Assembly: GCA_022496805.1 (NCBI GenBank)
Contig: CM040089.1
Location: forward strand, 38,300,372-38,364,371
Length of the DNA: 64,000 nt
Origin: Pohlia nutans
Taxonomy: Eukaryota; Streptophyta; Bryopsida; Bryales; Mniaceae
Direction of reading: 5' to 3'
Below are positions 1-64,000 of the stretch, piece after piece. The notes below the pieces were generated by a model. That model had not been told where the DNA came from and made no database searches. It saw only the letters and a program-made list of their open reading frames with translations. Numbering within the stretch: the stretch's first letter is position 1; every line of letters starts with the position of its first letter. A program made the translations under genes and the position numbers.

Positions 1-3000
1 GTTTTTGCCGTTTCGAGAAGATGGGACCCTGTCAGCATGTAGAGGTCTTGGGTGAGTCCAGATGATGGGCTCAAACACCTTGGACGTCGTAAAGAGGCGT
101 CGAGGCGAAAGGGCTGTAGTGGACTCAAAACGAAACCTGGCTTCCTGGAGCTCTAGGATCTCTGAACGTGTGAGGTTTGTTCCAGAGAGAACGGGCCAAA
201 CGTCTCGGATGTCCGGGCGGTCTATGACGAAGTAGCGCTTCGGCCCCATGACACATCGTGCGATTTGGTCAGGACAGAACCAAAAATCAGCAGTTTGGAG
301 TTTGGTCCCTTTGTATTCCATCCTAGTGCCTCGATAGGTTGGAGCAGCTGTGGCCTTACCGCCCTTCGCAATCAACATCTTGCACTTGTTCCCATTCCCC
401 GCTTGTACTGCATAACACTGCTTTCTAGACTTGTGCGATATCCTTGCAATGTGCCATTTCGAGGTGTCACAGTCAGTCTCCAACATCCTAGTCGTGAATG
501 GTACCGGAGATGTAGATCTTGGTGATTGCTCCAAGTTCAATCGGGCAGCGGCAGATCGTGTTTGGACACGAGGATGCGAGAAGTTCACCTTGTCGGGGAG
601 ATGAGAATCTCCCTCACAACCCACTGGCATGTCGAGCTTTCTCTTGACCGAGCCAAACACCTCTTCTCCTTCCAAGTGTGGAACTCAAGTAGAAATCTCC
701 ACAGCCCCAGGCATGTTGTTTATTGCTTCCGCGATCTTCTTGCCATCATGCGATGCCATAGCCCTCTTCAGTTTAAGATCGTGCTTGGACGGACCAATTC
801 CAGACGGACCTCCACATAAGAATGTCCTATAGTTGGTCATTTGCATGAAGGCACGGGCCCAATCATCCGTGGTGGCGACAAAGAGGTCCGAGCCTAGCTT
901 CCCGGAGGCTTGCATCCACTTATTGTGAACGGTCTCTGCCAGGTTGCAGGTTGGAATGTCTGCGAGTTCATCTGCGGTAAGATTCTGCAAAAAAAACATT
1001 CACACAATTTATGTTACATACGATTACTTGGATTTCACCACTACCTAAATATCTTAAAAATAAAACCGGAGTGGTAATAAATAATAATGGCACCAGGCTC
1101 TTCCAAACCCCGCACCTCTTCAGTGGTCTCGGTCCTGAGACGAGTATCTGAGCCTCCCAGGTCTCCAACCAAATGTGCCATGGAACCATGGCACATTTGA
1201 ACCCATGGCGACCAAGGCACCGTGGATGGACTTGGAAACATCGATCTGATTCCAAAACCCGCGCCCCTCGAGGGTGGTCTCGGCCCCGAGACCACAATCT
1301 GACCCTCCCAGTTCTCGAACCAAATGCAGCATGGAACCATGGCACAAGTGACCCCACGGCGACCATCGGACCCTGGATTGACATGGCAACAACCCACTGT
1401 TTCCAAAACCCGCACCCCTGGACAGTGGTCTCGGCCCCGAGACCACTATCTGACCCTCCCAGTTCTCGAACCACGTATGCCATGGAACCAAGACAGAATC
1501 TACACCATGTCAACCTTGGCACTAAGGATTGACATTGCACCAGCAAACTGTTTCTAGAACCCGCACCCTTGGAGAGTGGTCTCGGCCCCGACACCACTAT
1601 CTGACCCTCCCAGTTCTCGAACCACGCATGCCATGGAACCATGGCAGAACCTAATCCATGTCCACCGTGGCACCAGTGATTGACATTGCAACAACAAACT
1701 GTTTCAAGAACCCGCACCCGTGGAGATTGGTCTCGGCCCCGAGACCACTATTTGACCCTCCCATTTCTCGAACCACGTATGCCATGGAACCATGGCAGAA
1801 CCTAATCCATGTCCACCGTGGCACCAAGGATTGACATTGCAACAACAAACGTTTTCAAGAACCCGCACCCGTGGAGATTGGTCTCGGCCCCGAGACCACT
1901 ATCTGACCCTCCCAGTTCTCGAACCACGCATGCCATGGAACCATGGCAGAACCTAATCCATGTCCACCGTGGCACCAAGGATTGACATTGCAACAACAAA
2001 CTTTTTCAAGAACCCGCACCCGTGGAGATTGGTCTCGGCCTCGAGACTACTATCTGACCCTCCCAGTTCTCGAACCATGTATGCCATGGAACCAAGGCAG
2101 AACCTAATCCATGTCCACCGTGGCACCAAGGATTGACATTGCAACAACAAACTTTTTCAAGAACCCGCACCCGTGGAGATTGGTCTCGACCTCGAGACTA
2201 CTATCTGACCCTCCCAGTTCTCGAACCACGTATGCCATGGAACCATGGCAGAACCTAATCCATGTCCACCGTGGCACCAAGGATTGACATGGTAACAACA
2301 AACTGTTTCAAGAACCCGCACCCGTAGAGATTGGTCTCGGCCCCAAGACCACTATCTGACCCTCCTAGTTCTCGAACCACGCATGCCATGGAACCATGGC
2401 AGAACCTCATCCATGTCCACCGTGGCACCAAGGATTGACATGGCAACAGCAAACTGTTTCAAGAACCCGCACCCCTGGAGAGTGGTCTCGGCCCCAAGAC
2501 CACAATCTGACCCTCCCAGTTCTTGAAACACGTAAGCCATGGAACCATAGCAGATCCAAATCCACGGCGAGCATGGCACCAAGATTTGACATGGCAACAG
2601 CGAACTGTTTCCAAAACCCGCACCCCTAGAGAGTGCTCTCGGCCCCGAGACCACTACCTGACCCTCCCAGTTGTTGAACCACATAAGCCATGGAACCACG
2701 GCAGAGAGACACCCAGGGCAACCATGGAACCGAGGACTGACATCAAACAGCAACTTGTTTCCAAAACACGCACCCCTAGAGAGTGCTCTTGGCCCCGAGA
2801 CCACTATCTGACCCTCGAAGGTCTCAAACCAAATGCGGCATGGAACCATGGCACAAGTGACCCCACGGGGACCATGGGACCCTAGATGGACATGGCAACA
2901 GCCCACTGTTTCCAAAACCCGCACCCCTAGAGAGTGGTTTAGGGTCCGGAGCCAAAATATCTGACCCTCGAAAGTCTCAAACCAAACACGCCATGGAACC

Positions 3001-5205
3001 ATGGCACAGAGGATCCCACAGAGGCGAAGAGAGAGAGTGCTTTTTATATTTTACCGTTTCCATGAAACCGCCCCATTGACGGTAGCGAAAGTGCCAGAAG
3101 GCCAACCAATCTTCCAGCTCGCGAATCGCATTTTCAGTGGCAGCACCGAACGAGTACCATCACGCTCTCAACTCAAGGTACATCTTGTCAGCTTCGTCCA
3201 TTGTTTGAGCGTCATTATATTGCTTGCATAGCCTTATGTGTTGATTCTGGAAGTTCTTGGCGATCAACTTCTCAGTGTGCTTGTGCATGCTCATTGCCCA
3301 GTGGAATAGACAAGTCCTTTCACGGTCTACCATGGCCACGGAAGGAGTGCCCGAGCCGTAAACAATGCGAACCGCATTGAAATTTGCTTTTGCGCTGTTG
3401 CACATGAACCCTTTGAAGTTAGGATTTGTAACGCCGTTGTTGTCCATTACTTTGTTCAGGCAGCGCCAGAATATAAGCTGGCCCTCAGTGCCTTCCGTTT
3501 GCATGTCGCACACAGCGATGGTCATCACCTTGCAGTAGGTGGAATCATAGACATGGCAGGCAATGGTGGTCCATGGGTTCACTCTCTTCACGTGGTCGAA
3601 CATGACAAAGCAATTATGAAGGTCTCCACCAGGTTGCATCCTTCTTACGAGGTCGACGCCACTCCCGGGGCCATGAACGAGCATTTTGAAGAGATATACC
3701 TTTTCTTTTCCTTGGCCTGGGAATACATTGTCGTGAATGAACTCGATCTTCGAATGCCGCTTCATGTCTAGAATTTGATCAATCTTGCCTTTGCCTTTTC
3801 CTTGGGCGCGGAAGGTTGCGATCATGTTCCGAACGTTGGGAGAGTTGAGCATGCAAAACTTGTCCATCACCTTGTCTAATTCTTGTCCTTCCAGCATCTC
3901 CTTTGGGCCAAGCCCACTGTGGACAAGAAACGTCTCCAGAAACTCCTTGCTGGCTGCAAGGGCAATGGCCGAGTTCTTGGCGGAGGGAGTCTTGGCGACC
4001 TCCGATGCGATCAAGCCGGTGATGGTCTCCATGGACTCCCTGCACTGTCCTTCGGCGACGGGATGTCGATGATAGCCCAGATGGATATATGCACGGGACA
4101 TGTCGTTGACGTTGAGCACGTAATACACTCGCGCAGTGCAAAAGTCGCGACATGATGGGGCTTTCTTGCAGACTTTACACACAATGGAAGAATCTGGAGG
4201 AGGGCTTTGACGAACACTGAACGCGAAGTTAGTTGTACCCGTCTACTCTGTCTGATTCTTCTTAGACGTTCTAGCAAGATAGTCACAGTCTTCGTTGTCG
4301 CATCGCAAGTGGCCAACACACGTCGACCTCCTCAACTTCAAATCGAAGCTGTTGTGGATGTTGGACGTCGTGGTGCGGCACCATGTGTGGCCGTCATAAC
4401 GCTTGTCCATTCCCTCTATGCTTCGGGCTCCGGAAGAGTGCAAGCGTCCACAACATGGTGGTAACTCGAAGACCACATCCCCGTCAAAGTGGGAGGGAAG
4501 GAACTGCACCTTGTGATATTCTATGCAGTCAAAGTCTATGTGAGCAAGTTCATTCCGAGAGCCAAGAACACTGGACAGCTTCCGCAGACATTGCATAACA
4601 CTAGGACAATTCTGTGAGCTACTAGGATATAGAGGGGGGAGAGAGAACGAGGAAGAGGATGGACTATTGGCGGGGGTGCGGACAGTAGGTGGAGTCGCAA
4701 CAATGGGAGGTGGTTCATTCAAGTTTGGGAGTTGCGAGAGCCGTGATGGTGTTTCCCCCTCCGATTCACTGGACAACTCAATGATGGGGTCTAAAGTCTC
4801 ACGTTTCACGTTACGAAGATTGACCATAATATCTGCAACGGAACGAGTTGGATCTGCAGGTTGCCTACGATCGCGACGTGAGAGAGGTAGCTCTACAGTG
4901 GAAGTATCTGAGGTAGGGGCTAAAATCTCTGTAGATGCAGCGAACTGCTGCAGGGTGAGACCGTATGCTCTGTACTGACCAGGATGGAGGAGCTTGTAGT
5001 AACCCTCGTCCTCTGTACATCTAGACTTTAATATGCCTTCTTTAACTAGTCCCCACTTCTCTAGGACCTCCTCTTCGACCATGATGGAGTCTTTTGCTAG
5101 TCCGAACCGAATGTAGAGAAGGTTAGAGGTGACTTTGACAAAGCCACTTTCACCTACAGGTAGAACTAGTGGGACCTCCTCACCTCTGAAGGAAATGCTG
5201 GCCAT
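1..5205 (-). pseudogene. ORF3, left copy: GCM/WRKY-like zinc finger plus MULE-like transposase (pseudogene, runs off window)
   Basis: Two exons: 5205-3055 and 984-1 (still open at the window edge), joined by a GT-AG intron in phase 0. I start at the ATG at 5205 because it aligns with the start of the copy at 62643. Residues about 265-384 carry RYDGH-W, C-x-G-H-x-x-C, CxxC and a final H-x-HP, the layout of the GCM/WRKY-GCM1 zinc fingers often fused to transposases. Farther on are a D in VYDST (about 554), GFM-N (603, where related transposases usually have D), C-x-x-H (632-635) and an E in NLAET (734), which resembles a MULE-type DDE core. Breaks seen directly: TAG at 4243-4245 (the other copy has W), TGA at 3160-3162 (after A, before W) and TGA at 685-687. 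A serine/proline-rich linker lies between residues 130 and 230. Family assignment is from motif recall, not a search. Confidence 0.72.
1085..3015 (-). repeat. 151-bp satellite array A, inside the ORF3 intron
   Basis: About 13 tandem monomers of 151 bp. Identical words recur at 1651, 1802, 1953, 2104 and 2255. Central monomers (about 1640-2450) are nearly identical, while both edges are diverged. The array fills the intron at 985-3054, leaving only about 100 bases at the 3' side and 40 bases at the 5' side. On the minus strand, which is the sense strand of ORF3, it reads in the same direction as array B does on the sense strand of its host gene. Confidence 0.93.
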
Positions 5206-5887
5206 AAGAAATATCGGGGTAGAGAGATACTGATGGTTTAAGGGAGAGAAACAAATCTGTAATGGAGACACAAGGAGAGTAATTGTGAGAGACATTGAAT
5301 TTGGGTTGAGTATATAACATGATGTCGTTTGCTAGGGAGTGACTATATTCAGAGTCATGGTAGTAATTAAAAACTAGACGGTGAGAGAGGTCTAAGATTG
5401 GAGCCGCCTTGCAACTGATATCAATTTCACTATAAGCAGATGACTAATCTAAACAATGTCAGAGTGTTTTACGGCGCTACCTAAATAAAATTGAGACAGT
5501 CTACAGTGTGCCACATGCATCAGCTCGCAGTTCAAAATTCAGGAGTGGATGTAATGAGACTGGGAAGAATCTGATTCGGCGTAGATGTAGTCATGTAGCA
5601 TATAAAGTGATGTAATATTCAAGAACAGAAGTGGTCGTTGAGTATTATTTATACTGGGAGGACAAACCAACAGTCTTTAAGAAAGTGCAGTTTTTTGTAG
5701 GACTAATCTATGTGCACCCGAAGTCATAATAACAATTGAATAAAGAACAAATTAATTATGGTATCTGTAAATTAATCCCTGTGCTAAAAACTCTTGTTGA
5801 ATATAGGCATATTTTATGTTCAATCATAGAAATCTAAGCTGCACCCTCCACTAATGTAGCTCGGAAGTCTTGTCAATGACCCGAGGA
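5206..5887. other. ORF3-ORF2 spacer, no gene seen
   Basis: AT-rich spacer of 682 bases between the two minus-strand genes; the right copy has 563 bases here. It should hold the ORF3 promoter and the ORF2 3' end. I see no convincing coding exon. Confidence 0.5.
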
Positions 5888-6361
5888 TTAGGTGGGCATG
5901 GTGTTTGGAACGGAATCCCAAAATGGAGGCTTGGGTTCATCGTCAAAGAAGTCCTGGACGGCAGCTGCAATCTCTTCAGGCACAATTGGAACTCCCTCAC
6001 TTTCGAGGGTGCAAGGATCGGGGAGTCCCAACAGTTGGCAAACATAATGAGACCACATGAGCCTCCAGACAAGAGGATGTCGAGGGAGAGAGTCCCAAAT
6101 TCCACACGGGATGCGGTAGAATCGAAGAACATCTTTGTCTAGCAAAATGTTTGCGAGGTCGATGTTGAAGTCTTGAACGTTTGGAAATTCACCCATCCAC
6201 AGTTCCACTGCACCCTCCAAGCTATCGATGGCATTTGTCATCTGCACCAAACGTCCATTCCTTGACACAACGGGATAGTCTTCTTTGTTTCGCATCTCCA
6301 ATCTCCCAATGGATTCCAAGTCAAGCACTTCCTCTAAGCAGCGATCTTCCAAAGGATCCAT
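5888..6361 (-). CDS. ORF2, left copy: conserved protein of unknown function (157 aa)
   Basis: Intact reading frame from ATG at 6361. It is clearly homologous to 61645-62079: shared blocks are GA-ELWM-EFP, ILLDKD-L, PCGIWD, PRHPLVW-LMW, LGLPDPC, VP-EIA-AV-DFFDD and KPPFWD. The protein is acidic and tryptophan-rich, with no signal peptide, membrane segment or zinc ligands. I do not recognise the fold. It sits upstream of ORF3 on the same strand and divergent from ORF1, exactly as in the right copy, so it is best read as an accessory protein of the same module. The two copies are diverged in sequence yet conserved in length and key residues, which suggests past purifying selection. Confidence 0.72.
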   Translation of the reverse strand: MDPLEDRCLEEVLDLESIGRLEMRNKEDYPVVSRNGRLVQMTNAIDSLEGAVELWMGEFPNVQDFNIDLANILLDKDVLRFYRIPCGIWDSLPRHPLVWRLMWSHYVCQLLGLPDPCTLESEGVPIVPEEIAAAVQDFFDDEPKPPFWDSVPNTMPT

Positions 6362-7010
6362 GACTCTCGTTGAGACTTAGTGGCGACGGATTTTCGAGCG
6401 TTTACAACAGCGTTGTAGGCAATGAAAAAGAATGTAGAAGATAAGATATAGGAATTTGAACATAGTTACAGTTATACTGTCTCTGCTCCGCACTAGGATC
6501 TGACTGAAAGCGTCGAATTCAATGTATGAGATTAACATCTAACAATTCATTGACACTGCGAGAACCTAGGCGTGGTCGTAAGCTACAATATATAGTTTGA
6601 TCAAAGACGGCGGAATCAGGATATGTAGATCGTTGAATTACATTCTAAAGCAAGCGTCTGTAATTCATAAAAGCTTGCATATCATGAGTATGTCAGTGAC
6701 AGCTGACACCGAGTATGCGAGTTCTCTTGAAAGGCGTCAATACTAAATAGTGAGGTAGTCGACCAGATAGGACTCCCTACTTACTATAGAACAATTCAAG
6801 ATATTCAAAATTATTTGAAATTAGAGCGGCAAACCACTAGTCTCTTGCACGCTTGAGTTACCGTGGAAGAAAGAATTAGTTGTGAGATAGCTGTGACGGT
6901 TTGATGGACTGCAGGGACTGGAACATAAATAGCGCAGCGTGAACTCGTTTTTGTCACGACAGTTTAAGGCTATGCAGATACTAGAGTTTAAGGATGTTGG
7001 AGATTGATCT
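6362..7010. promoter_or_regulatory. Divergent intergenic region between ORF2 and ORF1
   Basis: 649 bases separate two divergent genes; the right copy has 701 bases in the same place. The arrangement implies a bidirectional promoter. I see no repeats and no obvious shared long motif by eye. Confidence 0.35.
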
Positions 7011-7340
7011 ATGCAGATGCGGGACAATAATTGTTCTCTGAACACAGAGATCACGGTTGGGCTGAGGAGAAGAAAGAAACAAGGGAAGCTACTATATTCT
7101 AGCAGACGTGTATTGCAACGTTCGAGGATGAGATCCACCAAACACATGTCACGTCTGACTGCTGTCGAGGAACTCGTGGGGGTGAGGATTGATTTCAGTG
7201 GAGAAGAAGTGACCAATTTGGCGAGTTTGCATGAAGTTGTCACGGTGGTAGACGCGACGCAGGCAATCATCGAAGACAGTGTCAAAGCGGTGAAGTGTAC
7301 CGCTACACAATCAGCCGTAAGACACTATCCATTGGTGTAA
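7011..7340 (+). CDS. ORF1, left copy: small basic-to-acidic protein, unknown function
   Basis: 109-codon frame from the ATG at 7011. It matches 60943-60569 in order: a basic block (RRRKK / KKKKK), then SS-R-L-RS-MR, then a block of the form ID-F-x-(E/D)-(E/D)-V-x-(N/D)-LA. The N-terminal basic patch could bind nucleic acid or target the nucleus; that is inference. The end is uncertain. The right copy has a strong splice donor inside its frame, so the last 15-25 codons here may be intronic. It is divergent from ORF2 and followed by the methyltransferase gene on the same strand. Confidence 0.5.
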   Translation: MQMRDNNCSLNTEITVGLRRRKKQGKLLYSSRRVLQRSRMRSTKHMSRLTAVEELVGVRIDFSGEEVTNLASLHEVVTVVDATQAIIEDSVKAVKCTATQSAVRHYPLV

Positions 7341-8040
7341 GATGTTAAACCTATTAGAGAGACTGATGTTTTTTTTCTGACTCATCTATGCATTTGAATG
7401 GACTAGAGAAGGAGTTGGATGCATTGCGACATTAATATAGTCCACTACATAAACACCATGCAGTGCGACACGTAGGCCCAACCACAGAATGTAGACCTCC
7501 AGTGTCCATCATTTAAAACCCCTAGACCCATTATGATTCAATAAAATTATATCAATAATGGTTCACTCTAGAACATAGTAAACCCTAAACTAAAATGAGC
7601 ATATAATGATTGGAACCTAGCCAGAAGGTCATGTTTCAGTCAAGATACTTAATGGTATGGCACCCGACCAGGAATAGGTCAGGATCACAACACTTTTATT
7701 AGGGTTGACATCTGGATCACGGTATAGAGACGGCCACTCCCAGCTCGTACAGGCGACCGCCTGATTATCGTGGTCACTGGATCCAGTCCACATCCGCTTG
7801 TTTTTTCGTGGTTGCCGTGTATTATCGTGGTCGCCGTGGTTTTCTCGTGGACTCTAGATGTACGGGATGGAGAAGTGTCGCAACGGAGCAAGTTAGCGAC
7901 CTCGTGTATTCTTCAAAGCGACTTGCTTTGAAGACTCATTGATGTAGCACATAGACTTAAACCCTAACCAATAAACCCTAAACCCTCACTTACGTTTTGC
8001 CACTATGCACACGATTTTCCACTGACAAATCTAGGAAGCA
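7341..8040. other. Spacer between ORF1 and the methyltransferase gene
   Basis: 700 bases with no coding signal. A telomere-like stretch (repeated AAACCCTAA words) lies at 7957-7988, and a single AAACCCTAAACTA at about 7580. Such motifs are common near plant promoters as well as being telomere relics. Confidence 0.5.
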
Positions 8041-8112
8041 ATGGAGTTGACAAGAGGAGAGGCAGCGCCCGTAAGAGGGGCAGACCCACCGGCTGAAGAT
8101 CTCACGCCCCAG
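8041..8112 (+). pseudogene. Candidate first exon of the left ParB-methyltransferase gene
   Basis: ATG at 8041 opens 24 codons rich in A, P, E and R, ending CCCCAG with donor GTATGA in phase 0. The right copy has a comparable A/P/G-rich first exon (60179-60096) ending in phase 0 at GTGGGT, at the same place relative to ORF1. Sequence similarity between the two peptides is weak, so the call rests on position, phase and composition. Confidence 0.35.
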
Positions 8113-8142
8113 GTATGAACCCCCAACTCTGCTATTCTGAAT

Positions 8143-11100
8143 TCACATGAAGACATGTCAATCCTTGGAGCCATGGTCGCCATCGGTTAGATTTAGGCAC
8201 GGTTCGAAGGCTTATGTGGTTAGAGAACTGGGAGGGTCAGATAGTGGTCTCGGGGCCGAGACCAATCTACAAGGGTGCGGGTTCTTGAAACAGTTTGCTG
8301 CTACATTGTCAATCCTAGGAGCCAAGATCGACATGGATTAGGTTCTGCCATGATTCTATGGCATACCTGGTTCGAGAACTGGGAGGGTCAGATAGTGGTC
8401 TCGGGGCCGAGACAACTTCCCAAGGATGCGGGTTCTAGAAACGGTTTGCTGTTGCAATGTCAATCCTTGGAGCCAAGGTAGACATGGATTAGGTTCTGCC
8501 ATGGTTCCATGGCATACCTGGTTCGAGAACTGGGAAGGTCAGATAGTGGTCTCCGGGCCGAGACCACTTCCCAAGGGTGCGGGTTCTAGAAACAGTTTGG
8601 TGTTGCAATGTCACTCCTTGGAGCCAAGGTGGACATTGATTAGGTTCTGCCATGGTTCCATGGCATAGGTGGTTCGAGAACTGGGTGGGTCACATAGTGG
8701 TCTCGGGCCCAGACCAATCTCCAAGGGTGTGGGTTCTTGAAACAGTTTGCTCTTGCATTGTCAATCCTTGGAGCCAAGGTGGACATGGATTAGGTTCTGC
8801 CACGGTTCCACGGCATACCTGGTTCGAGAACTGGGAGGGTCAGATAGTGGTCTCGGCGCCGAGACCACTTCCCAAGGGTGCGGGTTCTGGAAACAGTTTG
8901 CTGTTGCATTGTCAATCCTTGGAGCCAAGGTTGAGATGGAGTGCATTCTGCCATGGTTCCATGGCATACCTGGTTCGAGAACTTGGAGGGTCAGATAGTG
9001 GACTCGGGGCTGAGACCAATCTACAAGGGTGCGGGTTCTTGAAACAGTTTGCTGTTGCAATGTCAATCCTTGGAGCCAAGGTGGACATGGATTAGGTTCT
9101 GCCATCGTTCCATGGCATAGGTGGTTCGAGAACAGGGAGGGTCAGATAGTGGTCTCGGGGCCGAGACCACTTCCCAAAGGTGCGGGTTCTTGAAACAGTT
9201 TGCTGTTGCAATGTCAATCCTTGGAGCCAAGGTGGACATGGATTAGGTTCTGCCATGGTTCCATGGCATAGGTGGTTCGAGAACTGGGAGGGTCAGATAG
9301 TGGTCTCGGGGCCGAGACCACTTCCCAAAGGTGCGGGTTCTAGAAACAGTTTGCTGTTGCAATGTCAATCCTTGGAGCCAGGGTGGACATGGATAAGTTT
9401 CTGCCATGGTTCCATGGCATAGGTGATTCGAGAACTGGAAGGGTTAGACAGTGGTCTCGAGGCCGAGACCACTTCCCAAGGGTGCGGGTTCTTGAAACAG
9501 TTTCCTGGTGCAATGTCAAACCTTGGAGCCAGGGTGGACTTGGATTTGGTTCTGCCATGGTTCCATAGCATACGTGGTTCGAGAACTGCGAGGGTCAGAT
9601 AGTGGTCTCGGGGCCGAGACCAATCTCGATGAGTGCAGGTTCTTGAAACAGTTTGCTGTTGCATTGTCAATCCTTGGAGCGAAGGTTCACATGGAGTGGA
9701 TTCTGCCATGGTTCGATGGCATAGGTGGTTCGAGAACTGGGAGGGTCAGATAGTGGTCTCGTGGCTGAGAGCAATCTCCAAGGGTGCGGGTTCTTGAAAC
9801 AGTTTGCTGTTGCATTGTCAATCCTTGGAGCCAAGGTGGACATGGATTAGATTCTGCCATGGTTCCATGGCATACCTGGTTCGAAGAATAGGGAGAGTCA
9901 GATAGTGAGCTCTGGGCTGAGACCACTTCCCAAGGGTGCGGGTACTATAAACAGTTTGCTGTTGCAATGTCAATCCTTGGAGCCTGGGTGGACATGGATT
10001 AGATTCTGCCATAGTTCCATGGCATACGTGGTTGAAAAACTGGGGGGATCAGATACTCGTCTCGCGCCGAGACCAATCTCCAAGGATACGGAATCTGGAA
10101 ACAGTTTGCTGTTGCTCTGTCAATCCTTGGAGCCAAGGTGGACATCGATTAGGTTCTGCCATGGTTCCATGGCATAGGTGATTCAAGAACTGGGAGGGTC
10201 AGATAGTGGTCACGGGGTCGAGACCACCTCCCAAAGGTGCGGGTTCTGGAATCAGTTTGCCATTGCATTGTCAATCCTTGGAGCCAAGGTTGACATGGAG
10301 TGGATTCTGCCATGGTTCCATGGCATACCTGGTTCGAGAACTGGGAGGGTCAGATAATGGTCTCGTGGCTGAAAGCAATCTCCAAGGGTGCAGGTTCTTA
10401 AAACAGTTTGCTCTTGCATTGTCAACCCTTGGAGCCAAGGTGGACATAGATTAGGTTCCGCCATGGTTCGATGGCATGCTTGGTTCGAGAACTAGGAGGG
10501 TCAGATAGTGGTCTCGGGGCCGAGACCACTTCCCAAGGGTGCGGGTTTTAGCAACAGTTCGCTGTTTCAATGTCAATCCTTGGAGCCAAGGTGGACATGG
10601 ATTAGGTTCTGCCATGGTTCCATAGCATAGGTGATTCGAGAGCTGGGGGGGTCAGATAGTGGTCTCGGGCCGAGACCAATCTCCAAGGGTGCGGGTTCTA
10701 GAAACAGTTTACTGTTGCTTTGTCAATCCTTGGAGCCAAGGTGGACATGGATTAGGTTCTGCCATGGTTCTTAGGCATAGGTGATTTGAGAACTTGGAGG
10801 GTCAGATAGTGGTGTCGAGGCCGAGACCACCTCCCAAAGGTGCGGGTTCTGGAAACTGTTTGCTATTGCATTGTCAATCTTTGGAGCCAAGGCTGACATG
10901 GAGTGGATTCTACCATGGTTCCATGGCATACCTAGTTCAAGAATCGGGAGGGTCAGATAGTGGTCTCGTGGCTGAAAGCAATCTCCAAGGGTGCGGGTTC
11001 TTAAAACAGTTTGCTGTTGCATTGTCAATCCTAGGAGCCAAGGTGGACATGGATTAGGTTCTGCCATGGTTCCATAGCATAGGTGGTTCGAGAACTGGGT

Positions 11101-14100
11101 GGGTCACATAATGGTCTCGGGCCGAGACCAAGGTCCAAGGGTGAGGGTTCTCGAAACAGTTTCCTGGTGCAATGTCAATCCTTGGAGCCAAGGTGGACAT
11201 GGATTTGGTTCTGCCATGGTTCCACGGCATACGTGGTTGGAGAACTGGGAGGGAGAGATAATGGTCTCGGGGCCGAGACGACTTCCCAAAGGTGCGGGTT
11301 CTCGAAACAATTTGCTGTTGCATTGTCAATCCTTGGAGCCAAGGTTGACATGGAGTGGATTCTGCCATGGTTCCATGACATACCTGGTTCGAGAACTGGG
11401 AGGGTCAGATAGTGGACTCGGGGCTGAGACCAATCTACAAGGGTGCGGGTTCTTGAAACAATTTGCTGTTGCAATGTCAATCCTTGGAGCCAAGGTGGAC
11501 ATGGATTAGGTTCTGCCATCGTTCCATGGCATACCTGGTTCGAGAACTGGGAGGGTCAGATAGTGGTCTCGGGGCCGAGACCACTTCCCAAGGGTGTGGG
11601 TTCTTGAAATAGTTTGCTCTTGCATTGTCAATCCTTGGCGCCAAGGTGGACATGGATTAGGTTCTGCCATGGTTCCATGGCATACCTGGTTCGAGAACTG
11701 GGAGGGTCAGATAGAAGTCTCGCGGCCGAGACCACTTCCCAAAGGTGCGGGTTCTAGAAACAGTTTGCTGTTGCAATGTCAATCCTTGGAGCCAGGGTGG
11801 ACATGGATTAGGTTCTGCCATGGTTCCATGGCGTACCTGGTTCGAGAACTGGGAGGGTCAGATAGAAGTCTCGGGGCCGAGACCACTTCCCAAGGGTGCG
11901 GGTTCTAGAAACAGTTTGCTGTTGCAATGTCAATCCTTGGAGCCAGGGTGGACATGGATTAGGTTCTGCCATGGTTCCATGGCATAGGTGGTTTTAGAAC
12001 TGGGAGGGTCCGATAGTGGTCTCGGGGCCGAGACTGATCTCCAAGGTATGGGTTCTTGAATCAGTTTGCTGTTGCATTGTCATTCCTTGGCGTCGAGGTA
12101 GACATGGATTAGGTTCTGCCATGGTTCCATGGCATACCTGGTTCGAAGAACTGGGAGGGTCTGATAGTGGTCTCGGGGCCGAGACCACTTCCCAAGGGTG
12201 CGAGTTCTAGAAACAGTTTGTTGTTGCAATGTCAATCCTTGGAGCTAGGGTGGACATGGATTAGGTTCTGCCATCGTTCCATGGCATTCGTGGTTCGAGA
12301 ACTGGGAGGGTCAGATACTGGTCTCGGGGCCGAGACCACTTCCCAAGGGTGTGGGTTCTTGATATAGTTTGCTGTTGCATTGTCAATCCTTGGCGCCAAG
12401 GTGGACATGGATTAGGTTCTGCCATGGTTCCATGGCATAGGTGGTTCTAGAACTGGGAGGGTCAGATAGTGGTCTTGGGGCCGAGACCACTTCCCAAGGG
12501 TGCGGGTTCTAGAAACAGTTTGCTGATGCAATGTCAATCCTTGAAGCCAGGGTGGACATGGATTAGGTTCTGCCATGGTTCCATGGCATAGGTGGTTCGA
12601 GAACTGGGAGGGTCAGATCGAGGTCTCAGGGCCGAGACCGATCTCCAAGTTATGGGTTCTTGAAACAGTTTGCTGTTGCATTGTCAATCGTTGGCGCCGA
12701 GGTAGACATGGATTAGGTTCTGCCATGGTTCCATGGCATACCTGGTTCGAAGAACTGGGAGGGTCTGATAGTCGTCTCGGGGCCGAGACCACTTCCCAAG
12801 GGTGTGGGTTCTTGATATAGTTTGCAGTTGCATTGTCAATCCTTGGAGCCAAGGTGGACATGGATTAGGTTCTGCCATGGTTCCATGGCATAGGTGGTTC
12901 GAGAACTGGGAGGGTCAGATAGTGGTCTCGGGGTCGAGACCACTTCCAAAGGGTGCGGGTTCTAGAAACAGTTTGCTGTTGCAATGTCAATCCTTGGAGA
13001 CTGGGTGGACATGGATTAGATTCTGCCATGGTTCCATGGCATACGTGGTTCAAGAACTGGGGGGGTCCGATCTTGGTCTCGGGCCGAGACCAATCTCCAA
13101 GGGTGCGGGTTGTAGAAACAGTTTGTTGTATCAATGTCAATCCTTGGAGCCAGGGTGGACATGGATTTGGTTCTGCCATGGTTCCGTAGCATACGTGGTT
13201 CGAGAACTGGAGGGGTTAGATAGTGGTGTCTGTGCCGAGACCAATCTCCAAGGTAGCGGGTTCTAGAAATTGTTTGCAGTTGCAATGTCAATCCTTGGAG
13301 CCAAGGTGGACATGGGCTAGGTGCTTTCATCGTTCCATGGCATACCTGTTTCGAGAACTGGGAGGGTCAAATAGTGGTCTCCGGGCCAAGACCACTTCTT
13401 AAGGGTGCCGGTTCTAGAAACAGTTTGCTGTTGCAATGTCAATCCTTGGAGCCAAGGTTGACATGAAGTGGATTCTGCCATGGTTCCCTGGCAAACCTGG
13501 TTCGAGAACTGGGAGGGCCAGATAGTGGTCTCGGGGTCGAGACCACCTCCCAAAGGTGCGGGTTCTGGAATCAGTTTGCCATTGCATTGTCAATCCTTGG
13601 AGCCAAGGTTGACATGGAGTGGATTCTGCCATGGTTCCATGGCATACCTGGTTCGAGAACTGGGAGGGTCAGATAATGGTCTCGTGGCTGAAAGCAATCT
13701 CCAAGGGTGCAGGTTCTTAAAACAGTTTGCTATTGCATTGTCAATCTTTGGAGCCAAGGTTGAGATGGATTAGGTTCTGCCATGGTTCCATGGCATACCT
13801 GGTTTGAGAACTAGGAGGGTCAGATAGTGGTGTCGGGGCCGAGGTTGACATGGAGTGGATTCTGCCATGCTTCCATGGCATACCTGGTTCGAGAATTGGG
13901 AGGGTCAAATAGTGGTCTCGGGGCCGAGACCACTTCCCAAGGGTGCGGGTTCTAGAAACAATTTGCTGTTGCAATGTCAATCCTTGGAGCCAAGGTGGAC
14001 ATGGATTAGGATCTGCCATGGTTTCATGGCATACCTGGTCCGAGAACTGGATGAGTCAGATAGTGGTCTCGTGGCCGAGACCACTTCCCAAGCGTGCGGG

Positions 14101-17100
14101 TTCTAGAATCAGTTTGCTGTTGCAATATCAATCCTTGGAGCCAAGGTTGACATGGAGTGGATTCTACCAATGATCTATTGCATACCTGGTTCGAGAACTG
14201 GGAGGGCCAGATAGTGGTCTTGGAGCCGGGACGAATCTCCAAAAGAGCAGGTTCTTGAAACAGTTTGCTGTTGCATTGTCAATCCTTGGAGCCAAGGTGG
14301 ACATGGACTAGGTGCTGTCATCGTTCCATGGCATATCTAGTTCGAGCACTAGGAGGGTCAAATAGTGGTCTCGGGGCCGAGACCACTTCCCAAGCGTGCG
14401 GGTTCTTGAAACAGTTTGCTGTTGCAATGTCAATCCTAGGAGCCAAGGTGGCTATCGATTAGGTTTTGCCATGGTTTCATGGCATACCTGGTTCAAGAAC
14501 TGGGTGGGTCACATAGTGGTCTCGGGGCCGACACCACATCCCAAGGGTGCGGGTTCTAGAAACTGTTTGTTGTTGCAATGTCAATCCTTGGAGCCAAGGT
14601 TGACATGGAGTGGATTCTGCCATGGTTCGATGGCGTACCTGGTTCGAGAACTGGAAGGGCCAGATAGTGGTCTCGGGGCCGAGACCAATCTCCAAGGGTG
14701 CGGGTTCTTGAAACAGTTTGTTGTTGCATTGTCAATCCTTGGAGCCAAGGTGGACATGGACTAGGTGCCGTCATCGTTCCATGGCATACCTGGTTCGAGA
14801 ACTGGGAGGGTCAAATAGTGGTCTCGGGGCCGAGACCACTTCTCAACGGTGTGGGTTCTAGAAACAGTTTGCTGTTGCAATGTCAATCCTTGGAGCCAAG
14901 GTTGACATAGATTTAGGTTCTGCCATGGTTTCATGGCATACCTGGTTCGAGAACTGGGAGGGTCAGATAGTGGTCTCGGGGCCGAGACCTCTTCCCAAGG
15001 GTGCGCGTCCCAGAAACAGTTTGCTGTTGCAGTGTCAATCCTTGGAGCCAAGGTTGACATGGATTAGGTTCTGCCATGGTTCCATGGCATACCTGGTTGG
15101 AGAACTGGAAGGGTCAGATAGTGATCTCGGGGCCGAGACCACTTCTCAAGGGTGCGGGTTCTAGAAACAATTTGCTGTTGCAATGTCAATCCTTGGACCC
15201 AAGGTTGACATGGAGTGGATTCAGCCATGGTTCCATGGCATACCTGGTTCAAGAATTGGGAGGGTCAGATAGTGGTCTCGGGACCGAGACCAATCTCGAA
15301 GGGTGCAGGTTCTTGAAACAGTTTTCTGTTGCATTGTCAATCCTTGGAGCCAAGGTGGACATGGATTAGGTTCTGCCATCCATCCATGGCAGACCTGGTT
15401 CGAGAACTGGGAGGGTCAGATAGTAGTCTCAAGGCCGAGACCACTTCCCATGGGTGCGGGTTCTAGAAACAGTTTGCTGTTGCAATATCAATCCTTGGAG
15501 CCAAGGTTGATATGGAGTCGATTCTGCGATGGTTCCATGGCAAACCTCGTTCGAGAAATGGGAGGGTCAGATAGTGGTCTCGAGGCCGAGACCACTTTCC
15601 AAGCGTGCGGGTTCTAGAAGCAGTTTGTGGTTGCAATGTCAATCCTTGGAGCCAAGGTTGACATGGAGTGGATTCTGCCATGCTTCCATGGCATACCTGG
15701 TTCGAGAATTAGGAGGGTCAAATAGTGGTCTCGGGGCCGAGACCAATCTCCAAGGGTGCGGGTTCTTGAAACAGTTTGCTGTTGCATTGTCAATCCTTGG
15801 AGCCAAGGTGGACATGGATTAGGTTCTGCCATGGTTCGATGGCATACCTGGTTCGAGAACTGGGAGGGTCAAATAGTGGTCTCGGGGCCAAGACCACTTC
15901 CCAAGGGTGCGGATTCTAGAAACTGTTTGTTGTTGCAATGTCAAGTCTTGGAGCCAAGGTTGACATGGAGTGGATTCTGCCATGGTTCGATGGCATACCT
16001 GGTTCGAGAACAGGGAGGGCCAGATAGTGGTCTCGGGGCCGAGACCAATCTCCAAGGGTGCGGGTTCTTGAAACAGTTTGCTCTTGCATTGTCAATCCTT
16101 GGAGCCAAGGTGGACATGGACTAGGTGCCGTCATCGTTCCATGGCATACCTGGTTCAAGAACTGGGAGGGTCAAATAGTGGTCTCGGGGCCGAGACCACT
16201 TCTCAAGGGTGCGGGTTCTAGAAACAGTTTGCTGTTGCAATGTCAATCCTTGGAGCCAAGGTTGACATGGAGTGGATTCTACCATGGTTCCATGGCATAC
16301 CTGGTTCGAGAACTAGGAGGGTGAGGTAGTGGTCTCGGAGCCGAGACCAATTCCCAAGGGTGCAGGTTCTTGAAACAGTTTGCTGTTGCATTGTCAATCC
16401 TTGGAGCCAAGGTTGAGATGGATTAGGTTCTGCCATGGTTCCATGGCATACCTCGTTTGAGAACTAGGAGGGTCAGATAGTGGTGTCGGGGCCGAGACCA
16501 CTTCCCAAGGGTGCGGGTTCCAGAAACAGTTTGCTGTTGCAATGTCAATCCTTGGAGCCAAGGTTGACATGGAGTGGATTCTGCCATAGTTTCATGGCAA
16601 ACCTGGTTTGAGAAATGGGAGGGCCAGATAGTGGTCTCGGGGCCGAGACCAATCTCCAAGGGTGCGGGTTCTTGAAAGAGTTTGCTGTTGCATTGTCAAT
16701 CCTTGGAGCCAAGGTTGACATGGAGTGGATTCTGCCATGGTTCCATGGCATACCTGGTTCGAGAAGTGGGAGGGTCAGATAGTGGTCTCGGGGCCGAGAC
16801 CAATCTCGATGGGTGCAGGTTCTTGAAACAGTTTGCTGTTGCATTGTCAATCCTTGGAGCCAAGGTGGACATGGATTAGGTTCTGCCATGGTTCCATGGC
16901 ATACCTAGTTCGAGTACTGGGAGGGTCAGATAGTGGTGTCGGGGCCGAGACCACTTCCTAAGGGTGCGGGTTCTAGAAACAGTTTGCTGTTGTAATGTTA
17001 ATCCTTGGAGCCAAGGTTGACATGGAGTGGATGCTTCCATGGTTCCATCCCATACCTGGTTCGTGAATTGGGAGTGCTTGATAGTGGTCTCGGGGCCGAG

Positions 17101-17540
17101 ACCAATCTCCAAGGGTACTGTTTCTTGAATCAGTTTGCTGTTGCATTGTCAATCCTTGGAGCCAAGGTGGACATGGACTAGGTGCTGTCATGGTTTCATG
17201 GCATACCTGGTTCGAGAACTGGGAGGGTCAAATAGTGGTCTCGGGGCTGAGACCACTTCCTAAGGGTGCGGGTTCTAGAAATAGTTTGCTGTTGCAATGT
17301 CAATCCTTGGAGCCAAGGTGGACACGTATTAGGTTCTGCGATGGTTCCATGGCATACTTGGTTCGAGAAATGGGAGGGTCAGATAGTGGTCTCGGGCCGA
17401 GACCAATCTCCAAGGGTGCAGGTTCTTGAAACAGTTTGCTGTTGCATTGTCAATCCTTGGAGCCAAGGTGGACATAGATTAGGTTTTGCCATGGTTCCAT
17501 GGCATACCTGGTTCGAGAACTGGGACGGTCAGATAGTGGA
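8143..17540 (+). repeat. 151-bp satellite array B, about 62 monomers
   Basis: A 9.4-kb tandem array with a constant 151-bp period. Each monomer has two inverted repeats: TGCCATGGTTCCATGGCA, and GTGGTCTCGG-GG-CCGAGACCAC. Three monomer variants alternate, distinguished by ATGGATTAGGTTCTGCC, ATGGAGTGGATTCTGCC and ATGGACTAGGTGCTGTC. Multi-monomer duplications occur: about 14396-14764 is repeated at 15756-16124 (9 monomers away), and 10206-10454 at 13525-13773 (22 monomers away). Apparent open frames of 65-156 codons are by-products of the period and not genes. The array ends abruptly at about 17540 inside coding sequence of the methyltransferase gene. Confidence 0.95.
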
Positions 17541-19758
17541 TAAGTTAGCTGCCCGTGAGCAAGCTAAAATTGAGAGGGCAGCTGAGAAGATTGCCAAGAA
17601 GGAGGACAAGAAGAAAAATCCTAAAGTAAATGAAATCCTGAAGCCATCTGCTTCTAGTGTTTTTTATGCAGAATATCAGCGCCAGAGCCAGGAGCAGCGT
17701 GGTACTAAGAGGGATTGTGGGTACTTAGAGCTATAACAAGCCATAGTACCATATTGTGGTGAAGTTCAGGAATTTCATGACTTAGGAGAGGACCATGAGA
17801 TCGATGAATTGGTACTCAACACTTCCTTTGGAGCTGCTCTTCCTCAAAACGGTGACGATCCTCTCCCAACCATGTTTGTGGAGATTCAGAACTTCTTGGG
17901 TCAGGCATGATTCTTGACACACTTCTTGGGCTCTATATATCTCAAGACTACTGCCTTACTCTATCGGGTTTTCATTTAGTTTTACAATCCTCGGATCCTT
18001 GGATGCCATGGGTTTTTCTTTGCCGTGGTTGGCACTGTTCAACATTTGATAGGAGGGCAGTGGTCGTGACTAACGGGGAGGGGTCCTGGGTTTTAAATGA
18101 GGCAGGTGCCGTGACCACTGCCACAGTGTGGCGATAATCACGGCCACTACCCTCGTCTCTGAGTGTTCCATCCTTTTTCATACCTTGGTTCCTTGGATGC
18201 CGTGGGTCCCTCCTTGCCGTGGTTCCTTGGTCTGTTTGGTTCGAGTGTTGGTGGTCTCTGGTCCGTGACATGTGTATGTTTTGGTTATTTCAAAAAAAGC
18301 AGACCGCCCACGAGTATTCAAAGGCGAGACGTGCAACGATCCATGTGTGGATTTAATTCTTGTGGACATGCTTGAGAACCTCTCCGTTCCCACTATCTCG
18401 GATCCGCCGGGACAGATTCCACCGTGGAATGCAGCCGAGGACAACTGGCTTGATCCAATTTTTGACTTTGCAGACAATCACTTGGTTGATGATGGCGCTA
18501 TCATTATAGTCCATCCATATAGACAGTCAACCAAGGCGAATATCCTTGGTTATAGTAAAGCAACGGGCTTTACATTGTACAAAGATTGGACTTGCATGAA
18601 TAGGCTCCATTTGGCATCACCCGTGAACCATCTCAAGACGGTAAATGCTTATTCACTATTAAGTTTCTAAAAACTCTTTATTGTTTTGCTATTACTATGA
18701 ACTAACGGTCATGGTTCTGTATGTTGCAGACGCAGCGATTTGGAGTTTATCTTCTTGTTCGTGGGTTACCAGAGGGTGCTCGTGCACGGTTCTCATTCAA
18801 TCTATTCCAGCTCTTGAGGCTCTGGGATTAGATGTGGGATGTGATGATATGTTACAGAATTTCACCACCAAGGCCTCTCAACGCATGAATGGAAATAAGC
18901 CTTGGCGAGGCCCTCGTGAGAAGGATAGTCAGTTCATCCAAATGTTGATTGAGGCCTCCTCTCGGCCAAACGATGTTGTCTTGGATTGCACCGCCATGAC
19001 AGGTGTATATTACTAACATACATCCCCTCTCTCATTCTTGCATTTCTATTCTTCCATTTATTCTACTCTTTCTAGTTTTTTTGGGCCCTATCGTTCTTTT
19101 TCTCTTTCTAATTCTGCATGTGTTTTTATCGTTTGCATTCTCTCAGGTGCTTCGTTGCTGGCATGTTGCCGTGTGCAACGCCACATCGTGGCACTCGAAG
19201 AGGACCAAGCGCTATTTGATGGACTGCTGTTGTCTATGCGACGTGCCCCTAAACCCATAGCCGAGCCAGTCGTTGCATCATCATCTGCTGTATTAGAGGA
19301 TCCTGACGCAGTTCCATCAGCGGTCGTCCGAGTGTTAAAGAAATCTCGTTTCAGTAAGTAAGTTTGAATTCAATGAAGACAAGTTCCACTTTGTTTGATG
19401 GTTTCATGATCACCTTGATCTTATGTCCATTTGCTTACTTTCGTGCAGAAAAATGATGCCCACTAATTCTACCGCACAGAGGCCATTTTTTGTGAGGCCT
19501 GAGTTTTTGAAAAGCCCTGAGAAACCTTTTGAGTTGCCAACATACATTGAGCCAGTTGCACAGGCTCTTGCATGTCTAGGTACCCAAGATCACGTTCCAA
19601 GGTCTAAGGCGATGAACTCAGACGCACTAGTCTACCTTGATGTTGAGGCGGAGGAGTCCGAATGTGAGGGTTTCAGTTCACCATCGCGCTCTAAATCTAG
19701 CTCTTCCTCAGGGTCCACTAGTAGCGATAATTATAGTTCTGACATGCAGAAACTTTGA
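17541..19758 (+). pseudogene. Left ParB-methyltransferase gene, 3' half (pseudogene truncated by satellite)
   Basis: Exons at 17541-17904, about 18312-18640, 18730-19002, 19147-19357 and 19449-19758 match the last five exons of the gene at 53032-60179 in order and, for the last junctions, in splice phase. The first holds the end of a lysine-rich coiled coil, then GTKRD. The next holds a motif IV-like LILVDM and FDFAD--L-DDGAIII. The fourth begins just after motif I (VVLDCTAMTG). Breaks: TAA at about 17734, a one-base frameshift near 18322, another near 18804, and a GC instead of GT donor at 17905. The ParB half is missing; satellite lies in its place. Not translatable into a working enzyme as it stands. 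Confidence 0.78.
17990..18250 (+). repeat. Dispersed repeat copy in an intron
   Basis: The segment containing GCCGTGACCACTGCC, CGGCCACTACCCT and GATGCCGTGGG recurs at about 20080-20240. It shares short words with the 151-bp satellite (CCTTGGATGCCATGG-like, TGGTTCGAG), so it may be a distant relative of it. Confidence 0.5.
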
Positions 19759-19884
19759 CAATCTCTACACATCATTGTACTACTTGCGTTATTATATTAG
19801 TAGTGAGACTAAATGGGACACTACTCATGATTCTTGACATCCATGCTATTCTTCACACAGTTTATCCTTCCATTCTATTACATT

Positions 19885-20290
19885 CCTTTGTGGTCTCTAT
19901 TGCTCGGGGACGAGACCACTCTCGAGGGGTGCATGGTATGGTATGAGTTTGCAGTTGCACAATCAATCCTCGGTTCCAAGGTTGCTTAGGGTGTCTCTCT
20001 GACGTGGTTCTATGGCGCTTTTGGTTCAAGACTTTGGAGGGTTAGACAGTGGTCTCGGGGTGCACGGTATGGGATTTGACTGATGCCGTGACCACTGCCC
20101 CTGCGTGGCGAGTGTTACGGCCACTACCCTTCCCTCTGGGTTTATCATTGTTGTTATCATATTTCTAGGCTTCGGTTGCCATGGGTTCATCTTCAGGGCC
20201 TTGGTTGCCATGGGTTGCTGTGGGTTCCTCTCCATGTTGGGCCATGAAACAGTGGTGACGGTATGCTTGGGGCTAGGAGAATAGGAGAAG
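19885..20290 (+). repeat. Degenerate satellite monomer and second copy of the dispersed repeat
   Basis: GTGGTCTC-GGGACGAGACCAC at about 19890-19920 and GTGGTCTCGGGGTGCACGG near 20050 are eroded forms of the satellite palindrome. They are followed at 20080-20240 by the dispersed repeat seen at 17990-18250. Confidence 0.55.
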
Positions 20291-20308
20291 TGACATTGGT
20301 ATGCAATG

Positions 20309-21130
20309 TCAATCTGACCCTCCCAGTCCTCGAACCACGTATGCCATCGAACCATGGCAGAATCTACACCATGTCAACCTTGGCACCAAGGATTGACATT
20401 GCAACAGCAAACTGTTTCTAGAACCCGCACTCTTGGAGAATGGTCTCGGCCCCGAGACCACTATCTGACCCTCCCAATTCTCGAACCACGTATGCCATGG
20501 AACCATGGCAGAATCCACTCCATGTCAACCTTGGCACCAAGGATTGACAATGCAACAGCAAACTGTTTCTAGGACCCACACCCTTGGAGAGTGGTCTCGG
20601 CCCCAAGACCACTATCTGACCCTCCCAGTTTTCGAACCACGTATGCCATGGAACCATGGCAGAATCCACTCCATGTCAACCTTGGCATCAAGGATTGACA
20701 ATGCAACAATAAACTGTTTTTAGAACCCGCACTCTTGGAGAATGGTCTCGGGGCCGAGACCACTATCTGACCCTCACAGTTCTCGAACCACATATGCCAT
20801 GGAACCATGGCAGAATCCACTCCATGTCAACCTTGGCACCAAGGATTGACAATGCAACAACAAACTGTTTCAAGAACCCGCACCCTTGGAGAGTGGTCTC
20901 GGCCCCGACACCACTATCTGACCCTCCCAGTTCTCGAACCACGTATGCCACGGAACCATGGGAGAACCTAATCCATGTCCACCTTGGCTCCAAGGATTGA
21001 CAATGCAACAGCAAACTGTTTCAAGAACCCGCACCCTTGGAGAATGGTCTTGGCCCCGAGACCACTATCTGACCCTCCCAGTTCTCGAACCACGTATGCC
21101 ATGGAACCATGGCAGAATCTAAACCATGAC
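20309..21130 (-). repeat. 151-bp satellite array C
   Basis: About 5.5 monomers with the same 151-bp period, in opposite orientation to array B. Monomers are close to the ATGGAGTGGATTCTGCC variant of array B. The array lies between the 3' end of the methyltransferase pseudogene and the coiled-coil gene. Confidence 0.92.
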
Positions 21131-21613
21131 ATTGGGATGCTTGGGGTCTTGGAATATACCCTGCCTGCCTTAGTTTCAGTCAGAAGGTATAAACCAATAC
21201 ACTCAATTCTTATTCGGCTTGGTTTACTGGATCACGGTAGTCTTGGAACTGGAAAGAAGTAGTCTTGGAACTAAGATTGCTTGTTTTCAAATAAGTCAAT
21301 CACATCAGAGTACACGCGAATGATGAAAATAGTTTTACAAGCGTGCAATCCATGTAGAAGAAGAAGATTGTATACAGCAGAGTTCATGTGGGAAAAACCC
21401 AGCATCATTGTATTTACTAATCCAATACAAATATGCTAATCAGGACTGTGTCTCTTTACCCGTGAAAAATAAAATGTCCCTTGTGCATAGCTACCCGTAG
21501 TCCTAAACTCAAAACTTACTATCTATCTCTAACTGCCTATAACACCTTCACCTGCCCACGCTGTCCTTGGTCCACTGCGATCCATGGCTCACGTTGCCGA
21601 TTGTCAGATGGGC
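21131..21613. other. No gene seen
   Basis: 483 bases of non-repetitive sequence downstream of the minus-strand coiled-coil gene. It probably includes its 3' UTR. Confidence 0.4.
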
Positions 21614-22647
21614 CTATTTCTTGTTTTTGCGATTGTAGGTTGATGTCCGATTTGGTCGGGTTTCTTCACGGGGTCTCTGTTCTTGGCGACGTGGTGGATC
21701 TTGGCCGCCATAGAGTACTTTTATTGCTGCAGCAACACCCTTATGCATTAGACTGTTTTTGTTCCTGTAAGTAGCACACTGTTGATATACATCAAACACG
21801 CTCTTGGCCAGCATCTTATTGCAGCATAGACACTTTACATCCTCTGCGTCGGGATTGGAGAAAAGGGCAGCCAAATCCGGGTTCTCATCAAAATACTTCT
21901 TCGTTTCATCTATGGCTATACCCAACTCCTCATCTCCATCACTTTCCTCAGCCTGTTCCTCCAGATTGTTATCTTCCTCTATTTGTTTTAATGCATCCTT
22001 ATGATCCTTGAAAGATTTGGGGCGTGACTTTACCGTGTCCCGTGGAGCCTGGGGTGGCGAGGGTTGCTGCGCTGGCATCGGGCGTGGCGAGGGTGCCGAG
22101 AGTTGCTGCGGTGGCGTCCGGCTTGGCGAGGGGTGAGACGTCTCCTCCAGGTCAGTCTGATGACCCGTGGCTAAGACCTGACCCTGTTGTTCACCTTGGG
22201 CAGCAGGAATTCCTTGGGAATCGCTCGGAACTCCTCCGGCCATTGGTGTCGTCACTGGGCCACCCGGTGTGGGTGGATCTCTGGCTGCCGGTGGCTGCAG
22301 GCCGGAAAGTGTGTCATCCCTTGGAAAGTCTGGTGCATGAAACCCGGGTAGAAAATATCCATGACATCCGTGTCTTCATCCTCCCATTCATGCTCCGATT
22401 CCTGCATGCCCAGACTTTCCATGGCGTCAGCACAACAACGGTCGATGAACTCCTGGGATGGATCTGTCGTGGTGCTGGGGTTCTCTCTAAAGAGGGCGTG
22501 TACATTGGTGACTATGCTGCGCACGGCTTCATTTACAAAGCTGACTTTGTTGACCTCGAAATTATCCCACGCATACTTTGCCTTCACACGTTCTGCTTCC
22601 AGACGTGCGAGTTCCTCGTATCCCTCGGTCGACATGGGTTGCGAGGA
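21614..22647 (-). pseudogene. Downstream part of the coiled-coil gene (same frame after a TAG, then a frame change)
   Basis: Directly after the TAG at 22648-22650 the same frame stays open to 22252 (acidic, with EWEDEDTDVMD), then coding continues in another frame from about 22255 to 21614. That last part is P/Q-rich, then acidic, then has a small CxxC cluster (KCLCCNK) followed by H-K-G and a basic tail ending NRKNKK. Read together, 23904-21614 looks like one gene of about 765 codons with one nonsense codon and one frameshift. Separate small genes, or an intron I missed, remain possible. Confidence 0.45.
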
Positions 22648-23904
22648 CTAGCCTGCTCCAGGGGCCTCATTCGCTGCTTGTAAGTCCTTACATCTCGCCA
22701 AGTACTCCTCGTTCTGCAACTCCAACTTCTTGACTCGTTCTTGAGTCAATGAATTCTCCTTGGCGAGTGCGTCGCGCCTCTCCTTGGAGTGGGTCAACTC
22801 GAGTTCTAAATTGGCGACTTGGTTGCGCAAGTTCGCCAAGTTCTGCTCGGCTTCGTCAATTTGCTGGCGATGCTGAGTTCGAGCCGCATCAACCGTCTTC
22901 TGTGCTGCTGCTTGGGCGGCTTGGATTTCTTGAGCCAGCTTACGCTTGGAGTTCTCCACTAACTTGGAGTGCTTCTCTGCCAAGCTCTCCTTGAGCTGCT
23001 CCGTGGAATGGATGAATTCAACGACGTTGTCCATGGCATCCCTCATGGCGGCGCAACGTCCACGGAAGTCTTCGGTGACTGGTCTCCAATTTGGATCCGA
23101 TTCCAAGGCTAGTACGGATGATCCTAAACCCAAACACTGTCTCTTGTTGCTTCCTTCCTCCGTAGGTCCATGGCGAATAAAAGCTCTCTTGGAGATTTTG
23201 CGTTGTACGTCCGCAAACGTCCCCATGGTCGGTGGTGCGTTGTACTTGCGGTAGTGCTGGAGATACTTCGCAATGTACGTGGTCAGGAAGGGCCCGATCG
23301 GACTTGAGTAATCGTCCTTGTGCCGGTAACCCCGCAGTTGGACCCTGAAGCACTCGTCCATAATGACGCCCCAATTCACCTTCTCACCTTGGTCGGTCAA
23401 GAGAATTACCTGGAGGTGCTCGAGTGCCACGGAATTGCAGTCATTCCGGAAGAAGATCTGGCTGAGAATGCCCCGTATGCGAGAGAACCATGGCTTTGGG
23501 TGAAGTTTATCCAACTTAAAGACATCGTATCTCTTCCCCTTCTTCACTGGTGTGTCGCCCAAAAAGTTCATCACATCTGGCTTTAGGCCTCGGCAGGACT
23601 CGTTCCAAGTGAGGACGCCCGTGCCATCCCACCCAAAAAATGAATACAAGTAACGAGGTGAGTATTGTACCAAGATACCTTGCACCATGCCGGACGGGAG
23701 TTCTTCATTCTCGTCTCTTGTCTTCATGGAGTTGATGAATTCATGGCACAGTTCAAGGTCGACCTTGTCCTTCATCTGGTTCCAGAACCGCGCCAGGTTC
23801 GTCTTCTCGCACCAAATGCTGTCAACATGTTTCGTCCACTCCACGATCTGCCGCGAAATGTAAAATGGGCTGGGGGTAGTGTTCTTCGCCGACGATGATG
23901 CCAT
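22648..23904 (-). CDS. Unknown protein with C-terminal coiled coil (418 aa)
   Basis: ATG at 23904, intact to TAG at 22648. Residues 1-235 form an apparently globular domain with many W, Y and H residues (for example SIWCEKTNLARFW, GWDGTGVLTW, YIAKYLQHY). Residues about 285-412 are a heptad-rich coiled coil (EQLKESLAEKHSKL, NLANLRNQVANLELEL, VKKLELQNEEY). I do not recognise the family. It lies convergent to the left methyltransferase gene and has no partner in the right module copy within this window. The same frame continues beyond the stop, so this is probably the N-terminal two thirds of a longer, now broken protein. Confidence 0.6.
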   Translation of the reverse strand: MASSSAKNTTPSPFYISRQIVEWTKHVDSIWCEKTNLARFWNQMKDKVDLELCHEFINSMKTRDENEELPSGMVQGILVQYSPRYLYSFFGWDGTGVLTWNESCRGLKPDVMNFLGDTPVKKGKRYDVFKLDKLHPKPWFSRIRGILSQIFFRNDCNSVALEHLQVILLTDQGEKVNWGVIMDECFRVQLRGYRHKDDYSSPIGPFLTTYIAKYLQHYRKYNAPPTMGTFADVQRKISKRAFIRHGPTEEGSNKRQCLGLGSSVLALESDPNWRPVTEDFRGRCAAMRDAMDNVVEFIHSTEQLKESLAEKHSKLVENSKRKLAQEIQAAQAAAQKTVDAARTQHRQQIDEAEQNLANLRNQVANLELELTHSKERRDALAKENSLTQERVKKLELQNEEYLARCKDLQAANEAPGAG

Positions 23905-24186
23905 GGCTCCAAGTTTAAACCGTGGATCTCTAGGTTACATGGACTATGCAGGCGCAGCGAGAGAGAGATGACTGAAGGAAGAAGAGAGAGAGATGACTGG
24001 AGAGCTTGACTCAAGATTCGAAGATCTGGAGCACCTGAGATGGAAGGATAGAAGAGCCTTGGAAGAAATGGCGCTGGACAGTGTAAAGTGCTATTGGTTT
24101 TTGAATGCCATGGCAGTGACTGAGCCCATTGATGAACGTCCAATTATACCTAGACATGGTTCCATGGTTCCATGGCGGCCTTGGTA

Positions 24187-24450
24187 AACATGAGTTGGCA
24201 GGACCCGCTGTTGGCGGCGGCGGTTGATTGATGCTTGTTCATAATGGGACTGAGTGCCCAATTACCATGGTGTCCTTGGCTACTGTGATGTGCTAGGCCA
24301 CTAGGGTAGCTTGGATGTCACTGACATGGACATCTGGGTTTGGGCGGCAGGGACTGAGATCCTTCGTCTAGCTTGGTGTGACTTAATTTGGCCAGTATGT
24401 CTGGTTCAGGGTGACTATACCTGGATGCCATGGCTCCATGTTAACCCTTG
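24187..24450 (+). repeat. Dispersed repeat, copy 1 of a direct pair
   Basis: Shares with 24798-25052 the ordered words GGTGGCGGCGG-like, GCCCAATTACCATG, CCTTGGC, CTAGGGTAGCTTG, GGGCGGCA and GGATGCCATGGCTCCA. The spacing is nearly the same and I estimate 70-75% identity by eye. Confidence 0.65.
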
Positions 24451-24797
24451 AACGATATTGCAAGCCCCACGGACTTGGTTATATTCTGGGAGGATCTTGA
24501 CTCGAAATTTCGACTCCATTGTATCAAGTGGGGTTTTTAAAATGTCAAACTGAGCACCTTAAGGAGATCTATACTTCTTTAGAATAGAGCCAAAGAAAAT
24601 TAAAAATAATATCATGCTTAAAATGGAATTTAAACGAGATTTTGGTTGTGGTATTAGGAAAGTATATGTCGTTTAAGGGTTAACTGTGAACGTCCCCCCA
24701 GCTAAGTGTTGGGGATGCACCATGGTATTCTTTTTAAATGCTGCTGAATTTTGAATGTTTTGGTCATGAAGTTTTCACTTAATGAACGTCCATGATG

Positions 24798-25052
24798 GCA
24801 AACATGAGTGGGCACGAGCTTCTGGTGGCGGCGGCTTCCGATTGCTGCGGACCCTAAAACCGCTGCCCAATTACCATGATGCCCTTGGCAACCGTGATGA
24901 TGTATCCTAATCCCTAGGGTAGCTTGAATGTGATTTACATGACTACTAGGCTTGGGCGGCATGGGAGATGTTTGGTCTTGCTTGGTGTGACTGGTGTTGG
25001 CCAGATAGTGGTTCAGTGTCACTATCCCTGGATGCCATGGCTCCAAGTTCCT
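24798..25052 (+). repeat. Dispersed repeat, copy 2 of a direct pair
   Basis: Direct copy of 24187-24450, offset by about 610 bases with unrelated AT-rich sequence between them. No terminal inverted repeat or target duplication is obvious. Confidence 0.65.
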
Positions 25053-25375
25053 ATGGTGAACAAAACCCCAAACTAAGTGCATCAGGAATTTCAAGGCATG
25101 TGAATATGCTGCCATGATGGTGCATTGAAATGCAATTAAGATAATTTGGTGCCAACCTCCATACCAACATAGCATGGATAAAATGACACTAAAATGACAT
25201 GTATGCGGCCTTTGGTGTCAAAATGACACCAAAATACTCTGGCCCAACTTTTCTGATGTGTGGGGAAGGCAATCTATATCCTACAGCATGACATTCTACA
25301 GCATGATATATCCACTACACCCACTCCATGTTAATTCCATGTTACCCTAAACCCAAATATACTACTGATTCTGCA

Positions 25376-25543
25376 AATATTGATCCCACGGTTATAAATA
25401 TTGATTCCACGGTTATAAATATTGATCCCACGGTTATAAATATTGATCCCACGGTTATAAATATTGATTCCACGGTTATAAATATTGATCCCACGGTTAT
25501 AAATATTGATCCCACGGTTATAAATATTGATCCCACGGTTATA
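25376..25543 (+). repeat. 21-bp minisatellite, 8 copies
   Basis: Eight perfect-length copies of AATATTGAT(C/T)CCACGGTTATA. The only variation is C or T at one site. The 21-bp period keeps a frame open, but nothing else suggests a protein. Confidence 0.95.
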
Positions 25544-25650
25544 GGTCCTAATCCAAAAAACTTTTAAAAAAATTGAAAATTTTCTAGGCTCTCAGGCTCT
25601 TAGGCTCTCAGGCTCACGCTCCCAGGCTCACATGCTAGCATTCCCGGGGT
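25544..25650 (+). repeat. Dispersed repeat, copy inverted relative to 52420-52545
   Basis: CCCACGGTTATAGGTCC, an A-rich tract, then CTCTCAGGCTC, GCTCACGCTCCCAGGCTC and ACATGCTAGCA also occur, in reverse complement, at about 52420-52545. The 21-bp minisatellite sits at the CCCACGGT-ATA edge of this copy only. Confidence 0.7.
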
Positions 25651-26940
25651 TTACTGTAGAAATGTCCAAGAGAGACTTGCAACAATTCATAGAACGCAAC
25701 TATTGTAACACTTTATAAAAATGTGATCATTGTGGAAAAGGGCATTGTATACAATGTACTACAGCGTGTATTTTAATGAATACAAAGCCAATTTGATGTT
25801 GCTATATAATCCTTCAAGAATACAAAGGTGATTATGCAAGTTTGATCCAATGAGATTCCTATAAATCTTTCTTTCGCATCTATCCATAATCCCAGACATG
25901 TATTTGAATTAATATGGTATTCAACAAAAATGAATGAACAAGGGTATAAATTTGTCATCTCCCCTTGAATAGCTATGTTTTTTTTGGCGATATATCGCAC
26001 TCTCTAACAAACTTGCATCTATGCAGTCATGTCCCTCCAAATATTTTGTAGTGAAATGAAGACAGCAAAGGGTAATTGTTCCAAAAAAATAAACATTGTT
26101 GGCAAGCTCATAAAATGGCACAAATTCCCCCACCATGCTATCATTATCTATGGTAAAGGATGTTGGAATTTAAGCTCCAATTCACATGAGAGCAATAGAA
26201 TTTTTTTTAATGTTTTCAAGATGCAAAATGCCATTCATCCTACGGTCTAATGTTCATTTGGATGACAAACAAGCTACCTTCTTCCATGTATAGTCCATTG
26301 ACACCTTAATTTTTACTTGGTGAAATTGCCTTTGACAACAATCCTCTACCAAAAAAATTTCTCATGAAGTTGTTTGTCTTTTGTAATGATTGGTTGTAAA
26401 TTTAGCAAATATAAAATGCTGGGTTTTTTTTTCCTACCGCTACAATTTCACACTTTCACAATGTGAGATCCTACATAGCCATGTTTGAGGAGCAGAAGCA
26501 ACACTTCCTCTTCTTCGTACCAACCACTTGTATGGAGCATCCCAAAATAAATGCTTTTAAAAAAAATTAGACTTTAATGATTGTGCATGATCTATTGGGA
26601 ACCATATGAAACACCACTCCATTCTCTCCTCTCTTCAAAAAGTTACTTTGAAGTTTGCAAATGCAAATGCCCCTCTAATATTCACTTCAACTTGTATAAA
26701 GGGTTTTTTGTGGAAAGCTATAGTAAAAAAGACAAAAGAATCAACATGTGGCCATCCCCTTAGCTCTTCTTCTTCCACATACTAGTATCTTCAAAACAAC
26801 ACCCACGTGCTCACCTTTTCTTCCTCTCAAGTTCTCTCTTCTTCTTTTTCCACTAGTACATTTGAAAAAACACTCAAGTGTAGCATTGCATCGAAGCCAA
26901 GGTCAACAATGGGTAGGACGAGTTGAATAGCATTGAATCA
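25651..26940. other. AT-rich non-coding region, no gene seen
   Basis: Short open frames only, no splice-supported coding sequence and no tandem structure. Confidence 0.45.
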
Positions 26941-27321
26941 TACTCCCTCCGTCCCATAATAGATGTTGCTTTTGAAAAAAATCAAAAAATAAAGCAAACT
27001 AGAATGATTTCATCAAATATCTAAATACAGTAAGTTTCTATTTCAAAGTAGCTGCCTATCGAAGCATTATCATACTGCACATGGTGAGACATGTGGCATG
27101 TGACAACATGGTGATGTTCATTGCAGTGTGTTCTCTGATGCAACGAACATATGAGCAAAGACAAACTTCATAGACAAAAAACACTTCATGTGCACTTGTC
27201 TTGTAATTTTTCTTTGTTAGAATCTATAAAACAACTTCAAATTGAATAAATGATTTGCATCAGGTAATTTGGGACAATTTTTTTTCTCAAAAGCATCATC
27301 TATTATGGGACAAAGGGAGTA
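26941..27321. mobile_element. Stowaway-type (Tc1/mariner) MITE
   Basis: The left end reads CTCCCTCCGTCCCATAATAG and the right end, in reverse complement, CTCCCTTTGTCCCATAATAG. Both are followed by ATG and GCTTTTGA-like sequence, giving an imperfect terminal inverted repeat of more than 30 bp. TA at 26941-26942 and 27320-27321 is the target duplication. It is 377 bp long with no coding capacity. The end sequence is the classic Stowaway consensus. It lies just downstream of the SKIP24 3' end. Confidence 0.9.
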
Positions 27322-27406
27322 TTTAATTAAAATACATAATTGAGCCCATATTAGATAATTACAGGTGTATCAAGTGAGGCAACACTTAGAATCTGAATGA
27401 CAAACC

Positions 27407-29358
27407 CTATATAGACTGAGGAGTTTGCAAACTTGACGAGGAAATGCTACATTTCCTCTTTAGTGTAGCTTTGCGGTCTGCTCTCTTATCAGCGGTGTGG
27501 AGCTCGCGAGAGGGATTAAATGTCAAGGCTTCCAACTCCCTTTTACTTTTCTCAATCGCACTTCTCTTCGCTTGCTGTCAAAACATTCACTTTTGTGAGT
27601 ACAGCGCAAATATCTGAGCAGTGTAATATTACTTTCAGTATATGTAAGACCTAAGAAGCGACTGAGACGAACGACAAGCCAAATACGATGGAGGAATAGC
27701 AGATGTCATCTAACTCAACGAGACTCCAGAAAGGCACAAAGTTGATGGGAATTGAACACATGCCACATGACAACTAGCATTAGGTCTTTTGTTGTTAGCT
27801 GTAATTACCAGGCTTTTCTCAAATTGTTGAACCCGCTCGCGACAAACATTAATTTCCATCTGCAAGGATCTTTGCCGAGCACCTACATTAACACTCTCCT
27901 GCTGCAAAACCTCGTGGTGTCGGGAACGAACTGCTTGTGGTTGCCAGATCTGTAATGCTATCGACGAACGGCTGGACCATAGCGAAGAAACCTCAAAATA
28001 TGTCTTCAACGTGTCCAATTATAGCATAACATCTCAGGCATTCAGCTGAACTATGCAAGAAATTTTCAGAACTTTTACACATTTCGTTACCCCAAACTAA
28101 ATGACAGTAGAAGACAGCATTCTACGTGGGAAAATGCTCATGAGAGTTGAGAACCAGGTTTCTTCTAAAAAGTGGAAAAGGAGATGAACGCACCAGGCTA
28201 ACTCAAACCGTTTCAGCTCCGCCACAGACGCCGAGAGCTTGTTGCGTTCCACTTCGATGGTTAATCGATATTGTTGAGCTTCCTTCTGCAGCACTGCTAT
28301 CTGACTTTCTACCCTGAGCACACGCCGCTTGTGTGCTGCCATTTTTGCTGCCCTTACTTTCTCGAACCTGAGAAAATAATGTATGTTCTCTACATAAGTG
28401 CAACAGCAACATGTATAGCAAATGCATTTCTTACATATCATTGATCACAAAACTGACAACAGACAACAAAAATCTCAATCTGATACACACCTCAATGCAG
28501 GCCTGAAAATCGTCTTTACTTGTTAAAGATAAACATAATGTACTACAGAGCTTTGGCTAAAGCGACTTCACCAACCGCCTACATGAGAATTTTAAAATAT
28601 CCAAACATCAAGAGAATATTGCATGATGTGACGCCGAAATTAAATCTTTACTAGAATTTCGTCAGATTCCAAACCATGATCCATCCCATGCACTTCTAGG
28701 ATATCAAGGAGGAGCCAATTCCAGAGACCTAACTCTGAACAAAGCGTTCGTAAACCACAAAAACATCTGACATACTTCCTATTTTCCGCAGAATTCTTGT
28801 GTTAGTAGAAAACGGAATATTCTAATTTTTCAATTGGCGCTTCAGATTGCCTTGCACTGCGCTTTTTTCAATTATGTTTTGTAAGGACTCTGTTCTTAAG
28901 CTGTAAGTACACATACAAAGACTGAAAACGTTCAAATTGTTACTGAATTAGGAACCGAAGAATGAGAATATTTCATATTTCCGTAACCTAGGTGTACATC
29001 GCAATGAAAAGACGCAGAGGCAAAACCTAATCAAGGCATGTCACTCGACCTAATCGTACAGTGTAAATTTTCACAAAAGCATCCGATTAGCAAGGTAACA
29101 GAGGAGAAAAATCAACCTTATTCTGTACAAATCCCTAAAACTCTTGATATCATTGTCTTTCCGCTCCAAAACAGAGTTCCCGCCGAGCTCCGCTTGGTCG
29201 CGCTGCCACAAAGGTCGCCAAATACACTCCAAAGAAGAAATTCGTCTGATGCGACGGCATACGAACGCTAAAGAGCACAGGTCTCGATAATCCAGCACTT
29301 GATTCTCGACTCCCATCCTTAAAATCTTTGTCCAGAGCTCGTCCGGTAGACTTCCCAT
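27407..29358 (-). CDS. SKIP24: F-box protein, SKIP24-like (4 exons, 248 aa)
   Basis: Exons 29358-29117, 28367-28194, 27971-27809 and 27574-27407 join with GT-AG introns in consistent phases into 249 codons including TAG. Residues 1-55 are an F-box (LPDELWTKIL, DLCSLAFVCRRIRRIS, IWRPLW). Next come a helical, basic region (FEKVRAAKMAAHKRRVLRVES), a block with LQIWQP and a closing coiled coil with AIEKSKRELEAL. This order and length match the plant SKP1-interacting partner 24, a likely substrate adaptor of SCF ubiquitin ligases in nucleus or cytosol. The start is the ATG directly before the F-box. No break is seen. This is the best anchor for calling the window plant nuclear DNA. Confidence 0.85.
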
Positions 29359-31853
29359 CCTAAAGATTTCAAAAACTGCGTTCGCCTGAGAAATTCTCCG
29401 AAAAAAATACCGTAACAAGTCTTTGAAATGATCGGAGAATTCTGGTAACAGAGTATTGTATGCTGGATTTGCATAGTGTCGAGACGCTCCATGTCGGTGT
29501 TGTCCTCCAGCGCACGAAGGTGGCAGTCAGATGTAGACGATGACAATTCCATTTGGAACCGTCATCGTCTCCAAGAACCTCTAGGGCAATTATAGCCCTA
29601 AAATATTACTACACTTTTCATGGGTTGCTTTCGACGTAAATTAAACTAGAACCTTGTGGTTGGGGAAGGGAGCTCTACATTTATCTCCTTCCTTCCCACC
29701 CTTTGACCTTTCCCATCTCCCTTTCCTTTGTTCATTCCCTCTTTTTCCATTAAAATAAATTATGAATAAATACATATTCTTCCTTTGCCCTCCCCCTTAT
29801 GATTTGCTGCTTGACCCATTATAAAAAAAAAATTAAAAATAAAGAATCATTTCATCATTTTTTATGTATTATGTGAAAAATGAATGACATAAAAATCTTT
29901 TCAACAACACTCTACATATATCTAGAGAATTAAAAAATAAATAAAATCAAAAGTGCATTGTTTTGTCACGTGATTGATTGTAACGTCGTTAAAGATGACA
30001 TGGAAATTGAATGTATTATATTATACAGAGTAGTGCAACCAAGCTTTCTACAACGACTCCAGAGCCGGTATTGTCGTGCCGAGTCAAAAAGAGTGTTTAA
30101 CTTCTAAATGCCCTGACTGCCCTCTCTAAATTTGGAGAATTGCAAAGATGCAGTATAAAATGCAACTTAGAAGGGTATTTTGAACTTGATGTATGAATAA
30201 AATTTGTACATTATGAATTTTGGATTCTATCCATACGGCTAGATCTATGATTGCTATCACTAATATTTTATATAAAATCTGAAACCCAAAATTTGAAAGT
30301 CTTTTGTAATTCGATTACGAATAAGATATTGACAATCTGTGGATGAAATTTATTATAATAGGTTGAAATGTAATACTTTAAGTGTAGTGGTTTTTGGAGA
30401 TTTTTTGGTTGCTTAATTTTATGAGTTGATTTTTCAAGAGCACTTTTGAGCTATTTTGAACTAAAGCCCACTTTATACACAAGCTGGGACTGGATGGAAG
30501 GTCGGCCCGATTCAATCTCGCACAAATTTGGAGTTCGGGTCAAAGAAAACCTTGTCCCGATTTCACCAAACCGGCCCAAAGATTTGGTGTCAAAATCATG
30601 CCACATAGGACGCCACGTAGGAAAAATTGCTCATTCCGGCCCGGCCCTAATATAAAGCCCTTGGGCCGAATTTGAAAGAATCGAGCGATCCTATTGGTTG
30701 ATATTTGAAGAGTTCAGGCCGGCCCTCAATCCAGCCCCAAGTATAACCCCTAAACGTCACAGCGTCCAGAAAGTGGACTACTAACAGATTCAAACCCTTC
30801 TCACGTTCTCATCAATGCTTGGATGAAAATCATCCATTTTTTTGGAGATTCTTCACCAAATTGTTGTCTTATCTAACGGTTGGATTTAGTCATACTTGAT
30901 TACATATTTTTCTAAAATTACAAATGTAGAAGTTTGTCAAGTCGTTGACCAAGCCAAAATTGCATTGACTGTAGTTCAAAAGTGGCCTTGCAAAAATGAG
31001 GTCATAGATTTAAGAAACACAAAAATTTCAAAGAATCACCACGTTTAAGAGTATCTCATTTCAAATTCATTCCAACAAATTTTACTCAAAAAATATTAAA
31101 ATTTTGTTTGTAATCGAATTTAGATGGAATTTTTAATTTTAACTTTCAAATTTTATAATTAAATATTGGTGATAGTATTAGTGAATCAAACTGTACGGAT
31201 GGAATCTAAAATTCAAAACTAGAACTTTCATTTGTATATCAATTCCAAAATATTCTTCTAAATAGTAGTTTATGATGCTTTTTCTCAAATTGTCAATTCT
31301 AGGGACACCCTGGTACGTTTAGGGGATAAAGTGGGCCTAAGATCTTAAAAATTTTAAATGAATCTTTACAATATGAAATGAGGCATAAAAATTCCACAAA
31401 TCATCCCCTTTCTAATCGGTTCACACATGCATGAAGCTAACTTCCCATAAAATCTATAGTAAAAAATCCATACTGCAAGATTAGATGACCCGAAAACCAA
31501 AAAAGCCCTGATGCACACGGCACTTGCACTTTCGAAGCAAACGCCCCTCCGAACTTGCGGGCCGTGTCTGTACGAATATTACTGTAACTTAAAATCTTCC
31601 CACTTGAATTCGTTTTCTTTGGCATCGTAGCACCTTCGATCGATCGACCTTCCAACTTTGCGCGCCTCCGACTTACAACTCCAGTAAGTGCATCATCAGC
31701 ACTCATTCTTGCAAGTGTTCATGTTCTACCAACATAGATATGACTGGTGTAACTTCGGTTTTATTTTTGAACTGAAAGACATGACTGGTATATATTTCGA
31801 TCATTCCTCACGTTCTTTTCCTTGCTGTTAGCTTGTTTTGATTACTTCTATCG
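29359..31853. other. 5' region of SKIP24 and AT-rich intergenic DNA
   Basis: Nothing coding is supported. A GTAAGT donor at about 31690 after a GC-richer stretch (31500-31690) could be a 5' UTR exon of the plus-strand gene that resumes at 37788, which would place the copia insertion in its first intron. This is speculative. Confidence 0.3.
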
Positions 31854-31858
31854 AGACT

Positions 31859-32125
31859 TGTAGAGAATCGTGTTAAACAAAACAGTCTTGCTACAAATAG
31901 ATGATTAGCTAGGCACTCAGCCTCAGCTTATATGCCAAGCTTGGGCAGGTCAAGGACGCCTCCACTAACAGCCATTTAATTAAAGGCTTAATTAAATCTG
32001 GTTAAACGCCACGTAGGAGGTTTAACTGGGCTCCCTGTTGTACTAGTCAAGTACCCGGTACTAGCCTAACTATCAATCTGGTACTGTCAGAGGTACGTGA
32101 GTTACATTAAACTAATGCATCAACA
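31859..32125 (-). repeat. 3' LTR of the copia element
   Basis: 267 bp. In element orientation it begins TGTTGATGCA and ends TTCTCTACA. The purine run AAGGGGGG lies immediately upstream (32126-32133) and serves as polypurine tract. Confidence 0.93.
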
Positions 32126-32180
32126 CCCCCCTTCGCTCTAGACTTGGGCAGTTTGTCGCTGGAGCGCCTTTTACTGACAG

Positions 32181-32884
32181 TTGCGATGTCGATGCCAGAT
32201 CGTGATTCACTGCGAACCTTCTGCAGCTCCGTGGTGGAAGACTGGACCTTGTGGCAGTCTTTTCTTTTCTCCCTGTAGACCTTCAGTGTTTATTTGCAAG
32301 CTAGCAAACCTTGTGACCGGAGTGCTTGAGCAGTGGTTGCTGGACTCCCTGACTTGCGAGGAAGTTCGCGGAGAAGATCAGGGGTCGGTAGGGGCGGCCT
32401 TGAGTGAAGATCCAGCTGGTGGCTTAGTTGATGAGTTTGGCGATGATGCGTCGTCTTTGTCTGAGCCTGTTGCTTCGATCGGGTGCCTCATTCCGTTGTT
32501 GCCGGATTTGGTCTTCCGAGAGCGGGTGTGGCCAGCTTTGATGAGCCCTCCGTCGGTGCCGCTTCTTCTTCAGCTACGTCATGTGAGCCGATCATGGAAC
32601 AGTTTCGTGATGACCAGTGTCGAATGGACTGCTTGGACCCTGGTTCGACTTGACTAACCTGGATATCTAAGGGCCTATGCTGCTGGTTTTGTATCCTATT
32701 GTCCTTTTAGTCAGAGGTTCAATTTCGAGATAGCTAATCTAAGGTTCCTAGTAATGGAAGACATGGAGGAAATAGCTTGTAGGTTGAGATACCTGCGTTT
32801 GGGCAGAGGCACTGCGCCGTTCTATATTTCTACTGAGGGCTGCCCTCCTAGCTATGAGATTTTTCCCGAGTACTACGGTCTTTG
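32181..32884 (+). pseudogene. Antisense F-box-like fragment carried inside the copia element
   Basis: A plus-strand frame runs from about 32181 to 32884 with a single TAA at 32655. It fills the unusual 750-base gap between the polyprotein stop and the 3' LTR and overlaps the polyprotein end by about a dozen bases. The core LLPDLVFRERVW, LLLQLRHVSRSWNSFV and VEWTAW has the spacing of an F-box. The part after the stop stays in frame (PGYL, FEIANLRFLVMEDM). It looks like a captured host gene fragment. A retroelement accessory antisense gene is the alternative. Confidence 0.5.
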
Positions 32885-35800
32885 ATCAGGGTTAGATTTT
32901 GAGGTGTCTAGATTGACTAGGCCTAATCGGTTTCTAAGCCTTTCGAAGGCTACTCTTCCTAGGGCTTTAGTTAGAATATATGCTAGTTGTTCTGTAGTTG
33001 GGACATATTCTAGACTGATTTCTCTGGAAACAATTTTCTCTCTAATGAAATGATGCCTTACCTCTATGTGCTTCGTACGTACGTGGTAAATCGGGTTGTG
33101 AACCAAATTGAGACTCCTTTGATTGTCACCTAAAATTGTTGTTGTTTTCTTCAAGTCTTGAAATTTTAGTTCTCCGAATAATCTCCTCAACCAAACTGCT
33201 TCTTTTGCGCCTTCTGTTATTGCCATGTACTCTGCCTCTGTGGATGAGAGAGCCACTATGGGCTGCTTCTTACTGTTCCACGTGATGGGAGTACTGCATG
33301 ACAGAAAAAAGTATCCCGTCGTAGATTTTCAATCATAGGCATCTCCGGCCCAATCGGCGTCTGTATAACCTAGCAGGTTGTCATCCTCCCCTCGCCAATA
33401 TAACAGTGCTAAGTCAATGGTGCCTTTGAGGTACCTGTAGATATGCTTGACTGCTTGGGCATGAATTTCTTGAGGAGCTGCCATAAACCGGCTCACTATA
33501 CTTACAGCGTAAGCGATGTCGGGCCTCGTGTGAGTTAAGAAGATGAGTTTTCTAACCATTGTTTGATACAAGGTGGAATCAGCTGGGGCAGCTTGCATGT
33601 CTGGCAGCAGGTGTGTTTTTTCGGCTATAGGAGTTGAGACGGGACGGCACTCACTGAGGCCAAAGTCGGCCAACATCGACTTGATGTACTGCCGTTGAGT
33701 AAGCTTGATGCCGTCGGGACCAAACAGGAACTCAATGCCAAATGAATACGAGAAAATACCGAGGTCGGTCATCTCAAAGGCATTTTGAATTTCACTGCGG
33801 AGTTGGGCTATGTGAGAATCATTGTTACCTGTAATGTAGATATCGTCCACGTAGAGGACGAGCAAGGTGAGGAGGCCCCGATCCTCATGAAAGTAGAGAT
33901 TTTGATCGGCGCTGGACTTCCGAAGTCCTTGACTGAGCAGGTAGTTGTCAATTTTGCAGTACCAGGCTCTTGGAGCCTGTTTCAAACCGTACAAGACTTT
34001 CTTGAGTTTGCAGACATAGGTCGGATGAGTTTGAGACTCGAATCTTGGCGATGGAGCAACGTAAATGTCTTCTTCTATGTCTCTGTTGAGGAATGCAGTT
34101 TTCACGTCCAAGTGAAAAATGGGCCAACTTTGGTGGCCTGCCAGTGACACAATGCTCCTCAGTGTGTTCCATTTGACGACTGGCGCGAATGTTTCGGTGT
34201 AGTCTTGTCCTTCGCGCTGCTAGAATCCTTTGGCCACCAACCTAGCTTTGAATTTGGCGACGGATCCGTCGGCGTTGGTCTTTATGCGAAATATCCACTT
34301 GGTTGCGATGGCTTTCCGATCTTGGGGCAGGGTGACCAAGTCCCAGGTATCATTCTTGTAGAGTGACCGCAGTTCATCCTCCATTGCCTCTCGCCACCCG
34401 AGGTGATTCATGGCTTCCGATATGGTGCCAAGAAGATCAGGGTTCGATTGGGCTTCAACAACGTTGACATAGAAGTCCTGGAGCCGTGTGGAGGGCTGGC
34501 GGGAGCGATCACTTCTGGAGAGCACCGTGGGCTGTGGCTGGACTGCTTTTCACCTCCGCTGATAGGTGTGGAGTGGAAACTGGGCGTGACTGGAAGTGTC
34601 AGGGCAGATTGGGGGTGTCACGGAGAGATCGTCGATGGGGACGAATCCTTCTGCTGAAGTGCCTTCTTGGTGTTGCATTGAGTCCCTGGACGGTGAATCG
34701 AGTTGATCAGTTAGGAAATTAGGCAACAGTGATTCCGTACCTCGTTCATTAGCCGATGGGGCAATGCTCTCTTGTGCTGTGGGTTGACATGCTGGAGCCG
34801 GGCTGCACAATGTTCAAGCCGATATGGATTCTGCAGGCTCCTCAGGCCAATCTTCAAGTGCCTGCTTCGTTTGTGTTTCTGGGCTTGGATTAGCCAGTGG
34901 GAATGACCCTTCATCGAAGTGTACGTTTTTCGAGATGATGATCCGTTTGGTTGCCTTGTGGTAATTCCGATATCCAGTTGAAGTGGAATCGTACCCAAGA
35001 AAGGTGCACTCGCTAGCTCGAGCTGCCCATTTTTCCTTTGCTGGAGACGTGTCCATCACCAGCGTTCTACACCCGAACACTCTCAGGTGATCTACTCGTG
35101 GTGTGAGCCCTGTAAGTTTCCTGTAAGGTGTATCGCCAGCATTGGCTCGTGTAGCTGTCCTATTTATTAGATAATTGGTTGTTGCAACAGCCTCAGTCCA
35201 TAAGAATGAAGGCAAATTGCATGCAAAGGCCATACTCCTAGCTTTTTCTAACAAGCTTCTATTTTTTCGTTCCGCAACACCATTTTGGTGGGGGGTGTGA
35301 GCTTGAGTTAATTGTCTGGTTATACCAGCTATCTCACAAAATTTAATGAATGCAAGTGAGGTGTACTCACCTCCCCTGTCTGACCGTATGGCTAAGATTT
35401 TAAACTTGCCTGGCAATTCTACTTTTGACTTGAACTGCTGAAACTTGGACAAGGTCTCGCTTTTTTGTTTCAGAAAGAAAACCCAATTAAACCTGCTAAA
35501 ATCGTTTGTGATAGTTAAAATGTACCTGGACCCTGAGAGCGAGTGAGTTGAAAGTGGCCCACAAAGATCTGTATGCAGAAGTTCCATCGGTCTTATGGTC
35601 CTATTGACTCCGGAAGGTCCATGTTCGTCTCTCCTGGTGTTCCGGCATGCGGTGCAGGTCTTCCGCGGTGGTGTCGTGGCTGGGATTCGTTCCCTGGTTT
35701 GCTTGCCCACGTGGCAGGGCACGCAAAAAGGGAGTTGCCCGATCATGGTGGGCAGTCCCTGCACTATAGCTTTAGCAACCATGTGCTGCAAGATCCGTAG

Positions 35801-37306
35801 ATTGGCGTGTCCCATCCGTTGATGCCACAGGCTCGAGATTCCTTCGGTTGACGTGGGGCTTCCTTGTGCGAGTTCTCCACTACTGGGTGACGGAAGCTTA
35901 GCTTCGTTGCCTGGTAGCTCAACTTCGTTCTTCGCGATTTGTTCGATGTCGTCTTGGGCTGCAGGATCTGAATTCGGTGACTGAGTCATACTGTTGAGTG
36001 AGTCCTCCGGGGGACGGAACTTGTAAAGACCGTTTTTGCAGTCTCTTTGTCCTTCAGTGACTACATGGCAGTTGCTTGGATTTGGGAAATTTTTAAGTAT
36101 CCAGACTCGATCTGAGTCGAATAGAAGCTTAAATCTCTCCTTGCCATCTGCTATTGTTTCTACTGATAGGAGATTCTTTGTTACACCGGGGACATAAAGA
36201 ACATTGTCAAACTTTATTCCTCCTGAATAAGTGGGGATCTCAACTTTTCTCGTCCCAGCAACATTCAAGGTCTCCCCACCGGCGGTGCTAATTTTTGAGC
36301 TACTTCCTGGTTCTATTTCACTAAGTAGCTTCTTAAGTCCAGTGACGTGCTTGGAAGCACCACTGTCTATAAACCAGTCCCCAGTTGACTGACTAGTGCA
36401 GTGCTCAGCTACATTGAGTTCTGTCAAGTTTACGGCTAGTTCAGAATCAGAGTCTTGAGAATCGTCATTCTCACCACTTTCGAAGTTGTCTATCAGGTTG
36501 ATAGTTAGCTTCTCTTTTCGATCAGCTCGATGCTTCTTGAGCTCTGCGGCAAGCTCTGGGCAATTCCGCATCCAATGGCTCTTCGATCCGCAGTAGTGAC
36601 ACTCTCCCGGTGGCTTCTTCTCTTTGCTTTGTGCCGAGTCTTCACTGCCGGTTGGTCTTCGGCTGATGAAATTCTTCTTGGTCTTGACCAGCAAAGCTTC
36701 TCCGTCTCCTTGCTTATGGCCTCTGATTTCCCTCCGTATCTCGTCCTGCAGTAGGATCACTGTAAGTTCTGCGACTATTGGCAAAGCAGTTCGGTAAGTC
36801 AGCGTGTTAATAAGCCCTTTGTAGCTCTCGGGCAGGGCCAACAGCACATATTCAACGATCTCTTCGTCAGCAACAGTTTCACCTGCATAGGCCAGTTCAT
36901 TAATAAGTTCCTTGAGATGTTGCAGGAACGTTGTCATGGACCCGCCTTCTTCCATCTTAAGGTTGGTCAGCTTCCGCCGCAGGAGGAGTTTGCGGGAGTT
37001 AGTGCTACTCGCATACAGGTTCTTCAGCGTTGCCCAGCAAACGTCCGGTTCCGTGATGTTCACGATGTAAGGTATCACGTTGTCCCTGACTGATAAGGCG
37101 ATCATCGTAAGTGCCTTGTTTTTCTGCACTTGTAAGGCAGCGAGTTCTGCCGGATCTGTAGGCGCCACAGTACCCGCTGGTGGTTCAGCTAACTTCCAGG
37201 TATCTTCCCTGCTAAGCATATTGCGCATCTTGAAGCTCCAGACACTATAATTGGAGTTTCCTTCTAACTTTGATGTTTCACCCATAGAAGTTTCACGAAG
37301 TGCCAT
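32873..37306 (-). pseudogene. Copia gag-pol polyprotein, one frame with four premature stops
   Basis: From ATG at 37306, a single frame of 1478 codons with no frameshift but stops at 34814, 34550, 34220 and 33329. Domains in order: gag with a CCHC knuckle (CHYCGSKSHWMRNC, residues 236-249); protease DSGA (314-317); integrase with an HHCC finger (WHQRMGHAN, CVPCHVGK) and a DDE core (HTDLCGPL, SDRGGEYTS, HQNGVAERKNRS); reverse transcriptase with YGLKQAPRAWY and YVDD (1152-1155); RNase H (SSTEAEYMA, HIEVRHHFIREK). At least the stop before KSTTGY (usually R) and the one before QREGQD are simple point changes. The element is not autonomous now. Confidence 0.92.
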
Positions 37307-37441
37307 AGTAATCTATTTGACAATTGATCTAATGCTACTGTGTTCAACCTCTTTGAGCCTTGATCTATTCTGCGACAGCTAGTTTGCTACTCTGGCAACA
37401 CTGTGCTATCCTGCAATAGTCAATTCAGCTCAAACCATTCC

Positions 37442-37460
37442 TACCACGCTTTGATACCAG
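37442..37460 (-). other. Primer-binding site, initiator Met tRNA type
   Basis: In element orientation, TGGTATCAAAGCGTGGTAG directly follows the 5' LTR. TGGTATCA-AGC is the usual copia site complementary to the 3' end of initiator methionine tRNA. Confidence 0.88.
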
Positions 37461-37725
37461 GTAGAGAATCGTGTTAAACAAAACAGTCTTGCTACAAATA
37501 GATGATTAGCTGGGCACTCAGCCTCAGCTTATATGCCAAGCTTGGGCAGGTCAGGGACGCCTCTACTAACAGCCGTTTAATTAAGGCTTAATTAAATCTG
37601 GTTAAACGCCACGTAGTGGGTTTAACTGGGCTCCCTGTTGTACTAGTCAAGTACCCGGTACTAGCCTAACTATCAATCTGGTATTGTCAGAGGTACGTGA
37701 GTTGCATTAAACTCATGCATCAACA
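37461..37725 (-). repeat. 5' LTR of the copia element
   Basis: About 265 bp, matching 31859-32125. It starts TGTTGATGCA at 37725 in element orientation. The terminal base next to the primer site differs from the 3' LTR. Confidence 0.92.
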
Positions 37726-37787
37726 AGACTTTCGTGGAGGAAAATGTGATCTGATACTGTTGTGCAAATCATGCTCTGAGATTGGAG

Positions 37788-38228
37788 ATGGCTGCAAGAC
37801 AAGAGTCTGTGCAGATGGGGTTCCAAAAGACACGGCTGTCTGAACTGGTCTTCTTCGGTTGTCTTGTGGTTCTGCTTGGACTGAGATCCTCGCTACGGCC
37901 ATCTGATTATAGCGATCATGTGTTTCCATATGGCGACCCTTTTACAGAATCTCATTTGGACGCCATGGAGAGCGATATGATCTTCGCTATGGCCATCGAT
38001 TCCAGTAAGTTCACTTCGTTGAACTATTTGCATTTATTAGATACTTTTGTTGGTATTTTTGGCAGTAAAAGCTAAGATACGTTTGATGCCTGCATACATT
38101 TGTTGATGGGCATCATGAATGCCTTGTATGTAGATTCTATTGGAAATTCCTCTTCTGCAAGTGTCACGTTTACAATGGTTGCGTTCGACGACAGTTTTTT
38201 GTGTATGTGCACACAATGTGCCTGCTGA
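37788..38228 (+). CDS. Small putative membrane protein, two exons (about 103 aa)
   Basis: ATG at 37788 opens an exon to 38004 with donor GTAAGT. A possible second exon, 38134-38228, restores the frame and ends TGA. Residues about 20-36 (LVFFGCLVVLLGL) form one hydrophobic segment, followed by an acidic stretch with FTESHLDAMESDM. I do not recognise it. It starts 58 bases beyond the copia target duplication, so its 5' end or promoter was probably disturbed by the insertion. The second exon is uncertain. Confidence 0.33.
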
Positions 38229-41200
38229 CTTATATACTTTCCGTCTCCTCTACGCAGACTAGTTTAGTATGACGTAAGGTCGGGACTAGTTCCTGTTACT
38301 ATTGTCTAATTTTTATATGTTCTCGTTATGTGAGCAAAAAAAAACAACCGTCTTATAATTCTAAGTATAGTTTTTTCCTTTCTCACAACAAGTTTGAAGA
38401 TTGTGGCTAACTATTATGGGGAGAATTTTTAACGGAGAGTAAGAACAATAGTTTTAAAAATAAATAAAAAAAAAAAAAAACAAAAAAGATGTTAATTTGT
38501 TTGCCTTCCAAGCAACGGACTTTCCTTTGGTTTATTTTATTTTTAGTTTTTTTGGATTGAATCCTTACTACTCTTAAAAACATGTTAACAACATATTACA
38601 AAAAAACCACAACAACAAAAACATTAAATCCTTAAAAACATCGAAGGGTAACGGAATCTTACCATTTTGGTCGATGGTTGTAGACGAGCGGTCGAAAAAA
38701 ACCACCGGCGCTTGGCGATAAACGAGATAAGCACTTTGGCCAAGAATAAGGGGGAAAAAAAATAGGAATAAAAAAATAAAAAATAAAAAATAAAGACACT
38801 ACGTTAAACTACACACTCTAAGGTTTCTATAATGCTAAAATACGTAATAAACGAATAATATATGAAAAAGTTATGTTTTTTTGAAGTTTTAACGATTTTT
38901 TGACTCTAAAACATCGTTCTGAATTTATCCCTGGACTTCCAAACTTTCTTTTTCTATTTCAATTTTTAAGAAAACAAACTATACTACGGTCTAGAGCTTC
39001 TTTTGCACATTCCGAAAATATAAAAAAACTTCTAATTTGGACATTCTATGAAGAAGTTATGGACGGATGAAAAAACGGATTTTTGGATGAAAAAACGTTG
39101 CCTATTCTTCCGATGGATGAAACTGCGATTTTTGTGGAGAACAAGGGTACTACGACTTAAATTAGGCCCCCTCCTTCTCACACCTTGCTAATTCGCCCCT
39201 AACCTTACAATTAGTACTAGAAAGAGAAACAAGAATTAGGAAATAGAGGTAAGAACTAGAGCTAGAAACTAGAGGCAAGAACTAAAAAATAGAGGCAATG
39301 AGGGTTTAAATCCAACCTAAACTCCTCGTATATAAACGGCAATGAGAAAAAATGTGTGTTTGAGAGGCTTTAGTGCCTCCCCTTATATACTAAACTCATA
39401 ATTGGAGGTACTATTCCTCCCTACCAACTCTAATCAATTTCTTTGACTTGCCTACAATTAGTGTTAATAAATTTTGTTTTATTGTACCACTACTTCTAAT
39501 TTTATATATGTATTTTTTTTTTTTGCTTAGTTATAGGGTAATTAATACCCTCCATTATACAAGGCACCACTTCTCCTTAATAAACCCTTTTGTTTTATCT
39601 TCAATACTACACTAATAAAAATTGTTTTATTCTACAACTAGTTTGACTAACTTCCATTTGACTAGTTGTAGAGACTAATAATGTCATTCATCTCTTTATG
39701 AATGTATTTAGCTAATAGAGCCAAGCTTATTTAACTCCTTCCATCAACTCCCTTCAATAATACGACCGGTTGATGGTCAAATGTCGAAATTAGTCAACGG
39801 TAAGTCCGTTTTTACCCTTATTCACTGCTGGTCCTTAAATACGTACTAAATATAGCTCCAAATTGAAATTTGACTTCACCAATGGCTTCAGAAAGCCCCA
39901 ATTAGCTAAGAAAGATCCTTTCTTGATCAAAACGGTAAAACTTCCGTTTTTACTTTGATGGAGTTACGGGCTGAATTTACGTTGTCCGGTAAAAAGTACC
40001 TTTGACTTACTTGACTTCACCATTGGAATCCTTGGGGTTCAAATAGCTAAAATAGCCTTTAGGAACACCCGATTCAAGCTCCTAAGTCGTCTTGGGCACG
40101 CCTGGTAAATTCAACCGCTCGATCGAATGACGGTAAGTTCTAATTTTTTTTAAATTAGAGTAGCTCCCTAACTCCGATGATCACCAAAACTTACCACAAG
40201 GTAAAAGGTGCTCTAGAGACCCTTCTTAATTTCTTTGATAATTTTAGAGTCCTTCAATTATTTTCTACAATTTTCTAAGTCCTACTCACTACATATAAGA
40301 TCTAAAATACTTATTGATAAATTGCTAAAAAAAATCTATAATTTTTTTGGAGTCTTCCTAAGACTCAAAATACTTTTGTGGGTTTTTTTGAGAATTTTTT
40401 TGATACTATAATTATTCCTATAATTTACTGATCTACTTACTACCAAACTAAGTAGTCCTTACTATCTATTTTTCCTCTATATTTTAATTTCTATTACATA
40501 GTGGTCTTAGAGGGCATCCCCCTATATAATAACATATCTTGATTTTCCTGCAACTTTGACCCTTTTACGACTATTAATAGTTTTTCACATAGAAAATTAC
40601 CTATATTATGGTATTTTTACCAATTAACTAAAAAGTAAAAAATAAAACATTTATTTGGTTATTCCATCCTAAATTCCACTATTTCTACTAATCTTTTATT
40701 TTAGAATAATAAACATATAAAAATAAAAATAAACCTAACAATTAACCACTGTGGACACCAATGGCCGAATTGGTGTCTCACATTGGCACATGAAATTAGA
40801 AAGCATTATATTTGGATACCGTATTCAAAAGTTATAAAGGTTGAAATTTTATTGAGAGATGACCTCAAATAACAAATGCTGAGGTGATTTTTGTTCTCTT
40901 AGTTCCATTACGGGTGTTAGAGTTTACGACTTTTGTCTCGCAAGAGGAAAAGGTTTATAGGAAAAGCATGTTTTAGATGATTGAGCAAGAATTTTAACTT
41001 CAGCAAAGACAAAGTATGCTAAGTGTCACAGTCATGCTAGTTGAACATTACCAATTTTGAAATATGTTGTTGTGGGTTTTGGCGGTATTAGGGGGAGTAC
41101 AGTATTTTGGAGTTTGTGAAGGTCAATTTCGTTACTTTCCTAGCAAGGAGGTACATATCGTTCTTGACCTTACAAAATCCAGAAAATACCCTTTGTATCA

Positions 41201-42910
41201 TAAAGATACATTTTTAAGGAATTTGATATCAGTTTGATTCAAAAAAATCATCTTACCATGTAAAATTATATCTCACATGGTAATCGTACTAGAGCAAAAT
41301 GTGAAAAAATCTTTGTATAGGTGACAAACAAGGAATTTTATATCACCTTCTTTGTTTCTTGCCTTTCTTCACCCCTAAGTGCCCAAGGGTTTTATTAAGA
41401 AACTAAACTTGTTATAATGTTCATTGTACTCAACTTTTATAACTTACAAACTTTAAATATATGTAGAGCACAACAATAAGACAACATCCATACAATTTAA
41501 TTTTGGAAAAATGCTATGAATTATTTAATAATAAATTTATAAGAATTATCTTTGAAAATTCATAAAAAATGCACGTTTAGTCATTTTGTCTTGGAATCAA
41601 GTATGATAGGTCAAAAACATTGGTTTTACATGGTGGTTACCTTGTTCATGTTAGAACTAATCTTATTTGATAAAAAACCTAAAGATTTCATTTCGAGGAA
41701 ATTTTCAAATTTGTGACAATTTGAGATACTGTCACTTTGAGGGATTTAAAGGATATCAATAAATATTTTTTAAAGTCTTTTATTTGGAAAGGTTGATCAA
41801 TTTGAATATCTACAAGGGAAAAAAAATCACGCTAAAAATTTGTTATTTTTGCATAAGATATGGACATTTAAAGTTGACTGAAATTTTGATAATCTTGAAA
41901 TTTTGATGGACCAAATATGGTCGGTTAGGCAGTTAAGGGTTGAGACATAAGTGCCTTTGAGTCTCTCCCTAAATTAAAAAATTTACCTTTTTTGGTTGAA
42001 AATAAAAAATTCTAAAATTTAACTTTTAGTACTACCCGTAAAAAAATTTAAACTGGTCAAGGGAATTATACAGCCCTCACAGATTTGAGCTGAAATTTTC
42101 GGGCGACCATATTTGGTCGCTCAGGCAGTTAAGGGTTAAATTCTTTGGTTCTATGTTCATTTTCTGTAAACTTCAACATTTTTTTCTCGTAAAATAAATT
42201 TATTAGATAAAACTTTGCTAAGTATTATATAGACTCTAGAAAGATGATTTTCACACTATGACAAGAATGTTATGTATAATTTGTAAGTTGGTTGAATTTT
42301 TGAGTAATTTGATTGTCAATTACATTGTCAATGTGGTTACACTCTTCATTCTATTTAGTATTAGAGCCCAAAGCAAGTTACTTTAGATTATAACTTTTAC
42401 TTGAAGATGTGTAGTTTTATCTACGGATATAACACTAATACTTCTCATAGTGTAATACTTTCACAAACTTAATCAGTAAAAAAAATTCACCTCCAATAAA
42501 AACAATATAGACTCACTAAATAAAATGAAGAGTGGCATCGCAGCACTCTTTTCTTTCTGACATGAAAATTGTGTGCACAATTTCAATTTGAGTTGGATTT
42601 GCCTTTTCTCTCAAATTTAGAAAATATAAAAAATTGTGTGCACAAGGACCAGAGTTAGGGGGTTGTGTAAGGCTAAGTGGCTTCAAAAGCAGGAGTTGTA
42701 CCTAAGTTAATGTGCTGATGAATTGTGCAGGAGGAGGAGAAGGACGTTTGTCACAAATTTGATGCTCAAAAACGTCCGTGGTATGATCCTTAGTTTTTTT
42801 TCAAGAATTATTTGGGAAGTGGAATTGGTTTAAATTGCTGAAAGTTAATTAGTAGAGAATGTGACTCAAACTTCAAAATTCTAGGTTTATGATCTTGGCC
42901 ACAATAGAGC
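38229..42910. other. AT-rich gene desert
   Basis: No sustained reading frame, only poly-A/T-rich sequence. The phrase GG-C-GTTAGGCAGTTAAGGGTT occurs near 41920 and GGTCGCTCAGGCAGTTAAGGG near 42115, an approximate short direct repeat. Confidence 0.5.
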
Positions 42911-43058
42911 TAGTTGTAAAGTTGAATGCATATAATTGCGCCCTCTTTTTTTTTTATTGAAATAGATCATATCACCTCTATTTATACTAATATGGAGTGA
43001 TATGATCTAATTTTACTTTAAAAGGGAACAAGTCATATGTGTTCAACTTTACAACTAT
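42911..43058. mobile_element. Palindromic MITE, 148 bp
   Basis: Ends read GTTGTAAAGTTGAA and TTCAACTTTACAAC, flanked by TA on both sides. The centre is also inverted (AGATCATATCAC / GTGATATGATCT). It looks like a small foldback MITE of the TA-target type. Confidence 0.65.
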
Positions 43059-43284
43059 CTCTTATATGTAAACTACCCTATGTCATGGTTAGTTTTGACA
43101 TAAATTAATTACTTTTTGTCAAGAAGTGCCACATGTCATCTTGTGGTTGGTTTAAGGTGACGTAGATTTCTCAAAATCTAATGTGGAATTTAATTTGACA
43201 CCAAGTTGTTTAAATGTGATCCTCACTTATGGTAGAATTGTATCAACAATTATTGGTGAAATGACGTGTGTCATATCTCTCACA

Positions 43285-43592
43285 GGTATATGGATCTTAA
43301 TATGGGAAGCACTACAATCGTGAAGCAAAATGACATGGTGAACCTTCTAAACGCTACCAATGTTAAAAAAAAAGAGGAAATAGAAGAGTCTAGAGAAGCC
43401 GAAAAACAGGAAGGAGAAGCACTGGAAGAAGAGGAAGAGGAAGAAGAAGACGAAGAACAAATTGAGGTCTTTTTCAAGCACCAGACCTTACACCAAGACA
43501 ACATCATTCATCCTTTTTGGTTAATGGTAATGTTTACAAAACAATTTGTTGTTATCTCATTTAAAAGAAAATTTCTAAAAATAATAATTTAA
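43285..43592 (+). CDS. Possible exon with glutamate-rich tract
   Basis: A CTCTCACAG acceptor-like site precedes a frame that starts YMDLNMGSTT and runs into a long acidic tract (about 14 E/D residues). A possible upstream exon lies at 42730-42778 (codons for EEEKDVCHKFD). Composition bias alone can produce such frames, so this is weak. Confidence 0.2.
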
Positions 43593-44560
43593 TATCAAAA
43601 TAGTTTTAAAATGAAGCAAAGTCAAACTCAAAGATTCTTCAAGAGCTTTATCTAAGGTTATGTTTCCACAAATTGACTCAACAATCAAAACTTTGTGTAC
43701 ACACCTTCATTGTCAATGTATGTGAACATCATACGGATTAATATAAGCTACCTATAATTGTTACAAATTATAAAAGGCATTTTATACCTACATATTTATG
43801 ACATGATATCTCAGGCAATTAATGTGTATAAAAGCAAAGGATGTATAGATGGTAGTAGTGCAATTTAATCCCTTCAATAGAAAATTAGAAGTTTGCATTT
43901 TTTAATTATAACTTTCAATTGTAGGAACATATTACTCACTAATATGGCTAGAAATGAGGGTTTATTTTTGAAGATTCAAACAATACTCTTAATGAATGAG
44001 AAATGATTTGAAACCATCTAGTTCATCATTTAGAGTATAAACTTTTGGAGCACTTGGAGGTAAAGGCATCAACACAAAAATGTATTTGCAGTCGCAAATT
44101 TTGACCAAAGTAAAAAAGTGTTTATTGATATCATTCAACAATTTAATTAATCATAATTATGAGCATTATTTTGATGTTTTTTAATATATTCTTACAAGGA
44201 CTAATATAGTATTTTTGTTGTATTGGATATTTTGATACAGAATAATAACTTTGGTGTGGATGACCATATAAAGAGCGGTGTAGGAACATTATTCAACAAT
44301 GGTCTTAAACTCACAACAAAAGCTGTTTCTATAATATTTGGTGGTATCATTATATTTTTAATTTCATCAATAATTTGATGGAAAAGAGTGAAAAATAAAA
44401 AATATTTCATATCAAATAATTGGTTGTATGCATTAATTTTTTATGAATCAAAATTAGATAAACTACATTTTAATGATGAGATTTTATATAAAAACCTTTT
44501 GAAAGAAGCAAAACGAAAACACACATTTCGTTAAATTTGCACTATTTTCAATCCGGAATT
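43593..44560. other. AT-rich, nothing seen
   Basis: No coding or repeat structure I can support. Confidence 0.45.
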
Positions 44561-45028
44561 AGTGTATTCTGTTAATTTTGGACATGATAATAGTGATGGA
44601 GAGGTGGCTAGAACAGCTGGATATGGGGAGGCCTCCCTAGAAGACAGCTGCTTGCACACAGCGGGAGCGTGCTATTCAACTGAAAATGAGCAGAGGCGCA
44701 ATGTTGGTTGGGGAGATCTCCCCACTATATTCATAAATCGGCCTGTGGGAGGGTCTGATTGCCACAGACTAGACATTTAGACGGTAGGGAGCCCTCCCTA
44801 TCCAAGGTCCGTGGAGGGGAAGGCCTCCCTACTTTGGTAGGAAGGTACGACGACTAAGTATTGAACAAAACGCGAATGTCCAATGCAGAAAGAATCCCTA
44901 TTTTTAATTCCTTTAGTGGTAACAATTTCATGTACGGTGTGGATTACATCCCAATAACAAGAGGACTATATATTTACATTGATGAAAGTACAAAATTCCG
45001 GCCAGGGTCATTACAATGCATTGCAAAG

Positions 45029-45055
45029 TTTAGGGGTTTAGGGTTTAGGGTTTAG
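45029..45055 (+). repeat. Interstitial telomere-like repeat
   Basis: Three to four units of TTTAGGG, one with an extra G. Confidence 0.85.
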
Positions 45056-45403
45056 AGGTCTGTGCAAGATACAAACGACGGGCTGTCAGAACCAAAGGCC
45101 ACGCTGGGAACGCATTGTCTTGTCATGGAATACTAGAGTACCGATGGAGAGATCTCCCCATCCAAAGAGAACACAACACTCATGAAATGAATGACCTAAA
45201 CATGCACGATACACATCGGGAGGGCAAACGTGGTGAAAACATAAGTCATATTCGATAGTCCAAATGACAGGATGTACATTACACAAAACGGTCCATCGCA
45301 GTTATCACGGCAGACAACACATACGGGCCGATATTCTACGAGGGGAGGCCTCCCTATCTACCTGGAGACATATGAGTGTCCGGCGCCTCCGACATGCTCG
45401 CCA

Positions 45404-47930
45404 TCATGCCCTCCACGCTAAGGTCAACAATGTCCATATTCGATCCACTGACACGGTCCGCTCGCTTGCTGGACTCCTTGGATTCGCCAGCCTTGGACCG
45501 GGCACGCCTCGCCAATTTCTGTGACCCGTCGGCGTCTGTGGATTCAGAACCCGCAACGTTGAGGGCACCCGATCCCACGGGTGTACTGACGGGGGCCGCG
45601 TGTCCACGTGCAGAACCCCGACCAGCACTCCCAGGAGAGCCAACGAGATCACCGGGCGCCCGGAATTGAGAACGCGAGCTCCCCCCCCCCCCGTGATGGC
45701 AGAGGCCTCGCCACCTCGTCCGCGACGCCCGACCTTGCCACCCCGGACATACACTGCAGCGCCTGCACTCCGGCCCGACGGGGTCATGTCGGGGAAAACC
45801 ACGGGACGGGTTTCTCGACTGGACCTCCGGATCTGACTCGCACCACCGTTATCCCCATTCGTCCCATGGTTGTTCGATTCTACATGCTGGTGGTCTTTTG
45901 CCTTCCTCTTCTGCGAACCCTTCCCCAAACCCCTCTGCGATAGGGAGGCCTCCCCGCCACGGGTTTCGTCGACTCCGCTGTGGGGATCCGTAGGCACGGA
46001 GGCTTGCGGAGCCAAGGAGGCCTCTCCAGGATCACTGCAGAGTTGGATTCCAGCCAAACGTGAATTGAGATTTGTCTGACTCAATGGCATTGGAGAGTGC
46101 TCTCTACCAAGTCCCGGCAGGGCGGGAGTGCACTCCACCAATGGGGAGAGCTCCCCATGACGGCCAGACGGTGTGTCAGAGCTCAACGGCACTGGGGACG
46201 TCTCCCTAAGTCGTCCAGACTGACTGGGAAGGACGCTTTGGGATGGAGAGGGTTCCCCACGTCGGCCCGGTGGAGAGACGCGTGCCGGAGATGTATCGGA
46301 CGAAATGTTGTCGGGGTTCACCACTTCTGGTCCAGAGGACTTCTGCGCGTCATGTGTGTGTCCCGCCCTCGGGAGTCGGGGAAATGGGGACGCGGCATTG
46401 CGGGGGGGGGCCTCTCTATCTGTACGCCAGTCATGATTCCGCAGTTCAAAGCTATATCTGGGCCCATCGACCACCCCCGGGACTTCGCCTACTTCGCGTG
46501 CAGCCGCCAGCGGAGGAGGACGCACAAGCGCATGAAAACTTAAATCATCCCCGGCTGAGTCCTCTAACGGCGTGCTGCACACTGTATCCTCGACTAGGCG
46601 TTGGCGTTGGCAGGGAGTGTGCGTCGAGGCTAGGCCACGCGTGGCTCCGACAACCGCAGTAGTCGAGTTGGGACCCGGTTGCTCCAATACGGCGTTATCA
46701 GCGGTATCGTCCAACGACAACCTTGAACCGCCACCACCGATATCCATTGGGTCGCCATCGGCCGCACCACCCAGCTCGTCGACATCGTCTGTGTCATCGG
46801 AATCGCCGCCGTCGACTGAAGCATCGTCATCTATGTCTCGGTTTCCCCCGTCGTCCTCACCTCTAATGTCAAGGTCCTTGGCCTCCTTGAGGATGTGGAG
46901 GATTTGCAAGGCCATTAGCTGAGTCGGTCCGATCTCCGCTTCCGAATGAACAAACTCCACGACTTTGCTTTGGCATGACTGCAATCCACAGTGACACAAG
47001 TCAATGGCTATTGCGACGGACAATAGGTAGGGAGGGCTCTCCAATGATGCTACAAAGGTGGAGAGGGCTCCCCAGCGACGCAGAGAAGGTGGAGACTCCC
47101 AATGCAGCACAATAGAGAGATCTCCCGATTTGGCCCCATGTCTAGAAAGACTCTCCAACAGTGAGCGAACTAAGAGGTCCGTGATATCTCAACAAACAAG
47201 CCTCACATTGACCTTCTACTAGGGAGGCCTCCCCATGAACATTCAGTAGAGAGGCCTCCCCACAAACTCGCAGTGCGGAGACCTCCCCATAAACTTCCAG
47301 TGGGGAGGCCTTCCCATGAACTTCCACTAGGGAGGTCTCCCAAGGAACTTGCAATGGGGAGACCTCCCCAAGAACTGGTAGTGGGGAGACCTCCCTATGA
47401 ACTTCCAATGGGGAGGTCTCCCAATAATCTTCCAGTGGGGAGACCTCCCCATGAACTTCCAGTAGGGAGGCCTCTCCATGAACTTGCAGTGCGGAGACCT
47501 CCCGTGAACTTCCAATAGGGAGGCCTCCCCATAAACTTTTAATGGGGAGGCCTCCCAATAAAATTCCAGTGGGGAGGCCTACCCATGAACTTCCACTAGG
47601 GAGGGTAATTTGTCGGAAAAGCCGACGCCCACCCGGGGACTCCTCCATATTGACATTGACTTCCTGCGCACCAGGGGCGGGAATCACTTGCAGCACAGCG
47701 GTGTGGAGAGGCTTGATCTGGTGGTCAGGGTTGGAGGCCAGTACGTACAAAAAACAGATCCTCGGGCGGACACCTGCTATCTCAACATCGATGCCCCACT
47801 TCCAGATGTTGGGGTTGCAAACAAAGGCACAACCCGGCTTGCTTTTAAAGCCAGTAAGGTCATCGTCAAGGACGTTAGTGCAAAGAGGCTTCAGCGCAAT
47901 TGGTCGAATGTCATCGGGAATCTGAGACAT
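45404..47930 (-). CDS. Putative spliced gene, acidic and S/P-rich protein
   Basis: A plausible start is the ATG at 47930. It opens a domain of about 100 residues with GFKSKPGC, CNPNIWKWGIDVEIAG and FLYVLASNP, followed by 27-bp repeats that read as an intron. A second coding stretch begins after a TTGCAG acceptor at about 46980 (SCQSKVVEFVHSEAEIG, ALQILHILKEA), then an acidic tract with D-D-D-A-S-V-D-G-G-D, then a long S/P/R-rich tail to 45404. The domain before the repeats looks genuinely coding. The donor site is ambiguous and the tail is partly shaped by the palindrome. I do not recognise the family. Confidence 0.38.
47219..47605. repeat. 27-bp minisatellite, type 1 (about 14 copies)
   Basis: Unit of the form GTGGGGAGRCCTCCC plus CATGAACTTCCA. 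The 27-bp period keeps long frames open on both strands. It lies between the two coding parts of the putative acidic gene. Confidence 0.93.
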
Positions 47931-48048
47931 ATCAACCCTGCAAGACAACAATGACAGCGAGTCAGACAACGCACCTACATAAAACTAATTTGGGGAAACT
48001 TTCAGGGGTCCTCCCACGCTCCAATTGTAGGACACCCACCTCATGCGG

Positions 48049-48775
48049 TGAATGTAGAGAGACCTCCCCATACTTTGGTTGTGGGGAGACCTCCGGGCTA
48101 TGCTTGGAATCTGGGAGACCGCCCCAGGCTGGGATAGTAGGGAGACCTCTCCATTCTTGGTTTGTGGGGAGGACTTGCTATGCTTGGGCTGTTGTGAGAT
48201 CTCCCCATGGTCGGATGATAGGGAGACCTGCCCATGCTTGGGTTGTGGGAAGACCTCCCCAGGATGGAATGGTAGGGAAACCTCTCCATGCTTGGATTCT
48301 GCGGAGACCTCCCCAGGGTGGGATGGTAGGGAGACCTCTCCAAGGTGGGATGGTAGGGAGGCCTCCCCGTGCTTGGGTTGTGGGGAGACATCCCCATGGT
48401 CGGATGGTAGGGAGACCTCTCCATGCTTGGGTTGTGGAGAGACCTTCCCACGCTGAGATGGTAGGGAGACCTCCCGGTGTTTGGATTGTGGGGAGACCTC
48501 CCTAGGGTGGGATGGTAGGGAGACCTCTCCATGCTTGAGTTGTCAGCAGACTCCCTAGGGTGGGATGGTAGGGAAACCTCCCCGTGCTTGGGTTGTGGGG
48601 AGACCTCCCCAGGGTGGGATGCTAGGGAGACCTCTCCATGCTTGGGTTGTGGGGAGATCTCCCCAGGGTGGGATAGTAGGGAGACCTCCTAATGTTTGGG
48701 TTGTAGAGACACTTCCCCATGCTGGGATGGTAAGGAGACCTCCCTATGGCTGAGATTTCGAGAATGCTCCCCGCA
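48049..48775. repeat. 27-bp minisatellite, type 2 (about 27 copies)
   Basis: Same palindromic core, with two alternating tails, ATGCTTGGGTTGTG and AGGGTGGGATGGTA, which gives a two-unit higher-order pattern. Confidence 0.93.
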
Positions 48776-48779
48776 CACC

Positions 48780-49440
48780 TGCGTCGCAAGCGCTGCACAT
48801 GCACGCGGGTGGAAAGTTCTCCCCACAAACTGGGGAGAGCTCCCCACGCGCGCGCCTCGGGAGAGCTCTCCACACGCTCGCCTGAGGAGAGCTCTCCACG
48901 CAAGCGCCTGGGGAGAGCTATCCACGCAGACGCCTGAGGAGAGCTCTCCACGCAGGCGCCTGAGAGACCTCCCCACGCGGGCCCCTAGGGAGACTTCCCC
49001 ACACGGGCGCCTCGGGAGACCTCCCCAAGCGGGCGCTTCGGGAGACCTCCCCACGCAGGCGCCTTGGAAGAGCTCCCCACGCGCGCGCCTGGAGAGAGCT
49101 CTCCACGCGGGCGCCTGGGGAGACCTCCCCACGCGGGCGCCTCAGGAGACCTCCCCACGCGGGCGCCTCAGGAGACCTCCCCACGCGGGCGCCTCGGAAG
49201 ACCTCCCCACGCGGGCGCTTCGGGAGACCTCTCCACGCGGGCGTCTGGGGAGACCTCCCCACGCGGGCGCCTTGGAAGAGTTCCCCACGCGCGCGCTTGG
49301 AGAGAGTTTCCCACGCGGGCGCCTCGGGAGAGCTCCCCACGCGAGCGCCTGGAGAGAGTTCCCTACGCGCGCGCCTAGGGAGAGCTCCCCACGCGCGCGC
49401 CTGGGAAGAACACCCCACGCAAGATGCTCGGAGAGCCACC
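48780..49440. repeat. 26-bp GC-rich minisatellite, type 3 (about 25 copies)
   Basis: Core GGGAGACCTCCCC (or GAGCTCTCC) plus ACGCGGGCGCCTC. The 26-bp period shifts frame every unit, so the open frames seen are three-unit (78-bp) cycles of repeat sequence. Confidence 0.93.
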
Positions 49441-49740
49441 TAACAATTATCTGGAGAGACCTCCCAAACAAGTAGCTCGGGAGAACTCCCGAGGCAAGCA
49501 GCTGAAGAAAGCTCTAGAGCTAGTGGGCTGAGGACGCCTGTGTTAAAAACGGATGGGGAGGTCCATGGCAAGCTCCCCAGCAACAATAAAAACTAGATGA
49601 AACGGACAACCGGGCAGGATCAAGGAGCTTATTCTATAGGCATGGATGAAGATGTCGGTGTAGAGGAGGACGAGATTGGAATTCGGCAGTGCTTCGCGAC
49701 GGCAACAGAAGCGAGTGAGAAAAAGTGAGGTCAGGAGAGA

Positions 49741-49749
49741 GCTTATATA
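49741..49749 (-). promoter_or_regulatory. TATA-box candidate for the minus-strand acidic gene
   Basis: TATATAAGC on the minus strand, followed by a pyrimidine-rich leader. It lies upstream of arrays type 3 and 2, which would then be intronic or 5' UTR. Confidence 0.3.
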
Positions 49750-49849
49750 GTGTGGCGAGGCCGCTTGAGATTGATCCAATGGTGCAGAGTGGCTGCCCTA
49801 GATGTTACGGTCGTCAGCGCGCCACGTCGAGAAGCTAGTGTAGACAGAG

Positions 49850-50290
49850 TCTCGGCCGTGTAGGAAGGAATGGCAGCCGGGTAGTATAGGTTCTCGGCCG
49901 TGTATGGGCGGATCTCGCCGTCTATGGAAGGGTCTCGGCCGTGTAAATGGGAGATGATATTTCTCCCAAAATATCAGGACGCGTGGCGCCATCTGCACCG
50001 TTCATATTTCGGATCGAACGGCTCCGCCAGCTCACCAATGGGAAGCCACCTTAGGAAACTATGAGTTTGAAACCCTACAATAAATCCCCATTTCAATGCG
50101 GCCAAGAATTTTGAGAGCCCGCTTATATGATCCAAGCCGCCACTTCTGTGTACTTTCTGTCTTAATTACAGCAGTGTCGACGTCGCGCATCCACCGCTTG
50201 ACACGTGTACTTTTTGACGTCATCCGCTGACGTGGTAGGTGCTGCTCTGTCTATTTATTTTTTCTTCTTGTTTTTAGTTTTAATTATTGT
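49850..50290. repeat. Degenerate TCTCGGCCGTGTA repeats, then unique sequence
   Basis: The phrase occurs about three times between 49850 and 49940 with irregular spacing. The rest shows no gene. Confidence 0.5.
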
Positions 50291-50498
50291 ACGGTCCTAT
50301 TTTTGCCATTTATTGTGTACGGAAATTTTGTTTCGATAGCGACATTCATCCCCGTCTGACACGTGGAAAGGAGATCTCCCTATCCGATTTGCTCTTATCC
50401 AAAAGGGAGGCCTCCCTACATGTGAACCCTACAATGCCAGTGGGGAGGTCTCCCCACCAGACGGGGCCCGTAGGGAGGTCTCCGCACCAGAATGGCCG

Positions 50499-50759
50499 GG
50501 ACGACCGCTTGGCCTCCATGGTCGCCCCCGTCACGCTTCAGGGAGGCCTCCCGGAGTGTCAGGTGGGCAGCCATCCCCTGTCCGCCCTCCGTGGGGAACG
50601 CTAATTGATGGGGAGGTCTCTCCACTTGGATGAAGGACGACCGCTTTGCCTCCATGGTCGCCCCCGTCACGTTTCAGGGAGGCCTCTCGGAGTGCTAGGT
50701 GGGCAGCCATCCCCAGTCCGCCCTCTGTGGCAAGCGCTAAATGATGGGGAGGCACTAGT
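50499..50759. repeat. 136-bp tandem duplication
   Basis: Two copies begin GGACGACCGCTT at 50499 and 50635. Both contain TCCATGGTCGCCCCCGTCAC, GGGAGGCCTC and GTGGGCAGCCATCCCC. Confidence 0.85.
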
Positions 50760-52405
50760 AGAAATTCTGTGTCCGGATCAACAAAAAGTCAACAAGAAAG
50801 CGTTGGTCCTGGCTGTTGTTTCGATCGCGTTGACATAGACACAATGTAATACATTTTTGTTGATTTTTTCTGTTGATTTGTTAAAAAAATATAAAAAAAA
50901 ATACTTTTTTTTTGCTGCCCGAATTTTTCGGGTAAGAAAATGTTTTTTGGGTTGCCCGGATTTCTAGGGCAGCCAACTTTATCACCACGGTTGACAATCG
51001 GGTTTGAACTCAAGACCTCACATTTGACACTTAACATTCTAACCAACTCACTATACTTAGAATTTGATGAACAAAGAGAATTTTTTTTCTTACATATACA
51101 CTTACAATTCGATGTTTTAGAACTCAGCATACTTTGACGGCCATTTTGACATAGTAAATTAAGTTTTTTCAAAAAACTTTGTACTAAGAAAAGTTGGAAA
51201 ATCAAGTTAAGTTTCATCTCCGAAAACCCGTTTGTGATTTTTAGCCTCCAGTCAAAAGTTATAGACAAAATTCAGAGAGGGTGTTCGAAAATATCAAAGA
51301 AAACATTCTTTGCTACCTCACTCTGAATTTTGTCTATAACATTTGAATGGAGGCTCAAAATCACAAACGGATTTTTGGAGATGAAACTTAACTTGATTTC
51401 TGAGCTTATCTTAGTTCAAAGATTTTTGAAAAAAGTTAATTTACTATGACAAAATGGCCGATAAAGTTTGCATTTTTTTTTTTTAATGGTGAATTATTAA
51501 GTTAACCCTTCAATGACAGAGGGGGTAAGGGAAAAACCTAGATGTGTTACAAGATGTTACTTCTGCAACTTTGATGAAGTTTGGTTCAAAAGAGAAAATG
51601 AGAAGCATGATGTTTAGTAATTATCTGTATGGTCAAACTTCCAAAAAGAGTTTTAAATACTCATTTAATGAATTTAGATGCATTTACGATTTGAAATTCA
51701 CCAAAATTACTAATTCTACATTTAGAGTATGAAATTTGGTATGATTGGTTAAAACTAAACATTCTATTCTAAAATTTTAAAAGCAAAATTTTCAAAGGAG
51801 AGAACGTCATTAGTTTCCCGAAGTAGTAAGTTTTATAACACTAAGACAATATTGAGGTCTATGTCGTTGAAAAATTCCTTACTAAACCTCAATATTGCAA
51901 ATGAAATGTATCAAACAACACTAGAACATGATCTCTCCCCCCAATTTCGACAAGATATTAAAACTTGAAAATGTCATTTCCTAATCATGGGCAGTCATTG
52001 CTATTTGGGGTGCGACCAGAAAATGGTCGATTGGTCACTTAGGGGCTAATGAGTTCAATTGATTGAATGTTTCAAAAAAACGGATTACTGTGTAGAAACA
52101 AAAAAAAGATTCCAAGTTTTCAGCACAGAGATTCAGAGAAGAAAGAAAAAAAAAGGTTCACAGATGACTGACTGTCATCCCATTCGAGTGAGTTTATTTG
52201 TTTGGGCGTCCATGTGATTGTTTCTGATGGAGCTGAAAGTCAGTCAGCAGCCGAAGTGTGTCAAAATTCACCCTCAATCTCTGTGCTGTGTCACAGAAAA
52301 GGTGGCGCCCCTGGGACATGCCCGGGCAAAATAACTGTGCATGCGTGGAATTGAGCATTGCTTACGTGGGCATCTCCCTCGACAGTGCCACCTTTTCTAC
52401 TAGTG
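50753..52405. mobile_element. Possible non-autonomous CACTA element
   Basis: The left end reads CACTAGTAGAAATTCTG; the right end in reverse complement reads CACTAGTAGAAAAGGTGG. Twelve matching terminal bases starting CACTA fit plant CACTA/En-Spm ends. The adjacent 3-bp flanks (AGG and TTA) are not a target duplication, which weakens the call. A 104-bp inverted pair (AGAAAAGGTGGC / GCCACCTTTTCT, 52295-52398) sits at the right end. Confidence 0.38.
51125..51475. repeat. Long foldback repeat (arms about 140-160 bp)
   Basis: The left arm (about 51125-51280) and right arm (about 51325-51475) are imperfect reverse complements over nearly their full length. Paired words include GGCCATTTTG, CATAGTAAATTAA, TTAAGTTTCATCTCC, CAAACGG and TATAGACAAAATTCAGAG. 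A transcript would form a long hairpin. Confidence 0.85.
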
Positions 52406-52545
52406 TTAGAGCCGGGCGTGCTAGCATGTGAGCCTGGGAGCGTGAGCCCAGGAGCCGGTGAGCCTGAGAGCCCACAGAATTTTTCAGTTTTTTTCAAATT
52501 TTTTTTGGTGGACCTATGACCGTGGGCTTTGGGATTTAGGCATTA
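52406..52545 (-). repeat. Dispersed repeat, inverted copy of 25544-25650
   Basis: The reverse complement carries CCCACGGTCATAGGTCC, CTCTCAGGCTC, GCTCACGCTCCCAGGCTC and ACATGCTAGCA in the same order as the left copy, without the 21-bp expansion. Confidence 0.7.
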
Positions 52546-53031
52546 TTTTCTATCGGTTTAAATGGAATAGGGAAAACATGTGTGCGGTTTTAGGCAAATT
52601 GTATGTCAAAAAAATTAGTTAGGCAAAATTGATGAATGTGTGAAATGTAGTGATAATGAAAATGCATGTAACATTCTAATGTGGAGTCAACAGTTTAATA
52701 AAGAAGTTCAATGTGTTAGAATTTTGCAAAAAGTAAGACTTTTAATTGATTTCATGTTTGTGGGGTTTTAGGGGTTTAAAGACCAAAATGTGAGTAGTTT
52801 TAGATTATGTTTTCAATTCTCAAAGTTTGTATCAAGAAACCCAATGTACCTGAATTTATGAAAGCACATAGAATTGAGTTAGAGTAATTGAATAAGAGTG
52901 AAACCATTCAAATATGAAGATGGACAACAAATGCAAATAAAGTGGTAGTGGCCCTTTTAGTCTCACTACAATCCAATAAAAACATCTGTGTCAAATAACA
53001 CATAATAGTCACAATACTCAAGAGTATAGAG
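52546..53031. other. AT-rich 3' flank of the right methyltransferase gene
   Basis: No coding signal; probably 3' UTR and intergenic sequence. Confidence 0.4.
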
Positions 53032-56000
53032 CTATGGCGAAGCCTCAAATGAAGCCGTGGGACTAGAAGATCCGGACATAGACCCCTCTATGTCACTACA
53101 ATCACTACCGGATGCCTCACCATCAGACTCAGCTGCCTCCTGATCAACAAACTCTAAAACACGAGCAGAAACAAACACGGGGCGTGGACTATGATCAGAA
53201 ATACACTGCTCTGCAAACTGTCTTGCAATTCCTTCTGCATAAGACGGCAATGTGAAGGGTTTAGGAGGGCTAGGAAAAAACTCGGGATTAGAGAAGAAAG
53301 GTCGATGAATTGGAGCACTTAGTCCGCCGCATCTGAAAGCAATAAAAACCATAGTATTAGAAATACTGAAAAATAAACGACCAGCAAAGAACTACAAATC
53401 ATAATGCAAAGTAATTACATAAACCGACTTACTTACTGAATCGGGATTTCTTCACAATCGGCTCCGCTACAATGTCCTCATCGTCCATGTCATCCAAGCC
53501 AATAACAACCCTCGGTTGGTGAGGCCTACGAGTCACAGCGGGTCGAATGAGAGGAGCAAGGACCGCATCAAATATAGCCTTGTCCTCCTCTAGCGCTGCG
53601 ATGTGGCGGTCCACATTGCGGCAAGCGAGGATAGAGGCGCCTGCAAAAACAATCACAAAGTAGACAAATGAAAACATACTACAAGGACAAAAATTGAAAG
53701 ATAGTAGACAAACGTAGACAAAATACATGAGAGATAGTAAACAAATGTAATCAATGTACAATGACAAAAATTGGAACATATCATTTAGAATGAGATTGAA
53801 TTACTAACCAGTCGCGGTAGTGCAATCCAACACCACGTGGCCTGGAAAAGAACATGTCTCGATCAGCATCTGCATGAACAAGGTAGATTTCTCTCACGGT
53901 CCTCGCCATGGCACCTCCCCGTTCATCAACTGGTCATCTTTACCCATGTAGTTCTAGAGGATGTTGTCACGTGCAACATCTACTCCGTTACGAAGAAGTG
54001 CAGGGACTGGCTGGAATGCAAAAGAGGATGGATCCCAATTACCATTAACCCTGATCGCCAAACAAATGCCAAAGCGATTGGTCTGCAAAAGAAAAACAAT
54101 TACATAAGTTTAGGAAAACATATACAAAGTACTTCAAAGTAAATCAATGTCAACATTAGTTTTATAAACAAACTCACCGTCAACAACGGATTGGTAGGGG
54201 ATGTCAGGTGAAGACGGTTCATTCCCCACCAGTCCTTCTTCACCTCGAATCCATAGCTCTTGCAGTAACCCAAGATCTTCGATTTTGTAGCTGATCGAAA
54301 AGGGTAAATAATAATAAGAGCACCATCATCCTGCAGGTGTTGATCTGCAAAATCAAAAGCTGGTTGCAAGAATTCTCGAGGTTCTTGGTTCCACTTGGGA
54401 ACGGTGGAGGCAGGATTGGATACGCCTGGGACTGCCAGACCCTCAGGCATATCCACGATCATGAGGTCCACTAATCCCCTGGAATTCAAGTCACCTTTAT
54501 GCGCCCAGGACTTGTCATTCTTGTGCTAGAAGACAAAGAAGACAATCAATGAAGTTAGTTTCAAAAGCACAGTTTAGGGTTTAAACACATTGATTGATTT
54601 ATGCATTAACACAATCCAAACAAAACTTGAACAATTGAAATACAAACATATCACTCATCAATCGTAGTTTCAAAAGCACAGTTTAGGATTTAAACACTTT
54701 GATTGATTTATACATGAACACATTTCAAATCATAATAGAACAAATTATACACAAACATAGTAATCAATGAATTTACTTCCAAGAGCTCATATTATCAATT
54801 ACATTGATTGTAGAAAACATTTGAAATCAAAGTTGTACAAATTAAATTAAAAAACACTTACTTTCTTCATAAATGCCTTCAAGTCGTCATAAACCGGGGG
54901 CAATGGACCAGTTCTAGTTCCAAGAATCTGGCCCAATGATGTGTTCACTATGAACTCATCATTGGTGAAGTCCTCCACTCGTCCAAGGTCAACCGCCACT
55001 GGGCCCTGAGAGAGAAGATCATAGGGAGAATCACGCTTAGTACCTCGGGTAGGGGTCGATTGTAACTCAGAACCACCGTCCATCGTAGAAGAGGCGCCTG
55101 CAGCTTCCTTCTCGTTCTTCGCAGGTTCAACGGTCTTCTTCTTCCCCTTCTCCTTCTCTGCTGCCTTCTCTGCAGCCTTCTGAATCCTTTCCTTCTCCCT
55201 TAAGGCGGCCTTCTCAGCAGCGTCCTTCACTTTCTGAGCCTTCTTACGATCGGACTCCTCCCGTTTTTTCACCGCCTTCTCTTTGGCTTCGTCATCCTCC
55301 ACATCTGCAAGCTCAATGATGTCTTCAGCTGCACTTGCCGCTGCCTCCCGATTCCGCTTCAGCTCAATCTTTTGGATTGGGGTGAAAGATGTGCTGCAAT
55401 CCAGGTACCAAGCGCCAGAGTTCAAATGCGCAGTAGTCCACGTACGCAGCTGAGCCGGCGATAACATACAAGCGTCTGAAGAACGGTCCAACCAAGTGTT
55501 GAGGAAGACAGGGAGATGTTCTTTGGTAATGGCCTTCTTGGGAAGAAGCTCAAACTTGAAATATCTACAACATTTCAATGTTAGTTATATATACAACGAA
55601 CAATCATACATTGACTTAATGTGAGAATAATGACATACAATTCACATTGCATTAAACAAATCCGTGTCAACTGATAACACTCATTCAATTTGAAAACAAA
55701 TTCATATTCATACTCAATAGACAACTCAATAATGAGTTTTAAAGTTCACTTCATAAATTAGAAACATAATAAAAGAATGTAGTAACTGTTTAGAGCACAC
55801 CTGAAGATCACACGTTTCACAGCAATGTCAGATCCTTTGAATGTAGAGAAATCCTCAGATTTCTTGAAATGATCATGCCCCTTGAAGTAAGTTAGAAAGG
55901 CATGGTCCCAGAGTCGAATCCGCCACTCCTCTATGAAAGCGCTCAACGATAGAGGCTCAAGAGGAGAGTCCATGGAGATGGTAATGTTATCAGCACGAAC

Positions 56001-57839
56001 AATATCATCAAAGTACTCTACTGCCTTCTCTTCAATCTGCAATTTTGTGAAGTATATTCATCAACAGTATTTAGTGACCTTGTAAACCGTTGATCACAAA
56101 CCCAACTAGAACTCAAATATAAATCATGAGCAAAAATTAGAGCACATGAACTCAAGTAGATTAAATAGTGTATGAATATCATACCCCAGCCCACCAACAA
56201 GCCTTGACAAGAAATAATCCCAACTTCTCTTCATTCAAAGGCTTGGGAGGGAAACGAGATGCTTCACGGGTTGCCACGGATGAGTTGAACAGTTTAATCC
56301 ATTTAACCTTATGAACGGGAGTTACAGTAGACGTAGCAATGAGTTGAAGTTTCTCCAATGTTAACTCGGGGGTGGAGTTCAACGTCCAATGTCTCTCAAT
56401 CTGCAACGTTTTACCGTGACAATTAGCATCGTGCTTGAATTTCCATATCATTTAAACAGAAGAAAATTAAATTGATTCATACCTCCTTGAGAAAGTCATC
56501 CCCAATTGCAGGGTTTGCAACGGCAGCCAATTTCCCCAGCTTCATGCTCAGCTTGGCCGTCTTCTCTTTAATTGCTGCACGCATAGTGGCAGCAATACTC
56601 CCAGCAGATGTATCGTCAGGATGGGTTTGTTCACGATGCAGTCGAGCAACAAGATCAGCAGCAACAGCGATCTCATGCTAAACATGCACAATCAATTTCA
56701 ACACAATTAGTATTATTCATTTCATACACGTTTCTAAAAATGTTAAAGACAAAATTGATAACAAAAGTAAAGCATGTACCCGAAATATGAAGGCCGTGAA
56801 CACCTCAACCGATAAATGGTACCATGAACGCTTGGAATTGTTCAATTGACATTTCAATATCTCTACGGGAGAGAGGAGTTCATTGAACATCTCCAATGGC
56901 ATTACACCATACTTCTTAACCCTGAATAACGTGTGAACCAGACTGGTCTTCACGTGTGAATCCTCTGTGTGTCTAAATCAATACAATGAAGGAGAAAATG
57001 AATACAATGAAAGAGAGAATGAATACAATGAAACCTTTGATACAATATAAACACAAAGCTCATAACAATATATAAAGAACATGAACAAAATGATTGTTGT
57101 TTGAGAGAAGACTCACTTATTGATGTCATGCATAACTTGCATGACAAGACCAATCCGCCCTTTAGTATCAAGAATGATGGCATCAATGGAGTAGTGCCAT
57201 GAGGGCTCATTCTTATGCAGCCTCTCTATGTGGTTCATCCAAGCTATCCTACGGTGGTTCCCATCACACACGAAGAACATCCGATTAACATACTGTTGCA
57301 TTCCAGGAATACCACGAAGGAATTTGTTGAACTTCTCATTCTCATCATCCCACAATGGCCCCCATTTCATCTTCTCTTCTTCAGTGACCTCTTGAATATC
57401 ACCTTGTTCATTGGTAAGAGAGACATAGAAAACAGCTGCACCATCTCGATAGCCATGCACAAACTCTTCCTCGAGTTTTGTCAAATCACATGAGAGAGTA
57501 GGTCTCACCATCGGCATCACAACCATTCTACACAATGGGATGTGATGCCGCGAGATATGCACAGGCTAGAGTCGAAGGTTAGCAATTGTAGCTACGGCAT
57601 TCAACTTTTGGCGACTACGAATGACATCCTCGCTCGCCCCCAACGCGGCTTCATCCTCATCAACCTCCTCAGCATCATGTTCTGTGGCGTCTTCATCACC
57701 ACCACCTAGAGAAGGTTGAGATCCAGGACTATCCTCCACCGCGTACTGCTGAGGCGTTTGAGAGACAATTTCCTTCACACGAGAAAAATGCACATTTCAT
57801 ATATTTCTACTAAGAACATCACAAGATAACAAAACTTGC

Positions 57840-59160
57840 ACTTAAACAAGCACCAACACGAGCGTCGCAAAGAAATGACCAAGACAGCACTAACACGACC
57901 GTGAAGTGCACCAGGAACATCATGACGAGTACCCATATCAATGGCCGTAACGAGCACCAATGGTCGTAGCAAGCACCGTAACAACTGCAGTTACAAGCTC
58001 GTGACAGCGCCCTTGACGAAATTGATAGCGTCTTGACGACATTGATGGACACCCACATTGATGGCCATTGGCTGTGGCGTGACGAGCATAGCTGTAGCGT
58101 GAGCTGTGGCGTGACGAGCATAGCTGTAGCGCGAGCTGTGGCGTGACGAGCATGGCTAATACAGAGCATGACGAACATAGCTAATACTGAGTGTGACGAG
58201 CATGGCTAATGCATGAGCATGACGAGCGTGGCTATGGCGTGGCTGAGCTGTCTTGGCGTGGTGTGGCTGAGCTCCCACAACAACGACGATGACGAGCATG
58301 AACACATGAGTGGCGAGCACCAGACTACTGTGACGAGCAGCAATGGAAACAAACACAGGAATATAGAGTACCAATACGAGTGTTTAGACGACCACTATAA
58401 GTGAGCCAGCACCCTAAAACACGAACTTCACGATCACCATCACGAGTGGGATCAGTACTGAAATGACCAACAAGAGTACCAACACGAGCTTGAAGACCAC
58501 CAATACGAGCATCACGAGCACCCATTGTAACGAGGTCAAGCACCCACAGCAACGAACAGGGCGAGCACTAGGTCGACCGTGATGAGCACCCATGGCCGCA
58601 AGCTTCGCGGCCCTGACAAGCACCTATAGCGACGAGCAGCAACGCGAGCGTGGCGAATAAAACAAAATGGTATAGAGCACCATCATCAGTGGGAATTTAC
58701 GCGTCCCTGACGAGCACTAACAAGAGCACAGATACGAGCACCAACACGATTTCGAATAACAAGCTTGATCAAGTGGTTCTCGCCAACCATGACCATCGGC
58801 ACCGAGGCTACATCCTCGGAGTCAGGGCTTGATCTTCAAGCCAACAACCTAGTGCTCGTCTAAACAAGCCAGTGCCCTAAACCCTAAGCCACTGGGGAGC
58901 ACTAGAACGAGCGTAACGACCACTAGAACGCGCGTGACGACCACCGCCACGAGCTTTGCGAGCACCAGCTAGACCGCGCAGACCACCAAGACATACGAAC
59001 ATTTTATTCACATGACGAGCACTAGGCGCATATCGCTCATTGTTGACGAGCAAGCAAGGCAGTGAGTCGGAGTACTTGGCGCTCTACTTGATCAAAGAGT
59101 ACTCGGCAGTTAGGACCATCGGGCCTGACGCTACTCCCTCGGAGACAGGGTTTGATCATC
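57840..59160. repeat. Degenerate GACGAGCAC minisatellite in methyltransferase intron 1
   Basis: The phrase ACGAGCAC (variants TGACGAGCATGGCT, GTGACGAGCA) recurs dozens of times with irregular 12-40 base spacing through the 2.3-kb intron 57773-60095. It shares nothing with the 151-bp satellite in the same intron of the left copy. Confidence 0.8.
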
Positions 59161-59940
59161 TCGTTCATTGTGGCAGCTGACAACGCGGTCCAAAATTTTG
59201 ATGTCCTCCATCGCGCGCATGACCTCTACGGCCACAATGCTCAGCTCCAAGAGGGCAGTTAGCACCAGTAACAATTTCATCAGCTATATTTTTAGGAAAA
59301 TATTGGCTGTTGTAGAATAATCCCATTCCTTCTGCTTCGTGGCTTGTATTTGAGAAATAGTAGATCTCATTTGGGATTACCTTGATCAACAAGATTTGGT
59401 GACTTATTACCAGCAAGGGAATCACGAGTATGAAGATAGATCAAGTGTTTGGGAACCAAATGGACCATCGGTCCCGAGGCTTCAACATCGGAGCTTAGCC
59501 TTGATCACTTCAGTTTGGCCATGAGGGCGTGCAACTGAAGGGCGTGCAGACTAAAGGGCCCAGAGTTTCAACTGAAGGGCTTGATTAGCTTGATTAGCTT
59601 GATCAAGGCCAGTAGGGCGGAAATAACCATCGGTACCGAGGGTCGAGTGTCGGAGCAGGGGCTTGATCAGTCGGGGACCAACGCGTGACGAGTGACCAGT
59701 TTCTATGCATGGATTTCCAACGCGAGTTCGACCAACGCGTGACGAGCACCAGTTTCTATGCATGAATTTCCAACGCAAGTTCGACCAACGCGTGACGAGC
59801 ACCAGTTTCTATGCATGGATTTCCAACGCGCTTATTTAGCTTGATCAAGGCCAGTAGGGCGGAAATAACCATCGGTACCGAGGGTCCAGTGTCGGAGCAG
59901 GGGCTTGATCAGTCGGGGACCAACGCGTGACGAGTTCGAC
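58750..59940. repeat. About 70-bp repeat family with GATCAA/TTGATC ends, and nested tandem units
   Basis: Five copies, near 58760, 59090, 59434, 59608 and 59842, share GATCAA, ACCATCGG-(A/T)CC-GAGG, TCGGAG and GGGCTTGATC. The last two are about 95 bp and nearly identical, 234 bp apart. They enclose three 51-bp units containing ACCAGTTTCTATGCATG and CCAACGCGTGACGAG. Confidence 0.8.
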
Positions 59941-60179
59941 CAACGCGTGACGAGTTCGACCAACGCGAGTTCGACCATCGCACTGCCGAGGCGACTAACG
60001 CAAGTACGACTTAGCACTGCCGACGCGACCAGTGCGACTTCTACCAACACGAACCCTAATCATTCAACACGAGAGGAAATAGAGAATAGACCCACCTCTT
60101 CATTTCTTGAGCCAGGGGCGGAAGCTCCAGGGGTGCCAGCGTCGGCCGTGAGGTGCGCCTTTTGCCTCGTCATCGGCAT

Positions 60180-60568
60180 CGTACTGCAAGTTGTGGCGCC
60201 CTCAACAACCTCCGCGCTTAATCTCCCCTGTCATCATTTTTCCCACGCAATGCATCAGTGAGCAATCAAGTTGAGCATACGGCAAGAACCTGAAATGCAC
60301 GAGCTACAATTTGGTACCTCCAGTGTGGAGACACTCACCGTGACTTACGAGCTTGAATCTAAAACCCTATACACGAGTGAGCGCATGATGTACTGGCAAG
60401 ACCCCGAAACCCTAGAGGAGGCTCAGTACTGCCGGACATCCTGCCACGTGTACACTCTTGGACCCATCGGCCACCCGTCATTCTTGTAAACATAATCGGC
60501 CTCATGTAGATTTAATTTCTACCTCGTGTAGAATTTCAATTATCTTCCTTCGTGTGGAAATAAATCAA
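60180..60568. other. Spacer between the methyltransferase gene and ORF1
   Basis: 389 bases; promoter of the minus-strand methyltransferase gene expected here. A 72-codon plus-strand frame at 60271-60489 has no support. Confidence 0.4.
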
Positions 60569-60943
60569 TCACGCCTCGTGCAGACAATATCTAATCCATT
60601 GTATTGTTGCACATCCTAAATAGATGGAGGGGTCATCACTTACATGTTGCCATCCTTCATCATTGTCACTTATAATGTCTTGCTGTGATACCGCATGGTC
60701 TAACATGTCGCTGAATGTCATGATATCTTGAGAGCATGCCAGATCTGCCACATCGTCGTCTCCAAAGTCTATACTCATCCGCGTACAGTCATCAACATCC
60801 TTCGCTTTTGACTTGAGTTTGGGAGGTCTCATCTTTGACCGCTCTAATGCTCGCTTGCTTGAAAACATTAGACGACGACTTTTCTTTTTTTTCTTTGTTC
60901 CAGTAGGTCCCTCAGACTCAAGATGACAGTTTCTGTCAAGCAT
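60569..60943 (-). CDS. ORF1, right copy
   Basis: ATG at 60943. It aligns with 7011-7340: KKKKKSRRL, FSSKRALERSKMRP and a MSIDFGDDDVADLA block. A textbook donor (CAT with GTAAGT at 60643-60638) lies inside the frame, so the true first exon is probably 60943-60644 and the rest of the open frame is intron read-through. I could not place a second exon. It has the same orientation relative to ORF2 and the methyltransferase gene as in the left copy. The N-terminal half is basic and the C-terminal half acidic. Unknown function. Confidence 0.5.
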   Translation of the reverse strand: MLDRNCHLESEGPTGTKKKKKSRRLMFSSKRALERSKMRPPKLKSKAKDVDDCTRMSIDFGDDDVADLACSQDIMTFSDMLDHAVSQQDIISDNDEGWQHVSDDPSIYLGCATIQWIRYCLHEA

Positions 60944-61644
60944 CTGTCTAAAAGGTATTCTACTCTACTAGAGTGCCAACTTAAATACTAGAAACAGTGG
61001 AAAACTCCAAACACTAAATAACATTGAAAAAGATCCATCACATGGAGAAACTACATCTAATATGATTTTCCAAGCCTTGGTATTGTGCTCTTATATACGT
61101 TTTCAGACACTTCATCCAAAAGTATCTGACAAATGTCTCTCCCATATAAATTTGCGAGACTATAATATAAATAACAAGTAGATGCCCAACTTTCACTTAA
61201 TTATACATTGACACCAAGGCATGCTAAATGTATTAGCTTTTGATGGGTAAGTTCCAATAATATAGTCTGTGAGCGCCGTCTTTAATTTCACAATGAAATC
61301 CAATCTCATTGTCAGAGCCCTGACGATGCTTGTGTGAGACATCATAGCTATTATATCACAAATGTTTATTGACAAAATTTACGAATCCTCTCATCATACT
61401 ATTTTCTTCTGTACGCCAATTCCAAATTGCTAACAGCCGCATCTGACCATTAACACTCTCCATATGGATGTGACGAATGACAACTGACGTGATGAATGCA
61501 ACATGTTCTATTTTTTATTTACGTATCTTTGAACGACTACATAACTTGACGCCATGTGGTGGAATTTCAAGCCACTTGAATTGATGGTGTCTCCATACTT
61601 TTGAGTTCTTTGTTTTGTACTTGACATACATGCAGGGATCGCCC
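60944..61644. promoter_or_regulatory. Divergent region between ORF1 and ORF2, right copy
   Basis: 701 bases, AT-rich, with no repeats. A TGCAG acceptor-like site lies 10 bases before the ORF2 ATG, so ORF2 may have a 5' UTR exon in this interval. Confidence 0.35.
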
Positions 61645-62079
61645 ATGGATTCAAACGAGGTGATATGGAGACCATTATGGCGTCGTGATGTCGAAGATTA
61701 CCCTGAATACTTTGTGCATGGCCGCAAAGTTCAAATGGCATACCCTCTTGAGTCCGTCCAAGGAGCGATTGAGCTTTGGATGTCCGAGTTTCCCAGCTGT
61801 GAGAATCGGTTAATTGACATGGCAATCATTCTGCTGGACAAAGACATTCTTGACCAATACGATGTTCCTTGCGGAATATGGGATGACAAGCCAAGGCATC
61901 CCTTAGTATGGCATCTTATGTGGTGTCATAAAGTCTGCAACATGCTCGGCCTTCCTGACCCATGCAATATTGAGTGCAACGACATAAGAATTGTGCCAAA
62001 AGAGATTGCAGATGCAGTAGAAGATTTTTTTGACGATCAAGCAAAACCTCCCTTTTGGGACACACTAGAACAGTATTAG
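61645..62079 (+). CDS. ORF2, right copy (144 aa)
   Basis: Intact from ATG at 61645, chosen because it aligns with the left copy and because the upstream in-frame ATG lies before an acceptor-like TGCAG. Conserved blocks with 5888-6361: EDYP, G-x-VQM, GAIELWM-EFP, ILLDKD, PCGIWD, PRHPLVWHLMW, LGLPDPC and KPPFWD. Intact in both copies although ORF3 is broken in both. Function unknown. Confidence 0.72.
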   Translation: MDSNEVIWRPLWRRDVEDYPEYFVHGRKVQMAYPLESVQGAIELWMSEFPSCENRLIDMAIILLDKDILDQYDVPCGIWDDKPRHPLVWHLMWCHKVCNMLGLPDPCNIECNDIRIVPKEIADAVEDFFDDQAKPPFWDTLEQY

Positions 62080-62642
62080 GCCGTGCAGAGGAATATCATA
62101 TGCATCCATGTTAGAATCGTTTCATGTGGATATGCACGAATTGTGCCTTCATCCAGTCATGTATGTACAACAATGGATGTATGGAATAAAGACTACTTCC
62201 GAGATGATTGATTGTGAACTACCGTCATAATGAGGTCATTCTCGTTTTAGAAAGTTTTTAAATGACACTTCACATTATTTGTTTAGTCGTGGATGACAAA
62301 CATCAGTGCTTATCCAATAATACATTCGCACAGCATATACCAATGCCAATCAATCACGTACTAATTCTTTATTGTACACTAATAAAGCACTTGTCAGTCT
62401 TTCCACCTTGCAGTTTTCATTTCCTCTTGACAGCCACGTTGTGCGTCAAGTTTAGAGCGCCGTCAAGACCCATGAAGCCTTGTCGTACCTTGAATTATTG
62501 TGATTCCTATTTCCCCTGTACTGTTGTATATATCTTCAATGCATTTGGCTTCATTTGCATCTCACTTCCCCATTAGTATTGTCCTCTATGTATTACGCAT
62601 ATTAGTTCTATTAGATTCACATTAGCCCACTGCCTACTTTCT
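62080..62642. other. ORF2-ORF3 spacer, right copy
   Basis: 563 bases, matching the 682-base spacer of the left copy in position. No gene. Confidence 0.45.
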
Positions 62643-64000
62643 ATGGCCAACATCCTTACTGCAGGTCACGATGTCCCCTTGAAGGTGCCGATTGGTGAAG
62701 AAGGGTTTGTCCGAGTGCCTGCCCATCTCTTGCATATTCGTTTTGGTTTTTGTGAGTCTTCCATCATGTTGGAAGAAGAGGTCTTAGCCAACTATGGATT
62801 CATCAAGGAGGCAGTCTTGCAGTCAAAATGTAGTGATAAGGAAGGATTCTATTGGCTTCTCTATCCTGGGCAATATAGGGCGTATGGTTTAGCTCCTAAG
62901 ACAGTAGCTGCCTCCACTGAGATCCTTGCACCCATGTCAGATGGTTCTACTGTTCAACTACCTCTTTCACGTGCCAATAGTCATCAGTCCTCTGACCAAG
63001 GACGTTCTGTGACTAACATCATGATGAAACTTCGTAATGTCAAGCAGGAGCCAGTGGAACCATTAATTGATTTGACTTCTGAGTCTGATGGAGATACTCG
63101 CTCGACTTCACGTGCATGTCAACATCCAAGTAAATTAGTCTCCTTTCCCTCTTCATCTAATACTCCCTCTGGAACTCGCACTCCAGCCTATACTCCTACC
63201 TCGTCATCTTGGTCTCTTCCTCCAGTATTTCCAGTATCTTCAGAGTGTTTGAGTGTGATGCATTGCCTTAGAAAGCTGTCCAGTGTTCCACGTTGTCGTA
63301 ACGAATTAGCTCAAATAGATTTTGATGCTGTCGAGTATCACAAAGTCAAATTCCTTCCCACCAAGTTCGATGGAAATGTCGTGTTTGAATTGCCACCTTG
63401 TCGTGGAAGTGCTAATTCTTCTATGGAGGGAATGGACAAGCGCTACGACGGTCACGCATGGTGTCGCACATTGACGTCTAATATCCACAACAACCTAGGT
63501 TTGAAGTTCAAAAGGTCGAGTTGCGTGGGGCATTTGGTTTGCAAGAACAAAGACTGTGATTACTTTGCGAGGACTTCAAAGGTGAACGAGACGGAGTGGT
63601 CTGGCACCACTACACTTCCTTTTGGTGTATGTCAAGACCCCCCTGCAGATTCTTCACTAGTCTGCAAAGTTTGCAAGAAGCCCCCTACCTACATTGATTT
63701 TTGTGCAGCTCGTATCTATTACGTGGTCAGCACTGGTGACATGTCGCGAGCGTGCATCCATTTAGGAAATCACAAACACCCGGTGGCTTAAGGACAATGC
63801 AGGGAGACTATGGAGACTGTAACGGAGTTGATTGCTCAAGAGGTGGCCAAGACTCCTTCGGCAAAGAATTCTACCATTGCATTGGCTGCAAGCAAAGAAT
63901 TTTTGGAGACGTTCCTCATTCACAATGGGGACGGACCCAAGGAGATGCTCCGCAAAGAGGCTCTAGAAAAAGTTATGGATAAATTCCAACTCCTCAGTTC
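62643..64000 (+). pseudogene. ORF3, right copy (zinc finger and start of transposase region; runs off window)
   Basis: ATG at 62643, preceded by AT-rich sequence. It aligns with the left copy from the first codons (VPIGEEGFVRV, LLHIRFGF, YPGQYRAYGL, STEILAPMSD), then an S/T/P linker, then the GCM-like finger (KRYDGHAWCR, CVGHLVCKNKDCDYFARTSK, VCKVCKK, IHLGNHKHP). A TAA at 63789-63791 interrupts it; the left copy has GAA there, so this is a G-to-T change. Past the stop, the same frame continues with GQCRETMETVTELIAQEVAK to the window end. It keeps W codons where the left copy has TAG. Confidence 0.75.

Follow-up and report, generated by a model that had tools for sequence, protein, structure and literature searches.

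Giant DNA transposons with ParB-methyltransferase genes have already been reported in algae. The best comparison for the locus studied here, Sola1-1_Ec32 of Ectocarpus (21.5 kb), is described as carrying a 1104-aa ParB-methyltransferase gene on the strand opposite its transposase, as is the case here, where the reading comes to about 1,137 codons, a likeness drawn from description rather than from sequence comparison; its transposase is of the Sola1 type, whereas ours is that of a Mutator-like element (MULE). The VANDAL MULEs of Arabidopsis, with their VANC anti-silencing, resemble our elements in combining several genes with rapidly changing arrays in their own introns and upstream regions, and VANDAL21 has arrays in these same kinds of places that are read by the VANC protein; unlike the elements here, they are not described with a ParB/methyltransferase-like protein in the part of that source consulted (PMC5735166). 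DNA transposons with epigenetic enzymes include some with TET/JBP in fungi and, in Harbinger and MuDR elements of Phytophthora, some with a SET histone methyltransferase. These share with our elements a gene acting on epigenetic marks, and the SET case includes MuDR, but the product of that gene is a dioxygenase or a histone methyltransferase, where ours is ParB-like/DNA-methyltransferase-like, as far as the consulted part of the source describes them (PMC12730594).

To these systems our analysis adds a ParB-methyltransferase-type accessory gene on MULEs of three diverged lineages. That gene is under purifying selection, its catalytic motif has changed, and the arrays of the elements are lineage-specific. 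The altered motif, the small genes ORF2 and ORF3 and the lineage-specific arrays are features described here, Sola1-1_Ec32 being compared through the consulted part of its description. The open-access literature searched, with subscription papers and preprints outside its scope, yielded no MULE with a ParB-methyltransferase gene. An earlier note on this DNA had called such a gene cluster undescribed; the algal reports contradict this for giant transposons in general, and within the literature searched the statement holds for a MULE carrying such a gene with an altered active site. The elements thereby link algal giant transposons with ParB-methyltransferase genes to VANDAL MULEs with self-read arrays.

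Two mirrored clusters and their ends

The window, a stretch of 64,000 nucleotides of Pohlia nutans DNA, lies in a 698 Mb assembly from which all further copies were fetched. Its two ends carry ORF3, ORF2, ORF1 and a ParB-like/methyltransferase-like gene in mirrored order, as the earlier note had claimed, and all four genes were located by coordinates in both clusters:

1..25647, minus strand: left B-lineage MULE, mirrored, its ORF1-side end about 570 bp outside the window
1..5205, minus strand: left ORF1 (exon 1 5205-3055, intron 3054-985, exon 2 from 984 into L030; splice sites read from the sequence)
5888..6361, minus strand: left ORF2, 157 aa
7017..7340, plus strand: left ORF3, 107 aa
8041..8112, plus strand: left methyltransferase exon 1, placed by position and 5' splice site
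17536..19755, plus strand: remaining 3' exons of the left methyltransferase gene, motif IV VDMLE, from sequence
25625..25647, minus strand: left element terminus, inward reading CCGGGAATGCTAGCATGTGAGCC, from sequence
52403..52412, no strand: left-hand target duplication of the right (A) element, GTGTTAGAGC, which recurs directly after the right terminus at L029:2853, from comparison of the flanks
52413..64000, plus strand: right A-lineage MULE within the window (in full 52413 to 66852, 14,440 bp, ending at L029:2852), from copy alignment
53032..60179, minus strand: right ParB-like/methyltransferase-like gene, 11 exons, three premature stops in this copy
60569..60943, minus strand: right ORF3, 124 aa, with a basic N-terminal half
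61645..62079, plus strand: right ORF2, 144 aa
62643..64000, plus strand: right ORF1 exon 1, cut by the window end, with a single premature stop (TAA, 63789-63791)

ORF1 and ORF2 share one direction, and the methyltransferase-like gene and ORF3 lie on the other strand. The spacers reported earlier also stand (ORF2-ORF1 682 bases on the left and 563 on the right; ORF3-methyltransferase 700 and 389; ORF2-ORF3 701 on the right), except that the left ORF2-ORF3 spacer is 655 and not 649, a matter of start choice. Between left and right, protein identity is 61-77% for pieces of ORF1, 60% for ORF2 and 35% for ORF3, and that of the motif IV methyltransferase exon is 51%. Neither copy is intact, because both ORF1s and the right methyltransferase gene hold premature stops and the left gene has lost its ParB-like exons.

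The clusters are almost certainly MULE DNA transposons and not a host gene cluster. The right element extends 2,852 bp past the window end to a terminus, ...CACATGCTAGCGTCGTTG, whose end bases are identical in ten aligned A copies; among the 11 A copies fetched, the right end of C2a was not found. At its left end the A element reads CGGGCGTGCTAGCATGTGAGCC, and alignment of the outer flanks, proposed earlier as a search for terminal inverted repeats and target duplications, gave 16 identical bases near both ends (GCTAGCATGTGAGCCT), behind a tip of 7 bases, most of which differ between the two ends in lineage A, and duplications of 9-10 bp in six of six copies with both ends visible. Other A copies are flanked by GCCATGTTC (C1), TACCGGGAT (C15), ATCATGCCAT (C2b) and AATACCATGT (C16). 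The termini carry repeated GTGAGCC units, the terminal inverted repeats of a C-lineage element are imperfect, and complete A copies measure 14,440 to 17,838 bp. For C7 and C11, the 1.5 kb examined at the left side showed no terminus. Target-site duplications of MULEs range from 8 to 11 bp. MULE entries with 8-10 bp duplications appear in the part of a published account considered here (PMC6446971).

ORF1 is a DDE transposase with an IS256/Mutator-type RNase H fold, its candidate catalytic residues being D535, D601 and E732. ISCth4 of the IS256 family has the same fold as the ORF1 catalytic domain and differs from the MULE here in being a bacterial insertion sequence. No Pfam MULE profile matched ORF1, the one match being SWIM, below its cut-off; a GCM/WRKY-type zinc domain together with SWIM is common, though not universal, in MULEs. 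Apart from ISCth4, GCM, integrases and Hermes, the VIA-align rows seem to reflect common arrangements. Left ORF1 is broken by three premature stops, of which the first lies at 4243-4245. Its second catalytic aspartate (D601) is replaced by N, a replacement that recurs in one other B copy (L039); C4 has G at D601 and K at E732. C4, with its replaced catalytic residues, is yet a member of a recently amplified group.

With a MULE-type transposase, precisely defined ends and matching target duplications, the elements bear out the earlier reading of a large multigene DNA transposon. As a whole, the material is probably best explained by a family of large multigene MULEs, 13.9 to about 26 kb long, with accessory genes.

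The ParB-like/methyltransferase-like gene

All 10 introns of the right gene are GT-AG, and its exon borders are largely common to C15, C7, C2b and C1, with local exceptions; in C7, whose 5' end is undefined, exons 2 to 11 are free of internal stops. The exons and motif-bearing parts of the right gene are as follows:

60096-60179, 57117-57772, 56780-56972, 56483-56677, 56185-56400 and 55801-56036, minus strand: exons 1-6
54862-55564, 54178-54525, 53809-54082, 53433-53640 and 53032-53332, minus strand: exons 7-11
57117..57565, minus strand: ParB-like part of exon 2, recognised by its DGNHR motif
54178..54525, minus strand: methyltransferase exon 8 with altered motif IV (VDMPE), from sequence

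The ParB-like DGNHR is followed in the right copy by VDMPE, PWRGPREK and LDCTTATGAS, which we take to correspond to motifs IV, X and I of beta-class DNA methyltransferases. DGNHR is invariant in all four sequences compared, and the best library match for the ParB-like part is PHROG ParB at E 0.23; the family-profile search gave no Pfam ParB match, and family libraries and solved-structure sequences returned nothing else useful for the accessory proteins. The spliced methyltransferase, searched at full length against 5.8 billion proteins, had 7,990 candidates scored and none at E <= 1e-3, a test that introns weaken. A model of the C-lineage piece has a mean pLDDT of 41.9 and serves as supporting evidence only: the 50 Foldseek matches listed for this low-confidence model are SAM-dependent transferases, nearly all of them methyltransferases, with M1.HpyAVI best (E 2.9e-4) and CcrM at 1.7e-3. 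In the earlier name of ParB-methyltransferase, the first half depends on DGNHR and the PHROG match and the second on the motif order and the Foldseek matches of the low-confidence model, with the catalytic DPPY/SPPY absent from the copies read.

That absence bears directly on what the protein may do. Motif IV reads VDMPE in lineage A, VDMLE in B and ADLPE in C, and neither DPPY nor SPPY was seen in any copy read. Because the motif takes the forms DMPE, DMLE and DLPE in place of DPPY or SPPY, continued DNA methylation by the protein is doubtful. An active N6-adenine or N4-cytosine methyltransferase marking the element's own DNA would accord with the beta-class order of motifs IV, X and I, with the nearly uniform methyltransferase matches of the weak model and with the self-modification proposed for algal relatives in the consulted part of one source (PMC12477816), but against these the altered motif IV of all three lineages leaves it a minority possibility. 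Since the catalytic motif is altered, we favour a protein that would act chiefly by binding DNA, and perhaps SAM, with ORF2 and ORF3 as putative small partners.

Judged from its substitutions between diverged copies, the methyltransferase-like gene is under strong purifying selection. Between C7 and the right window copy (W_R), omega is 0.05 in exon 2 and 0.09, 0.09, 0.03, 0.11 and 0.08 in exons 3, 4, 6, 7 and 8, at dS of 0.32-1.0; exon 5 is saturated, and exons 9 and 10 give 0.19 and 0.15. The same pair gives 0.09 and 0.15 for ORF1, 0.28 for ORF2 and 0.25 for ORF3. Close pairs reach values near or above 1 in small exons (exon 4, 1.89 for C1/C16 and 0.96 for W_R/C1; exon 5, 1.12 for C1/C16; exon 10, 0.96 for W_R/C1), and because such values are noisy the claim rests on the diverged pairs, in a set that leaves out exon 11 and methyltransferase pairs against the left copy (W_L), whose values blend that copy with the neighbouring third element. 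A conserved gene with strong selection and a changed active site raises the question of whether transposon methyltransferases bind rather than methylate.

Repeat arrays and a possible self-recognition

Tandem arrays lie in the introns or near an end of several of the elements, those of the window being:

1101..3006, no strand: 151-bp minisatellite in the left ORF1 intron
8155..17539, no strand: the same minisatellite after left methyltransferase exon 1
20312..21119, no strand: the same minisatellite between the left methyltransferase gene and the terminus
57773..60095, minus strand: right methyltransferase intron 1, with short imperfect repeats of the GTGACGAGCA type and one 53-bp tandem array (59676-59830)

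The ParB-like exons are gone from the left gene, the 151-bp minisatellite standing in their place. Elsewhere, a 12-bp unit, TGCCTTGCTCAC, is found in C1, C12, C5a and, as one short array, C16, and another unit, CACGACGCCGTGACGAG, in C15 and C2b, each sitting either near the left end or in intron 1 of the methyltransferase gene; 85-bp units span about 5 kb in B_C3, a 79-bp unit occupies the ORF1 intron of the C element, and C2a shows no array at the setting used. There is no clear enrichment of tandem repeats inside the elements relative to their flanks (24,689 of 211,417 bases, or 11.7%, against 5,740 of 70,583, or 8.1%, in 12 copies). Among near-palindromes GTCTCGGNNCCGAGAC with at most two mismatches, 67 of the 68 in the window fall within the three arrays of the left copy. 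Palindromic parS-like sites would fit that copy, and we do not claim such a reading because the arrays of other copies are not clearly palindromic.

Array type does not follow methyltransferase type across copies. C7 and C15 differ at a dS of only 0.009 in ORF1 exon 1 and of 1.0 in the ParB-like exon, a contrast from which we infer that element halves have been exchanged between lineages by recombination.

We can draw these features into a mechanism in which ORF1 would cut and paste the element while the ParB-like/methyltransferase-like protein would bind the element's repeat arrays and its GTGAGC-rich terminal repeats and so might keep its chromatin accessible. Some self-binding or anti-silencing role for the protein is a reasonable conjecture, somewhat short of an even chance. 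The fuller proposal is more speculative: a self-recognition system for anti-silencing, pairing a ParB-like protein whose methyltransferase domain is catalytically altered with fast-turnover arrays in introns and near an end, would have arisen in convergence with VANDAL/VANC, its accessory half passing between transposase lineages by recombination. We think it unlikely that the accessory protein would instead serve transposition itself, through end synapsis or timing by replication, and not silencing. This sequence-based proposal draws on the repeated GTGAGCC units at the termini and on the GTGAGC that one array type, that of C1, C16, C12 and C5a, has in common with them, but the arrays of other lineages are without the motif.

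Gene content, insertion history and neighbours

Fourteen copies were compared for gene content: twelve, the C element and B_C3. ORF3 occurs in all of them, in the C element as a weak match only (E 8.5e-5 over 37 residues). Methyltransferase sequence occurs in 11, W_L having just part of it and some others being partly fetched, and ORF2 in nine; these counts are not a random sample because the first copies were picked by good ORF1 matches and mostly open frames. The five copies in which no ORF2 turned up are C1, C12, C16, C5a and the C element, the last having no ORF2 match between ORF3 and ORF1; the fetched 9-10 kb of C4, C5a and C2a hold no methyltransferase exon, bar an exon-1-like match in C2a (E 0.008). 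The mirrored module is real, yet the co-occurrence that the earlier note had proposed to check is incomplete: 5 of 14 copies showed no ORF2, and 3 of 14 no methyltransferase gene within the range fetched. The co-occurrence check that it suggested was run for ORF2 against ORF1: ORF2 lies at most 3 kb upstream, on the same strand, of at least 68 of the 108 scored ORF1 matches (the best 108 of 1,967 candidates in the assembly, on many contigs), at a median of 573 bp and against a chance expectation of 0.045, and from the other side at least 68 of 150 scored ORF2 matches (the best 150 of 582) are so paired, both being lower bounds because each list holds just the best-scored candidates.

Many copies are 90-97% identical, and a fair share of them keep the ORF1 frame open; a transposon-host epigenetic arms race should thus be testable within one genome. 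The lineage of C1, C12, C16 and C5a has lost about 845 bp with ORF2, its ORF1-side DNA being 94-99% identical to that of C4, which has ORF2. Copies lacking ORF2 have amplified.

MULEs often capture host genes. It is quite improbable that the extra genes here are passengers acquired in this Pack-MULE-like manner: some copies do lack ORF2 or the methyltransferase gene, and host-gene capture by MULEs is documented in the consulted part of PMC6446971, but the genes are arranged alike in three lineages, splice sites are conserved and diverged pairs show strong purifying selection, which together rule out recent capture. A viral or proviral origin is unsupported: the viral contigs searched yielded no relative of ORF1, nor did the phages searched yield one of the methyltransferase piece from lineage C.

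About 570 bp beyond the window, a complete C-lineage element, the third at this locus (13,870 bp, target duplication ATATAGATC, L030/L037), interrupts the ORF1 side of the left B element. ORF1 identity to lineage A is about 70% in B and 44-47% in C, the C element itself showing 47% in exon 1 and 44% in exon 2. With a B copy that has a C element inside it and a complete A copy opposite, the mirrored pair represents two independent insertions, one with a further insertion, which upholds the earlier suggestion of two insertions facing each other. Duplication of a host gene cluster by segmental inversion has only the mirrored layout in its favour and can safely be dismissed, since exact termini and target duplications refute it, at least 108 ORF1 matches lie on many contigs, and the two copies differ in subfamily, termini and arrays.

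Several neighbouring features were also recorded. GC-rich minisatellites with GGGAGGCCTCCC cores flank the right element on both sides (window 47222-50752 and L029:3580-4598), and since a similar 136-138 bp unit occurs on both flanks, its insertion site was apparently another repeat-rich element. In the C2b copy (G000:C2:48157000-48176999), beyond the right end, a C-lineage element has an A element sitting inside its methyltransferase-like gene, as an insertion. Between the left methyltransferase gene and the terminus, at 21617-23934, lie two minus-strand frames of 428 and 253 aa, stop to stop, which represent either an insertion or a captured gene; the 428-aa frame weakly matches a 'Putative plant transposon protein' (E 0.014) as well as coiled-coil models. 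Between the two elements, at 31860-37725 on the minus strand, lies a retrotransposon that we take from its reading frame to be of the Copia type, with 266-bp repeats (31860-32125 and 37461-37725) that are 96.2% identical.
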